From Bryopsis sp. KO-2023 (lineage: Eukaryota > Chlorophyta > Ulvophyceae > Bryopsidales > Bryopsidaceae), in NCBI GenBank assembly GCA_030272585.1, contig BSYQ01000015.1, positions 1,302,001 through 1,366,000 on the forward strand: a DNA stretch of 64,000 nt. Reading direction: 5' to 3'. Position numbers and translations under genes: made by a program. The notes below the pieces were generated by a model. It saw only the letters and a list, made by a program, of their open reading frames with translations. It was not told where the DNA came from and made no database searches. Positions 1 through 64,000 of the stretch are shown piece after piece (position 1 is the first letter of the stretch; every line of letters starts with the position of its first letter).

Positions 1-2
1 AG

Positions 3-1361
3 GGATCAACAGCAGCAACAGCAGCTACAGCAGCAACAGCAGCCACAGGAAGAGGGCAGCATGAGGAAACCACAGTGGGGGAAGGCTCAGGATTGGTTGG
101 GAGTGAAGCAGGGACTGGGGAGAAAGTGGGGGAGGAGCAGCCAACAACACCAGAAGATGAACTCCCAGCTCCAGCTGATGTGATCCCAGGAAGCCCACCA
201 CATCCACAGCCACTGTCGGCTCAGGAATGGGCGGAGTTGCAGAGGGAGGAAAGAGATCGGTCGTTGGCGGGACACTAGCCGCTGCCTGGGATGCATTACC
301 GGAGAGGATGGGAGGAGAGGGTGTCACAGCCTCGTGTGGAGGAACCTGATCCAGTTCCGTTTGCCCACCAAGCGGAGCAAGCAGGACCCCAGGATCCACC
401 AGCTGAACTCCCAACGACGGAGGAAGTGCCTCCAGCCTCCCAACTCGTCTTGCTGCCACCAGGGCCAATCAGACCACCAGCTCCACCCATGGCGGGACCT
501 CGGCCACCACGCCCCTTCCAGATGTTCCAGAATGTCCAAGCCCCATTCGCGTTCGGAGCAGGAACTCCCACAGGAACTACCCCGGGATTAAGCCAAAGCG
601 GGACTCCAGCATCGAAGGGAGGAGCGCCAAGGAAGGGCCCAACCACTAGACTCGCCTCAGGAAAAGGGAAGCTCAAGAAGATCGTCATGGATTTTTCAGG
701 AACGGATACGGAGACTGGCGAGGACGAAGGGCCCCCAGACGGAACAGCACCGGGTGATGGAAAGGGACAGCACGGCCAGAGCAGCGGCGGCGGCACTCCA
801 GGGATGGGTACGCGTTGCAGCCGTTGTTCAAAACCGCCCGGCTCCAACGCGTACATCCCAACCGCCTGTAAGTTTGCTAACACACCCGGGCACCACCGAC
901 ACTGCTCGCGAGACCGCTTTGGAAAATCCTGGAAAGCGTGTGCCAAGGATGTGTTGGCCATCCTCGTGGCCTTGCGGCGCCCCGACCTCTTCTGCCGCGG
1001 ACGCGAACTCACGCTGGGGGACATCCCGGCGGCGGACCTTTCATGGATCCCGGAGTATCGCCCTGGCATCACCGCCGACGAGGTCTTCCAAAATCGCTGC
1101 TGGCGATGCGAAGCGGAAGCCAGAAACTTCCCAACGACGGCATACTGGCGCACGCTGACGGCGGAGATGTGGGGGCGATACCCCGAGCTCCGTCGGCCGT
1201 TCCCTGACGAGATCCCCCTGGAGAGAGGCAGCGCAACCAAGCGGCCCCGAGAAGACGAAGGTCCAGACGATCCAGCAGCAGGAGGAGAGCCGCCGGAGCA
1301 CTGTCGCGGAGGTCAGGGAGGACCGCCACCACCACCACCACCGCCGCCGCCGACAGCCTAA
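3..1361 (+). pseudogene. Delta-encoded proline-rich, cysteine-motif protein of unknown function, with in-frame TAG
   Basis: I do not recognise this protein. The frame is open from the left window edge to a TAG at 276-278, then continues in the same frame to the stop at about 1361; an ATG lies at 291. The N-terminal half is low-complexity, rich in Pro, Glu and Ala. The central part has a cysteine/histidine array starting RCSRCS, with further Cys and His over about 35 residues. Later come a second CxxC (RCWRCEAE) and a well-composed globular stretch with WIPEYRPGI and AYWRTLTAEMWGRYPE. The C terminus carries a KRPRED basic patch and a run of ten prolines. It is neither Gag-, PR- nor RT-like. 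The single TAG could be a mutation, readthrough, or mark a true start at 291. Confidence 0.45.
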
Positions 1362-2240
1362 AAAGGGGGGAAGGTGAAAAGGACAAAAAAAAAAAAAAAA
1401 AAAGGAAAAGGAAGGAAAATGGGGGAGGGGTGACTGTTTGTTTTTGTTTTTATTGTTTTTATTTGTTTTTGTTTTATTGGTTTTCATGAGAATGGCTATA
1501 GAGACAGCCTTCTCAAAGAAAAGTAGTAGCTGAACTGGATTGGACCAGTAAGAATGGAAAAGAAAAGGAAGTGAGGAAGAGGGAATAAGAGTTCAGAGGT
1601 CAGGGTTCTTTCTTAAATCTTTTTGATACATGATTTCAAGTTGCTATGAGGGTTAGAGATCAGACTGTCTGCTGCTGAAGTGGGCAGGCAGTAAAACACT
1701 GTGGCAGGAGTGGGTGTCTGATGGGTTAGGTATCTTTTTGGGGGAAGGCATGAAAAAAAGGGGGGGGGGGGGGGGTAAAAAAAAAAAAAAAACAATGGTT
1801 TTTGGACCTGAAAAAAAAAAAAAAAAAAAAAGAGAACAAGCCTACTGGTTGAGAAGGCAGGTTGCTCAGTATTTCTAGGGATGAAGTGAACAAGCTGACA
1901 GAACAGCTGTGGATTGTGTTGTGCTTGTGTTATCAAGGTTAACAGACATTTTTCCTGTTGTGCAGAAAGTGATAATTGAAAAAAAAAAAAAAAAAAACTT
2001 TTATTTTGGATCCCAACATACTGACACTTAGCACTTGTTCTGTAGTACTGGGGACACTGCATCTGTGGACTTAGTGGTTGAATAGGCAGTTAGGTCTTTC
2101 TATTCACCACTTCTCCAACAGTTCTGACCCCAGTTATCTTGAAAATGGAAGTCTAGACACAGAAACAGTTCAGAAAAGAGGGGAGGGGATGTTAAAACTT
2201 TTGGGGACAAAAGTTCAGGGAGGAGGGGAGTGGTTACAGC
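1362..2240 (+). other. Delta non-coding tail, purine tract and B1 motif
   Basis: There is no ORF of note. The stretch has long A runs (about 1385-1402, 1780-1792, 1811-1831, 1980-1997), a G run near 1760-1775 and T/G-rich DNA. It ends in a purine-rich stretch directly followed by GGTTACAGC and the LTR start, the usual place of a polypurine tract. Confidence 0.6.
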
Positions 2241-2590
2241 TGTAACCCCAAACCACGTCGCCTCCACCGTTTTCGTCACACTGGTCAAGGCCAGAGTGCT
2301 ATCGGGTAGAGGAGGGGTAGTTAGGACAGTCCAGCCACAGTCTGGAAGTAGCAGTCCAGCTGCGGAAATGACGAGGTTGGACGGTCCTAGGGGTAGAGAC
2401 TAAGGGAAGGGATTGAGGGAGGTTAGGAAGATCAGCTAGGCTTGATAGGTTAGGTAGTCCCCATCAGTAGGTGGGATCCTAGGTGATCAGTGGGACTAGG
2501 GTGAGTCAGGCGGCAGCCTATTTAATGGCTGATCTTAGGTTATTGGATATTCTGGGTGAGGCTTTTGTGTTTATTCGAGTTTGGACCTTT

Positions 2591-2820
2591 TGATAGGGGC
2601 CCTTCCCCCAGAGGGGGAAGGGTAGATAGGGGCCCTCCTCCAAGTGGAGGAGGGTAGAACGTGGGAACACAACACAATAGCAAACCCAGCCCCAAAGGTT
2701 ACACAATGTCAAAAATACAACCCCTTTTATACCGTCCACAACACACTAACCCCTTACTCTACAGTGACACACCCACTCACCGATGGGACATCTAGACACT
2801 AACCTCGTCACCTCGTATCA
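2591..2820 (-). repeat. Epsilon 3' LTR
   Basis: 230 bp, matching 6862-7091 by eye throughout. It carries two adjacent perfect 10-bp hairpins (CCCTTCCCCC-AGA-GGGGGAAGGG, then CCCTCCTCCA-AG-TGGAGGAGGG), each preceded by GATAGGGG. Confidence 0.85.
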
Positions 2821-5800
2821 ACTACTCCCCCCCCCCCCCCCCCGAGTGGTGTCCTCAGCACTCAAGAAAGTTAATCGCGAAAGAAAAACCCGAAAGAAAT
2901 AAAGAATAAGTACTTTGATTGGCCGCTAAAAAGAGAAACAGGGCCATCCACTGAACAAAACACGAAGAAAAATAGAAAAATAGAAAACAATCCTCACAAT
3001 CATGCAAACAAGATGATTTTCAAACGGCATAACAGATCCCATACTCTGTGAAATCCAAAAACCTTGTGTCTCTTGCTTGGACGGATGCCCGCTTCTTCGT
3101 CTGCTTGCTTCATCAGGGCATTTAGTAATAGCCCGCTCAAGCCTCTCCTAACTCGTGGTTCTATGGTGCGGATGTGGATTCCGCCCACGAGTACCGCCAA
3201 GGAGAAGGTTAAACATGGCATAAGCATTGCTTGCAATGTCTTCTTGCTCATGCTTCAGCACACGAACATGAAGAAATGCCCGCTATGCTTTATCTGTTCA
3301 AGACTCCAAGTCCGCGCAAGCTTAGATTATAACTTCCGCTCGCTACCTCGCTTCGCAGTTTCACTTAGTCGGAAACCATAAGCTTCGCTCTTGTCAGACA
3401 CTCTCCCGTAGTCCGCTGCTGTTGATATCCACTGCGGCTTTTCATTCATTGCAGTTTTGGTCACTTCCAATTCCGCTGCAAGTCCTTGGTCAGATTTCTA
3501 CTTCCGTTTTCTTCATTTACAACTGATATTTTTCCTTCCTTCCTTCCACGGTACATCTTCGTTCTTCGCTCGGTAAAACGCTTGGTCGGATATCACTTAG
3601 GCACAACACTCCATTCGTTACGTTTATCCGCTAGTATATAAGCGGTCATCAGTGTAGAGATTTGTCCGAGGCCAAATCCTATGCGGATACCCCCAGGATC
3701 TCACGAAGCTGGTTGACTGCTAGAGTCCCCACTTAGCAGCGAGAGCCAGTACACCGATGAGAAGTCCGGCTGATCTCTCAGCTTCTTCTCTCTTCAACGT
3801 CCCTACGAATCTCCCATGAGTTTGTCCGCCGCAACACCTCAGAACAATAGCCGCTCGAGCATATCCATAACATGTATGGCCACTGCTATAGAGATTTGTC
3901 TGAGGCCTACATTTCCCCCAGGATCTCATCGAATCATAATCCGCTGGTTGGCTACTAGAGTCCCTACGTAGCAGCGAGAGCCAGTATATACAGCAGAGCG
4001 TCCGGCCATTCCCTGACCTCTTCGTCCTTTCTGCTCCAGTGCTATTGTCTTCGCTGGTCCGCTCCAATGTTTTTCCGAGTTTGGTCTTCAAATAATGTCC
4101 GCTCCTTCTTCGGCGGTTTGAATTAATCCGCCCTGATGGTCCAATTTAATCCACCCTGGCGATTCTTTGTTGTCTTCGGCCAATCCTCTGATGCTTTGGT
4201 AAACCCCCATAAGTCTCCATTACATCCTCAGCTTCAGAACATCCATAATCCGCTCATGACTGAGTCAATCGTTGCATAACCACCTTCACGCCTCCAAGTC
4301 GGTTGTCGATCAGAATTTCCGCTCAAGCAATCACACATAGTTCTCAGTAGCAGCGTCACTATCCGCTCTGGCTTTGTTGATTTCCGCTTGGCAGTTCTAC
4401 TGTCTCCATATGAACACATTTACTCCGCTCTTTGGATGCCTGTATTGTCTGTCACTTAGTCCGCTTGCACCTTTGCTGCATTGGAATTTCCGCTCAAGAC
4501 ACACACCCTCATCGCCTTTGCATTCTGCCTCAGCAGTCCGCTCTAACAGTCCGCCTTTGCCTTAGCTTTTAGTCCGCTTAGTGCAATAGTTTGACGGCTG
4601 TAATTTGGTCGATGAATACTCCTTAGACTTTTGGGTGTTGTTCTTGGCGCTAGACTTCCATTTATGGCTAGTAATGTGAGCCATATCCGCTCAATGGTTT
4701 GTGGTAATGTCCGCCCTGACCAGACGTATGATTCCGCTTAGTCTTTCAGCCAATAGTCCTTGGACCTGACCATCCAGGTTGGCTCTTTTATTTCCGCTCT
4801 GGCTCAGGTTCTTGACGGTCTAATTTAATCCGCCTGACGGTATAATTTAGTCCGCCTTGACGACCTCATTTAGTCCGCCTCTGCTATTCCGCTGTTGAAA
4901 AGAGAATGAGTTTTCCGCTCGTGATTCTCGGTTGGTTCCATGGCAACTCGATTAGTTACCACCATACACTTCCACGGCATTAACCTCTAATTCTTCTTCT
5001 TCACTCAGCCCAGAATATCACAATCCGCTACCACATCCATTAGACCTCAAAGTTTACCCACAAGATATCCGCTCAGAGCTTCAACAATGCTTCACTTGCC
5101 CATTCATAACATTAAGTCACAAATATCCAATGTGGCACTGCTATTGCGTGCTCCTTAATCAGATTCAAACTCTCGAGAACGCTCGATAGCTCGTGGCAAG
5201 CTACATTTAATCCGCTCGTCTTATATCCGCTTGTGTGAGGTCTTGGCCTATTGAAAGTCTATTCCAGGCGGACTATATACTCTCCACCAGCTCCTTCTGC
5301 AACAAGTCATTCTGCATACTTAATAGCTTAGCAGATGATTCCTTCTCTTCCGCCCTGCGTACTTAGCAGCTTTGCAGGCGGTTTAATCCCCCACTTGGGT
5401 GCGTTGAACTCCACTATCGCTTGAACTCGGTTTGTAGGTAACTGGCAGGCCGCTCTTCCGCTCTTTATTAGCCTGGCGACTTCTTTTCTCTCTTTGTCTT
5501 CTTGTCGCTAGTTGTGCTTACATTCTTCCGCTATGGTCCAACTCTTGGCAGTATAAAGTCTTTGTCTTGTTATCTTCGCACTGAAAATCCGCTCTTTTGC
5601 GGTTGCTAGTCCGCTGGGTGATCAGCCCAGGCGGTTTGTGCGTTGATACAGACTCGTTTCTGCTCCTGCCATGTAACACAACCTCCAGCTCCTGTTTCCT
5701 GACCGCCTCCAACTCTTGATGTATTAAAATCCGCCTCCAACGCGATCGTGAAACTACCGTAGTTCTAGCCTCGATACTTCGCCGATATTCCGTGTTGTGT

Positions 5801-6846
5801 GTCCGCTGGTGCTCCTCCAAGCTCAACCGCTTTAGCTCACAACAACACCGCCTATTCTTCCTCCGCGTTGGAATATCATAGTCCGCCCAGCAGAGTGTAA
5901 GGGCAGCAGTTCGCTGGGCCACTTTGCCCGCCTTCTTCCTCTGTCCGCCCTCACTCTCCGCCGTTTCCGTTTAACCGCTTTGGCGGACTTCGTTTTTCCG
6001 GCTCTGGCGAACTACCTCGGAGTTCTGTCCGCTCCCTTTTTCCGCCACCTATTTTGTCCGCTGCGCCATTTTGTCCGCTGTCAGACTCTGGCCTTTTCCA
6101 TTCGCTGTCTGACTTTGGCTCGTCCGCTGCACTTCCGGCTCGCCATTTCCGCTCTGCGGATTCCGATGTAACACTTCCGCTCCGCGGATTCCGCTGTGAT
6201 ACTTCCGCTCTGCCAAATTCCGCTGTAACACAGTGTGACATGACTGTATGTCCGACAACGGAATTTCTGGCAGCTGTCACAGGCGCAGTCGTCGACTTCT
6301 TGCGCAACAACTATCCGCCACCACGCGTTGGCCGTCCGTGTGTCGAACTTCCCTCACGAACGTTGACTCGAACTTGGTTCGTCCATAGGTGGTTCGTTTG
6401 TAGGAGATCTTTGCAGATCTGCTGTAGATCTTTTCCAGAAATTTCCAGGTTCTGTCGAAACTCTGTCTTAGGGAAACTTAAGCTCTCACCTTTCCTTTCC
6501 ACTGCTTTTCGAGCTCTTTCGACCTGTTTCGAACTCTTTTCGACCACTGTGCTGTCCTTTAGGTTGACAGTCACAAGGTCACCTGCAGATTTCTGTAGAT
6601 CTGACCCTTAGATCTCTTCCTGCGACGGGTTCCTTTTCGTTTCCTTCTCCTCGCCTCTACCCTGACCTTTCCAGTGCTTACGAACTCGTCGCTCGCACTC
6701 GCGCTCCTTCGATCCCACCTAGCACCACCCCCTTTGGTGCCATCACTCCTTGCCCATCCCCTCTTGATAGGCACTTAACCTAGCCACTGACTTTTTCGTG
6801 GCTCCGCCTACAGGGTCGCCCGTCCTCGTCGTTTAGGGACGCCCAA

Positions 6847-6858
6847 GCTCCGAAACCA
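6847..6858 (-). other. Primer-binding site of epsilon
   Basis: On the minus strand TGGTTTCGGAGC, complementary to a tRNA 3' end GCTCCGAAACCA. The same 12-mer follows the 5' LTR in elements gamma, zeta, A and B. Confidence 0.8.
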
Positions 6859-6861
6859 AAA

Positions 6862-7091
6862 TGATAGGGGCCCTTCCCCCAGAGGGGGAAGGGTAGATAG
6901 GGGCCCTCCTCCAAGTGGAGGAGGGTAGAACGTGGGAACACAACACAATAGCAAACCCAGCCCCAAAGGTTACACAATGTCAAAAATACAACCCCTTTTA
7001 TACCGTCCACAACACACTAACCCCTTACTCTACAGTGACACACCCACTCACCGATGGGACATCTAGACACTAACCTCGTCACCTCGTATCA
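6862..7091 (-). repeat. Epsilon 5' LTR
   Basis: 230 bp, same sequence as 2591-2820. On the minus strand it is followed after 3 nt by the primer-binding site complement at 6847-6858. Confidence 0.85.
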
Positions 7092-7284
7092 CCTTTATTG
7101 ATTGTTGTAAGAAAGCTTGTGTGAAGAGTCCTGAGTAAGGTGCCTTGCAAAGGCCGTGTGATCAACTTCAAGAGGGGCTGTCCCCACTTCCGCCGTTCCC
7201 GTTCTGCAGAAACGCCATCACCACCGTTAAGTACGGCTGCAGGGGTGACCCCAGCGGTCAAGGTTACCCTATTTGTTGGTTACA

Positions 7285-8300
7285 TCCGGCGACCAACGCC
7301 ACGATCGACAATTTGAAGATGAACTTGGTTGGATATCTGGTGCACTCGAGGATCATAAACGAGTCTCCCGCGGAGAAAGAAGCAATATTGAGGAAGTGTG
7401 TCAAGAAGAAAGGCCAAACATGGCTAGTTTGGCTGGAGCACTTTCGCCAGGAAGCTCTGGCGGTAGAAGCCGATGTCGAAGATACAAGAGTCAAGGACAT
7501 CTTCTTCAAACTCCTTCCGAAGGACTGCAGAAACGGTATCGCGGGAATGCCGACCATTAACTACAAGGATGTGATCCAAAACGCAAAGGAATGGTTGATC
7601 AACGTCTTTCGTTTGGTTGATACCAGCGCCCACACTGGAGGGGACGCAATGGACATTGGAGCGGTAGGCGAGACTACAGCACCTGCAGAAACGGAAGCGC
7701 CGGTGAGACAAGGAGAACTTCCGCAGACCGATTGGCAACAAAAGCTGAAAGAGGTACCGTTTGGCTCTCTCAAGTATCACTCAATTGAGTAAGAGAGATC
7801 GAAGATTCAAAGGTTTTTTGAGCTGGTTGGCAAAGAGCGGCGGCGGCGGAAGCGGAGGCAACGGCGGATTCAGGAACAACGGAGGTGGATTCAGAAGAGG
7901 AGGAACGCCGTATCGTGGAATGCCTACGAGAACCGTTCAATTCGATGAACCCCAATTCGAAGACAATAACGAGTTTGAAGGATTGGAAGAAGAAGATCTC
8001 TATCAACCCGAGACAAACTATGTCGGGACTATTTCTGCCGTGCCTGTGGCAAAAGTGCCGACGAGAAAATGGAAGAAGTCCGAGAGAACGCAGTACCGTC
8101 GCGGGAATCCAACCGGTGGACCAAAGCAAACAAGGAGTTCCAAGAGTCCTGAAACCGGAGGGATCTTGAAGACCAAAACTTACAAGGAAGTTTTGACTGT
8201 GGGAAAATCAGCAGGACTCCTGACGACCAAGATGTCTCTCGTGTCTACAGCCGCAGAAAGTGTGGAAGAGTTTGCTATCATCGATACGGGGGCAGCCGTC
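7285..8300 (+). pseudogene. Alpha gag-protease, middle part, frameshifted
   Basis: Matches the intact zeta gag (about 27059-25641) from ATNATIDNLKMN to the protease motif IDTGAAV, where zeta is inserted. The Gag core (KEAILRKCVKKKGQTWLVW and PKDC region) is followed by a Gly/Arg-rich stretch (about 7840-7905) with no CCHC zinc knuckle. Against zeta, 5 nt are missing near 7772-7775 (SLK then YHSIE stop), which shifts the frame until a second open frame from about 7761. The upstream part of gag is cut off by delta at 7284. This copy cannot make full Gag. Confidence 0.8.
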
Positions 8301-8794
8301 TGTAACCATCCTTTGGGTGCGCCTTGCAGGCGATGGGTCAGGTGTTTCTTAGCAGGAAACGCTGCAAATCGAAAACCTTATACCCTTTATCGTTTCAACT
8401 AGGAGGGCTCGGTGAGAGGTCGGAATACAAGAGCTTTGGACGACCAAAAGCGTGGAGACTGAGGCACAAGTCGAACATGAACAAAAAGTGGTTACAAGGA
8501 AGAATAAAAACCCCCTTCTCTTATAGGGTAAAAAGAGCCACTTCTTAGCTACTCATTTGTACAAAGTAGCTACCCCGTAGCTACCCATTTCTAATACCCT
8601 AGCTTCACCCAACTACCCTTTATTAACTATTACCAACCCTTACAAATTGGAGGTACTCAGTGAGAAATACTGAGTACTGTTTCCTAAGTTTCACTGTTTC
8701 TGATAACATAAGCAGGACTTCTGAACGTCCTTCCCAGTACTGCAAGAGGAGCTGGACCCTTCTCCTGCCACAGACCCTTAAAATGCAGGTCACA
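8301..8794 (-). repeat. Zeta 3' LTR (A2 487 bp + B2 7 bp)
   Basis: 8308-8794 equals 27137-27623 by eye in length (487 bp) and sequence. The outer end carries 7 extra bases, TGTAACC on the plus strand (8301-8307), absent from the 5' LTR. Inside, 8795-8803 reads GCTGTAACC, the B1 motif. Confidence 0.85.
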
Positions 8795-8795
8795 G

Positions 8796-9748
8796 CTGTA
8801 ACCCACTTCGTTTCCACTGTGAAGTACTCCGAATTTCATACCATCTACTCAGATGGTCTGCAACAAAATTGGCTTTCCCATCTATGTGTCTTACGGAGAT
8901 ACTTGAACAACCGCTGAACTGCAAAGTTTCTTTGATTCCCGTTACTGCTCGCAAAGTTCTCAAATCGTTAATCGGTGCTGCCTCTTTCCCCTCTTGGGTA
9001 AGGTGTGCCCATAAACTTTTCACTGCTGCCCAATTATCGGAAAAAATCTGAACAGCAGTTCCTCTCCACAAATCTGCGGGTATTTCCTTAACGGCGCTCA
9101 TGGCTGCCAATACTTCCCCCAAAAAACTTGAATGTTGTCCACTTATTTTTCCATGTCCGAGGTATAAAATCCTTCCCGAACCATCGGTCAAAATATACCC
9201 GAAATACTCTGAGGTGTCAATAGAAGCCCAATCAACGAACAACTTCCTTTGATTATCACCGGCAGAAAATGCTCGGCAATAGCAACGACTCAACCAACGT
9301 GATACCTTACTTTTCAGTTCTTCCTTTACCTCTTGTGGCGATACTTGATTGGCTTCCATCTTAGCCAAGAAATGCTGCATGTCCCATTCCAGAGTCGAGT
9401 TCTTGAAAGCATTCAGCAAACCGCGGAGCTGCTGAATCTCCCGCAGTTCTGCCGATCCCACCAGCTTGGCGATAGTTTCGTTCACTTTTTCCCACGGTAT
9501 ATCCGGGTGGAATTTTCCTTCTTGGATATGGAATCCGAGAAACTTTACCTCAGTTCCGCTGACGATTTTCCTCTGGTTGATCTGAAGTCCATACTCCTTT
9601 GAGGGACGTTTGACTTCGGCGGCTCTCTCCTATAGCCGCATTCCTCCAGCGATACTGCCATTTCCGCCATTTTAGTCTTCTGCGGAGGTACTAGAGTCCC
9701 GAAGACCTCCGGGTGTTTCCTCACCATTTCTTTCAGCGCTTCCGCCAT
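8796..9748 (-). pseudogene. Zeta RT-RNase H remnant with RT core deleted
   Basis: The minus-strand ATG at 9748 begins MAEALKEMVRKHPEVFG, as in the alpha pol. After NVPQRS the sequence jumps to LQINQRK-equivalent sequence, which removes about 550 bp relative to alpha (about 28531-29081), including the YMDD catalytic region, and shifts the frame. The break lies at a shared AAGGA(G/A)TAT, consistent with microhomology deletion. From about 9600 down the thumb and RNase H are preserved (LFVDWASIDTSEYFGYILTDG, about 9240-9180; HIDGKANFVADHLSRW near the end). The stop falls in the LTR-proximal palindrome. Confidence 0.85.
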
Positions 9749-9810
9749 GGACTCTTTTTCTTGTTCGGATCTAGTCAGGCCCGCCCGAAGTCCCCTTTCG
9801 ACGGGCCTTT

Positions 9811-9929
9811 TTAGTTTGATACCTCTCGGTCATTGAACTTGACCACCCCTTCGTGAGCAAAGGTTGCAACCTTGTAATTGCTCGGCAACTGCACTGGTAA
9901 GTCGTTCCAGTTCCCTATCTGCACGCGGA
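9811..9929 (-). pseudogene. Zeta gag-protease polyprotein, C-terminal piece
   Basis: Minus-strand continuation, beyond gamma, of the piece at 15201-15621. It encodes RVQIGNWNDLPVQLPSNYK and ends REVSN with TAA at 9811-9813. A stem-loop equivalent to that of alpha follows at about 9778-9810. Confidence 0.75.
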
Positions 9930-9935
9930 GATACT

Positions 9936-10522
9936 TGTAACCCATAATAGGGTCGTCGCCACCAATTTCGTCACACCCGCCACAGTGGTTTTACCACCAC
10001 ACTTGGAGGGTATATGGATAAAACGGAGGAGAGCGTGAGCTCTTCGGTCAGAAGTAAAAACGGCAAGAAGAGTGAAGACACAAGATAGAACTCAAGCAAA
10101 AAACAAGCTTACAATGAGAACGTTTGGTCTCTCCCTTTTAACCCCCAATCACTCCTTCCAAATAGGGTCCCGATAGCTTCCCGCTAAACTCCCCATAACT
10201 ACACCCTAGCTACCCTGGATTCCGTTCTCATCCTTACTAATCTTGACTACACCTCCCATACTCTCTCTCCACCTTTGGTTCATTCACCCATCATTTCACC
10301 CCTTTGCATCAGCTTGGATGGATCAAAAATGAATAAAAGAAAACATAAAACCCGTACAACGTCCGTCTTGTTGTGGCAGGACTGACTCCTTTTATTGTGC
10401 TGTGGCAGGACTGCTCCTTCACCACAGTCATTTCTGCACTGCTGCCACAGTCCCAGTTCTGTGGCAGCACTCCTCCTGTGGAGGTGACGAAATGGGTGGC
10501 GGCGACGTGGTTTGGGGTTACA
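9936..10522 (-). repeat. Gamma 3' LTR (A2 577 bp + B2 10 bp)
   Basis: 9946-10522 repeats 14618-15194. The outer 10 bases (9936-9945, ATGGGTTACA in element sense) are missing from the 5' LTR but equal the 10 bases preceding the GC at the inner edge (10525-10534). The LTR contains a long CTGCCACAG/CTGTGGCAG inverted repeat (about 10441-10470). Confidence 0.85.
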
Positions 10523-10782
10523 GCTGTAACCCATCTCTCCCTCCAGCCGAGACACTCTCAAGAGAAAGTCGAGGCGATAAATAAGAAAAACCGATTTATG
10601 AAACGATAGAAAAACTGCAAACGCAACCGATCGATGAACTATTTCCCATAAAACAGCCAAAGAAAGGCGGAGGGAAGTACTACCAAATCAAAATAAGTTT
10701 CTTTGTCATTTATCAAACCATTTCCATGAGGGGCCACTTCCGGGAGAGAAACCAGCACCAGCGTAGCCCTCCTCTCCAACTC

Positions 10783-12420
10783 TCACTTCCGCCGCAGGCG
10801 TGAAAGGGCATCGATATGTCGATGCTTCGCGCCGGACTGATATGTTACGAAGAAATCGTACTCTTGAAGACGGAGACTCCATCGAAGTAACTTGCTGCCG
10901 AGATCCTTCGCCGTTAGTAACCACACGAGGGCTCGGTGGTCGGTTTTCACCTCGAAACGGACGCCGTGCAAATATGGACGGAACTTCTCAATAGCCCAGA
11001 GTACGGTGAAGCATTCCCCTTCAACACTACTCCAATGTGTTTGTGGTCCAGACATCTTGATCGATGCATATGCAACGACTCTCTCTCCTTCGGGATATGG
11101 TTGAGAAAGAATGGCGGCTCCGGCGTGGGCAGACCAATCGGTCGTGAGAATGAACGGACGGCGGAAGTCGGGAAGGGTGAGGATCGGCCGTTGGATTAAC
11201 AACTTCTGGAGGGTCCGGAAAGCTTGGTCTGCGGCATTGGTCCAAGTCCACCTGGCAGCTTTCTTCAATAACTCGTACAAGGGTCGTGCGAGTTCAGCGA
11301 AACGGGGGATGAAACGCCGATAGAATCCCGTCAAACCAAGGAAATGGCGCACTTCTGCCACAGACTCTGGTGGTTGTAGTTTCTCCACTGCCGTGATGTG
11401 TCGTTGTAACGGCGCGACTTGACCCTTGAAGATTTCATGTCCCAAATACTCCACGTGTTGTGTCCCGAAAATGGATTTAGTCGGCGAAACTCGCATGTTT
11501 GCTTCTTCCAAACGTCGAAGTACTTCCGTTAGCAACCGAAGGTGTTCTTGGAACGTCGAAGCATATATGATGATGTCATCAATATATACCAACACACCTT
11601 GCCACAGCAAATCTCCGAGGATAGAGTCCACCAACCGCTGGAATGTATTCCCGCTGTTGCACATCCCCATCGGCATCCGTGTCCATTCATAAAGTCCGGA
11701 GCGGACTCGAAACGCACTCTTGGCGGCGGCATCCGCGGAAAGGGGCACTTGCCAATATCCGGCCTTCAGATCCAAGGACGAAAACCAACGGGCGTGGCGG
11801 AGTTGGTCGATCGCCTCGTCGACACGGGGGATCGGGTATTCGTCTCTCCGCGTGATGGCATTCAAGCGGCGATAGTCGATGCAAAATCGCAAACGATCAT
11901 CGGGTTTGGGGACGAGTACCACTGGTGCTGCCCAAGGACTCTTGCTGCGGCGGATGAGTCCAGTGTCCAAAAGATCCGCCACTTCTCTTTCCGCTACTTC
12001 ATGTTCCTTTTGCGAAAAGTAACGACCCCGTTGATGAATAGGGGGATGATCTCCGGTATCCACTTCATGTGTTGTGGCAGTAGTCGCCGTTGTCTCTTTC
12101 AACGTCCAAGCAAACCGTGAGAAGTATTGCCGCAATACCTTCCGCAAACCCCATATACGAGCCGAAGACAATTGATCGCCAAGAGGAATGGTACGAACCT
12201 TTTCTTCTGCCGTCCGTGTGTCTTCCAAGACTTGACGTGCACCAGTGCTCCAATGGAAGTCCTTCTCCAATTTTTGTGGAAGTTTCGCCAATGTATTTCT
12301 TTTAGTTTCCACCTCAGCCCCACATTGTCCTTTCCTTGGCGGCAGTAGGGCACCCGCTGTAGTGCCACCAAGGTTGTTGACGAGTGCTTCAAACGCACTG
12401 GCCAGTGGCGGGAATGCCAC
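10783..12420 (-). CDS. pol: Gamma reverse transcriptase-RNase H
   Basis: About 545 codons. RT motifs of the Ty3/gypsy type are present: PVVLVPKPD, RLRFCIDYRRLNAITRRDEY, FSSLDLKAGYWQVPL and the catalytic YIDDIIIYA, then YLGHEI and HFLGLTGFYRRFI. RNase H follows (LTTDWSAHAGAAI, then KTDHRALVWLL). The ORF ends RHIDALSRLRRK, where gypsy Pol proteins normally run on into the integrase zinc-binding domain; here a stop follows. The first codon of the open frame is GTG inside a hairpin that spans the overlap with gag, and the frame is +1 relative to gag, so expression by +1 frameshift is plausible. Confidence 0.9.
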   Translation of the reverse strand: MAFPPLASAFEALVNNLGGTTAGALLPPRKGQCGAEVETKRNTLAKLPQKLEKDFHWSTGARQVLEDTRTAEEKVRTIPLGDQLSSARIWGLRKVLRQYFSRFAWTLKETTATTATTHEVDTGDHPPIHQRGRYFSQKEHEVAEREVADLLDTGLIRRSKSPWAAPVVLVPKPDDRLRFCIDYRRLNAITRRDEYPIPRVDEAIDQLRHARWFSSLDLKAGYWQVPLSADAAAKSAFRVRSGLYEWTRMPMGMCNSGNTFQRLVDSILGDLLWQGVLVYIDDIIIYASTFQEHLRLLTEVLRRLEEANMRVSPTKSIFGTQHVEYLGHEIFKGQVAPLQRHITAVEKLQPPESVAEVRHFLGLTGFYRRFIPRFAELARPLYELLKKAARWTWTNAADQAFRTLQKLLIQRPILTLPDFRRPFILTTDWSAHAGAAILSQPYPEGERVVAYASIKMSGPQTHWSSVEGECFTVLWAIEKFRPYLHGVRFEVKTDHRALVWLLTAKDLGSKLLRWSLRLQEYDFFVTYQSGAKHRHIDALSRLRRK

Positions 12421-14551
12421 TGGCGGGACTCAATTTGCGCAAGGCACGGCCGTCATGTGTACGGAGGCGGTTGTCGAGATTGTTGCCCGCGATGATGGTA
12501 ATCTCCGCATTCGTCGGATTGAACAAATGACATTGGGCCACTTGTCCCGACGGGAAACGTACCGGCACCGCCACTCTTGTGTGTGCCGGGATTCGTCCTG
12601 ATTTGGCTGCCTCCGTGGTGCTCTTCCGCTGTGGTAGTCCTTCCGTAAACCGCACTCGTTTCTGCTGCTTTCCAGAGAGGAGCGGAACTTCTCCCCATTC
12701 ATCTTGTGATGTTTTGTATCGCAAGACTGATAAGCCGAGATCAATGATCGCCTCAGCCTTCTGCAACCAATCCACCCCGAGAAGGATGGCGTATGGCACT
12801 GTGTCCGAAACATGAATGTCCACCATATGTGTCGCTCCTCCAACTTTCACGGGAAAATCGGGAATAACGCCACGAGCAGCGGCGAGTTTGCCGTTGGCCG
12901 TCCTGAAACACACTTTTGACGGCTGTATGAGATGCAAAATTCCTGCCCTTTCTGCGGCTTTGGTGGCGAGAAGTGTTACACCAGCACCGGTATCCACAAT
13001 GCCCTTCTCAGCAGTTCCTCCAATCTTTATCCCTTGAATTTGCACAATCGCGGGGGTCGCTCTTGCCCCGCAATTCATCACGTCGATAGTGGAAATACTT
13101 GCATTCCACTGTTGTCCAATCCAATATCCGAAACCGACAACAAAGGTCAAAAGTGTCGAAATCCAAGTCACCCATGTCAATCGTGTGTTCTTCTTCTTTG
13201 GCTCCGGTGTCATAGTCGCCACAGTAGGGAAGAACTCGGGGGCAGAATCATCTTCCGGCATGGCCAAAACGGCAGGTTGCTCCATGATGTTCATATTGAT
13301 TTCATCCATCAGGTCTTGTACTCCGTTGTCAAATGTCGGCTCTGCCATGTGTGCCGGTGTCGTCATTCGCTTCAGAAATTCTTCTTTCAATTTGGGAGAC
13401 CAACGGAATAAATCGTGAAGACGAATTTGTACCACTTGTCGCAACAGTCCTTCCGGACTGAAGACGATTGGTGATGTAGCGGCACTGGTACCACTTGAAG
13501 GAGTCCAAGGTCTTCGATTCATCGGCCGTCGGGATCGTTGATCGACCTGCATCCTATCACCCACGAGAACATCTGCTTCTGCCATTTGCACATCTTTTGT
13601 CACCTCTGCGAATTGCTTCTCCAATAACCGGAGACGTTCCTCCCATCCTGTAGATGCATTTGGTTTTTCGGGTGTCGGCATTGTTGCCGGTGGAGTGAAC
13701 AGGGGTGTTGCACTTGTCGACGCCTGTGGCGGCGGTCCAAAAAGCGGGGTCATGGTGGCAATACTTGGCATTGCGAGTGCCGCCGGTGTGATCTGGCCCG
13801 CGTCTCGAAGGGCCCACATTTCCATCTCCGCCGCACGTTGCGCCACTGCCTCGAGGTTGGCGAAGGCCTGAACGCAAAGCCATGGGCGAAAATCCTGGCG
13901 TATTCCTTGGATGAAGTACTGGACCTGTTCTGCGGCGTGAGGTGCCACTGTGAGTTGGCGGAACAAGCTCTGTAGCCGATCCCGGTAAGTCATCACTGGC
14001 TCTCCGGCCATTTGGCGGCAGTTGTGCAACTGGTGAAGTAGATCCACTTGAGATAATCCAAAACGCGTTTGAAATGCAGTTCTCCAAGCCGCCCATGTCG
14101 TACCATCAAAAGCACCACCTCGGTCGGCCATCCATGATTGATGCCACGAAAGCGCATTCCCTCTCATCGCCTTCAACAACTCTTGTCCCATTTCTTCAGC
14201 GGACCAACTACACAAGCCTTTTGTGCTTTGTGCATGATCGAGCCAGTTGGCGGCTTTCGTCCCATATTCGCCATCAAATTTGTCCAAACATGGCTGCTTC
14301 CTTGTATTGGTCACCACCATCCTTGTTCCCACTACAGTTGGAAGTACTGTGGCAGGAGTTCCTGCGGCAGAAGGTGTTGAGGTCGAAGGCGCTCCGGTAG
14401 CGCTTGGAGTGGTTCCAACCTGGGACTCAACGGAATGGAATGAAGCACACGAGCTTGAGTTTGAGCTTGAACTTGTTAGCACACCTAGCCGTCGTCGAGT
14501 TTGCCGAAGAAGTGACTTGAAATGCTCGAAATGAGACTCGGGTAATCCCAA
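12389..14551 (-). CDS. gag: Gamma Gag-protease polyprotein (720 aa)
   Basis: The N-terminal coil and Ser/Pro-rich region is followed by a retrotransposon Gag core (WLDHAQS, LKAMRGNALSWHQSW, LFRQLTVAPHAAEQVQYFIQG), a Pro/Thr-rich linker and a basic stretch (RRPMNRRPW). A hydrophobic segment of about 20 residues (WVTWISTLLTFVVGFGYWIG, around residue 460) comes next, then an aspartic protease with VDTGAGVTLL (Asp near residue 520) and PYAILLGVDWL. I see no CCHC knuckle. A membrane-like helix between Gag and protease is unusual for Ty3-type elements. The ORF ends inside the 9-bp hairpin that overlaps pol. Confidence 0.85.
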   Translation of the reverse strand: MGLPESHFEHFKSLLRQTRRRLGVLTSSSSNSSSCASFHSVESQVGTTPSATGAPSTSTPSAAGTPATVLPTVVGTRMVVTNTRKQPCLDKFDGEYGTKAANWLDHAQSTKGLCSWSAEEMGQELLKAMRGNALSWHQSWMADRGGAFDGTTWAAWRTAFQTRFGLSQVDLLHQLHNCRQMAGEPVMTYRDRLQSLFRQLTVAPHAAEQVQYFIQGIRQDFRPWLCVQAFANLEAVAQRAAEMEMWALRDAGQITPAALAMPSIATMTPLFGPPPQASTSATPLFTPPATMPTPEKPNASTGWEERLRLLEKQFAEVTKDVQMAEADVLVGDRMQVDQRSRRPMNRRPWTPSSGTSAATSPIVFSPEGLLRQVVQIRLHDLFRWSPKLKEEFLKRMTTPAHMAEPTFDNGVQDLMDEINMNIMEQPAVLAMPEDDSAPEFFPTVATMTPEPKKKNTRLTWVTWISTLLTFVVGFGYWIGQQWNASISTIDVMNCGARATPAIVQIQGIKIGGTAEKGIVDTGAGVTLLATKAAERAGILHLIQPSKVCFRTANGKLAAARGVIPDFPVKVGGATHMVDIHVSDTVPYAILLGVDWLQKAEAIIDLGLSVLRYKTSQDEWGEVPLLSGKQQKRVRFTEGLPQRKSTTEAAKSGRIPAHTRVAVPVRFPSGQVAQCHLFNPTNAEITIIAGNNLDNRLRTHDGRALRKLSPASGIPATGQCV
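12401..12424 (-). other. Gamma gag/pol-overlap hairpin
   Basis: Perfect 9-bp inverted repeat GCCAGTGGC / GCCACTGGC with a 6-nt loop, located exactly where gag and the +1-frame pol overlap. A further copy of the motif forms the palindrome CACTGGCCAGTG just downstream in element sense, so alternative pairing is possible. Likely role, by inference: recoding or reinitiation signal. Confidence 0.6.
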
Positions 14552-14605
14552 TTGCTCACGAAGTCGGCGGGCTCCGGTCGGATCGTCGGGATCAATGTTG
14601 TCCTA

Positions 14606-14617
14606 GCTCCGAAACCA
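14606..14617 (-). other. Gamma primer-binding site
   Basis: Minus strand TGGTTTCGGAGC immediately inside the 5' LTR. Confidence 0.85.
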
Positions 14618-15194
14618 AATAGGGTCGTCGCCACCAATTTCGTCACACCCGCCACAGTGGTTTTACCACCACACTTGGAGGGTATATGGATAAAACGGAG
14701 GAGAGCGTGAGCTCTTCGGTCAGAAGTAAAAACGGCAAGAAGAGTGAAGACACAAGATAGAACTCAAGCAAAAAACAAGCTTACAATGAGAACGTTTGGT
14801 CTCTCCCTTTTAACCCCCAATCACTCCTTCCAAATAGGGTCCCGATAGCTTCCCGCTAAACTCCCCATAACTACACCCTAGCTACCCTGGATTCCGTTCT
14901 CATCCTTACTAATCTTGACTACACCTCCCATACTCTCTCTCCACCTTTGGTTCATTCACCCATCATTTCACCCCTTTGCATCAGCTTGGATGGATCAAAA
15001 ATGAATAAAAGAAAACATAAAACCCGTACAACGTCCGTCTTGTTGTGGCAGGACTGACTCCTTTTATTGTGCTGTGGCAGGACTGCTCCTTCACCACAGT
15101 CATTTCTGCACTGCTGCCACAGTCCCAGTTCTGTGGCAGCACTCCTCCTGTGGAGGTGACGAAATGGGTGGCGGCGACGTGGTTTGGGGTTACA
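14618..15194 (-). repeat. Gamma 5' LTR (A1)
   Basis: 577 bp. It starts TGTAACCCC (element sense) at 15194 and ends ...CGACCCTATT next to the primer-binding site. It lacks the ATGGGTTACA found at the outer end of the 3' LTR. Confidence 0.85.
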
Positions 15195-15200
15195 GATACT

Positions 15201-15621
15201 GCCCGCGATAATTAAGTCCGGCATGGATGGCGATACTGCTCCCAGTTGGCACTACTGGCTTCAACTCGATTTCCTTGGAAGCCTTGATAGGGATCCACAC
15301 GGTTGACAACGAGTGAGGTCGAAGGACGAGATTTCGCCCCAGCGGCACTGAATAGTAGTTCTCGGCAACGTTGATTATCTTCAAGTGACGCTTGGCAGAA
15401 GTGAGATCCAGGCTTTCTCCTTCCACTGGTTCTCTTTCTGGAAGAACCACTTCTTCTGGCAACCGTGTTACCATGCACTGCAGCGTTTTTCCGGATCCGA
15501 TACTGATCCTCTTCCTCCGTACATCAATAACCGCGTTCAAGGAGTTGAGTATCGGCATTCCAACCAATAACTCATAGCCGGGCTCCTTCATCACATAAAA
15601 ATCTGCAGAAACCTTCTTCCC
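15201..15621 (-). pseudogene. Zeta gag-protease polyprotein, middle piece
   Basis: Encodes GKKVSADFYVMKEPGYELLV through SSIAIHAGLNYRGQYL, matching alpha 27765-28192. It is cut at its 5' side by element B (after the CTCGGT duplication) and at its 3' side by gamma (GATACT). The frame is intact across the piece. Confidence 0.85.
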
Positions 15622-15678
15622 CTCGGTTGTAACCTCCCAAAACGTCGTCTTGACCGCTCTTGTCACACACGCCACAGT

Positions 15679-15959
15679 TGTAACCCCAAACCACGTCGCC
15701 TCCACCGATTTCGTCGTCCCTGCAGCGGGAGTAGGTGTGTTTGGTAGTAATCGGGAAGGACAAGACTTAGTTGGGCTAGATTGGGTTGATCCGGCTTCGA
15801 GTAGACCTTGATTTGGATCAAGTACATTTGTGATGGGATGTGGGAAGATATATTGGACGAGTTTATGGACGTTGGACCCTTTTTGCTTTGGATTGTAAGT
15901 CTTCCTTTGGAGTGGGACTGTGGCGTGTGTGACAAGAGCGGTCAAGACGACGTTTTGGG
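15679..15959 (+). repeat. Element A 5' LTR
   Basis: 281 bp, TGTAACCCC to ...ACGTTTTGGG, directly followed by TGGTTTCGGAGC. Confidence 0.88.
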
Positions 15960-15971
15960 TGGTTTCGGAGC
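15960..15971 (+). other. Element A primer-binding site
   Basis: TGGTTTCGGAGC abutting the LTR with no spacer. Confidence 0.85.
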
Positions 15972-16319
15972 CAACAAGGAGACTTTTTAGCTCTCCTGAT
16001 CCAAGGAAGAACCAAGGAAGGCTTGCAACCCTTAGCAAGGGTCGAGACAAGTGCAAGGGAGGTCTTTCCCTAGTGGAAGTGAAGTGAGCACTTGCAGGAG
16101 TGAAGAGAAGGACCTACAGGGGTATTCGCTCCTCAAAGGAACACAAGGTCGAGCTTGAGTCGCTCAAAAGGTTAAAGAGAAGGCGAAGAAGTTCTGTGGT
16201 TCTTGGGATCTGTGTTAGGTTAAGATCTTAACCTAAGGGTTGGTCAGGAGTGCGCTTGCGCCGCTTTTGTCTTGTTTTTCTGTGAGTTGCGTGGTGGCGT
16301 TTTCAAAAGAAACGAGAGG

Positions 16320-16625
16320 CGAGAGTTGGTGCTGTGTAGCTACTGCCGAGGTTTTATAGGTTTTCGTTTCCAGTGGTGTTTCGCAGTAGGAGTGGTATTG
16401 CCGTTTTGCAAAAGAAGCGAGAAGGCGAGACGGTGCTGTGTAGCGACTGCCGAGGTTTCATGGGTTTTCGTTTGCAGTGGCGTTTTTCGCAGTAGGAGTG
16501 TTGGCTGAGTAGAGATCTGTCGCTGAGAAAGAAGGCGAGAGTCAGTGTTGTGTAGCGACTGCCGAGGTTTTATAGGTTTTCGTTTGCAGTGGCGTTTTCC
16601 GAAGTAGGAGTGTTGACTGAGCACA
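16320..16625 (+). repeat. Tandem repeat of about 115 bp in element A leader, 3 units
   Basis: Units share CTGCCGAGGTTTTATAGG and GCAGTAGGAGTG. Element B carries four units in the mirrored position (about 24590-25010), so copy number varies between elements. Confidence 0.7.
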
Positions 16626-19600
16626 GATCTGTCGCTGGCGCGTCGCTACAGCAAGGTCGGCTGTATTGTTTGGGTGTTTTTCTTTTCGCAGAGTCGCTCT
16701 TTTCTAAGAAACAAGATCTCCAGCAGTTTTCTTTGATCGTGTGAGGTGTCGTTCCAGTGGTTCGTAAGGTGGACGAGACTTTGTTTTGGTTACTTTGTTT
16801 TGGTGTCGGAAGTCTACTTTGTTTGAAGCCGACAGTATTATTGTGGGACGTTCAAGTCGGCGATGGTTACAGCGTAAGGGACTTTTTCGAAGTAGATCTG
16901 TAGGAGTCTGTTGTTTGTCTTGGAAACAGTGGAGACGGAAGTTTTTGCCGTTGAAGTGTTTGAGAAAGAACGACGAAAAAGAAAAAAAGATCTCACTGCG
17001 TTGAAAGCAGAAGTGAGTGCGAAAGCGGTTGCCCCACACTCACACTTTTGTGGGTAGGAGTCGGCGACGGACAGAAAGAGGTTTTCTTTTGGGCGCACGT
17101 TGTTTTTCTTTTATACGAGGAAAAGAGTAAGACTGTCGTTACCCTAGTGGGGAGAGTGCGTGGCGTTACTGCTTGGAGCGATCTTTACAGGAAAAGCGAG
17201 GTTAATCTTCAACCTTTGGTTGGAGCGCAGCAAAACAGGTTGCTTGGGTCGAAAAGATCAGTGCACTGAGGTTGTTGGAGGAGTTGCGCTGTGCAGGGTT
17301 GCATAACCAGGCGACTAAAGTGAGGGTGCGCTACGAGGAAAGCAAAAGTGTGACAAGCGCGAAAACACGTCGACTGGGGACGTCGTGTGGATCGACTCAC
17401 ACAGAACACGAGCAAATGGGAGGTCGGATCTCTTCCACCTGGTGCGCAAAGTCGTTGGAGTGGGAGTGGTTGCAACCACAACTTTTGTTTCATTGTCGCT
17501 GGTGGGGCGCGAGTGTGTCGGCCAGTTTCGCGGACTTATGATTTGTTTCACGAGGAAAGGTCTATTTTGAGAAGTGTTGGACGGAGTGTTTGAAATGTTG
17601 GTGTTTTGGGCTAGATTTATGACAAGATTTGCAGTGATCTACGAATAGTCCAGAAGTGCAGTGCAGCAGTATCATTTTTGTTGACTTGACATATCAGAAC
17701 TGATTTTTACAGTATTCGAATTTGTGGAGATTTTGCCACACCATTTCCTTTGGCAGAAGTCTTGGTTGAGAGGGAGAATTTCCATCACTTCTACAATGGA
17801 AATTCAGCAAGAGTAAAGAAAGAAAGAAAAAAAAAAAAAAAAAGGGAAGAAGATTATAGATGGAAAAAAAAAAAAAAAAAATCAAAATTCTAAAGAACAG
17901 CAAGAGATGGAAGAGTAGGAATGGTGTTTCTGAGTTGAAAGATGGAAGTATTTCCACTCAAGTGCGGCACTGTTTGATGACTTGCAGTTGGCATATGTGA
18001 GTGCTCCTGTTGATTTGCTTCTAGTTGTTTCGTCTGGCTGGGATCTGGAAAGAGTGATAAAAGTGTGTAGGCGAGAGCGTCTGGGAAGCGGTGATACTCG
18101 TTTGGGGTTTTAGACTCGGGAAGTAGGGTCGTGTTGGGTTTCTCCCATGTGGTTACTTTGGTACCACTTCTTGGGCGGTGTCGCAGTCCGCAGTATTACT
18201 GGGGTTTTCTTGTTTTCGAGTTTTGGTGAAACCTGTAGGAGAGAAACGAAAGTTATTGCGGAGTGTTTCTCATTAAAGCAGGTAATGATGCAAGATAGGG
18301 GCTTGTTTCAGGTCGCACCCATAGAGCGGATGCTCCAGTGTTTCTGGTTTTGACTTTCGGAGTATTCGCTGGGGGACGTTTTGACAGCGTAACTGTGGGT
18401 AGAAGGGATCGACAGAAATGCGGCAGGGAGTTTAAGGTCGAGTTTTTGGGCCCGTGTTTCTTTTTGGGAGAGTGAGTGTTGTGGACGCGGAAGTTCGACA
18501 GTGTTTCAAAAGGACAGAGTGATTGTGTCTTCTTGGCAGTAATGAACTTTCTTGTGGAAGGGTAGACATTTTTGGTGAGTGGTGAACGTTCTATTGTCGA
18601 CGATAGTTGCGATACAATATCTTTTGGAAGAGGTGTTTCTTTTGCACAACAAGGATTGCGGAAAAAAAAAAAAATAAAAAAAAAATGGCAGAAGTACTGA
18701 TTGATACGGGAAAAGTCAAGGACCAGCAGTTTATCAAGGCGGGATTAGCTACCCCGAGTTTATAAGTTGCGGTGATTGAGCGGACCAGGGGTGAGTGTGT
18801 GTAGAGGAAGGACTGGGAACGTGTTTTTAGATGGTTTGTTGGCGACCAATCAAGCGGCAGCCACGGAAAGTTCTGAGCATTATGGGGTGCTCTGTATTTC
18901 TGTTGGCGGTCGTGGGATGAGAGCTGATTTATGAAATACTGTGGGTAGTATCTTTTAGGGGGATAGGAAATGGAAAACGGCTTTGAAACAGAAAGACCAG
19001 TCGTGATCAGAGGCAAGAACGACAGCAGTACTGAGCATCAAAAAGACAGCTCAGAATGGAAGGAGTACGCCCTAACAATATTGCCAAGGAGGTTGTGGGT
19101 GGTACCAACAGTATGAGAAGATAGAGGTACAAGGTTTTTCAGCTAAGGAAAAGATAAGGGAGCAGTTGAAAAATATATATATATATATGGTGTGTGGACG
19201 AAGAGAAGAAAAAAAAAAAAAAAGAGGGGGAAAATATATGGAAAAAGTCTTTCAGGGATTGAGGTATTTGTTCTATCTCCAGTATTTCTGATAGGAACAG
19301 TGGCAGGTCTGCTTTTGCACTCAATAGTGACCTGTTGAGGGTATTTGAGGCTAGTGCTGGAGGTCACCATTTGGTTAAAATGGCCAGCAAAAGTCTGTTT
19401 ACTAGCAAGAGTGAGAGTGGGCGTGAGTAAAGGGGTTTTTCTTGTTACCTCTGCGGTAGTGACGTTAAGAAGAAAGACGTTCTAACCTTTGTCAGATGGG
19501 AGTTGCGGAACAGCAGGTACAGAGTAAGGGGTACCTTGTCTGAAAGGGAAAAAGAAAGAGTCACAGCGTCAGGTAGACGTGCCTGGGCGACTCTAGAGTG

Positions 19601-19739
19601 GAAAAGTGCGTCGACAGCAAAAGTGGTGCGACTGGAAACTACGTTTGCTGTTCAGGAGTTACAGTAAACGTGGTCAGGAAATGGAAGTAGCGTTTGGGAC
19701 GTTGTTGAAGGAAGAGGATAATGGATATCAAGATACAAA

Positions 19740-20620
19740 GAAGAAAGAGTGATTGTGGAAGAGCCATGGCAGGTTCCAAGATGAGCCGGTGGTTATAAAA
19801 GCAAGCGAGGAGGAGTCCTCAAGGAAGAGTGATTGTTGAAGAGCCGTGGCAGGTTCCAAGATGAGCCGGTGGCCATAAAAGCAAGCGAGGAGGAGTCCTC
19901 AAGAAAGAGTGATTGTGGAAGAGCCATGGCAGGTTCCAAGATGAGCCGGTGGTTATAAAAGCAAGCGAGGAGGAGTCCTCAAGAAAGAGTGATTGTGGAA
20001 GAGCCATGGCAGGTTCCAAGATGAGCCGGTGGTTATAAAAGCAAGCGAGGAGGAGTCCTCAAGGAAGAGTGATTGTTGAAGAGCCGTGGCAGGTTCCAAG
20101 ATGAGCCGGTGGCCATAAAAGCAAGCGAGGAGGAGTCCTCAAGAAAGAGTGATTGTGGAAGAGCCATGGCAGGTTCCAAGATGAGCCGGTGGTTATAAAA
20201 GCAAGCGAGGAGGAGTCCTCAAGAAAGAGTGATTGTGGAAGAGCCATGGCAGGTTCCAAGATGAGCCGGTGGTTATAAAAGCAAGCGAGGAGGAGTCCTC
20301 AAGGAAGAGTGATTGTTAAAGAGCCGTGGCAGGTTCCAAGATGAGCCGGTGGTTATAAAAGCAAGCGAGGAGGAGTCTTCAAGGAAGAGTGATTGTGGAA
20401 GAGCCATGGCAGGTTCCAAGATGAGCCGGTGGTTATAAAAGCAAGCGAGGAGGAGTCTTCAAGGAAGAGTGATTGTGGAAGAGCCATGGCAGGTTCCAAG
20501 ATGAGCCGGTGGTTATAAAAGCAAGCGAGGAGGAGTCCTCAAGGAAGAGTGATTATGGAAGAGCCGGGGCAGGTTCCAAGACGAGCCGGCGGTTATAAAA
20601 GCAAGCAAGAAGGAGTATAC
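19740..20620 (+). repeat. 80-bp tandem array with TATA box in each unit, about 11 copies
   Basis: Period is exactly 80 bp. Nearly every unit contains GGTTATAAAAGC (GGCCATAAAAGC in two) and GAGGAGGAGTC. A three-unit higher-order block of 240 bp is duplicated (19820-20059 and 20060-20299). The last unit is degenerate. Short ORFs across it are by-products of the repeat. Confidence 0.85.
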
Positions 20621-21684
20621 AAGAGACGACGCAGCTGTGGTTATGTTTATACAAATCAGACGATGGATTGAGGTACTGTGAAGATATTTTCGCTGCAGCG
20701 TAAATATTAGGTGGAAGTGTCGCTGTTCAGCAGCAAATGATGGAAGTAGCGCCACAGATGTAGTGTCCAGGTGGCAGCTCAGCTCAAAAGAAGCTTGGAA
20801 ACCGCGCCACAGACGTGATGTCTGGATGGCTGCAACCTCAGCTTTTGGAGCTTACGAAGAGGAAGAGAGATGATGAAGAGAAAGAGAGATGATGAAGAGA
20901 AAGAGAAAGCGTGGACAGGAGAGAGTCGCGTAAGAAAGAGGCACAGAGTGTGACCTGATGAAGAGAAAGAGAGACACTGGGTGTGTCCTGACGAAGAGAG
21001 AAGAGAGAAGAGAGAAGAGAAAGAGATATGCATATATGAGAATTGGTGTGCAGACGTGCCACCAGAAGAGAAGATACAAGCGCCGTATCCTGCGTGGTGG
21101 CGGCAGCTGAACTGGAGGTATCCATATGGTGTTGAGAATGGCGAGATCAAAAAAAAAAAAAAGAATGACAACAATGGTTAGAGAGCCTTCCAAAGGTGTG
21201 AACTGGTATGGAGATTTAAGCGCTTTGGGAAGGGTGACCAACCCTGTAGCAGCTTGTCTTATTTGGGAAGATATGAGTGTGCGGAAAGATTGGTTTTTGG
21301 TAATGGAAAGAGTGGGTATCCTTGTTGAACGAGCGAAGATGCGCTGAGGGCAGAGAACTCTCGAGCAGCATTATTGCGAAAGTAATGAGCGGTATCGATT
21401 CGGGGAAGAAAAAAAAAAAAAAGAAATTTGAGACAAATAGGATGGTGCATGTGCGTTTGTGGGCCAAATAGAGAGAAACCAGTGTTTGTGGCCGCACTGG
21501 AGGAGTCTCTTAAACGCAGAAGTGCTATTGTGTTTGCTTGAATTAGAAAAAGGTTTAGTTGGTTTCATCGATTTATGCTATATTGGTGGCGTTTTTCTTA
21601 TATTTTGCCTTTTTGTTTTTGTTAGTGTATTTTCTCCACACTTGGAGGGCCAAGTGTTGGTTATGGGGGGGAAAAGGTTACAGC

Positions 21685-21974
21685 TGTAACCCCAAACCAC
21701 GTCGCCTCCACCGATTTCGTCGTCCCTGCAGCGGGAGTAGGTGTGTTTGGTAGTAATCGGGAAGGACAAGACTTAGTTGGGCTAGATTGGGTTGATCCGG
21801 CTTCGAGTAGACCTTGATTTGGATCAAGTACATTTGTGATGGGATGTGGGAAGATATATTGGACGAGTTTATGGACGTTGGACCCTTTTTGCTTTGGATT
21901 GTAAGTCTTCCTTTGGAGTGGGACTGTGGCGTGTGTGACAAGAGCGGTCAAGACGACGTTTTGGGAAGGTTACA
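21685..21974 (+). repeat. Element A 3' LTR plus 9-bp B2
   Basis: 21685-21965 repeats the 5' LTR. The outer AAGGTTACA is extra and equals the 9 bases before the GC at 21683-21684. Confidence 0.88.
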
Positions 21975-21980
21975 CACAGT

Positions 21981-22218
21981 CCCACTCCAAAGGAAGACTT
22001 ACAATCCAAAGCAAAAAGGTCACAACGTCCATAAACTCGTCCAATATATCTTCCCACATCCCATCACAAATGTACTTGATCCAAATCAAGGTCTACTCGA
22101 AGCCGGATCAACCCAATCTAGCCCAACTAAGTCTTGTCCTTTCCGATTAGTACCAAACACACCTACTCCCGCTGCAGGGACGACGAAATCGGTGGAGGCG
22201 ACGTGGTTTGGGGTTACA
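21981..22218 (-). repeat. Element B 3' LTR, larger part
   Basis: 238 bp; the remaining 43 bp plus B2 lie at 15628-15678 beyond element A. The two parts add to 281 bp, the length of the 5' LTR. Confidence 0.85.
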
Positions 22219-24589
22219 GCTGTAACCTTTTTCCCCCCATAACCTACACTTGGTCCTCCAAGTGTGGAGAAAATCATTTTCCACTAGTATAGCCAATGTG
22301 TAACTATAAGAAAAACAACTTCACCACCTTGGCAAAACTGCCGAAACAACACATAACATCAAAACGAAACAACTAGAAGCAAATCAAAATAAGCACTCCT
22401 ACAAACCAACTGCAATTCATCACACACTGCTGTACTTCTGTGGAAATACTTCCATCTTTCAACTCAGAAACACCATTCCTACCCTCCCACTTAGCCTCAC
22501 TTCCTCTACCCAACTGCGACGCCCTCTTGCCTCTTCTCCTGCCAGTCGTCCGTACTGTCGTGTTCAACGCTTCACTCGCGCCACCGTACTGTCGATCGCT
22601 GGTCTTGCCCTACCGCTTGGCAGGTCCCTTGCCCCTTGGGTCTTCACCGCCTTCCAAACCATCTATAGACTTTGTCGATGTTCCTTCTCAGGCGCAGTTC
22701 ACTTCTGCACCTTCGCAGTGTCCTGTTTTGCAGGCGACTCTCTCTTTTTCCAACTGCTTCTTCCAAATCTCATTGTTCACTCTTCTTCCAGGTTTCGCTC
22801 GTTGTTCACTCTTCTTCCTCCAGCAGCGCCACCAATGCTACTTCCATCTTCTGACCACATTTCCTGTTCATGGTTTCCAGTCGCAACACTCTTGCTGTCG
22901 ACGCACTTTTCCACTGTAGAGTCGCCCAGACACTTCTACCACTTCTACCCTGTAGCTGCTGTTTCGCAACTTTGTCAAATAGGAGTCACGAAAGGTCTTT
23001 CTTTCAATGTCACTTCCGCAGAGGAAAAACCCCTTCACTCACGCCCACTCCTACTCTTGCTAGTAAATAGACTTCTTTTGGCCATTATAAACAAATGGTG
23101 ACCTCCAGCACTAGTCCAAAATACCCTCAACAAGCCACTATTGAGTGCAAAAGCAGACCTGCCACTGTTCTATTTCAACTATCCAGTTTTTCTGAACTTC
23201 TGCAGATACCCAATCCTTGAAAGACTCCTTCCATATAAATTATTTTTTTAATTTTTTTCCTTTCCCTTTACTCCTGCAGGAGTTCCATAACTTCTGCAAC
23301 TAATCCTCAATCTCAATCAAGACTTCTATCATACCATTTCTTCTTCTTACTCAATCTCCATAAGTCTCGACATATGTCTTGCAACTCAATTAAGTCCACA
23401 AACAATACCAGGCCTAGTGAAACTTGGACCTGACCCACAACTGAGCTGTTGCTGCAAATAAAAATCTGCAGATTTTCTGTCGATTTTTTTTTTTTCACAC
23501 CTGCACCAGTTCGAACACTGCGAAAATCGGTTCTCGACCAAACCAGTTCTACTGCACCGCAAATCGTGTCCTAAGTCGAACCCAAAACACCAACATTTCG
23601 AACACTCCGTCCAGCACTTCTCAAAATAGACCTTTCCTCGTGAAAAAAATCATAAGTCCGCGAGACTGGCCGACACACTCGCGCCCCACCAGCGACAATG
23701 AAACAAAAGTTGTGGTTGCAACCACTCCTACTCCAACGACTTTACGCACCAGGTGGAAGAGATCCGACCTCCCATTTGCTCGTGTTCTGTGTGAGTCGAT
23801 CCACACGACGTCCCCAGTCGACGTGTTTTCGCGCTTGTCACACTTCTGCTTTCCTCGTAGCACACCCTCACTTTAGTCGCCTGGTTGTGCAACCCTGCAC
23901 AGCGCAACTCCTCCAACAACCTCAGTGCACTGATCTTTTCGACCCAGGCAACCTGTTTTGCTGCGCTCCAACCAAAGGTTGAAGATTAACCTCGCTTTTC
24001 CTGTAAAGATCGCTTTAAGCAGTAACGCCACGCACTCTCCCCACTAGGGTAACGACAGTCTTACTCTTTTCCTCGTATAAAAGAAAAACAACGTGCGCCC
24101 AAAAGAAAACCTCTTTCTGTCCGTCGCCGACTCCTACCCACAAAAGTGTGAGTGTGGGGCAACCGCTTTCGCACTCACTTCTGCTTTCAACGCAGTGAGA
24201 TCTTTTTTTTCTTTTTTTTTCGTCGTTCTTTCTCAAACACTTCAACGGCAAAAACTTCCGTCTCCACTGTTTCCAAGACAAACAACAGACTCCTACAGAT
24301 CTACTTCGAAAAAGTCCCTTACGGTGTAACCATCGCCGACTTGAACGACCCACAATAATACTGTCGGCTTCAACCAAAGTAAACTTCCGACACCGAAACA
24401 AAGTAACCAAAACAAAGTCTCGTCCACTTTACGAAACACTGGAACGACACCTCACACGATCGAAGAAAACCGCTGGAGATCTCGTTTCTTAGAAAAGAGC
24501 GACTCTGTGAAAGGAAAAACACCCCAAACAATACAGCCGACCCTGCTGTACGCGCCAGCGACAGATCTCTACTCAGTCAACACTCCTAC

Positions 24590-25010
24590 TTCGGAAAACG
24601 CCACTGCAAACGAAAACCTATAAAACCTCGGCAGTCGCTACACAACACTGACTCTCGCCTTCTTCTTTCTTAGCGACAGATCTCTACTCAGTCAACACTC
24701 CTACTTCGGAAAACGCCACTGCAAACGAAAACCTATAAAACCTCGGCAGTCGCTACACAACACTGACTCTCGCCTTCTTCTTTCTTAGCGACAGATCTCT
24801 ACTCAGCCAACACTCCTACTGCGAAAAACGCCACTACAAACGAAAACCCATGAAACCTCGGCAGTCGCTACACAGCACCGTCTCGCCTTCTCGCTTCTTT
24901 TGCAAAACGGCAATACCACCCCTACTGCGAAACGCCACTACTGGAAACGAAAACCTATAAAACCTCGGCAGTAGCTACACAGCACCAACTCTCGCCTCTC
25001 GTTTCTTTTG
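24590..25010 (-). repeat. Tandem repeat of about 115 bp in element B leader, 4 units
   Basis: Reverse-strand counterpart of 16320-16625, each unit with CCTATAAAACCTCGGCAG (plus-strand reading) or a close variant. Confidence 0.7.
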
Positions 25011-25341
25011 AAAACGCCACCACGCAACTCACAGAAAAACAAGACAAAAGCGGCGCAAGCGCACTCCTGACCAACCCTTAGGTTAAGATCTTAACCTAAC
25101 ACAGATCCCAAAAACCACAGAACTTCTTCGCCTTCTCTTTAACCTTTTGAGCGACTCAAGCTCGTCCTTCTATTCTTTTGAGGAGCGAATACCCCTGTGG
25201 GTCCTTCTCTTCACTCCTGCAAGTGCTCACTTCACTTCCACTAGGGAAAGACCTCCCTGCACTTGTCTCGACCCTTGCTAAGGGTTGCAAGCCTTCCTTG
25301 GTTCTTCCTTGGATCAAGAGAGCTAAAAAGTCTCCTTATTG

Positions 25342-25353
25342 GCTCCGAAACCA
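25342..25353 (-). other. Element B primer-binding site
   Basis: Minus strand TGGTTTCGGAGC abutting the 5' LTR. Confidence 0.85.
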
Positions 25354-25634
25354 CCCAAAACGTCGTCTTGACCGCTCTTGTCACACACGCCACAGTCCCA
25401 CTCCAAAGGAAGACTTACAATCCAAAGCAAAAAGGTCACAACGTCCATAAACTCGTCCAATATATCTTCCCACATCCCATCACAAATGTACTTGATCCAA
25501 ATCAAGGTCTACTCGAAGCCGGATCAACCCAATCTAGCCCAACTAAGTCTTGTCCTTTCCGATTAGTACCAAACACACCTACTCCCGCTGCAGGGACGAC
25601 GAAATCGGTGGAGGCGACGTGGTTTGGGGTTACA
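25354..25634 (-). repeat. Element B 5' LTR
   Basis: 281 bp, a few substitutions from the element A LTR. The outer end GGTTACA (plus strand) abuts the CTCGGT duplication. Confidence 0.85.
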
Positions 25635-25640
25635 CTCGGT

Positions 25641-27059
25641 GCCTATCTTGATGGAAGAAATGCTGCCTTCGGTTTCCACAGTCCTGCCATCAGCAGTTTT
25701 TATCTTGCCGGGTCCTCCCTCTTGTGTCGGCGAGACTCCCAATCTCTTTGCCAATCCGGAAGACATCACATTCACCGCGGCTCCCGTGTCGATGATTGCA
25801 AATTCCTCCACGCTCTCGGCAGCAGTGGATACAAGGGACATTTTGGTGGTAAGCAGTCCTGCTGATCTCCCCACGGTCAATACTTCTTTGTAAGTTTTGC
25901 TTGTCGTGATTCCTCCACATCCGGTGGATTTGGGAATCTTCTTTTGTTTGGGTCCTGTAGCAGTTTTGCTCTGGCGGTACTGCGTTCTTTCAGACTTCCT
26001 CCACTTCTTCGTTGGCACTTTCTCCACAGGTGCAACCGAGATAGTCCCGACATAGTTTGTCTCGGGTTGGTAGAGGTCTTCTTCTTCCAATCCCTCAAAA
26101 TCATTGTGATCTTCGAAATAGGGTTCCTCGAATTGGACCGTTCTTGTGGCCATTCCACGATATGGTGTACCACTTCTCCTGTATCCTCCAGTGTTTCTGG
26201 AACCACTGTTGCCTGCATTTCCGCTGCTTCCGTTTCTGGCCAACCAGCTCAAAAATCCACGAAATCTTCTGTCTCTCTTGCTCAATTGAGTGATGAAAAA
26301 CTTGAGCGAGCCGAATGGTACCTCTTTTAGCTTCTGCTGCCAATCAGTTGGCAGCATATCTCCCTGTCTCACAGGTGTTTCCGTTTCTGCTGTTGCAGTA
26401 CTGCCCATCGCTTCTCCTACGGCTCCAATGTCCATCGCGTCCCCTTGGAGTTTCGCTGTTGTATCTTCGAGGCGAAACACGTTGATGATCCATTCCTTTG
26501 CGTTTGCGATAGCGTCTACGTATGTGGCGGTCACCATTGCTGCCGTTCCGACTCTGCAATCCTTTGGAAGTAGTTTGAAGAAAATTTCTTTTATTTTCGC
26601 ATCATCCACATCCTGTTCCACTGCCATTGCTTCTTGGCGAAACTGCTCGATCCACTGCAGCCACGTTTGCCCCTTTTTCTTGACACATTTGCGAAGGACT
26701 GCTTCCTTTTCTGAAGGACTCTCCAAGATAGCTCTTTCCGTTACGAGAAATCCTGCCACGTTCATCTTTAACGCATCAATATTTCCAGCCACTGCTGCTG
26801 GAGAAGCTGCGGGCCTCCCGTGTGATCCTGGAGGATACGCTGCGTCGAAGTCGGCCATCAGAACATTGTTAACTTCGTACAGTATTGCCAAAATATTCTC
26901 TCCGGGTCCTTCTGGGACATAGTGGTCCACCACTGATGCGCAGAACTGCTGATATGTCGCGTAGATCCTTGAGCGCTGAAACGCATACCGGAAATTTCTG
27001 GAAGTGATAGTCTCATATCGACATATCTTATCCAGAGATGGTGATGGTATCCCCGCCAT
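25641..27059 (-). pseudogene. gag: Zeta Gag and protease N-terminal part (cut by element B)
   Basis: Open from the 5' LTR; the first likely ATG is at 27059 (MAGIPSPSLDK). The alpha-helical Gag core (NILAILYEVNNVLMADFDAA, KCVKKKGQTWLQWIEQFRQE, KLLPKDC) is followed by DAMDIGAVGE, a Gly/Ser/Arg stretch (about residues 285-310) in place of a CCHC zinc knuckle, an acidic segment, a Lys-rich segment and the protease motif FAIIDTGAAVNVMSSGLAKR. The frame is intact up to IKIGTE, where element B interrupts it. This is the best template for the damaged alpha copy. Confidence 0.85.
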
Positions 27060-27124
27060 TCTTCCTTGTAGTCTTTGGAGTAGTCTCCCACGAAAACTTA
27101 AGTTCTCCAGAACGCTGTAACCTG

Positions 27125-27136
27125 GCTCCGAAACCA
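27125..27136 (-). other. Zeta primer-binding site
   Basis: Minus strand TGGTTTCGGAGC abutting the 5' LTR. Confidence 0.85.
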
Positions 27137-27623
27137 ATCCTTTGGGTGCGCCTTGCAGGCGATGGGTCAGGTGTTTCTTAGCAGGAAACGCTGCAAATCG
27201 AAAACCTTATACCCTTTATCGTTTCAACTAGGAGGGCTCGGTGAGAGGTCGGAATACAAGAGCTTTGGACGACCAAAAGCGTGGAGACTGAGGCACAAGT
27301 CGAACATGAACAAAAAGTGGTTACAAGGAAGAATAAAAACCCCCTTCTCTTATAGGGTAAAAAGAGCCACTTCTTAGCTACTCATTTGTACAAAGTAGCT
27401 ACCCCGTAGCTACCCATTTCTAATACCCTAGCTTCACCCAACTACCCTTTATTAACTATTACCAACCCTTACAAATTGGAGGTACTCAGTGAGAAATACT
27501 GAGTACTGTTTCCTAAGTTTCACTGTTTCTGATAACATAAGCAGGACTTCTGAACGTCCTTCCCAGTACTGCAAGAGGAGCTGGACCCTTCTCCTGCCAC
27601 AGACCCTTAAAATGCAGGTCACA
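27137..27623 (-). repeat. Zeta 5' LTR (A1, 487 bp)
   Basis: Same as 8308-8794 by eye. It begins TGTGACCTGC in element sense, a one-base variant of TGTAACC. It shares a CTGCCACAG motif with the alpha and gamma LTRs, but the body is otherwise different. Confidence 0.85.
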
Positions 27624-28310
27624 GCCGTCAACGTGATTTCCACGGATCTGGCAAAAAGATTGGGAGTCTCGCCACAGCAAGAAGGAGCACCCAGTAAAAT
27701 TCGAACGGCTGATGGCAGGACTGTGGAGACCGAAGGCAGCATTTCTTCCATCAAGATAGGAACCGAGGGGAAGAAGGTTTCTGCGGATTTCTACGTGATG
27801 AAGGAGCCCGGATACGAGCTGTTGGTCGGCATGCCTATTCTCAACTCCTTGAACGCCGTGATTGACGTTCGAAGGAAGAAGATCCACATAGGATCTGGAA
27901 AAACTCTCCAATGCATGGTCACAAGACTGCCTGAGGAAGTAGTGCTTCCAGAAAGGGAGAAAACGGACGGAGAGAGTGTGGAGCTGACTTCTGCCAAAAG
28001 GCATCTCAAGATCATCAACGTGGCAAAGGATCGTTATTCGGTACCTCTGGGGAGAAACTTGGTGCTCAAGCCGCATTCACTCTCCACGATCTGGATACCG
28101 ATCAAGACATCCAAGGAGATCGAGCTCAGTCCAGTCGTTCCGAATGGCAGTATCGCCATTCATGCAGGATTGAATTACAAGGGTCAGTACCTCCGCGTCC
28201 AAATCAGCAATTGGAATGACCTGCCCGTCCAATTGCCGAGCAACTACAAGGTTGCGACTTTCGTGCACGAGGGACCCGTCAAATTCAATGACCGGGAGGT
28301 ATCAAACTAG
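27624..28310 (+). CDS. Alpha protease and C-terminal domain of gag-PR
   Basis: Continues the alpha ORF after the zeta insertion: NVISTDLAKRLGVSP, then GKKVSADFYVMKEPGYELLV and GMPILNSLNAVIDV (second half of a retropepsin-like fold, the LLVGMPIL part being the conserved hydrophobic-Gly motif). A domain of about 120 residues ends REVSN TAG (28308-28310). In the same place zeta ends with TAA. Upstream parts of this ORF are at 7285-8300. Confidence 0.8.
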   Translation, partial: AVNVISTDLAKRLGVSPQQEGAPSKIRTADGRTVETEGSISSIKIGTEGKKVSADFYVMKEPGYELLVGMPILNSLNAVIDVRRKKIHIGSGKTLQCMVTRLPEEVVLPEREKTDGESVELTSAKRHLKIINVAKDRYSVPLGRNLVLKPHSLSTIWIPIKTSKEIELSPVVPNGSIAIHAGLNYKGQYLRVQISNWNDLPVQLPSNYKVATFVHEGPVKFNDREVSN

Positions 28311-28312
28311 AA

Positions 28313-28344
28313 AGGCCCGTCGAAAGGGGACTTCGGACGGGCCT
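28313..28344 (+). other. Alpha ORF1/ORF2 junction stem-loop
   Basis: AGGCCCGTC pairs with GACGGGCCT (9 bp), extended inward by GAA/TTC, starting 2 nt after the gag-PR stop codon. The zeta copy has A to G in the right arm, changing a T-A to a T-G pair, so pairing is kept. The pol frame (-1 relative to gag-PR) is open from 28292 through the hairpin to the ATG at 28373. Suggests recoding or reinitiation; I see no classical slippery heptamer. Confidence 0.6.
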
Positions 28345-28372
28345 AACTAGATCCGAACAAGACAAAGAAGCT

Positions 28373-29875
28373 ATGGCAGAAGCACTAAAGGACATGGTGA
28401 GGAAACACCCGGAGGTATTCGGCCCGATCATACCTCCGAAGCAAACGAAAATGGAGGAAATGGCAGTCTCGATGGAGGAGTGCGGCTATAGGAGAGAGCC
28501 GCCGAAATCGAACGTCCCTCAAAGGAGTATCCAAGACCAGAGGTTGTCCGAAGAACAAGTGAAGGAGTGGCTAAAGGAACAAGTGGAGCTCGGGTTCATA
28601 GAACCGTTGCAACGGAAGGACTACCCTCGCGGCGTATACTGGAATCCATCCCAGATAAGCTACTGCGAAAGGAGAAAGGGACCGAGGCCGATCATAGACT
28701 TCAGGAAGCTCAATACCTACGGCAGTGATGAGCACCAACCGGGCATTCAAGACGCAAGAAGACTCGTGCGATCCGTTCCGAGCAAGTGGAAGTACTTCAT
28801 CGTCGTGGACATAGCCAAGGCATACAATAAAGTGCCGATCAAGAAGGAGGTCAAAGCGCTAACGGCGTTTAAAGTGGGAAGCAAGGAGTTCGTCAACAGT
28901 ACCATTCCACACGGTACTTCGTGGTCCGTTCGAGTATTCAATGACAAGATGTGCCGCGTCTTTGAAGGTTTGGAGGAGTTCCGCCGCTACATGGATGATC
29001 TGCTCATTGGCGGCGCTACTGTGGAGGAGTGCTTCCAGAACTTCGGTAAAATAGTTTCGCGTTGCAAGGAATATGGACTTCAGATCAACCAAAGGAAAAT
29101 CGTCAGTGGAACTGAGGTGAAGTTTCTCGGGTTCCACATTCAACAAGGAAAGTTCCATCCGGATATACCTTGGGAAAAAGTGAATGAAACTATTGTTAAA
29201 CTGGTTGGAACGGCGGAACTGAGGGAGATTCAGCAGCTCCGCTGTTTGCTGAACGCTTTCAAAAACTCGACTCTGGAGTGGGACATGCAACATTTGCTAT
29301 CCAAGATGGAAGCCAATCAAGTACCGCCACAGGAAGTGAAGGCGGAACTACAAAGTAAGGTATCACAATGGCTGAGTCGTTGCTATTGCCGTGCATTTTC
29401 TGCCGGCGATACTCAGCGGAAGTTGTTTGTTGATTGGGCTTCTATTGATACATCAGAGTATTTTGGATATATTTTGACAGATGGTTCGGGAAGGATTTTA
29501 TACCTCGGACACGGAAAAATAGGTGGACAACATTCAAGTTTTTTGGGGGAAGTGTTGGCAGCTATGAGCGCCGTTAAGGAAATACCCACAGATTTGTGGA
29601 GGGGAACTGCCGTTCAAATTTTTTCCGATAATTGGGCGGCAGTGAAAAGTTTATGGGCTCACCTCACCCAAGAGGGGAAAGAGGCAGCACCGATTAAGGA
29701 TTTGAGAACTTTGAGGGCAGTAACGGGGATCAAAGAAATTTTGCAGTTCAGCGGTTGTTCGAGTATCTCCGTACAACACATAGATGGGAAAGCCAATTTT
29801 GTGGCTGATCATTTGAGTAGATGGTATGAAATTCGGAGTACATCACAGTGGAAACGAAGTGGGTTACAGCTGTAA
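28373..29875 (+). CDS. pol: Alpha reverse transcriptase-RNase H, no integrase
   Basis: 500 codons from ATG 28373. N-terminal linker, then RT: GPRPIIDFRKLNTYG, FIVVDIAKAYNKVPI, TIPHGTSWSVRVFND, catalytic YMDDLLIGG and VKFLGFHIQQGKFHPD. RNase H follows: LFVDWASIDTSEYFGYILTDG, LGEVLAAMSAV, QIFSDNWAAVKSLW and HIDGKANFVADHLSRW. The stop codon TAA lies inside the LTR start (TGTAA), so Pol ends with RNase H and no integrase can be encoded downstream. The FxDWxS... start and DNxxAV of RNase H differ from standard gypsy RNase H as in gamma. The reading frame is intact. Confidence 0.9.
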   Translation: MAEALKDMVRKHPEVFGPIIPPKQTKMEEMAVSMEECGYRREPPKSNVPQRSIQDQRLSEEQVKEWLKEQVELGFIEPLQRKDYPRGVYWNPSQISYCERRKGPRPIIDFRKLNTYGSDEHQPGIQDARRLVRSVPSKWKYFIVVDIAKAYNKVPIKKEVKALTAFKVGSKEFVNSTIPHGTSWSVRVFNDKMCRVFEGLEEFRRYMDDLLIGGATVEECFQNFGKIVSRCKEYGLQINQRKIVSGTEVKFLGFHIQQGKFHPDIPWEKVNETIVKLVGTAELREIQQLRCLLNAFKNSTLEWDMQHLLSKMEANQVPPQEVKAELQSKVSQWLSRCYCRAFSAGDTQRKLFVDWASIDTSEYFGYILTDGSGRILYLGHGKIGGQHSSFLGEVLAAMSAVKEIPTDLWRGTAVQIFSDNWAAVKSLWAHLTQEGKEAAPIKDLRTLRAVTGIKEILQFSGCSSISVQHIDGKANFVADHLSRWYEIRSTSQWKRSGLQL

Positions 29876-30345
29876 CCCCAAACCACGTCGCCTTAAACCG
29901 ATTTGGTCACCTCCACAGGAGGAGTGCTGCCACAGAACTGGGACTGTGGCAGCAGTGCAGTAATGATTGTGGTGAAGGAGCAGTCCTGCCACAGCAGGGT
30001 TTTTTATAATGATTTGTCAAGGTTTCTAAGGGCAGTTGGGTAGTAGTTAGACCGTCCATTTGTTAGGTTCAATAAGGGTTAGTAAGGGTTATTATAGGTC
30101 AAAGAGGTAGCTAGGTTGTAGCTGAAGTCCATTGGGGCTGAAGCTACAGTTTTTGTATTTATAAAGCACCTCTGAACATATTCGATGTAAGCTCTCTTTT
30201 TGTTTGAGTCTTTGTCTTCTCCTATCCGACCTTTGCACACTACCACGTTCAACCACGAGCCCATAGGCTCTTTTCCGTTCTCCCCACGATCAGTCCCTCC
30301 GCAGGGGTGACCTAATAGGGAGAGACGACGTTATTTGGGGTTACA
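29871..30345 (+). repeat. Alpha 3' LTR
   Basis: 475 bp, TGTAACCCCAAACCACGTCGCC to ...TTTGGGGTTACA. The first about 130 bp resemble the gamma LTR, including an 11-bp stem TGCTGCCACAG/CTGTGGCAGCA (about 29930-29960). The right end abuts CCTAGTGCTT of the satellite. Confidence 0.85.
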
Positions 30346-33300
30346 CCTAGTGCTTAAACCCGAGTTTCCAGATGGGGGTTCAACCCCCAGCTGCCACCTA
30401 TGATTTTCCTTGCCCACTTTTTTTTCCATGCCCCACTTTTTTTTCGGCCACTTGGTGGCTCTGGCCACAACACATGCAGTCCCAGTTTTTGGGCTCCACC
30501 CCCCACCCTCAAAAAAAAAACCCAGAATTCCCCTTGGGTTGGGTGCTACTCGTTTTCGTGCTGATTGGGGTTCCCTCTCCTAACCCTGCTCCCTCCAACC
30601 ACACCGAGTTTGCAAACGTGTGGGAGTGTTTTCTAAAAACGTTCAATTAAGCTCAATTCAGCCTCCATTTGACGTCACCTGGGGGTGGCGGCGCGATCAC
30701 GTGACCGGTTTGTGGGTACTTGATCGTTGAGGGCATCGAAAGCTCGTGGCGGTAGTATACCCCATTGAAATTGGAACAGACGCGTGATCTTTGACAGGAT
30801 GGTCGTGTTGCACCTAGTGCTTAAACCCGAGTTTCCAGATGGGGGTTCAACCCCCAGCTGCCACCTATGATTTTCCTTGCCCACTTTTTTTTCCTTGCCC
30901 CACTTTTTTTTGGGCCAGTTGGTGGGTCAGGCCACAACACATGCAGTCCCAGTTCTTGGGCTCTACCCCCCCCCCCCAAAAAAAAAATAGCCAGAATTCC
31001 TCTTGGGTTGGGTGCTACTCGTTTTCGTGCTGATTGGGGTTCCCTCCCCTAACCCTGCTCCCTCCAACCACACCGAGTTTGCAAACGTGTGGGAGTGTTT
31101 TCTAAAAACGTTCAATTAAGCTCAATTCAGCCTCCATTTGACGTCACCTGGGGGTGGCGGCGCGATCACGTGACCGGTTTGTGGGTACCTGATCGTTGAG
31201 GGCATCGAAAGCTCGTGGCGGTAGTATACCCCATTGAAATTGGAACAGACGCGTGATCTTTGACAGGATGGGCGTGTTGCACCTAGTGCTTAAACCCGAG
31301 TTTCCAGATGGGGGTTCAACCCCCAGCTGCCACCTATGATTTTCCTTGCCCACTTTTTTTTCCATGCCCCACTTTTTTTTGGGCCACTTGGTGGCTCTGG
31401 CCACAACACATGCAGTCCTAGTTTTTGGGCTCCACCCCCCACCCCCCAGTAAAAAACCCAGAATTCCCCTTGGGTTGGGTGCTACTCGTTTTCGTGTTGA
31501 TTGGGGTTCCCTCCCCTAACCCTGCTCCCTCCAACCACACCGAGTTTGCAAACGTGTGGGAGTGTTTTCAAAAACGTTCAATTAAGCTCAATTCAGCCTC
31601 CATTTGACGTCACCTGGGGGTGGCGGCGCGATCACGTGACCGGATTGTGGGTACTTGATCGTTGAGGGCATCGAAAGCTCGTGGCGGTAGTATACCCCAT
31701 TGATATTGGAACGGATGCGTGATCTTTGACAGGATGGGCGTGTTGCACCTAGTGCTTAAACCCGAGTTTCTAGATGGGGGTTCAACCCCCAGCTGCCACC
31801 TATGATTTTCCTTGCCCACTTTTTTTTCCTTTCCCCACTTTTTTTTGGGCCAGTTGGTGGCTCAGGCCACAACACATGCAGTCCCAGTTTTTGGGCTCCA
31901 CCCCCCACCCCCCCAAAAAAAACCCAGAATTCCCCTTGGGTTGGGTGCTACTCGTTTTCGTGCTGATTGGGGTTCCCTCCCCTAACCCTGCTCCCTCCAA
32001 CCACACCGAGTTTGCAAACGTGTGGGAGTGTTTTCAAAAACGTTCAATTAAGCTCAATTCAGCCTCCATTTGACGTCACCTGGGGGTGGCGGCGCGATCA
32101 CGTGACCGGATTGTGGGTACTTGATCGTTGAGGGCATCGAAAGCTCGTGGCGGTAGTATACCCCATTGATATTGGAACAGATGCGTGATCTTTCACAGGA
32201 TGGGCGTGTTGCACCTAGTGCTTAAACCCGAGTTTCCAGATGGGGGTTCAACCCCCAGCTGCCACCTATGATTTTCCTTGCCCACTTTTTTTTCCTTTCC
32301 CCACTTTTTTTTGGGCCAGTTGGTGGCTCAGGCCACAACACATGCAGTCCCAGTTTTTGGGCTCCACCCCCCACCCTCAAAAAAAAAAACCAGAATTCCT
32401 CTTGGGTTGGGTGCTACTCGTTTTCGTGCCGATTGGGGTTCCCTCCCCTAACCTTGCTCCCTCCAACCACAACGAGTTTGCAAACGTGTGGGAGTGTTTT
32501 CTAAAAACATGCATTTAAGCTCAATTCAGCCTCCATTTGACGTCACCTGGGGGTGGCGGCGCGATCACGTGACCGGTTTGTGGGTACCTGATCGTTGAGG
32601 GCATCGAAAGCTCGTGGCGGTAGTATACCCCATTGAAATTGGAACAGACGCGTGATCTTTGACAGGATGGGCGTGTTGCACCTAGTGCTTAAACCCGAGT
32701 TTCCAGATGGGGGTTCAACCCCCAGCTGCCACCTATGATTTTCCTTGCCCACTTTTTTTTCCATGCCCCACTTTTTTTTGGGCCACTTGGTGGCTCTGGC
32801 CACAACACATGCAGTCCCAGTTTTTGGGCTCCACCCCCCACCCCCCCAAAAAAAACCCAGAATTCCCCTTGGGTTGGGTGCTACTCGTTTTCGTGCTAAT
32901 TGGGGTTCCCTCCCCTAACCCTGCTCCCTCCAACCACACCGAGTTTGCAAACGTGTGGGAGTGTTTTCTAAAAACATGCATTTAAGCTCAATTCAGCCTC
33001 CATTTGACGTCACCTGGGGGTGGCGGCGCGATCACGTGACCGGTTTGTGGGTACCTGATCGTTGAGGGCATCGAAAGCTCGTGGCGGTAGTATACCCCAT
33101 TGATATTGGAACAGATGCGTGATCTTTGACAGGATGGGCGTGTTGCACCTAGTGCTTAAACCCGAGTTTCCAGATGGGGGTTCAACCCCCAGCTGCCACC
33201 TATGATTTTCCTTGCCCACTTTTTTTTCCATGCCCCACTTTTTTTTCGGCCACTTGGTGGCTCTGGCCACAACACATGCAGTCCCAGTTTTTGGGCTCCA

Positions 33301-36300
33301 CCCCCCACCCTCAAAAAAAAAACCCAGAATTCCCCTTGGGTTGGGTGCTACTCGTTTTCGTGCTGATTGGGGTTCCCTCCCCTAACCCTGCTCCCTCCAA
33401 CCACACCGAGTTTGCAAACGTGTGGGAGTGTTTTCTAAAAACATGCATTTAAGCTCAATTCAGCCTCCACTTGACGTCACCTGGGGGTGGCGGCGCGATC
33501 ACGTGACCGGTTTGTGGGTACCTGATCGTTGAGGGCATCGAAAGCTCGTGGCGGTAGTATACCCCATTGAAATTGGAACAGACGCGTGATCTTTGACAGG
33601 ATGGTCGTGTTGCACCTAGTGCTTAAACCCGAGTTTCCAGATGGGGGTTCAACCCCCAGCTGCCACCTATGATTTTCCTTGCCCACTTTTTTTTCCTTGC
33701 CCCACTTTTTTTTGGGCCAGTTGGTGGCTCAGGCCACAACACATGCAGTCCCAGTTCTTGGGCTCTCCCCCCCCCTTAAAAAAAAAATAGCCAGAATTCC
33801 TCTTGGGTTGGGTGCTACTCGTTTTCGTGCTGATTGGGGTTCCCTCCCCTAACCCTGCTCCCTCCAACCACACCGAGTTTGCAAACGTGTGGGAGTCTTT
33901 TCTAAAAACGTTCAATTAAGCTCAATTCAGCCTCCATTTGACGTCACCTGGGGGTGGCGGCGCGATCACGTGACCGGTTTGTGGGTACTTGATCGTTGAG
34001 GGCATCGAAAGCTCGTGGCGGTAGTATACCCCATTGATATTGGAACAGATGCGTGATCTTTGACAGGATGGGCGTGTTGCACCTAGTGCTTAAACCCGAG
34101 TTTCCAGATGGGGGTTCAACCCCCAGCTGCCACCTATGATTTTCCTTGCCCACTTTTTTTTCCTTGCCCCACTTTTTTTTGGGCCAGTTGGTGGCTCAGG
34201 CCACAACACATGCAGTCCCAGTTCTTGGGCTCTACCCCCCCCCCAAAAAAAAAAAATAGCCAGAATTCCTCTTGGGTTGGGTGCTACTCGTTTTCGTGCT
34301 GATTGAGGTTCCCTCCCCTAACCCTGCTCCCTCCAACCACACCGAGTTTGCAAACGTGTGGGAGTGTTTTCTAAAAACGTTCAATTAAGCTCAATTCAGC
34401 CTCCATTTGACGTCACCTGGGGGTGGCGGCGCGATCACGTGACCGGTTTGTGGGTACTTGATCGTTGAGGGCATCGAAAGCTCGTGGCGGTAGTATACCC
34501 CATTGATATTGGAACAGACGCGTGATCTTTGACAGGATGGGCGTGTTGCACCTAGTGCTTAAACCCGAGTTTCCAGATGGGGGTTCAACCCCCAGCTGCC
34601 ACCTATGATTTTCCTTGCCCACTTTTTTTTCCATGCCCCACTTTTTTTTGGGCCACTTGGTGGCTCTGGCCACAACACATGCAGTCCCAGTTTTTGGGCT
34701 CCACCCCCCACCCCCCAGAAAAAAACCCAGAATTCCCCTTGGATTGGGTGCTACTCGTTTTCGTGCTGATTGGGGTTCCCTCCCCTAACCCTGCTCCCTC
34801 CAACCACACCGAGTTTGCAAACGTGTGGGAGTGTTTTCAAAAACGTTCAATTAAGCTCAATTCAGCCTCCATTTGACGTCACCTGGGGGTGGCGGTGCGA
34901 TCACGTGACCGGTTTGTGGGTACTTGATCGTTGAGGGCATCGAAAGCTCGTGGCGGTAGTATACCCCATTGATATTGGAACAGATGCGTGATCTTTGACA
35001 GGATGGGCGTGTTGCACCTAGTGCTTAAACCCGAGTTTCCAGATGGGGGTTCAACCCCCAGCTGCCACCTATGATTTTCCTTGCCCACTTTTTTTTCCTT
35101 TCCCCACTTTTTTTTGGGCCAGTTGGTGGCTCAGGCCACAACACATGCAGTCCCAGTTTTTGGGCTCCACCCCCCACCCCCCCAAAAAAAACCCAGAATT
35201 CCCCTTGGGTTGGGTGCTACTCGTTTTCGTGCTGATTGGGGTTCCCTCCCCTAACCTTGCTCCCTCCAACCACACCGAGTTTGCAAACGTGTGGGAGTGT
35301 TTTCTAAAAACATGCATTTAAGCTCAATTCAGCCTCCATTTGACGTCACCTGGGGGTGGCGGCGCGATCACGTGACCGGATTGTGGGTACCTGATCGTTG
35401 AGGGCATCGAAAGCTCGTGGCGGTAGTATACCCCATTGAAATTGGAACAGACGCGTGATCTTTGACAGGATGGGCGTGTTGCACCTAGTGCTTTAACCCG
35501 AGTTTCCAGATGGGGGTTCAACCCCCAGCTGCCACCTATGATTTTCCTTGCCCACTTTTTTTTCCATGCCCCACTTTTTTTTGGGCCACTTGGTGGCTCT
35601 GGCCACAACACATGCAGTCCCAGTTTTTGGGCTCCACCCCCCACCCCCCCAAAAAAAACCCAGAATTCCCCTTGGGTTGGGTGCTACTCGTTTTCGTGCT
35701 GATTGGGGTTCCCTCCCCTAACCCTGCTCCCTCCAACCACACCGAGTTTGCAAACGTGTGGGAGTGTTTTCAAAAACGTTCAATTAAGCTCAATTCAGCC
35801 TCCATTTGACGTCACCTGGGGGTGGCGGCGCGATCACGTGACCGGATTGTGGGTACTTGATCGTTGAGGGCATCGAAAGCTCGTGGCGGTAGTATACCCC
35901 ATTGATATTGGAACAGATGCGTGATCTTTCACAGGATGGGCGTGTTGCACCTAGTGCTTAAACCCGAGTTTCCAGATGGGGGTTCAACCCCCAGCTGCCA
36001 CCTATGATTTTCCTTGCCCACTTTTTTTTCCTTTCCCCACTTTTTTTTGGGCAAGTTGGTGGCTCAGGCCACAACACATGCAGTCCCAGTTCTTGGGCTC
36101 TACCCCCCCCCCAAAAAAAAAAAATAGCCAGAATTCCTCTTGGGTTGGGTGCTACTCGTTTTCGTGCTGATTGGGGTTCCCTCCCCTAACCCTGCTCCCT
36201 CCAACCACACCGAGTTCGCAAACGTGTGGGAGTGTTTTCTAAAAACATGCATTTAAGCTCAATTCAGCCTCCATTTGACGTCACCTGGGGGTGGCGGCGC

Positions 36301-37911
36301 GATCACGTGACCGGTTTGTGGGTACCTGATCGTTGAGGGCATCGAAAGCTCGTGGCGGTAGTATACCCCATTGAAATTGGAACAGACGCGTGATCTTTGA
36401 CAGGATGGGCGTGTTGCACCTAGTGCTTAAACCCGAGTTTCCAGATGGGGGTTCAACCCCCAGCTGCCACCTATGATTTTCCTTGCCCACTTTTTTTTCC
36501 ATGCCCCACTTTTTTTTGGGCCACTTGGTGGCTCTGGCCACAACACATGCAGTCCTAGTTTTTGGGCTCCACCCCCCACCCCCCAGTAAAAAACCCAGAA
36601 TTCCCCTTGGGTTGGGTGCTACTCGTTTTCGTGTTGATTGGGGTTCCCTCCCCTAACCCTGCTCCCTCCAACCACACCGAGTTTGCAAACGTGTGGGAGT
36701 GTTTTCAAAAACGTTCAATTAAGCTCAATTCAGCCTCCATTTGACGTCACCTGGGGGTGGCGGCGCGATCACGTGACCGGATTGTGGGTACTTGATCGTT
36801 GAGGGCATCGAAAGCTCGTGGCGGTAGTATACCCCATTGATATTGGAACAGATGCGTGATCTTTGACAGGATGGGCGTGTTGCACCTAGTGCTTAAACCC
36901 GAGTTTCCAGATGGGGGTTCAACCCCCAGCTGCCACCTATGATTTTCCTTTCCCCACTTTTTTTTGGGCCAGTTGGTGGCTCAGGCCACAACACATGCAG
37001 TCCCAGTTTTTGGGCTCCACCCCCCACCCTCAAAAAAAAAACCAGAATTCCTCTTGGGTTGGGTGCTACTCGTTTTCGTGCTGATTGGGGTTCCCTCCCC
37101 TAACCTTGCTCCCTCCAACCACACCGAGTTTGCAAACGTGTGGGAGTGTTTTCTAAAAACATGCATTTAAGCTCAATTCAGCCTCCATTTGACGTCACCT
37201 GGGGGTGGCGGCGCGATCACGTGACCGGTTTGTGGGTACCTGATCGTTGAGGGCATCGAAAGCTCGTGGCGGTAGTATACCCCATTGAAATTGGAACAGA
37301 CGCGTGATCTTTGACAGGATGGGCGTGTTGCACCTAGTGCTTAAACCCGAGTTTCCAGATGGGGGTTCAACCCCCAGCTGCCACCTATGATTTTCCTTGC
37401 CCACTTTTTTTTCCATGCCCTACTTTTTTTTGGGCCACTTGGTGGCTCTGGCCACAACACATGCAGTCCCAGTTTTTGGGCTCCACCCCCCACCCCCCCA
37501 AAAAAAACCCAGAATTCCCCTTGGGTTGGGTGCTACTCGTTTTCGTGCTGATTGGGGTTCCCTCCCCTAACCCTGCTCCCTCCAACCACACCGAGTTTGC
37601 AAACGTGTGGGAGTGTTTTCAAAAACGTTCAATTAAGCTCAATTCAGCCTCCATTTGACGTCACCTGGGGGTGGCGGCGCGATCACGTGACCGGTTTGTG
37701 GGTACTTGATCGTTGAGGGCATCAAAAGCTCGTGGCGGTAGTATACCCCATTGAAATTGGAACAGACGCGTGATCTTTGACAGGATGGGCGTGTTGCACC
37801 TAGTGCTTAAACCCGAGTTTCCAGATGGGGGTTCAACCCCCAGCTGCCACCTATGATTTTCCTTGCCCCACTTTGTCTTTAGCCAGTTGGTGGCTCAGGC
37901 CACAACACATG
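30346..37911 (+). repeat. 467-bp satellite array, 16 full units plus a partial 17th
   Basis: CACCTAGTGC marks unit starts at 30344, 30811, 31280, 31746, 32212, 32679, 33146, 33613, 34080, 34549, 35015, 35482, 35948, 36417, 36883, 37331 and 37797. Spacing is 466-469 bp, once 448 bp because of an 18-bp loss near 36946. Each unit holds the hairpin TGGGGGTTCAACCCCCA, two T8 runs, a C/A homopolymer junction of variable length, TGACGTCA and TCACGTGA. Overlapping ORFs of 60-106 codons on both strands recur in phase with the repeat and shift with homopolymer length. I regard them as by-products, not genes. The array ends at about 37911. Confidence 0.92.
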
Positions 37912-38448
37912 CCAATTCCACAAAGGACGTTGTCGTTGTCGCAAAAACGACTTTGGCATAATTCTGATTGGAACCAACGCAGTCATTCGCCACTCGTTCA
38001 ATCGAAAGGGGTTGAATGTCGATCGTTTACTTTTTGTAAGCGTTGTTTTCGGTGACAGCCTCGTGTTTGCCAGTGTTCAGAAATTCTGTATTCAACAGGT
38101 GTTAATCTTTTCTTGTTTTTTGTTTTTTGTTCTTTTTCGAGCTAGGCCTCTTTGCCAATCTCAGGACTTAAAAGCTTTTAAAAGATTGAAATACATAGTG
38201 GGTAGAAAAAACACCAGCCACAGTCAGAGTTTCTCGTGTTAGCGATAGCCTCGGTGGGGGTTCCACCAAGGCCCAACAGCAAATTTGCTGCAACATATAT
38301 GCATGTATGTATGCATGTACACTTGTACGATTGTAGCGTCTTTCCAAAACGCCGTCAAGTTGATGAGATACGAGTAGAGTTGAGACGATATACATGCATG
38401 TAATTTTTGGTTTGGTTTGGTTTGAGACGATATGATCCAGAGGATGTT
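37912..38448. other. Unique sequence after satellite, no gene recognised
   Basis: T-rich in part, with a TGTATGCATGTATG microsatellite near 38300-38330. No convincing ORF. Confidence 0.5.
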
Positions 38449-38799
38449 CTAGTGATGGGTGTAATGTTCCAGTTGATTGGGTGAGAATGTCGTGCCTTTG
38501 GTGGTTCTGGTTGTTGGGAGTTGGTACAATTGGGGCTGTAAATAATATGACAGTCCAACTGTAGGATGGACACCTTCGTTCCATTCTTGTGGAGCGGTCG
38601 TGTTCATATCCATGCATTTACATTCGAATCTCGACAAAACCCACAAACCAGCGTCGCGCGAATAGAACTCAATAATGAAGGGAGCATCGTTATCGGCGGC
38701 GTAAATCTCGTTTTTGGCGTCGATCATGCCTGCGCCCTCGGAATTCCGAACCTTGTTCGACAACACCGCAGTTGGTGTCCTGTTGTCTTGACCACGCAT
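38449..38799 (-). CDS. Possible coding fragment, unidentified
   Basis: The minus-strand frame is open for 116 codons with unbiased composition (IDAKNEIYAADNDAPFIIEF, DAGLWVLSRFECKCMDMN). It is unlike the low-complexity ORFs around it. Possible donor AACGAAG|gtgtcc near 38564. A second minus-strand open stretch with a strong donor CAG|gtaagtat at about 39012 (coding IEDPYPLDDREKAPAR) could belong to the same gene, but I could not join them in frame. No family recognised. Confidence 0.3.
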   Translation of the reverse strand: MRGQDNRTPTAVLSNKVRNSEGAGMIDAKNEIYAADNDAPFIIEFYSRDAGLWVLSRFECKCMDMNTTAPQEWNEGVHPTVGLSYYLQPQLYQLPTTRTTKGTTFSPNQLEHYTHH

Positions 38800-39365
38800 C
38801 TTATCTTATGCAACGGTCGAAACTTGAAAAAATTGCGTTGCGCCGCCAGAAACTGGAGATTTTTCTAGTTGAGGTGACTGGGAGGGTATTTGTTTGGAAC
38901 CTTTGCGCTGCCAGCAGAAAGGTTCCAACGTTTTCACAAGCAACGCAGGAGAGCAACCATTTGCACGATCTTGCCAACGCAGTTTATACGGATCAACATA
39001 CTTACCTGGCCGGTGCCTTTTCCCGATCATCCAAGGGATAGGGGTCCTCGATCTGCGTTTTTTTTTTTTTTTTTTTTTTTTTTTTTCCGCACCAGTGACG
39101 CAGTTCGAGGAGGGACCCCATCAGGGTGCTCCCACGGTACAATCTTTGCCAGGCTGGTGCTGCGCTACGCGCACCTCGACGCCAAGAGTCAAATCAGCTG
39201 CTTCGAGTTTTTATTTGTGTTCCAACGAAACACAAAACCATTCAGCAAAACATTCACAAATCCAAGTTTAATCTCGAGCCCACGACTGAAGTGCAGCGAA
39301 TGCCTTTGAAGTAGATTGGGATCATGAACTGGATCATGATTTAAAGCGGATCACCGGAGATCGTA

Positions 39366-39985
39366 TGGAGCGTCTACAAAAATAGGTTCGACAAAAAAAA
39401 ACAGTCTCTGTGCCTGGGCTGTCATATGGGATGGGATCTTTTGAACTCTTTTTTCTGGAAGATTCTCGGAGCCTCTAAAAAACTGGGGTTCGATAAAAAA
39501 AAGCAGTCGCTGTGCTTGGGCTGTCACATGGGATGGGATCTTTTGAACTCTTTTTTCTGGAAGATTCTCGGAGCCTCTAAAAAACTGGGGTTCGATAAAA
39601 AAAAGCAGTCGCTGTGCTTGGGCTGTCACATGGAGTTGGATGAAATCTTTGGAACTTTTTTTTCTGGAAGATTCACGGAGCCTCCACAAAACTTGGGTTA
39701 AAAAAAAAGCAGCCGCTGTGCTTGGGCAGTCCAAAAGACTTGGATAGATGTTTCTGAATACTTTTTCTGATGATTCATGGAGCCTTGACAAATTGGGAGT
39801 CGAAAAAAAGCTGCTGTGGTGCTTGGGCAGTCAAAAGGAGTTGGATGGGATCTTATGAACTTTTTTTTTGAAAGATTTACGGAGCCTATAGGTATAGATA
39901 CAAAACTGGGGTTCAAAAAAAACAAAAACAGCCGCTCTGCCCGGGCTGCCAAAAGGACTTGAATTGATTTCTATGAATATGGGTT
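39366..39985. repeat. Diverged tandem repeat of about 102 bp, 6 units
   Basis: Unit starts (GGAGCC or variant) at 39366, 39468, 39570, 39677, 39779 and 39881. The second and third units are nearly identical and the outer ones diverged. Shared features are GGGGTTCGATAAAAAAAAGC and a GCTTGGGC-type core. A T26-28 run lies upstream (about 39059-39086). Confidence 0.8.
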
Positions 39986-42480
39986 ATGAAAAAATTTCTA
40001 TGATGGAAGTTTTTAGAGATTAGTACGCTGCTGCCAATTTTTTATTTTTATATTCATCGCTGCCAACATTTTTTCTCTCATTCTTATTCTTTGATTTTTT
40101 ATTCAATATTTTTTTTTATTTTTGATTCCTTTCGATTCTTTATTCTTTTATTTTTATTTTTTATTGATTTTTTCAAAAAAAAAGAACCAATGCTGGTGGA
40201 CATATCTTGTTTTTTTTTTTTCATTGTGGATGTGGAATGTGGAAGGATTTTCCTACTTGAAGAAGATGAAGCATCGGCTTTTGATGTTTTATCTTTTTCA
40301 AGTTCGAGAATCTTGTGAAATTTTATGGTTATGAAAAAACATATTTTTTGTAAGGTGATTTTATTTCTTTTTTGAGTGATTCTATGCAAGGTAATTTGTG
40401 CTTTTGCATGTTTTCCTGAATGAAAGCCTTTAATCCAGATTTTTTCACAGAAAAATTGCCAGCTGTGCACCAAAAGATGCTCAAAACTTCAGTGTTATGT
40501 GAACAGTGAAGAATTCAGCACTTATTATAAGTAAGGCTCCATCTGAAAAATTACCCTACTTTTTTTCCTGGGGCCAAGTTCTGAAGTGTGTTTTCAATTT
40601 GTTTGAATGTGGGAATGTAAAAACATTGTCTTTTAAATCCAGCATTCAAATATTCAACAATAATGAGGAAAGAACTTTTACCATTTTCTGCAAAGAAAGA
40701 TACAGAAATGTACATACAACCTGTGCTTCCAAAATCCCATGAAAAATATTAAGAATGCTTCGATTGCACCATGACCTACTGCCATCCAGATCATCAAGAT
40801 GTCCTTCACTGCTTCTCATTACATCAGTATATCCCGATCTGTAAAAGTAATTTCCTGACCTAAAAAAAAAATCTTCACCTTGAAAAAAACAGTACTTCCT
40901 GCAACTACGGAAAACAACCATTCGAGATTTTCAAAACTTCAAAAGGCTGCACGATGTTCTTTAAGCTGGCTCCATCAATGAGAAAATCTATTCCAATCAT
41001 CCTACGGCCTCCTCTGTGTTGGGCCAAACACAAGGGATTTAGTTATGAACTGATGATGAACTGATTAAGAACAGGCGTCTTGAGCTGGTGGTTTGAGTCA
41101 CGCCGGTGGAGCCCTGAGCCCTTTCCCTTCTGATCTTCTTGCGAAATCTCAATTTCCCTCTCTGTCAGGCAAGGCTTGCAGCAAAGGGGTTTGGAGCTGC
41201 TAGACCTCATTGGGTAAGAACACCACCCCAAGCACCCCAAGCAGAGTCAAAGGCATCCCTTCCAACAGACATAGCCACTGACATCCACCGAAATTAAGCA
41301 ACCCATCTATAGCCAAAAGTCCAGCTCCAAGGGCCGAGGAAATGCCCATATATAGAAAATTTGAATTATTGAATTATTGCCAGTTGAATCCTCCACAAAC
41401 AAAATTCCATATGAATAATTGACAATCGAGATTCTGGGAAGAACACCGAGATATAGTATTCAATCCGACCCCCCCCAAACTAGCTGGAGGGTGTTCATTC
41501 ATACAAATGCAGTGAGGGCTGTCCTCTGGCGCGGCTTTCATCTTTCTGCATATTTTTGCAGAACTATGCAAACAGTGGGGAGCAGAATCTTTTCCAAAGA
41601 CTCGGAGTAGATCCAACCGTCCGTTTCGAAAGAAAAATGCACTTGTGGGGGATATGAGATTAGAGAGTGGTTGAGTTCAAGAGGTATCGACTCCGCGGGT
41701 GGATGATTGGAGAGAAGGGGGTGGTGTCGAAAGTATGCGGATGGAGGTGACCCCCTCTAGTGTAAAAAGATTCCAGATTCGAGATGCATGTTCGCACGAT
41801 GGGGTATTTTCCTTTGGGACACCCACATTCTTTTTCTAATAAAAAAAGTCACAATCGCAACTATTTTTCCTTCTTTTTTTCTAACCCTTTACATTTTCCC
41901 CCTCCCTAATTTCAGAGAGGATAGAACACCTCAGCAATCAAAGCAACAGTTTTTTTTCCCCCCTTCCCTTCCCTTCTCCTCCCTTTTTTTTTTTTTTGAA
42001 ACAAAAAAGACTACAGTACCTCCACAGGTAATCATAAAGTCAAATTGGCACGATGTCCCAACAACACTGATTTTGAAAAAAAAAAAAAAAAAAAGGAAGA
42101 AAAAAACTCTTCCCCTGTGCTGCTTTTTTTTCCTGTTTTTCCCCCTCTTCCTCCCGCTTTCACTCATCAACTGGTTACAAATATCTTTTTTTTGGAAGTT
42201 TTTTTTTCCCTACACTGGCACAAATTTAATTTTTTTCCTCCCCACCACCACCTCCAGTAGGTGATTGCAAGTCATATCCACTTTTTCCTTTCCACTCCTC
42301 TTTTTTTTCTTATATTATCTTTCCTGTTTGTCTTTTTTTTGTCTTTTTTTTTTGGGGGGGGGGGGGGGTAGGTCGATGATGCGTCTCTCTTTTTTCAGTT
42401 GATCAAAACAAAACAAGTTTTTATGCATACATAAAAATATGTGAAAATATTTTTCTTTTTTTTTTATAGATCAACAGGGT
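39986..42480. other. AT-rich intergenic DNA, no gene recognised
   Basis: Homopolymer-rich (T and A runs, a T/G junction at about 42340-42368). ORFs here are short and low-complexity. Nothing I can support as a gene. Confidence 0.5.
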
Positions 42481-42486
42481 TTTATT
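42481..42486 (-). terminator. AATAAA overlapping the RanBP9/10-like stop codon
   Basis: Minus strand CAATAAAA: the TAA stop (42482-42484) lies inside the only nearby AATAAA. If used, the 3' UTR would be only some 10-30 nt. Confidence 0.45.
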
Positions 42487-45400
42487 GGGGGTGAGGTTTC
42501 GATTTCGCTTCTGGAAGGCCATCCGTCAACAGTTTCCGAAAATCGAAAAACCGACACTGCAAGTCGCCACAATTTTTCAATTCTTCCACTGAAACGATCT
42601 GCAAAGACACCACCGCCGCCCAAATTATATATATATATAATAATAATAATTTATTATTCTCACCACCAAGTTCTAACTTGAAAAAAAAACACATTCTATA
42701 TCCAACAATTCACAGGCTGTCCAAAAAAAAAAGAATTTTGGGTGGGATTTGACAGGGAGTTCTTGACCTCCCCGATCCAAATCAAAAAACGACACACTAT
42801 TTCTTTTTTTTTTTGAAAATTCATGCATGTGCTGGCATTAGTTTTTAAGAAAAAAATAAAAATTAATGTGAGACGCAAAAAAAACCCAGCAGAAAATCTT
42901 GAGGAGGGGTAACGCTTTTGACCACCCCCCCTCCTCTTTTTCATGCATGTTTCAAGTCGGTAATGGAACACCCCCCAGAAAAACCCAAGAAAAACGACAC
43001 AGTCAAGCCACAGAACGAACTTACCAATTGCTCATATAAGGTCTCCAAAGAGGATCGCTTGCTCCGACCTTGCTGCTCTAAAATCGCACTGTTCAACTCA
43101 TCCGCCTGGACGTTGAAAATCGAAATGGACAAAAACTCGTGAAAAAAATAAAAAAATTGAACGACATTCCACCCCCTCGATACTGATTTTTTTTTTTTTT
43201 AGCATCTCAAAACTAAATTCAAATCGGATCCTTTCGGCACAATAATACCAATAATCATGATAATTATAATCCCCCCCCCAAAAAAAAAAATTAAAAATTA
43301 AAAAGGTGAAAAAATAGAAATTACAAATACATGAAGCAAAACCAAAAATATGATTTTAGGGGTTTTGTTTTAGCTTTTTGCTTGAACCAGGGGTTCAAAA
43401 AAATTCTCACCAGTTCGCGCCTGTATTCTGGTTTCAACAGATGCCCACAAGGACTGTGAGCAGGATCGTCATATGCAATCAACGTCAAAACCTAAATTGA
43501 AACAATACAGAACAATACTAAGAAGCAAGCAAAATAATGAAAAAAAAACAAATGAAGGAAGAAATTACCAACAAGCAGAACTGCTCTATGGGGTCTATAA
43601 AGACATTTCGCTCGATTTCATAGTGGGAAACGGAAAAAAAAACAATTTCTGGAAATTCACCTGGCCACAAAATCGACCTGCTCGAAATGAAAAAGGTTGT
43701 ATATTCTCTATGATAAATTAAAAAAAAAAAAAAAAAAACGCTTTGAAAGAAACCAAAAGTAGGCACATATCCATGGTCTGCATCAGTGTTTTTTTTTTCG
43801 TCGTAAGGAGAAAAATAAAAATAATGCAATAAGAAAAACGCAATGACTTTTCTTATATAAAAATTTTTTACCTCTGACAAAAAGACTTGATCCTCTGGGG
43901 TCGCACATGATGGTGTTAGAAACGTCCGACCGAATTGGAGAGCATTATGGGCATCCTCCTCCCCTCCTTGCAACTGAATAAAAACGAAAATTATTAAGTA
44001 TCAAAATCTATATTTATTTATTTTTCCCGCACATTTCAATACTTCGCCAATTCTCAACAAAAAATGTTGAAACATACACACACCTCTGTCTTTCACACCC
44101 CCCCCCCCCCCCCAAAAAAAAAAAAAAAAAAAAAAAAAAGAAACAGAACTGCATGCTTATGATAGTGCCCCTGGGAGTTAGTGTGCATGCGCTTACCATT
44201 TGCATGAATTTCTGACACCTCAATTTGAAGAGTATCCTTGGATGTTTCTCCAATGCACCAGGTGCTGCTGCCTCTGTTTGCGAAAGCGCCTTGGGTGCGA
44301 AAAAAAATAAAAAAAATAAAACACCGATTGAAAGAAACATTTGCAAATTTGGGAGCAAAAAAAAGTCCTCGACAAGAAAACACAGCCACACTGGGGGCAA
44401 AAATAACAGAAAAAAAAAATGTGAAAAAATATTTTCTATCACTAAAAACATTCTCTTTGATTTCTTTATTCATGCAAAAAAAATAAGAATAAATACCCCA
44501 AAGGAAAGCACCTTGCATCAACAAATTTGCTGAAAACTATATCACCAAATCCTTGTGTTTTTGTTATTGCTCTTTTTTGAACTCAATGTTTTTTCAATAC
44601 ATAACAGCCACATATTAATTTTCATCGAAGCAAACACAATCAGCTTTTTTTCCCCTCCCCCCCCCCTAAAAAAATAACAATTAAAATAAATACAGAGCTT
44701 TCTAAATCTCCATTCCAAATACATATATTCAACACCCTTTTCTTTCCTTTTTTTTGGGGGTGGTTGGCCGAAAAAATGAACCAGATTTTGTACAAAAAAG
44801 GTAAAAACATGAAATGTTTCAAACTACCTCATCAATGTTTCCGGACAAAACGGCTTCATAGATTTTTTGTCTTGCAGCTATTCCATTTTGAACGTCGGCA
44901 TTCAGATCTCGAGACTCCCCCAACAAATCCCTCGCCACAACGGCGGCTGTCTGGGAAAACCCAAGCACTCAGTGAGTCATTCAATGACAAGGTCACTTCA
45001 AAACATAAAAATTAAACAAACAAAAAGTACAAATGAACGGTACTTTAGCCAAGACAGGTCTGTTTGCACAAAAAAACTCGAGGAAAAAGAAGAAAAAAAA
45101 AGTGAGAATTCGTTTTTTTTTTCAGTTTGAAGGACGTAGGAAAACATTAGAGGGTCCTTCCACAACCCCCCCCCCCAAAAAAAAAAAAAAAAGTAACATA
45201 AAAAAAAAGAAAAATGTTGAACCATATCTACGTATATTTTTTTTAAAACATCTTTTTTTCCAATCGGGGGATTTTTGAAAAATTTTCAATGCCGACCTTC
45301 CAATATCGATGGTGAATTAAATACTCCAAAATATTTTCCGCAACAGCACCAGATCGCCCCTGTTTAACAGAAAAAAAAAATCAACTCCTCCAAATGAAAT

Positions 45401-47731
45401 GATCTCCCACGAAACACATATTTTTTTCAACTGTTTTAAGAAAGAAACACTTCCACCAACTATCTTCCAAATTTTGCCCCCATGATCGAGAGGCCATCCC
45501 AAATTTTGTCGATAAATCCCATTCTGATTTCTTTTCATTAAGCAATTAAAAAAAAAAAAACACACACAACGATTTTGATCGTTTTTGAACAAGTGAACCT
45601 TAATGAGCAGGACAAAAAAAAAAGAAGTTGGTTTCTTTTACTTTTTTTAAAGTTCAGGTTTCGTTTTTGTTTTTATTTCCTTAAAAGTTTAGGTTTTGCT
45701 TACGAGTCCGCCAATGGTGGGAAGGCCAGAAACACTAATGCCCTTCATTATCCGTTGACACTGCTCAGTCCAGATACTGTCGAAATCAATCACAAACTCC
45801 TCATTCCCAAAATTGGCCCTAACCTGGCAAAATAAAACAAAACAAAAATAAATAATCGCTTCAAAAAAAATCATAAAAAAATGAATGAATGAATAAATAA
45901 ATAATAATAATAATAATAAAACAATCAGGACCTTGCTTCCTGTTATGACGTACTCGAAAAAGAAACGTAACACGGAACAAGATCTGAAGATTCATTTTGA
46001 ACAGCATTTCTTGTTGGGGGTATATTCATGAAACCTTCAACCCCTCTTCTTTCTTTTCCTCCCTTTCTTTTCTTTTTTTTTGGATATGCAACAACGAAAA
46101 GCAAATAATATTTAAAAAAATACAGAAATGCTTACCTCTTCTTCTTTTGTCCGAAAACCCACAGTTGGAAATAAAACTGCATCATCACTGACACGCTCAA
46201 AGGCCACCCCCAACCCAATACCGTTTTTGGTGTAAGATATCGTCCTCTCCGCCCTGTTCCACAAAGCCCCCACCACATCACCTGTATTTTCCACCACAAA
46301 CAACTATAAATAAAAGAATATTAATAATATTAATCTAAATATTAATTCACACTTCATCAATTGACTAAACTCCAGAAAAACATAAAGACAGGGACACCCT
46401 TTTCTCAAAAAGATTAAAATTGAAAAAATTAACACAAATATCTATATACAAATATAGATGTGCGCGTGTGCGTTTTCTCGAATTTTTTTGTGCACCTCTG
46501 ACACATTTATGCTGCTCAAAGCTGTTTTCCTTCTTTACTGTTTTCGGTTTAGTGCCCTGCTTGTATGTATGTACCATTTCTCTAATAATTAACTAACTAA
46601 TTAATTAATTGATTCATATTTGTTGATTTGTTTTATTTCTTGATTTTTCACAGTTCGGAAAGTGTCGGCAAACCTCTGTTCATCTTCTAGGCACCCCCCC
46701 CCCCAAAAAAAAAAAATAATAATAATAATAATAGAAAGAATAACTTGGTAGGAATGGCATGAACAAAAAAACTGAGATTATGCAATATACATTACCTTCT
46801 GTGAATTTCGGACCATACTGTTGGCCTCTTCCAACCCCAGGGAATATGAAACCATCGTCCCCATGGTAACCATAAGAATTGGGCTCCCAACCCGGTAACC
46901 GCTGCAAATTGACATTATTTGCACTGAATCCGATGCCTGCAAAAAAAAGTTAGTTTAACCCGACCACTTCAAACGTCAATAATTTTTTATTTTTTTTTGC
47001 TTTCTGGTCTCAGAAGAAAAGACATGAGAGAAGCAAAAAAGCTATGGTTATATTCCCCCTCCCCTTTTTCAGAATTGAGAAAATAAATAAAAAAGGAATG
47101 AAATAAAATGAAAATAAGTAGAAATAAGAAATGCATGCCAGTAGCTGAAGGTAAGAAAAACAATCTTCTCGATGCTTTCCCCCTGTAGCGAATTCTATAA
47201 TTCTTCTTGGGAAAATAAATAAATAAATAAAAAATTTTGAGGACTTGAATGTGCGAACTACAAGAAAACCAGTTTTCACAGGCTTGCAATTTTCAAATAA
47301 ATCATTCATTCTGTATTGAGAATATAAAAACAAAAACCTGTACATTACATAAAATACACAATCATGAGAAATGGGAAGCAAAGAAAAAATATTTTCCTAC
47401 ACAAAAAGAGCAACTGCCAGAAGTCCTTATATATATATATAAATATTTCCTTTCAGATCCCAAAACCCTTACCAATTAAACCTTCGCTCCCGGCGTTCAA
47501 AACAGTGACCTCGAAATAATACAAGGGGCAGTCCATCGGCACGGGGTGATTCGTTCGGATCGACGCCGCGTCACTGTCTTCCTTCCCGGGCCCGATATAT
47601 TTCACGCTCAAGTCCTTGACCTTGAGATGCCGCAGCGCATTGCCGCTGCGGATGTCCCCCACCTCGGTCTGCCAAGCGCTGGGAAGACACGCCTTCGATA
47701 AACATCGATTATAACCCTTGTGTTGCTCCAT
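42482..47731 (-). CDS. RanBP9/RanBP10 (Gid1)-like scaffold of the CTLH E3 ligase
   Basis: Eleven coding exons: 47731-47473, 46936-46796, 46281-46136, 45823-45704, 45359-45297, 44950-44828, 44289-44197, 43973-43872, 43491-43411, 43105-43025, 42598-42482. They total 1326 nt in one frame (441 aa). SPRY domain, residues about 16-190: YYFEV, the [10 protein letters not shown] junction, [22 protein letters not shown] and FPTVGF match RanBP9 closely. LisH-like segment follows ([20 protein letters not shown], about 230-252), then CTLH (about 255-315) and CRA (about 320-441, with [13 protein letters not shown] and [10 protein letters not shown]). Human RanBP9 is longer, with an N-terminal Pro/Gln region and a linker that are absent here. 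Known role of the family: scaffold of the cytosolic/nuclear GID/CTLH ubiquitin ligase. Exon 5 uses a donor AAG|gtcggc. Confidence 0.92.
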
Positions 47732-49769
47732 TCCGACGGCCTTGATAATCCCGGAAAGACGACCTTGGAGGGGGAGGGCAGCCGTGAGGAAAAAAGCTCC
47801 CGAGAAAACCCAGCGTCGAGAAGCGTGGGGGAAGAAAGCTGGACGGATCGATTCCTCGATAACGGTTGCGCGTCCGTGGCGTCAGAGCGCGATGGTTTTT
47901 GGGGAGCCGTTGGGAAATAAAATAAGATGCCCGCGTTGTTACGACTCCGTTTGCGTGAGCCAGAAAATTGCGACAGTTCTGGACGAGAAAAAAAAGGAGG
48001 TCGCAGTGTACGCTTTCCACCAGCTTTGTCGAGATGTTTTGATAAACCAGAAAAAGAACGAGAATCTGGAACGAAGTCGGGGTTGTTTTCAAAACGAGTC
48101 GTTTCTTTACATTTCGTAAGAATGCAATCGACGAGTTTGGATAATCTTTTTCCCCTTTTTGGAGGAAAAAGGAGTCACCCCTTTTTGGAGGTGCATGCCT
48201 GGTTGCATAGGAGGTTGGGTTTCTTCTCAGAATATTCTCAGAACATTAACATTAATGTTTTCGTTTTTATCAGAGGGATTTTTGAAAATATATGAAAAGG
48301 GCTAAAACATCTATTTGTGGACGGCCTTCGTTGGGCAAGTTTGCATAATGCAAATTAAGCATTCATTCAATCATCCATCTTTTATAAATATATATAGATA
48401 GATAGATATATACACATTTCTTGGGTAGAGAGCTAGATATTGACATTGGGATGAAATGGTGGTTTGATTCTGAGTCAGACTGTGACACATTTCCTGGAAC
48501 GGGCTGCACTCCACCTTTTGGCCTTGTGTAAAATACTTTCATTTTTTTTTCTTTTTTTTTCTATTTTTATTTCATTTTTTTTTTTCTGGAATATACATAC
48601 TTCCAAAAATACATCAACCAACTTCAACAAGCGAAAACTCAGATCCGGGTTGGGCCGAAAATTTCGTGTCAGTCTTTTTCCTTTGGTGGTTGTAAACATT
48701 ACAGGTCAGTTTACAACCGATTTCCTTTACAATCGATTTTTTCTACAACCGATATGTTCTCTCTCCTAAGCTAAAAATCCCCAATCGAAAAACGACGATA
48801 AAAAAACTAAGCGAAATTTTAAAGAAATATAAAAGCACAAAGACAACAACGAATTGATTTTTATCTTTCTCTCTGCGAAGCAGCTCAAAAATCGAGGTAC
48901 AGTAAAACGAAACAGAAAAAAAGATACAGAAAATTGATTCAAACAGAAACTAAGATATCAGATAAACTAAAAATCCAACCACAAACAAACACTTTTTTTC
49001 TTTTCTTTTTTCCTTTTTTTATCTTCCCGAGTTTTTTTTTCCTTTTTCTGTTTTTTTTCCCCTCCCTTCCTCTTTGCGAGGTAAATTTTTGTTTTGTTTT
49101 CGAGTATTTTTTTCTTTCCTTTCTAAACCCAATGCCATATCGCTAATCAGCGAACAGCATTCTTTCCTTTCTTTTTTGTTTTTTTTTTTCCTCATTTTCT
49201 GAAATTTTCTCTTCCCCCCCACCCCAACTTACAGAAAAAAAAATTCTGCCTAACTTTTGTATATATGTTTTTTTTTTTCCTTTTTCATTTTTAGTGTCTT
49301 TCACAGCTCTCTTTGTTTTTTTGAAAGGTGAATACGGGGGGTTAATCCCCCCCCCCCTTTTCCCATTTATGTGTTTTCAAATCAATCCCGCACATAAACT
49401 TTGCATTTTTAAAATCAGCAATTTTTTTTTTGCCCCTTTTTTTTTTTAATAATGTCCCCCCGAACACCCCCCCCCCAAATTAAACAAGAAAATTTAATAA
49501 TAACTGCCAGCATCCCAAAAGAAAAGCAAAAGGGGAGAAAGCAGACAATGCCAAAAACACAACACGGAGTCACGGAGCGAAAAAATATGCATGTATGATA
49601 CAATTTTTTTTTTTTTGAAAAGATTTTCACCCCCTTCCCCATTTCCAATCCCGTTTCGATTCGAGAGGAAAGGGAAAAAGAGGGGTGGCGTGAGGGGATG
49701 CGTTATTCAGAGATGGAAGCTGCCCTCTATTTTTTTTCCTCTTTTTTGTTTTTTTGAGAGGGGGGGGTA
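47732..49769. other. Intergenic: GC-rich promoter side, then AT-rich DNA
   Basis: 47732 to about 48010 is GC-richer and CpG-containing and probably holds the promoter and 5' UTR of the RanBP9/10-like gene. The rest (48100-49769) is homopolymer-rich with no ORF I can support. Confidence 0.5.
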
Positions 49770-51910
49770 TCAAAGGCAGCGCTTCCTCTTGGCAGCAGGT
49801 TCGTCGCTGGACTTCCCGCCAGCGATGGTGCGGGTCAATTTCCGGAATGCAGAGAGGGAGGCTTTCAGCTGAGCCTGGGTGTTCTCCACAGATTTCTTGG
49901 CGGAGAGATACACCTATTGAAAACGCAACATTTCAATCATCATCTTTTCCTTCTTTATGTTGTCTTGTTTTTTCCTTTATATACTAGGGGGGAAAATCAA
50001 CGATGACTAAAAATTGTGGGAAATTGTCCTCTCCGCAAGAATTGAAATGAGCCATCAAACGAATATGCATGAAAAAGGCAGTGAGGAAGAAAACCATCCA
50101 CATTGAGCTGGCTTTCCTCTGATAGCCTTTCAGTGGATAATTAAGTGTAGGCTTTCGAAAGTCCTCCCAGTCAGACCAACCACCCCATTCACAAAACAAC
50201 AATTAAAACCACCCCCTCATTTCGAATCCCCTCACCCCATTGATAAAACAACAGTAAAAACAACACCATCAAATCGAATCCCCTCACCTGCTCCGCTCCG
50301 TTCGCCACCGCCTGAGCTCCCTGCAGTTCGTACCGGAGCATGTTTATTTGGACGTGGGCCTCCGTGATCTTCTCCATTTCTTCGGCAGGCACCCCGCTCA
50401 AATCCACATGCTCCAGCCCGGTCTCGAACACCCTCTCCATCAGACCGGAAGGCGAATGCCTGCCAGTGGGGGAGTTCACCTTCCCTCCACAGGCAGCACA
50501 TTCCCGGGAGCCGCCGCTTGGAGGATTCGACCCCCGGTCCTTCCGCAGCTGCACACGCAGGGATCTCCGGAGGCCTGTTAAAATCATTCCACAACAAAAC
50601 ACAGATAAGAAATCAGGAAACAAATTTCTGACACAACAAATCAGGAAATGAATTCCTGTTATTCGAGGGTGTTTATATCGGGGTTTTTCTTGGAATCTCT
50701 TTCGCTGCATTCTGAGTTTTACAAAGGTCAGAAAAATTGTGGCAAAGGAAACGTGATGTACGGGAATTTCATTCCATGCATTACAATGAAATTCCTCGAG
50801 CTCACGAGTAAGGCTCGATTTTCCAGAAATGGTTAACCGGTACAAGGTGAGGGCTCCACAGTTGAGGCAGTTGATTTTGATTCTGAGAAAAAAAATCAAA
50901 ATTGGGGTATGAAATTCACCATCGAGCAAAAACAAAAAAGAAGAAAACTCAACTCACTTTGTTGAGGAGACCCCGTCGGCGTGGAAGGTGCAGGGCTGGG
51001 GTCGTTGTTGTTCAACAACTCCCCAGTGCCCATCTGCAGCATGGTGGAAGCTGCCTGGAAGTCGGCCCCGTTGAACTGGGGCAAGGCACTCTTTGCAGCC
51101 CCTCGTTTCAGTTTGGGACTGACAACGAGAGGCTGAGCACCCCCCCCTCCCCTGCTGCCGTTGTCGAGCATCTCGACGGCGGGGGGGTTTGATTCTGAGG
51201 GGGAGGGGTCGATGGGAAGCTTCACCCGGACTGGGGGCAAAGCACGCTGCACAACAAGAAAAACGAGGAAAAAAGTGTTAGAAACAACAACTTCTTGAAA
51301 AAATAAAAGCCTGGAAGTAAAATTGTATTGGTGCGGTTCGGACAGGACTATGTCGGGGAATAAGCATTGTTTGTTCGATGTTTCGGGGGAGGCCCCACAG
51401 AAGCAAAAACGGAAAAAAAAAATGGAGCATGACATGGAGCCCTGCCAGATTTACTCCATATGATTCCCACACAAGGGAAAAATAAAAATGAAAATAGTGA
51501 ATGGATAAAAACAGCAGCAAAATCAGTGAGTTTTTTTTTCTTCTCTTACCTTGCGGGGTTGCTTGTGGTGGGTTCCCTTGTCACGACTGAACTTCACCCC
51601 ACAAGCATTGCACAATGTTTTTGGTCCTGAAAGAAAGTTGCAGACATCAGGATTCAAACCATGGACCTCTCAATGCAGCGAAACCCTAATTTTTGACGGT
51701 GAAAACCAACAAAGATACCCAAACTTCTGCCACCAATTCAACATGGTGTTTTGAAAGCATTCGGCAAAAAGAAATTTCCTAAAGGAAGGAAAGAAACAAA
51801 AAAGAATCACCTTCTGGACCTTCCCTCCATTGCGGAGTTTTGCTGGTGCTGCACGAAGTGCATTTTTTCACCATGGTTTTGGGGGATGCTGCTTTTTGCT
51901 TCTGCCCCAT
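49770..51910 (-). CDS. GATA-type zinc-finger protein (298 aa)
   Basis: Coding exons 51910-51811, 51626-51550, 51246-50958, 50574-50288 and 49913-49770 join in frame (897 nt). The ATG follows a 5'-UTR splice acceptor (ttttgcag). Single finger Cys17-x2-Cys20-x18-Cys39-x2-Cys42 with TPQWREGPEG and TLCNACGVKF, split by the first coding intron; the 18-residue loop is the plant-type spacing (animal GATA factors have 17). A Pro/Ser-rich middle follows, then a second ECAACGG half-site, an acidic amphipathic segment (residues about 195-250, likely coiled coil: EEMEKITEAHVQINMLRYEL) and a basic C terminus (AAKRKRC, possible NLS). Probably a nuclear DNA-binding regulator; target unknown. Confidence 0.85.
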
Positions 51911-54772
51911 GCTCGAATGTCTGCAAAAAAAAAAGCAACACAGAGAAGAATGGTCACTTCCAACACAAACTCTTTTTCCTCTTTTTTTTTCATAAATCAA
52001 CAACCAACATTGAATCCAATTGAAAAAAAAAACAGAAAAGAATGACATGTGCTGAGCAGTACAGTCAAAGCCTACCACCAACCGACCTGATGCGATCAAA
52101 TACGACGATTCGACAGGGTACTGATCGATTTTCGAGAATTAGTAAACGTTTTTATTTTCCATATTTCCTTGCAAATACGCCTAGGTTTCGTCCCGAAAAG
52201 CAAAACGAGTGCGTGCAGTCGAACTCCCCCCCCCCCCCCCCTTTTTCGTTTTCGAAACCCCTCCAAGAAAACTCAGCAAGGAAATTAAGTGGCGACTTCT
52301 CGAAGCCGACCGGCACAGCAAACCCCAAAACACTTAGCTGCCAGATAGGCCGCGCATGGGGAAAAAAAATTAGTAGAAAACCTCGTCTCAGAGCCGGGCA
52401 TTGGAATTTCCTCGCTGCCCTGCACGTCGTGGCACTGTTTTCTATCTGAAGGGTCTAAAGCAGTACGAGCTTTACATCGCGCGACTCGAAGGCGACCGGC
52501 TGGGGTTCAATGCACCGCGCAAAACGAGCAAACCCGCTGCAGCGGAGAAAATTCACTGCGCTCTGCACTAAAAACTGTAAAGCCACGCGGCATTCGTACA
52601 ACGCAGCCACAGCGTAAAGAGTCTGTCCCCGTCAGGAACGAGAAAAGTCAGATCCGCAAAATATCTCGGTCGGAATGGAGTGAAAAGACTGAAAATTCCT
52701 TCGATCGGCACGAGAAGGGGAGATCCGCAGCCAGCGCTCTGATCGAAGTCAACAAGAACGAGACCAACCGCAGCATTCGCCCCCAAAGTGCCATTCTCGT
52801 GAGGCAAGCGACTAAGACACCCTGCGTCGGAAAATTACGTGGACGCCCCTGAAACAGAGTGAGAAATGGCGCAAACGTCCGGGAAAAACCTACGGCAGGG
52901 TCGCTGCAAGCCGATCCAACGGCGATCCAAGACCTCCAACAGACAGAACATGAACGACGTGTAATTTCCTAGGGCTTGTCGCAGCCGCGAATGCGAGAGG
53001 CTAATTCCTAGAGCAGCCGAGGCCCAGACCTGCGTCTGCGCGACAAAATCGCCGTGAGAGTTAAAAAAAAAAAACAAAGCGGCCGCACGCTGCAGCACAA
53101 AACCCCGGCATCGTTCCTCCTAGAAAATAGCTTTGCCCCAGAAACTTACCAGTCCGCGAAAGTCGCTGTCGAAAAAACCAGCTTACTCCAGCTCCTCTTT
53201 TCTCAAAATTGAGCGACTTGGCCAAAGAGTGCTCTGCTCGTCCGGATCAGCACGACCCAGAGGAAAAACCAGTTTTTCTGGATGGGCCGTCGTCAGTTGC
53301 AAAACTGGCTGTGGATGTGCAGGACATGGCGCATTCCACTTTTTTTTGAGGGTAGGCAGAGACGGTCGAGTCGGCAGTTGCGACAACGAAATCTGACGTC
53401 ACGTCGGACGGACGAACAGAGAAAAGTACAAAGCGGCGGCGAAAGTCCATCCGACCTGTTCCCTTGCGCTGGTTTGCGGCCTCCCCGCCGTGCATGTGGG
53501 GGAAACTTTATTCCTACTCGGACGAAAAGTGCGGCGTCGTTTCTTTTTCGTCCCGATTCGGGGGGATTCGCGTATTTGCATGCAACGGGAAAAGGGGAAG
53601 GAGGAAGGAGCATTGGGTGAGAAGTACATTCGCACTCCTGATTGGTCTCACACTTTTTAGTTCACTCCCAGTCGGTCTGGTCTCACACTTTTTGGTGAGA
53701 AAATTGATTAATAATGATGGAATAAGAACGAAAAGGTCGCCCTCCTTGTTTGGATGGCTCCTACCCAGGACCCCCCCTCAAAAAAACAATAAAAAGTTTT
53801 GACCATTGTCTCAATAACACTCGTTCATTCACTCATGTTACAAAAACAGAAACTTGATACAGGCACCATTCTTTTTGCAAAAAAAAATAAAATCTCCACC
53901 CGACCCTCGAAAAACCCAGCCGATCGTTAACACACAAACACCCTTTTTTTTCCCGTCCCTGGATATCATCACCAAAGCAGCCAAGACGTTGCAGGGGTGC
54001 TACCCCCCCCCAAAAAAAAAAAAAATAGCAAAACTCATGAAAGGTCATCTCGTTTATAATGCTGGACCACTCTCCACCCAATTCAAGTTGTAAACATCCA
54101 TCCCACAATAACACGTTTCAAAACAAAAAACAGAAAGCAAAAAAAAAGCCCTCTGCAAAGTCTCAGCCGCAATCATGCGTATAGGATTCTATACAGTGAA
54201 ACAAAATGGGAGGAACAATATTGCCCCCTTTTTTCTCATCAATTCAAAACTGCAATATCAGATTTTTTTTTTCCCCTTTTTCTTCTTCAGCTGGTTTTAT
54301 CTTCTCACAATGGACAAAAGATTTCCCATCAGTTTTTTTTTTTTTTTTTTCAGTTTTTTCTCCGTTTTTTATCTGTGTTTTTTTTCAAATGGTCAAAATG
54401 CGACAAATGAGGTAGACCAAACCTACTCCACCAAACAGACAAGGGATGAATCCAGGCCTGCAATTAAAAAAGAAAAAAGGGTCAAAACCGAAAAAGCCTG
54501 TATAAAAATAAAAAAGCAAATGAAGGGTGTATGTTTCATTATTTCCTATTGCTATTAGCAATATTTTCAATTTTTTTTGGGGGGGGGGATATCAGTTTGG
54601 GTGTTTGTGCATCCATAAGAATAAAACCACAATTATGAAAGACTTTTTCGAAACAAAAAAAAGAAATCAAAAACAGAAAGAAAAACACAAATGCCTGGAA
54701 TACATGTAACTCAGAAAGGTCGTTTGAGGGGGGGGGGGCAGGGGGAGGGGGAAAAACACCGCCACAAAAAAG
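51911..54772. other. Intergenic: GATA gene 5' region and GC-rich island
   Basis: About 52290-53640 is GC- and CpG-rich, unlike its flanks, and probably contains the promoter and a non-coding first exon of the GATA gene. Several ORFs up to 112 codons are open on both strands here, as expected in GC-rich DNA, and none is recognisable. A direct repeat TGGTCTCACACTTTTT occurs twice near 53642-53692. 53700-54772 is homopolymer-rich without genes. Confidence 0.5.
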
Positions 54773-56205
54773 CTACGAGACGAACCTCTGGTTGATTTCC
54801 CTGTCGATGATGAACTTCATGAACAGGAGCATCCCTGCAGTGACAGGGACTACATACAGCAGGCAATGCGGCCACAATACTCCTGAAGAAAAAATCCAAC
54901 ACCAGCACATTATATATATATATATATATATTCTCGACACATGCCATTTGTAAAACAAAACCTGAGGTCAAATCAAGCAATGTAATGAGAAACAAACTCA
55001 CCTCATTATGTTCACAAAAAAGATGGAAAAAAAAACTGGAAACAAACAAATGGCCACACTGGGGAGTTTTTTCTTCACAAAAAAACAACCACCACCAACG
55101 GCTCACCGTAATGAACGACTCTCAAAAAAGCTGCGAGGACGAACCAAGACTCAGGGGACTGTGCGTGGCCGGTGAGGGAGATCTACCAAAACCAACATAA
55201 CGATTTAGAATATATAGTGTATATTTTTTGTTATTACAGTCAACCCAAGGATATTTACCTCGACACTCCAAAAAAGTACATATAATATACGCATTTGAAA
55301 AAGAGCAATAGAAAACAAACAAAGGACGTACCGAGGCTGGCCTCGTTCTCCATTCCTGAGAACCCGTCTGCAAGCTGCCATCATCGATGCTGTCCCCAGC
55401 ACTCGCATTCTTAAAAAAAATAAATAAATAATATAACCATAGGGAAAAGATGAAAAAGAAAACAAAGACAATGTAACACAAGATCTTGAAAGAAAATGTG
55501 CAAAAAATTACTTTTTACAGAAGAATTAACAAGATAAATATTTTTTTAGAAAAAAAAATGTGATGCACCAAAAGAAACAAGCCCAGTCTGACTTCTGACT
55601 TCATCTCGAGGGCAGATTTTAAAACGACTTTTTCAAATACTTTGCATTAAAACTGACAGGACCACTACAATCTTTTAACTTATTTTATTTTATTTTCATT
55701 TCATTTTCTTTTTTCTTTCAAATATATTACATCGAGGCTGGAAGCCTCATGCAGGCCGACCAATCAAAAAATGAGTGATATTGTGTGACATCACACTATT
55801 ACTAAAACTACTCCTGGTGTAAAACTAATAGCTGCATTATTCACTCACCATTGGCAACCTGAACTTGCGTGGGGCTCCTGGCCTCAAGAATTCACCCTTA
55901 CTGCACAAGACAGACAGCCAACGCATGTCAGACATCCAGATTTTCGAAACATGGACATGAGGTGTTTTTTTTTCCCCTCTTCCTTCTGACGCCAACCCAC
56001 CCCAAAAGCACACAGTAATGACAGTAAATCCCCCTCTAAAAATAGAAAAAAATCCTGGTGATTGAATCTGTGGGTCTGCAAAAATAAAAGGGTTAAAAAA
56101 AAAACACGAAATCGACCTTGGGTTCTTTGGAGCGAGGCCCATTCCTCTGGGGGTCGATCCGAAACAGCAACCCTGTTCCGATCGCATCACGCCGTGTTTA
56201 AACAT
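54773..56205 (-). CDS. Small membrane protein, family not recognised (134 aa)
   Basis: Exons 56205-56117, 55900-55849, 55409-55332, 55182-55107 and 54882-54773 join to exactly 405 nt (134 aa plus TAG), with matching phases at all four junctions. N-terminal half is basic and Gly/Pro-rich (PGAPRKFRLPM) and the middle hydrophilic (NASAGDSIDDGSLQTG). The C-terminal third is hydrophobic: ESWFVLAAFLRVVHYG, then VLWPHCLLYVVPVTAGMLLF, consistent with one or two membrane segments and a short charged tail IIDREINQRFVS. The first donor is AAG|gtcgat. It starts 207 bp from the divergent gene at 56413. I cannot name a family. Confidence 0.7.
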
Positions 56206-56412
56206 TTTGCCTTTCCTTTTTCCTTTTTTGTTTTTGTTTTTTTTTCCCTTTCCTTGATGCTGGACGTTTTTTTACCGCGAGCGCGGTTTTTGAAGGGCCC
56301 CATTTGTGATCCTCGTCGGACGATTCTCGATTTGTGAAAGGTCCAGTCAGGCGCGCTTTTCGTGGCACGATTTCCGCGGTGTAGTTTTTTTTGGGGGTTC
56401 GACAGCGACAGG
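56206..56412. promoter_or_regulatory. Candidate bidirectional promoter
   Basis: 207 bp between two divergent start codons (56205 on minus, 56413 on plus), CpG-rich from about 56270 to 56390, with no clear TATA box. Shared promoter use is inferred from spacing. Confidence 0.5.
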
Positions 56413-59400
56413 ATGGAAAGTGTGGATAAGAACGACGTCGAAAACATTCCAGGTTGGTTGAGCAGCACCCCACCTATCGTTTTTTTCGTCGCGTTCTAAG
56501 CGCGTTTTGCCAAAAAAAAACAAAAGAAAACCCACTGCCGTCCCCGTTCGTGTTGAATCCCAACGTAATCGCTAGTAGGACGGAAATAAAAAAGAGTGGA
56601 AGGGAATCAGCAGAGGGCGTGCTTTCAGTTTTCGCGCGGGGGGTGGAAAGGAATCGAGCGTCGAGAAAAGTTTCGTCGACGAGCGGAGGGGTCGCATAGA
56701 AACCTGTTTTCTGGCTTCGAGGGGTTGTGTTTTCCTCTGTTTGCTTTATTTTTTGGTCGATTGCGCCTTTTTTTTTCTTTGTCCCAATTTGGAGAGGCGA
56801 GAAAGAATGGAAGCGTTGGCATCGAAACCCGAAAGAAGCGATGTGGAGAAAAGTTTGAAACAGCATGTGGGGTTTGGAGGCGACGAGATAAAGAGCGACG
56901 CGCTGTCTGATATTCAAGAAGGTGCTTTCGAGTTTTCGCGCGATTGTTATTTTTTTTCTGGGTTGAGAATTTCGGATTCCGATGCCTTTCCAACCAAAAA
57001 CTCCCTTCAGCTTATTGTACACTGTTGTGCCCCTTTTTTGAATAATAAAGAAAAATAAAAAGATAAAAAATGGGAAGGACAGTTATACAGGAGAGGTGTT
57101 TTTCAATATTAAATCCCTCCTTTTTTTAGATCGCCCTTTCAGATCACATTTCCAGATCCTCGGCAAGATTTTTCTTAAATTGTTGTTCATATTTTTGAAT
57201 ATTGTTCAATGCTTCTTAATAAAAAGAGCGATTTATTTATTTTATTTATTTATTTGTTTATTTATTTATTTTTTGGGGGGGGGACCTGGTTCTTTCCCTC
57301 GATTTTTTTGTTTTCGTGTATTTACACAAAGACTAATTGTTTTGTTTCAAACAGTGATCAAAGATTTTTTTTTAAATGATTTTTGGGGGCTTGAGGGAAG
57401 GGGTTGATAAAATCAGCACTTTTTTGGAATGCAGAAAAAGTACCTAACACAAGACAGAATATCTTGGCTGGTGTCCATAGAAAAACTCCTCCTCCAACCA
57501 AAGCTGATACTTTGGAGTCTTTGCGAGTGGTAAGCCCCGATCCAGTACTATATTAAGTTCTATATTTGTACTATATTTAGTTCTCTATTAGTACTAGATT
57601 TAGGTATATATTTGTACTATATTTAGGTAGTGCAAGTATCTAGATTTCTTATTTTCTTATTTTATCCCCGTTAAAATTACCACAGATTGCAGCTTCTCGG
57701 AATAGATTCTGAGTGTCCGATGTTTATTCGTTGTTTTTTTTAATTCATTCGTTTGAATATTTATTACGAAATTACCTGTGTTGTTTTCCATTTTGTCATT
57801 TATTTTTATTTTATTTTTTTCATTCGATCGTTTTTTTTCTTAATTCTTTAATTTATCGTAATATATTTTTTGCTTCCTGTGCTCAGAAAATCCCCATCGA
57901 TCAGCTGAACAATGAGGAGCTCATCGACAAATGCAAGCGGCTAATGGCTGAGGTCGAATATCTGCAGTAAGAATTTTATCGCTTCGACTCCACATATTTT
58001 ATATAGATATATCAATCCAATCATCTTGAAAAAAACACCTCTTCAGCTCCTGTCTTTTCTTTCTCAAAATTCCACCCCCCAAAAACTTCAGAAAGCTTTT
58101 TTCCCCCCCTCAAACAGTTGGGCATATAATTTGACCCCCCCTTTTTTTTTACTCCACTTTATCCAGACAACAAGTTGCGAGAAAAGAGGAGCAGAAACAG
58201 GCAGCCCTGAGATTATTGAGGCATGCTAAGAAAAAGCACGTGGATCAATCGGCGGTGGTTCCGACGCTGAGTCAGGCCATCAACAGTTTCAAGGAAAAAG
58301 CTGGGAAAGAAGAAGATGCCTCCCCTCGATCTCAAGCAGGCAGCGTGGCTTCTCGAGCCCCCTCCATCGCTCCGTCAGTCATGAGTCTCGGCAAAAGAAG
58401 TGAGTTCTGTGATCATCTCTTTTTTTTGAAAAAGTACTTCAGTACTTTAGTCCTTTACTACTTGAGTTTTTATGTGTTATGTTTTTCTTTTTTTCTTTTT
58501 TTTTTGGGGGGGGGGAAACAAACAATATTTTAGTGAATTTTTTTCTTTATTCTATTTTATTTTAATTTATGTATTTTTTTATTTTTTTTTTTGGGGGGGG
58601 GTGGAACAAATAACATGCCGATAGGCTGCTCTTCTTTTTCATTGAACTCCATTATTTTAAAGTTTTGAAAAGCTATTTTGAGAGCTTTTTTTTTAAACTC
58701 TTGATGTTACTTTCGAAGAGTAGTTTTCTTTCAGCTTAACTTTGATTCTTTATGTGCCATGTTTTTTTTTTAATTCTTTCGTGCGATTTCATTTTCGAAT
58801 ATAAAACTTATGACAAAGGACGAAAATGAAACAGGCAAAAAATATGTATATTGAATAATCGTGATAAACGAGGAAAAAGCTTTTGTTTGTTTTCTTGAGA
58901 AAATATTTCCTGTTGTAGGTCTGGCAGGGAGCTTCGCTTATAGAAAGCCAATGGGACTGAGGGAGTTGGTGGAGCCCGATGTCAGACTGGCACAAGTGCT
59001 CGATAAGTAAGTCCATTAGAAAATCCTTCTTGGGAATCAATCCATGTATTGGATCATCAGCAGCCACCATGTGAATTTATTGTTTTAATAAAATTATTAT
59101 TTTCATTTTTTCCACACACGGTCCTGACTTTACCCCCAGAAAACTATTTCTTAATTTTACACAGTGCTTTTTCGTTTTATATACTCTACAAGATGATAAA
59201 ATAAGGTCATTTTGATGTGTGTGTTTTTTTGTTTTTTTTCTTGCTTTTTTCTTTTTTTTTAATCCAGGTTGAGTTAGGAGCTTGTCTTGATTTTTTTTTC
59301 TTGATTTTTATTTTATTTTTTAATCCAGGTTGAGCTCGGAGCCTGTCTTGAGTGCGTTGGAAGGGGCTGTGGATAAATTACAAAAGAGTGCAGTCAACAA

Positions 59401-59425
59401 TATCACCAGAGGGGGCAGGCAATGA
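56413..59425 (+). CDS. Coiled-coil protein with Ser/Pro-rich linker, family not recognised (210 aa)
   Basis: Exons 56413-56452, 57435-57529, 57887-57966, 58167-58399, 58919-59006 and 59329-59425 total 633 nt with consistent phases. N-terminal tail has VPNTRQNILAGVHRKTPPPT. Residues about 50-85 form a likely coiled coil (EELIDKCKRLMAEVEYLQQQ then ARKEEQKQAALRLLRHAKKK). A low-complexity Ser/Ala/Pro linker follows (PRSQAGSVASRAPSIAPSVM), then a C-terminal part with MGLRELVEPDVRLAQVLDK and an amphipathic helix. An alternative first exon at 56807-56921 has the same phase. Intron 5 carries a duplicated 3' splice region. No known family comes to mind. Confidence 0.7.
56807..56921 (+). other. Candidate alternative first coding exon
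   Basis: ATG at 56807 opens 38 codons (MEALASKPERSDVEKSLKQH...) ending CAAGAAG|gtgctt in phase 1, the same phase as exon 56413-56452. It can therefore splice in frame to 57435 and give a different, longer N terminus. Preceded by pyrimidine-rich DNA. Confidence 0.45.
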
Positions 59426-61178
59426 TACAATTTTTTTTTAATATGCTTTTTTTTATTTATTTGAAAAAAAAAAAACAAAAAAAAACACCCTGCTTGGGTA
59501 CATGGGAACATGATGGGTCGGGAAAAAGAAATCCAAAAAAACTATGAGGGAAAAAATGGCACAATTTCAAACCAAAACAAAAAAGAAAAGAAAAAGACAT
59601 CAAGAAGAAAAAAAATATAGTTCAAACGGCGAAAGAAAAGCTATAGAATATCTTTTTTTTGTTTCTGTTTAAAACAAATACTGGCACCCTCTGTTAATTT
59701 TCTCGATATATTAAAAAAAAAAACAGGGCGGGGGGCAGGGAAGACAGAGGCTCCGGAGGGATTTCAAAGGGATTGGGGGTGAAAAAAAAAAAAAGCTAAA
59801 AACAAAAAACAAAAAAGGAATATCAGAAAAAGCAATGAGCAAAAACAAAGTCTACTAGAAAGCGGTAGCAGGTGTGTTTCTGTTTTTGAAAGGGGGTGAA
59901 AAAGCTTTTCGATCGAAAAAAGAGAGTGTGTATGTGTGTTGGGGGGGGGAAAGGGCGAAAGGATGTATCTTCTTTTCTTTCATGGCTTGGGTTTTTTCGA
60001 GGGGTCAGGGAGGGGGTGTGTAAATAATTCTATTTTCAGGGTGCAGTTGTGAGCAGGAATCGTGTGTTAGCAGATCTTGCGTTTCTTGGTGCTTGTTCCA
60101 CATTTGGGAAATTTTGCAACCGGTATGAAGGGGTGGGGGAACAAAAACTGTATGGTCTGGATTTCGAAAAAAGCAAAGACGACTTCTCACAAGCATGGCG
60201 GCAGAAAACCATTCATCCTGGGCTCTTTTTTTCTTCTTGTCGGAAAAACGAATCATTTTTGCATTCAGCCGCACCAACTTTCAGGATTGACTAGACCTTT
60301 CAAGTTCAATCTTTCTGTGATTGCTGTTTTCCAGCATTCCTGCCATGTTTTGTTTTCTTAATATAAATAAAAAAATGAGCAACCGATGAGGGACGCCCAC
60401 CCCCCACCCCCCACCCCAAAAAAAGTAACCATAATATAGCTCTTCCTTCAATAACCTGCCCCTGTGAAGCTGGGTTGCCTCTTCAGATATCCGTGTCTTC
60501 AATTGTGAAACCACTCCAGGCGATTTGCAATCTGAAAATTCTTGAGCAAAGTTTGAAATCAGCTACCACTCACCAGCCTGCAGCTGTGTGTAGTGCACTT
60601 CAATGAACAATTTTTCGCAAAGTCATTGCCAATAGAAAATGTTGCCTGTAGTGTTCCGAAGAGGATTGGTAATTGGGGTTACCCATTTCGATATGCTAGT
60701 CTGACCAAGGATGATTATTAAGTTGGTTCTCAGGAGCACAGACTCAACATCAAGCAAGTAGCTAACTGCCAGTTTTTGGTGATTGATTTTTTATTTTTTT
60801 TTTGAGAGAAAAAAAAATCCCTTTCTGTAGACTTAGCGCAGGGACTTAGCATGTTGGAGTTATGGTCGGCATTACTCCATCGAAAAAAGGATGTGCTGTC
60901 ATCTCTGGATAATCTTTTCTTTTAAGAATTAATTTCGTCACTCTGTGGAAACTGTGGAAATCCTTGTCAAGCTCCCAGTTTTTTCCTATTTTAAAAATGA
61001 TTTTTTTTTCTTCCGTTCTGCAGTTTGGCCTCAGTCCAGCCGATTGTGTCAAGGATTAGTAATAATGGTGTTTTTTAGGGAGGAGGAGAGGAAACCCCAC
61101 AATCAACATATCTTGAAAGTTTGATTGCAATTTGCAACCACCCACTTTTAGCACAGTGGTTTGCGGACAAGCAATATA
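59426..61178. other. Intergenic, homopolymer-rich, no gene recognised
   Basis: A/T/G runs in the first 600 bp, then mixed sequence. ORFs up to 94 codons look non-coding. Confidence 0.5.
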
Positions 61179-61457
61179 CTGTAATACGCAAATCTTTCGC
61201 GCTGCTTTAGGATCGCTCGTCTTTTTTTTCGCCTACCTTATTTTCGTCTCCACAGATGGGCACGAAAATAAAGCAGTGCGAAAATAAAGCAAACGCGTGA
61301 TTGGGTATAATCTGTAGTTACAAACTTGCGTACCTGAATAGCCTTGGTTTTTCCGCCTGCTTTATTTTCGTTCCTGCTCTTTTTTCGCCTACCTTATTTT
61401 TCGTGCTTTGGTCCGCGCGCGAAAATAAAGCAGCGCGAAAAGATTTGCGTATTACAG
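61179..61457. mobile_element. MITE, 279 bp, TA-flanked
   Basis: Terminal inverted repeats of about 33 bp start CTGTAATACGCAAATC and differ by one indel between ends (TTTCGCGC against TTTTCGCGC). They are flanked by TA on both sides (61177-61178, 61458-61459). Subterminal GAAAATAAAGCA and TTATTTTCG motifs repeat inside. There is no ORF. TA duplication fits a Tc1/mariner-type transposase acting in trans. Confidence 0.8.
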
Positions 61458-62143
61458 TAACACAACGGGTGAAAACGATCAAAAGTCTCAAAAATTCGAT
61501 GTCTTTTTTAAACGAAAATGTACCAAGTGTTCCTGCTTATCATGGGTGAATCATTTATTCCATCAAGCCAACCGACCAACTGGCTAACTCCCCAGTGTTT
61601 TTAAATTCCGACCTATTAGTCATTCCACTAACTCGGCTATGCACACCAATGTCACACTCCGAGCTAATCAGTGATTACTAATCACTGATTAGTGACCACT
61701 CATATCATAGAACCGCTCACCACCCAACCCCGCCTCCGAAAGCACATTTGAGAAAAACGCGACTGCCGGAGAAAAAACCCTTGAAAACGATATCTTTCTT
61801 CTTTTTGAGCGCAAATCCCCACACACACTTGAAAACAATTGAGGGGAAAAAATGATATACGGCTGACCAATATCAAGTGTCTTTCCTCCTCTTGTTTTAA
61901 TAATTCAGATAAAGATCTCAAAATTCCTCTTTCCCCCCCCCCCCCCCCCCAAAAAAAAACAAGGAAAAAAACAATCGGTAAATATTAATCAGGATCAATG
62001 TCAAAACTTCCACAACTCTCCGTTGTCTATTTTTTTCCGCTCAACAAAACTTTTCACCAAATAAACACAGCAACGTGCATATCATTCATGGTCAGAATTT
62101 CAAAAATTTCACCAACAGTAGATATGATGCTCCAATTTTTAAT

Positions 62144-62149
62144 TTTATT
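62144..62149 (-). terminator. Poly(A) signal of the NOS gene
   Basis: AATAAA on the minus strand about 20 nt after the TGA stop. Confidence 0.5.
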
Positions 62150-62166
62150 TTTTTCTGAAACAAATT

Positions 62167-64000
62167 TCAGAAAACATCTTCATAGTAGCGAGCATCATTC
62201 ACGATTTTGTTGAATGACTCATCGCCTCCGACCGATCTTAGGGCTTCCGCTACTCCAGCTGCCATTTTTGATGCTCCACAGACATACACACAACACATCG
62301 GGTGGTCGAGCAGCTCCTTGAATAACTCGGGTTCACCCAGGATTTTGTGCTGAACGTATTCGCGTATACCCTCCTTGGAAAACGCCAGCAACGTTCTAGT
62401 AATCGCACCCTTTTCGACCGCCTGGATTCATTTCCATGACATAAAACACACACACACACATGTTGGGTGAATGAACGAACATAACCAACCCTCCACACAG
62501 TCGGGGTCGATTGGGCGGGTGCTCAGCTAGTGGGATTACAGGTAAAACCTACCTCCCTGACAGGAATTGCTTTTTTTTCTTAATTCTGCAAGCATATCAA
62601 GGGGTTTGTGTTCTTCTGAAATGAGCGTCGACAATGGGATGACATTACCTGGTTGATTTCCTGCTCGAACAAGAAATCTGTGGTGCTGGTCCTGCATCCA
62701 AAAACCAACACGCAAGTGCCCAGATTCACCCCTGCTTCGATCAGCATTTCACGATGCTGCCAGAAACCTCGGAGCGGTGCAATCCCCGTTCCGGCAGCCA
62801 CCATGATAATTGGAGCTCGATTGTCCATGGGCAGCGAAAAAGCGGATGGGTGCAGCTGAAACTGCATTACGCTGCCAGGCTCGATGGAGCACATGTGGCT
62901 GCTAGCAACTCCTAACCGTTTGACTTCATCAGGGGTGGTGTAAACCACTTTCCCCACCGTCACATGCACCTCCTCCCCCACTTTCCGCTTGGACGAAGAA
63001 ATGGAATAGTACCGTGGGATGTTCAGGGGCATCAGCGTCAAGATCAAACCCAGCTCTATTTTCTTGCTGAGGCTGGGACACCGATCGAACAGCTCATACC
63101 ACCGAACGCTTTGAATCTTGCCTTTCTTTTGGCTGAGATTGGTCAGTAATTCCACGTCCTGTGCGTCGGTGGCGTAATGTGCTAAGCACATGCAGCTCTG
63201 AGCATCGACCTTTTCTCTGGCCCCAGCAGTCCATCTCAAAATCATCCGCAGGGTGGTCGGCTTATCCTTGACCTGGGCTATGATGGGTGCCAACTCCTCC
63301 CCCTCCTCCAGATCGTGGTCAGACAGGCGGACGGCAAAAACTGCATCAGGGTCGTCGACACCCAAGTTGGAGGCGAAACTCTTCAGTTCGTCGTCGTAGA
63401 ACCGATTTTCCGGCATGATGGAAACGTGGTCCCCCGGAGTGTAAGGTGGATTGCCACAATTGCTGATGTCGACCCTGACCAGGCATGTGGAGCTGCCAAA
63501 TTCATCGTCACTGGCCTCTTTCAAGAGCTCCTTGACCTCCAGCACGGTGCCCACCTGCCAAAACTCGGCTGAGGTTTTTGCATCACGTTGGGGCACCCTG
63601 GCCTGAGGAAGAATCTGCTCCAGAGTCATGGCCACCACATCCTCCTTTGATAGATTTTGGATGGTTGGGATGGCATGCTCCAGCAGACTCTTCTCTGAGA
63701 CGATGTCAGACAGGCTTTCCTTGATGCGTGTGTACTCATTCCTCTGGGTCAGCTCCTCCAATCTTTCCACCATGTTGTGAGTCCACTCATAAAACACTCT
63801 CTTGGTTCCACCCATTTCGTCACATTCCCCCACTTCTGCGAACGGCACTGCCCCACAGCCCGCAATCAATTGATTGAATCTGGCAGCACCTCCACAGAAA
63901 TGCACATACCTTGAGCAACCGAATCCCAGGACGGCGTATGGCTTGCCTTCCAAAGCTGGGCAGTTTTTACCAGCCAAAAACGTCTCAAATTCATGTGCTT
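62167..64000 (-). CDS. Nitric oxide synthase, reductase region, 3' exons (gene runs off right edge)
   Basis: Two exons: 64000 (edge)-62649 and 62421-62167, phase 0 between them, intron gtaatg...cag. The visible 534 or so codons cover the end of the FMN/flavodoxin domain (YAVLGFGCSRYVHFCGGA, GECDEMGG), the linker and the FAD domain (PYTPGDHVSIMPEN, FAD motif RYYSISSS). The NADPH domain follows (MVAAGTGIAPLRGFWQHRE, LVFGCRTS, HPMCCVYVCGASKMAAG), with the C terminus DARYYEDVF stop. RY(H/Y)ED(I/V)F is the typical NOS ending and sets it apart from cytochrome P450 reductase. The frame continues upstream at the edge (HEFETFLAGKNCPALEG). The haem oxygenase part is expected to the right of the window. 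Known role: NADPH electrons pass via FAD and FMN to haem for NO synthesis from arginine. Confidence 0.88.

Follow-up and report, generated by a model that had tools for sequence, protein, structure and literature searches.

Termini of split LTR retrotransposons suggest integration from end-joined DNA

We report that the LTR elements with A1-internal-B1-A2-B2 termini in a 64-kb stretch of DNA (the window) are real, and that such elements extend well past the window into the rest of the genome. Judged from their sequences, these split elements appear to be Ty3/gypsy-type LTR retrotransposons, and end-joined DNA, not simple linear cDNA, is probably their integration substrate. The primer site (PBS) TGGTTTCGGAGC directly abuts the 5′ LTR (A1), whereas the 3′ LTR (A2) instead ends with (prefix)GGTTACA (B2). 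The coordinates that a first-pass annotation gave for zeta, gamma, A and B were all correct when re-read in the sequence. Features listed here without further comment were read from sequence, first those of gamma:

14618..15194, minus strand: 5′ LTR (A1) of gamma, 577 bp, starting TGTAACC; TSD AGTATC (minus strand) at 15195-15200
14606..14617, minus strand: primer site TGGTTTCGGAGC, directly after A1
12389..14602, minus strand: ORF for gag and aspartic protease (Pfam Retrotrans_gag, gag-asp_proteas)
10783..12429, minus strand: ORF for reverse transcriptase and RNase H (Pfam RVT_1, RT_RNaseH)
10535..10544, minus strand: purine tract GGAGGGAGAG, adjoining B1 upstream, putative plus-strand primer
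10525..10534, minus strand: B1 ATGGGTTACA
10523..10524, minus strand: GC spacer
9946..10522, minus strand: 3′ LTR (A2), 577/577 bases identical to A1
9936..9945, minus strand: B2 ATGGGTTACA; TSD at 9930-9935

In zeta and epsilon, B1 and B2 both read GGTTACA:

27137..27623, minus strand: 5′ LTR of zeta, 487 bp, starting TGTGACC; TSD at 27624-27629
27125..27136, minus strand: primer site of zeta
8797..8803, minus strand: B1 of zeta, behind GGAAACGAAGTG
8308..8794, minus strand: 3′ LTR (A2) of zeta, 487/487 bases identical to the 5′ LTR
8301..8307, minus strand: B2 of zeta; TSD at 8295-8300
28292..29875, plus strand: ORF of epsilon with reverse transcriptase (Pfam; PDB relatives), whose frame runs into B1
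29862..29868, plus strand: B1 of epsilon, behind GGAAACGAAGTG
29871..30338, plus strand: 3′ LTR (A2) of epsilon, an LTR read only at the 3′ side of the element
30339..30345, plus strand: B2 of epsilon

Element A is nested inside the 3′ LTR of element B:

15679..15959, plus strand: 5′ LTR of A, 281 bp; TSD CACAGT at 15673-15678
15960..15971, plus strand: primer site of A
21665..21675, plus strand: purine tract G7A4 of A, the last As being part of B1
21674..21682, plus strand: B1 AAGGTTACA of A
21685..21965, plus strand: 3′ LTR (A2) of A, 281/281 identical to the 5′ LTR
21966..21974, plus strand: B2 AAGGTTACA of A; TSD CACAGT at 21975-21980
25354..25634, minus strand: 5′ LTR of B; TSD at 25635-25640
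25342..25353, minus strand: primer site of B
22221..22228, minus strand: B1 AGGTTACA of B, behind GGGGGGAAAA
21975..22218, minus strand: first part of the 3′ LTR of B, the remainder reaching down to 15636, past the nested element A
15628..15635, minus strand: B2 AGGTTACA of B; TSD at 15622-15627

A sixth split element, eta, ends inside the window (2232-7284) and is interrupted by a conventional element, iota, which provides an internal contrast and in which TTT and then a PBS identical to that of the split elements stand at 6858-6847 (minus strand). The six bases TCCGGC of the eta TSD also lie left of its 5′ LTR (L044).

2232..2238, plus strand: B1 GGTTACA of eta, behind GGAGGAGGGGAGT; the element starts outside the window, at C15:1292229
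2241..2590, plus strand: first part of the 3′ LTR of eta, continuing after iota to 7276
7277..7284, plus strand: B2 TGGTTACA of eta, with one extra T; TSD TCCGGC at 7285-7290
2591..7091, minus strand: iota, a conventional LTR element (TGATA..TATCA, 230-bp LTRs, 5-bp TSD AAAGG)

The sequence GGTTACAGCTGTAACC occurs 123 times in the 91-Mb genome against 0 for its reversed control, and thus is not a product of chance. Genome junction patterns yielded 79 ends at which an LTR meets TGGTTTCG and 68 at which it meets (prefix)GGTTACA, 46 of the latter having an LTR-PBS end of the same strand and family 2.5-16 kb upstream; for the end tally, 3 of the 83 rows of one pattern listing were removed as chance. 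Since these patterns detect just two forms, so that a 5′ LTR carrying B would count as a 3′ end, an unselected junction set matters. All 28 B1-GC-A2 junctions in the DNA read were therefore followed through A2, which led directly to B2 in 24, to B2 behind a nested element in 2 and to the PBS in 2. Hence the LTRs are not co-terminal although their A parts are identical, and the asymmetry described in the first-pass annotation holds, with B2 at the 3′ LTR in 26 of 28 junctions and 5′ LTRs running into the PBS. At none of the 27 distinct LTR-B2 joints in the DNA read did a PBS follow within 25 bases, so no 5′ LTR ending in GGTTACA before the PBS was met there, and 11 distinct LTR-PBS joints had zero bases between, two of these LTRs also following B1. 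The reasoning that conventional tRNA-primed replication would drop B2 in each round is likewise supported.

The right-end bases follow the B1 of their own element. Gamma has the B2 prefix ATG, one variant of gamma has ACG and elements A/B have A; gamma B2 reads ATGGG in 4/4 ends, and the variant with B1 ACGGG has ACGGG in B2 also. In zeta, all 5 of the 3′ ends carry GGTTACA, which equals B1 and differs from GGTCACA, the reverse complement of the element's own left end, and B2 is thus not a fold-back copy of that end. The earlier claim that B2 copies B1 thus stands for the tracking by family, even in the ACGGG variant, and fails for strict identity, because a single extra base lies between A2 and B2 in 12 of the 88 tallied 3′ ends (T 7, A 3, G 2) and at C11:1252183 B2 reads GA where B1 reads AA. 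The proposal that A versus AA is specific to families has to be dropped, as three further A/B copies with B1 also at G7A4 have a single A as B2 prefix; the AA of element A is an isolated case and no family mark.

Gene conversion among LTRs is common, and B2 might accordingly be an old fixed piece of the 3′ LTR, maintained by recombination or conversion among 3′ LTRs and not remade in each cycle. This we consider very unlikely, as B2 tracks the B1 of each family, the one-base variants differ among copies within one family, and B2 is present in insertions whose LTRs are identical and which have TSDs of their own. The LTR pairs without mismatch over 281, 577, 487, 531 (L035) and 530 (L026) bases indicate that these insertions are recent.

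We propose that B2 is regained through joining of cDNA ends. First, A2 stops at the base that adjoins the PBS in A1, the A2-B2 boundary equalling the A1-PBS boundary plus 0 or 1 base; minus-strand DNA, presumably with a tRNA-like primer, would begin at the PBS and leave the bare end of A as the right end of the cDNA. In every family read, B starts immediately behind a purine-rich tract, and because this tract lies directly upstream of B1, plus-strand DNA should start at B, giving the left end B-GC-TGTAACC...A1 and a linear cDNA of the form B-GC-A1...A2; both assignments, that of the tract and that of the primer RNA, are putative ones made from position. As B2 tracks the B1 that follows the purine tract, and U5 lacks these bases where it meets the PBS, the integrated right-end bases are traced to the cDNA left end, from which alone they are derivable and where B would lie. 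Second, the right end of A2 would be joined to the left end, within a 2-LTR circle, between a pair of cDNAs or in a concatemer, to form the palindrome A2-B-GC-TGTAACC-A1, and the joining step may sometimes add one base; the T, A and G additions resemble the products of end joining or of untemplated base addition. Third, the integrase would cut GGTTACA^GC-TGTAACC after CA on both strands. With a spacer of 2 bp, a single junction would give both recessed CA ends with 2-nt 5′ overhangs, like retroviral 3′ processing, and insertion with a 6-bp stagger would produce the observed A1-PBS-...-B1-GC-A2-B2. The B1-GC-A2 junction holds the same 16-bp palindrome as the proposed joined junction. The earlier impression that B1 and A2 meet like two ends joined through GC is supported.

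Reverse transcriptases add untemplated bases and switch templates, and a route with no ligation would account equally well for B2, for where it starts and for the extra bases: at the A2 end, the plus strand would switch to the 3′ end of a minus strand (the left end of its own or a different cDNA) and recopy B-GC-A, the integrase then trimming at the palindrome. We think this unlikely, as it requires the end-to-end jump to occur routinely, in almost all copies. Template switching and ligation are expected to leave the same genomic sequence.

Ty3/gypsy elements have reverse transcriptase, RNase H, an H2C2/rve integrase, gag, protease, a PBS by the 5′ LTR, a purine tract near the 3′ LTR and a TSD. 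The split elements resemble them in the eta order of RT, RNase H and downstream Integrase_H2C2 and rve (RVT_1, RT_RNaseH and integrase by Pfam, L026), in the gag and protease of gamma, and in PBS, purine tract and TSD, and are unlike them in that B1-GC separates the purine tract from the 3′ LTR and that B2 makes the 3′ LTR the longer of the two. The integrase order is seen in eta, the only family of the group in which an integrase was seen, and not in the gamma and epsilon frames: Pfam scans found no integrase domain in the gamma RT/RNase H frame, the epsilon frame (where the RNase H match is weak, below the Pfam cut-off) or the zeta frames scanned. The gamma RT is 46% identical to that of eta. 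The nearest PDB chain to the eta integrase is PFV integrase (E 2.7e-22; Ty3, 8.9e-14), and we infer that this enzyme probably also serves the families lacking one. The TSD is 6 bp in 8/8 copies read at both ends (zeta, gamma, A, B and four of eta), as the annotation had found in its four elements, which fits a DDE integrase.

Ngaro/DIRS retroelements, which encode a tyrosine recombinase (YR), are not known to leave a TSD. Their A1-ORFs-B1-A2-B2 split direct repeats have the same layout as the repeats here, according to excerpts of PMC8547959, which also give the recombinase, and the genome holds 18 PF00589 matches. The parallel drawn in the first-pass annotation is thus right in shape, whereas the integrase of the group is of the DDE type (rve), found in eta together with a PBS; B is just 7-10 bp, and no YR domain (PF00589) was found in the 8 scanned of the 11 window frames of at least 250 aa, nor in the two eta frames scanned. 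Membership, contradicted by the 6-bp TSDs and rve, is hardly credible. It is also highly improbable that the unit moves as DNA, with a transposase reading TGTAACC...GGTTACA as terminal inverted repeats and the retro-features derived from a composite ancestor. The 7-bp terminal inverted repeats are perfect (one mismatch in zeta), most families have subterminal inverted repeats, and the scanned zeta, epsilon and gamma frames lack an integrase domain; against this, the 5′ and 3′ LTRs of one copy are identical although families differ from each other, the pattern that copying by RT yields, RT/RNase H frames are open in gamma and eta, PBS and purine tract are retained, and the integrase of the group is retroviral in type.

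The end-joining route raises the question of how the junction is recognised. A genome pattern search found no eta insertion, one-LTR or permuted, that had used the B1-GC-A2 palindrome; it covered a single tract form, AGG[AG][AG]GGGAGT-GGTTACA, with three of the four possible first TSD bases (A, C and T), and its sole match was a spacer-mutated copy. No fixed LTR-LTR junction was recognised, 50/50 listed palindromes being flanked by the purine tract, as were 84 of the 86 palindrome rows compared in a second listing, the other two, at C9, being something else. Therefore, the palindrome cannot suffice as the signal, and either recognition requires a second element or the model is in error. The outer LTR ends of A, B, gamma, epsilon and eta2 repeat each other imperfectly in inverted orientation (a score attained by 0-4 of 1000 shuffles), and those of iota do not (796/1000). 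This inverted repeat could be the second element, although it is not significant in eta (315/1000), the integrase-encoding family, where the purine-tract flank outscores it (18 vs 15).

Twofold-symmetric joined LTR ends were once the integration site in the 2-LTR circle junction model of retroviruses (Panganiban and Temin 1984), whose product is likewise a TSD-flanked provirus and which excerpts of PMC11054761 describe as later retired, linear DNA having been shown active. This counts against an end-joined substrate here; however, the right-end bases of the split elements cannot come from the U5 end of linear cDNA, and a joined junction is thus hard to avoid. Their spacer is 2 bp, compared with the 4-base extensions predicted for the retroviral junction (same excerpts). 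PFV integrase cleaves the 2-LTR-junction palindrome in vitro to give a 2-nt 5′ overhang (PMC1180852); that evidence comes from in vitro work and mutants, and the PFV right-end bases are, in our reading, LTR-encoded and not a copy from beside the purine tract. HIV 3′-PPT variants under an integrase inhibitor, in which U5-end sequence beside U3 replaces the purine tract and which the authors attribute to 2-LTR circle junctions, are a formal parallel for how B1 may first have been captured, although they are a culture effect in a virus and, in the text excerpted, show no regenerated 3′ extension (PMC11680205).

In conclusion, we hold it possible, if just short of probable, that a guild of LTR retrotransposons, made up of two or more distantly related RT lineages that share one integrase, abandoned the conventional U5 attachment site and has an end-joined LTR-LTR junction as its sole route of integration, the plus-strand start having shifted upstream and the left end thereby providing the right-end attachment bases that are missing; the retired circle-junction model would then be obligatory in nature. 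For retroviruses, it was debated whether joined LTR ends can be a natural integration precursor, and linear DNA prevailed, while here the genomic ends record which cDNA end supplied each base, which makes the question testable by sequencing. Such a mechanism could explain why several families, including some that lack an integrase gene, have one set of termini in common, and it would create a mechanistic link between LTR retrotransposons and circle-junction DNA transposons such as IS911-type elements.

In each of the noted window elements, the 5′ LTR (A1) runs straight into TGGTTTCGGAGC with nothing between. The 3′ LTR (A2) equals A1 over 281 (element A), 577 (gamma) and 487 bases (zeta), and is followed first by B2, a short stretch resembling the 7-10 bp (B1) between the purine tract (PPT) and GC-A2, and then by a 6-bp target site duplication (TSD). 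Element B has the same form, and A is nested in its 3′ LTR. The sequence of the window, C15:1302001-1366000, was read, primer sites (PBS) and palindromes were located and the LTR pairs measured, and the four elements proved to be as the first-pass annotation had described them, with an A1-PBS joint, an identical A2, B2 and a 6-bp TSD. Two further split elements, epsilon and eta, lie within the window, together with the conventional LTR element iota:

From outside the window to 7284: eta, interrupted by iota
Window 2591-7091: iota, conventional LTR element nested in the 3′ LTR of eta
Window 29862-30345: epsilon, 3′ part, 3′ end only

A tandem array of ~467-bp units occupies window 30340-35000, perhaps further, and starts no more than a few bases from the epsilon end. 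The interior of element A holds ~10 copies of an 80-bp tandem repeat (window 19661-20680), where no frame of at least 250 aa occurs.

The asymmetry extends past the window, as shown by pattern counts over the genome (91 Mb, 28 contigs) and by junction reads. The GGTTACAGCTGTAACC palindrome occurs 123 times (reversed control, 0) and the purine-preceded pattern RRRRNRRRRNNGGTTACANNTGTRACC 127 times (control, 0; 100 of the matches listed), and a purine tract stands on one side in 50 of 50 palindromes among the GGTTACAGCTGTAACC matches listed. Junction patterns for ten LTR-end classes, which are blind to a third kind of end and would class a B-bearing 5′ LTR among the 3′ ends, gave 79 LTR/TGGTTTCG ends and 68 LTR/prefix-GGTTACA ends, 3 of 83 rows from one search being discarded as chance; for 46 of the 68, an LTR/PBS end of the same family and strand lies 2.5-16 kb upstream. 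In the stretches read, 11 distinct LTR/PBS joints have no base between LTR and PBS, and none of 27 distinct LTR/B2 joints has a PBS within 25 bases. B1-GC-A2 junctions in these stretches (n=28) continue into B2 immediately in 24 cases, behind a nested element in two, and into the PBS in two:

C1:296051: B1-GC-A2 junction, A2 then PBS, no B2
C3:713520: A2 then PBS, no B2; this is the inner LTR of a tandem dimer whose units measure 12,467 bp

Eta tandem dimers in which a shared inner LTR is followed by the PBS were seen at G000:C3:700515-725472 and C6:4696595-4721774; no LTR pair was found in stretches L042 and L024 taken together. The difference between the A1 and A2 ends is thus real, recent and common to many families.

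B2 had been said to equal its own B1 base for base, and this holds for the family prefix, which tracks B1, but not for every base, since 12 of 88 3′ ends (40 by junction patterns, 5 zeta, 41 eta and those in stretches L032 and L045) carry one base beyond the family's usual form. Gamma B2 is ATGGGTTACA in 4/4, while a gamma-like copy at C6:4163265 has ACGGGTTACA as both B1 and B2. In A/B, where B1 ends AAAA-GGTTACA (AAAAA in B), B2 is A-GGTTACA in 7/9, with AA in one and GA in one; the distinction once drawn between A and AA falls away, AA being a one-base-extra case and three A/B copies with B1 G7A4 carrying a single A. Eta B2 (n=41) is plain GGTTACA in 34 copies, with an extra T in five and an extra A in two, and the L032 eta copy, whose U5 end is mutated, has an extra G; L032 also holds a tRNA-Leu(AAG) gene (L032:9564-9645) at ~0.5 kb from the end of an eta copy. 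Three further 3′ ends outside the 88-end patterns (L001, L033, L034) have no extra base. Zeta B2 is GGTTACA in 5/5, despite the left end TGTGACC; in these copies and in eta, the base preceding GGTTACA can be read two ways, as B2 would look identical if it began one base earlier and overlapped the LTR end by one base at the joint.

Two origins of B2 were rejected. Fold-back from the left end would give GGTCACA in zeta and TGGGGTTACA in gamma, and primer RNA copied into the right end would give TGGTTTCG, which B2 is not, although a lone extra T at the joint could come from primer RNA. The putative primer RNA would end GCTCCGAAACCA. A strict tRNA-arm pattern had no match in the genome search, and loosening the pattern gave 19 copies of a tRNA-like arm that ends in the complement of the PBS; because the one copy checked was not called a tRNA by ARAGORN or Rfam and its T-stem is unpaired, the primer identity is only putative. 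The tRNA-like repeat in L046 and 18 other places ends CAGAGTTCGAGTCCGAGCTCCGAA and in L046 continues with ACCAAAAAT, the exact PBS complement, CCA and an A tail, and could have arisen by retroposition of the primer RNA.

B1 starts at or just behind a purine-rich tract in every family read:

Gamma: GGAGGGAGAG, then ATGGGTTACA
A/B: GGGGGGGAA(A), then A(A)GGTTACA
Zeta and epsilon: GGAAACGAAGTG, then GGTTACA; the tract includes non-purines
Eta: GGAGGAGGGGAGT, then GGTTACA

In other LTR elements the purine tract primes plus-strand DNA. Were it to do so here, the left cDNA end would read B-GC-TGTAACC and the right end, fixed by the primer site, would be the bare end of A, so that standard replication would put B at the wrong end. 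We propose that the two cDNA ends would then be joined as A2/B-GC-TGTAACC, that cleavage after CA on each strand, across the 2-bp spacer, would leave both CA ends recessed, each with a 2-nt 5′ overhang, and that insertion of these recut ends would yield the termini found in the genome; the added T, A or G could have come from inexact joining of the ends, from untemplated addition or from a primer base that was left behind. We infer the joining and recutting from genomic ends alone, and such an end-joined intermediate is the best explanation and moderately likely. The main rival, in which a template switch would create the same junction, seems unlikely. In a search for LTR-LTR junctions, TTTGG-GGTTACA is also the LTR start read antisense, as are most of its 109 matches, and TTTGT-GGTTACA-GC was absent among the 100 of 109 matches listed, 86 of which were compared with the purine-preceded palindrome matches. 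Palindromes at C9:4150760 and C9:4151236 have no purine tract. These two full GGTTACAGCTGTAACC palindromes flank a 490-bp stretch (G000:C9:4150760-4151251; L047, L048). The stretch opens with TGTAACCCCAAACC and closes with GGTTTGGGGTTACA, its ends are inverted LTR starts, and its outer flanks resemble LTR-interior and RNase H sequence.

Iota has the same primer-site sequence as the split elements, but its LTRs read TGATA..TATCA, TTT stands between LTR and PBS, its 3′ end has no extra bases and its TSD is 5 bp. Judged by this one element, the split layout therefore does not follow from the primer site or from the host.

If the palindrome sufficed for the integrase, B1-GC-A2 in a circle would also be cut, giving permuted or one-LTR insertions that end PPT-GGTTACA-TSD. 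No such eta insertion was found with a pattern that allowed three of the four possible next bases and a single tract form, so that a recognition site beyond the palindrome would be needed. Aligned with each other, 45 bp from inside U5 and 45 bp from inside U3 form imperfect inverted repeats in A, B, gamma, epsilon and eta2 (score reached by 0, 1, 0, 0 and 4 of 1000 shuffles), more weakly in zeta (30) and eta3 (85), not significantly in eta (315) and not in iota (796). A and B have one LTR sequence in common, so that their tests are not independent. The purine-tract side scored 10-18 in the seven families aligned, under the LTR-end score in six; in eta it outscores the LTR end, 18 vs 15. Inverted half-sites at the LTR ends are thus plausible for most families, but the idea fails its test in eta, the integrase-encoding family.

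Many eta palindromes have a PF00665 match ~4 kb upstream. The eta copy in L026 has an RT/RNase H frame (683 aa) and a 1184-aa frame (L026:3868-7422) with H2C2 zinc and rve (DDE-type integrase) domains, for which the nearest PDB entry is PFV integrase (E 2.7e-22), followed by Ty3 (8.9e-14). This frame continues for >700 residues past the integrase core, proline-/glutamine-rich and with a cysteine/histidine stretch near the end. Gamma codes gag, protease, RT and RNase H; epsilon, protease and RT (RNase H sub-threshold, E 0.083); zeta, whose RT is interrupted by nested insertions and was scanned at most in part, protease (RNase H sub-threshold, E 0.053). No integrase domain was found in the gamma, zeta and epsilon frames scanned (8 of the 11 frames listed in the window), and a hidden one was rejected; from the end of the last frame to the purine tract, gamma has ~240 bases, and zeta and epsilon have none. 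Identity to eta RT is 46% for gamma RT and just 29% (200 residues) for epsilon RT. Families from different RT lineages therefore have common termini, and these suggest that one integrase may serve them all. Genes with rve also occur in other LTR families of the genome.

The Ngaro layout, as outlined in PMC8547959, has similar split repeats; however, the elements here differ by their TSDs and rve, which exclude membership of that tyrosine-recombinase group. The genome holds 18 PF00589 tyrosine-recombinase matches (e.g. G000:C1:2095402), and the 10 in open frames of 1,332-1,401 aa are probably YR retroelements. Among open-licence PMC literature, judged by titles and the starts of abstracts, we found no description of an LTR retrotransposon with this layout. 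The proposed mechanism resembles the 1984 circle-junction integration model, since superseded by linear precursors according to the account in PMC11054761, and the proposed cleavage resembles that by PFV integrase, which is described as cutting a 2-LTR palindrome with a 2-nt 5′ overhang (PMC1180852). HIV variants are reported with U5-end sequence beside U3, attributed by their authors to circle junctions, and they illustrate a way in which B1 could originally have been acquired (PMC11680205).
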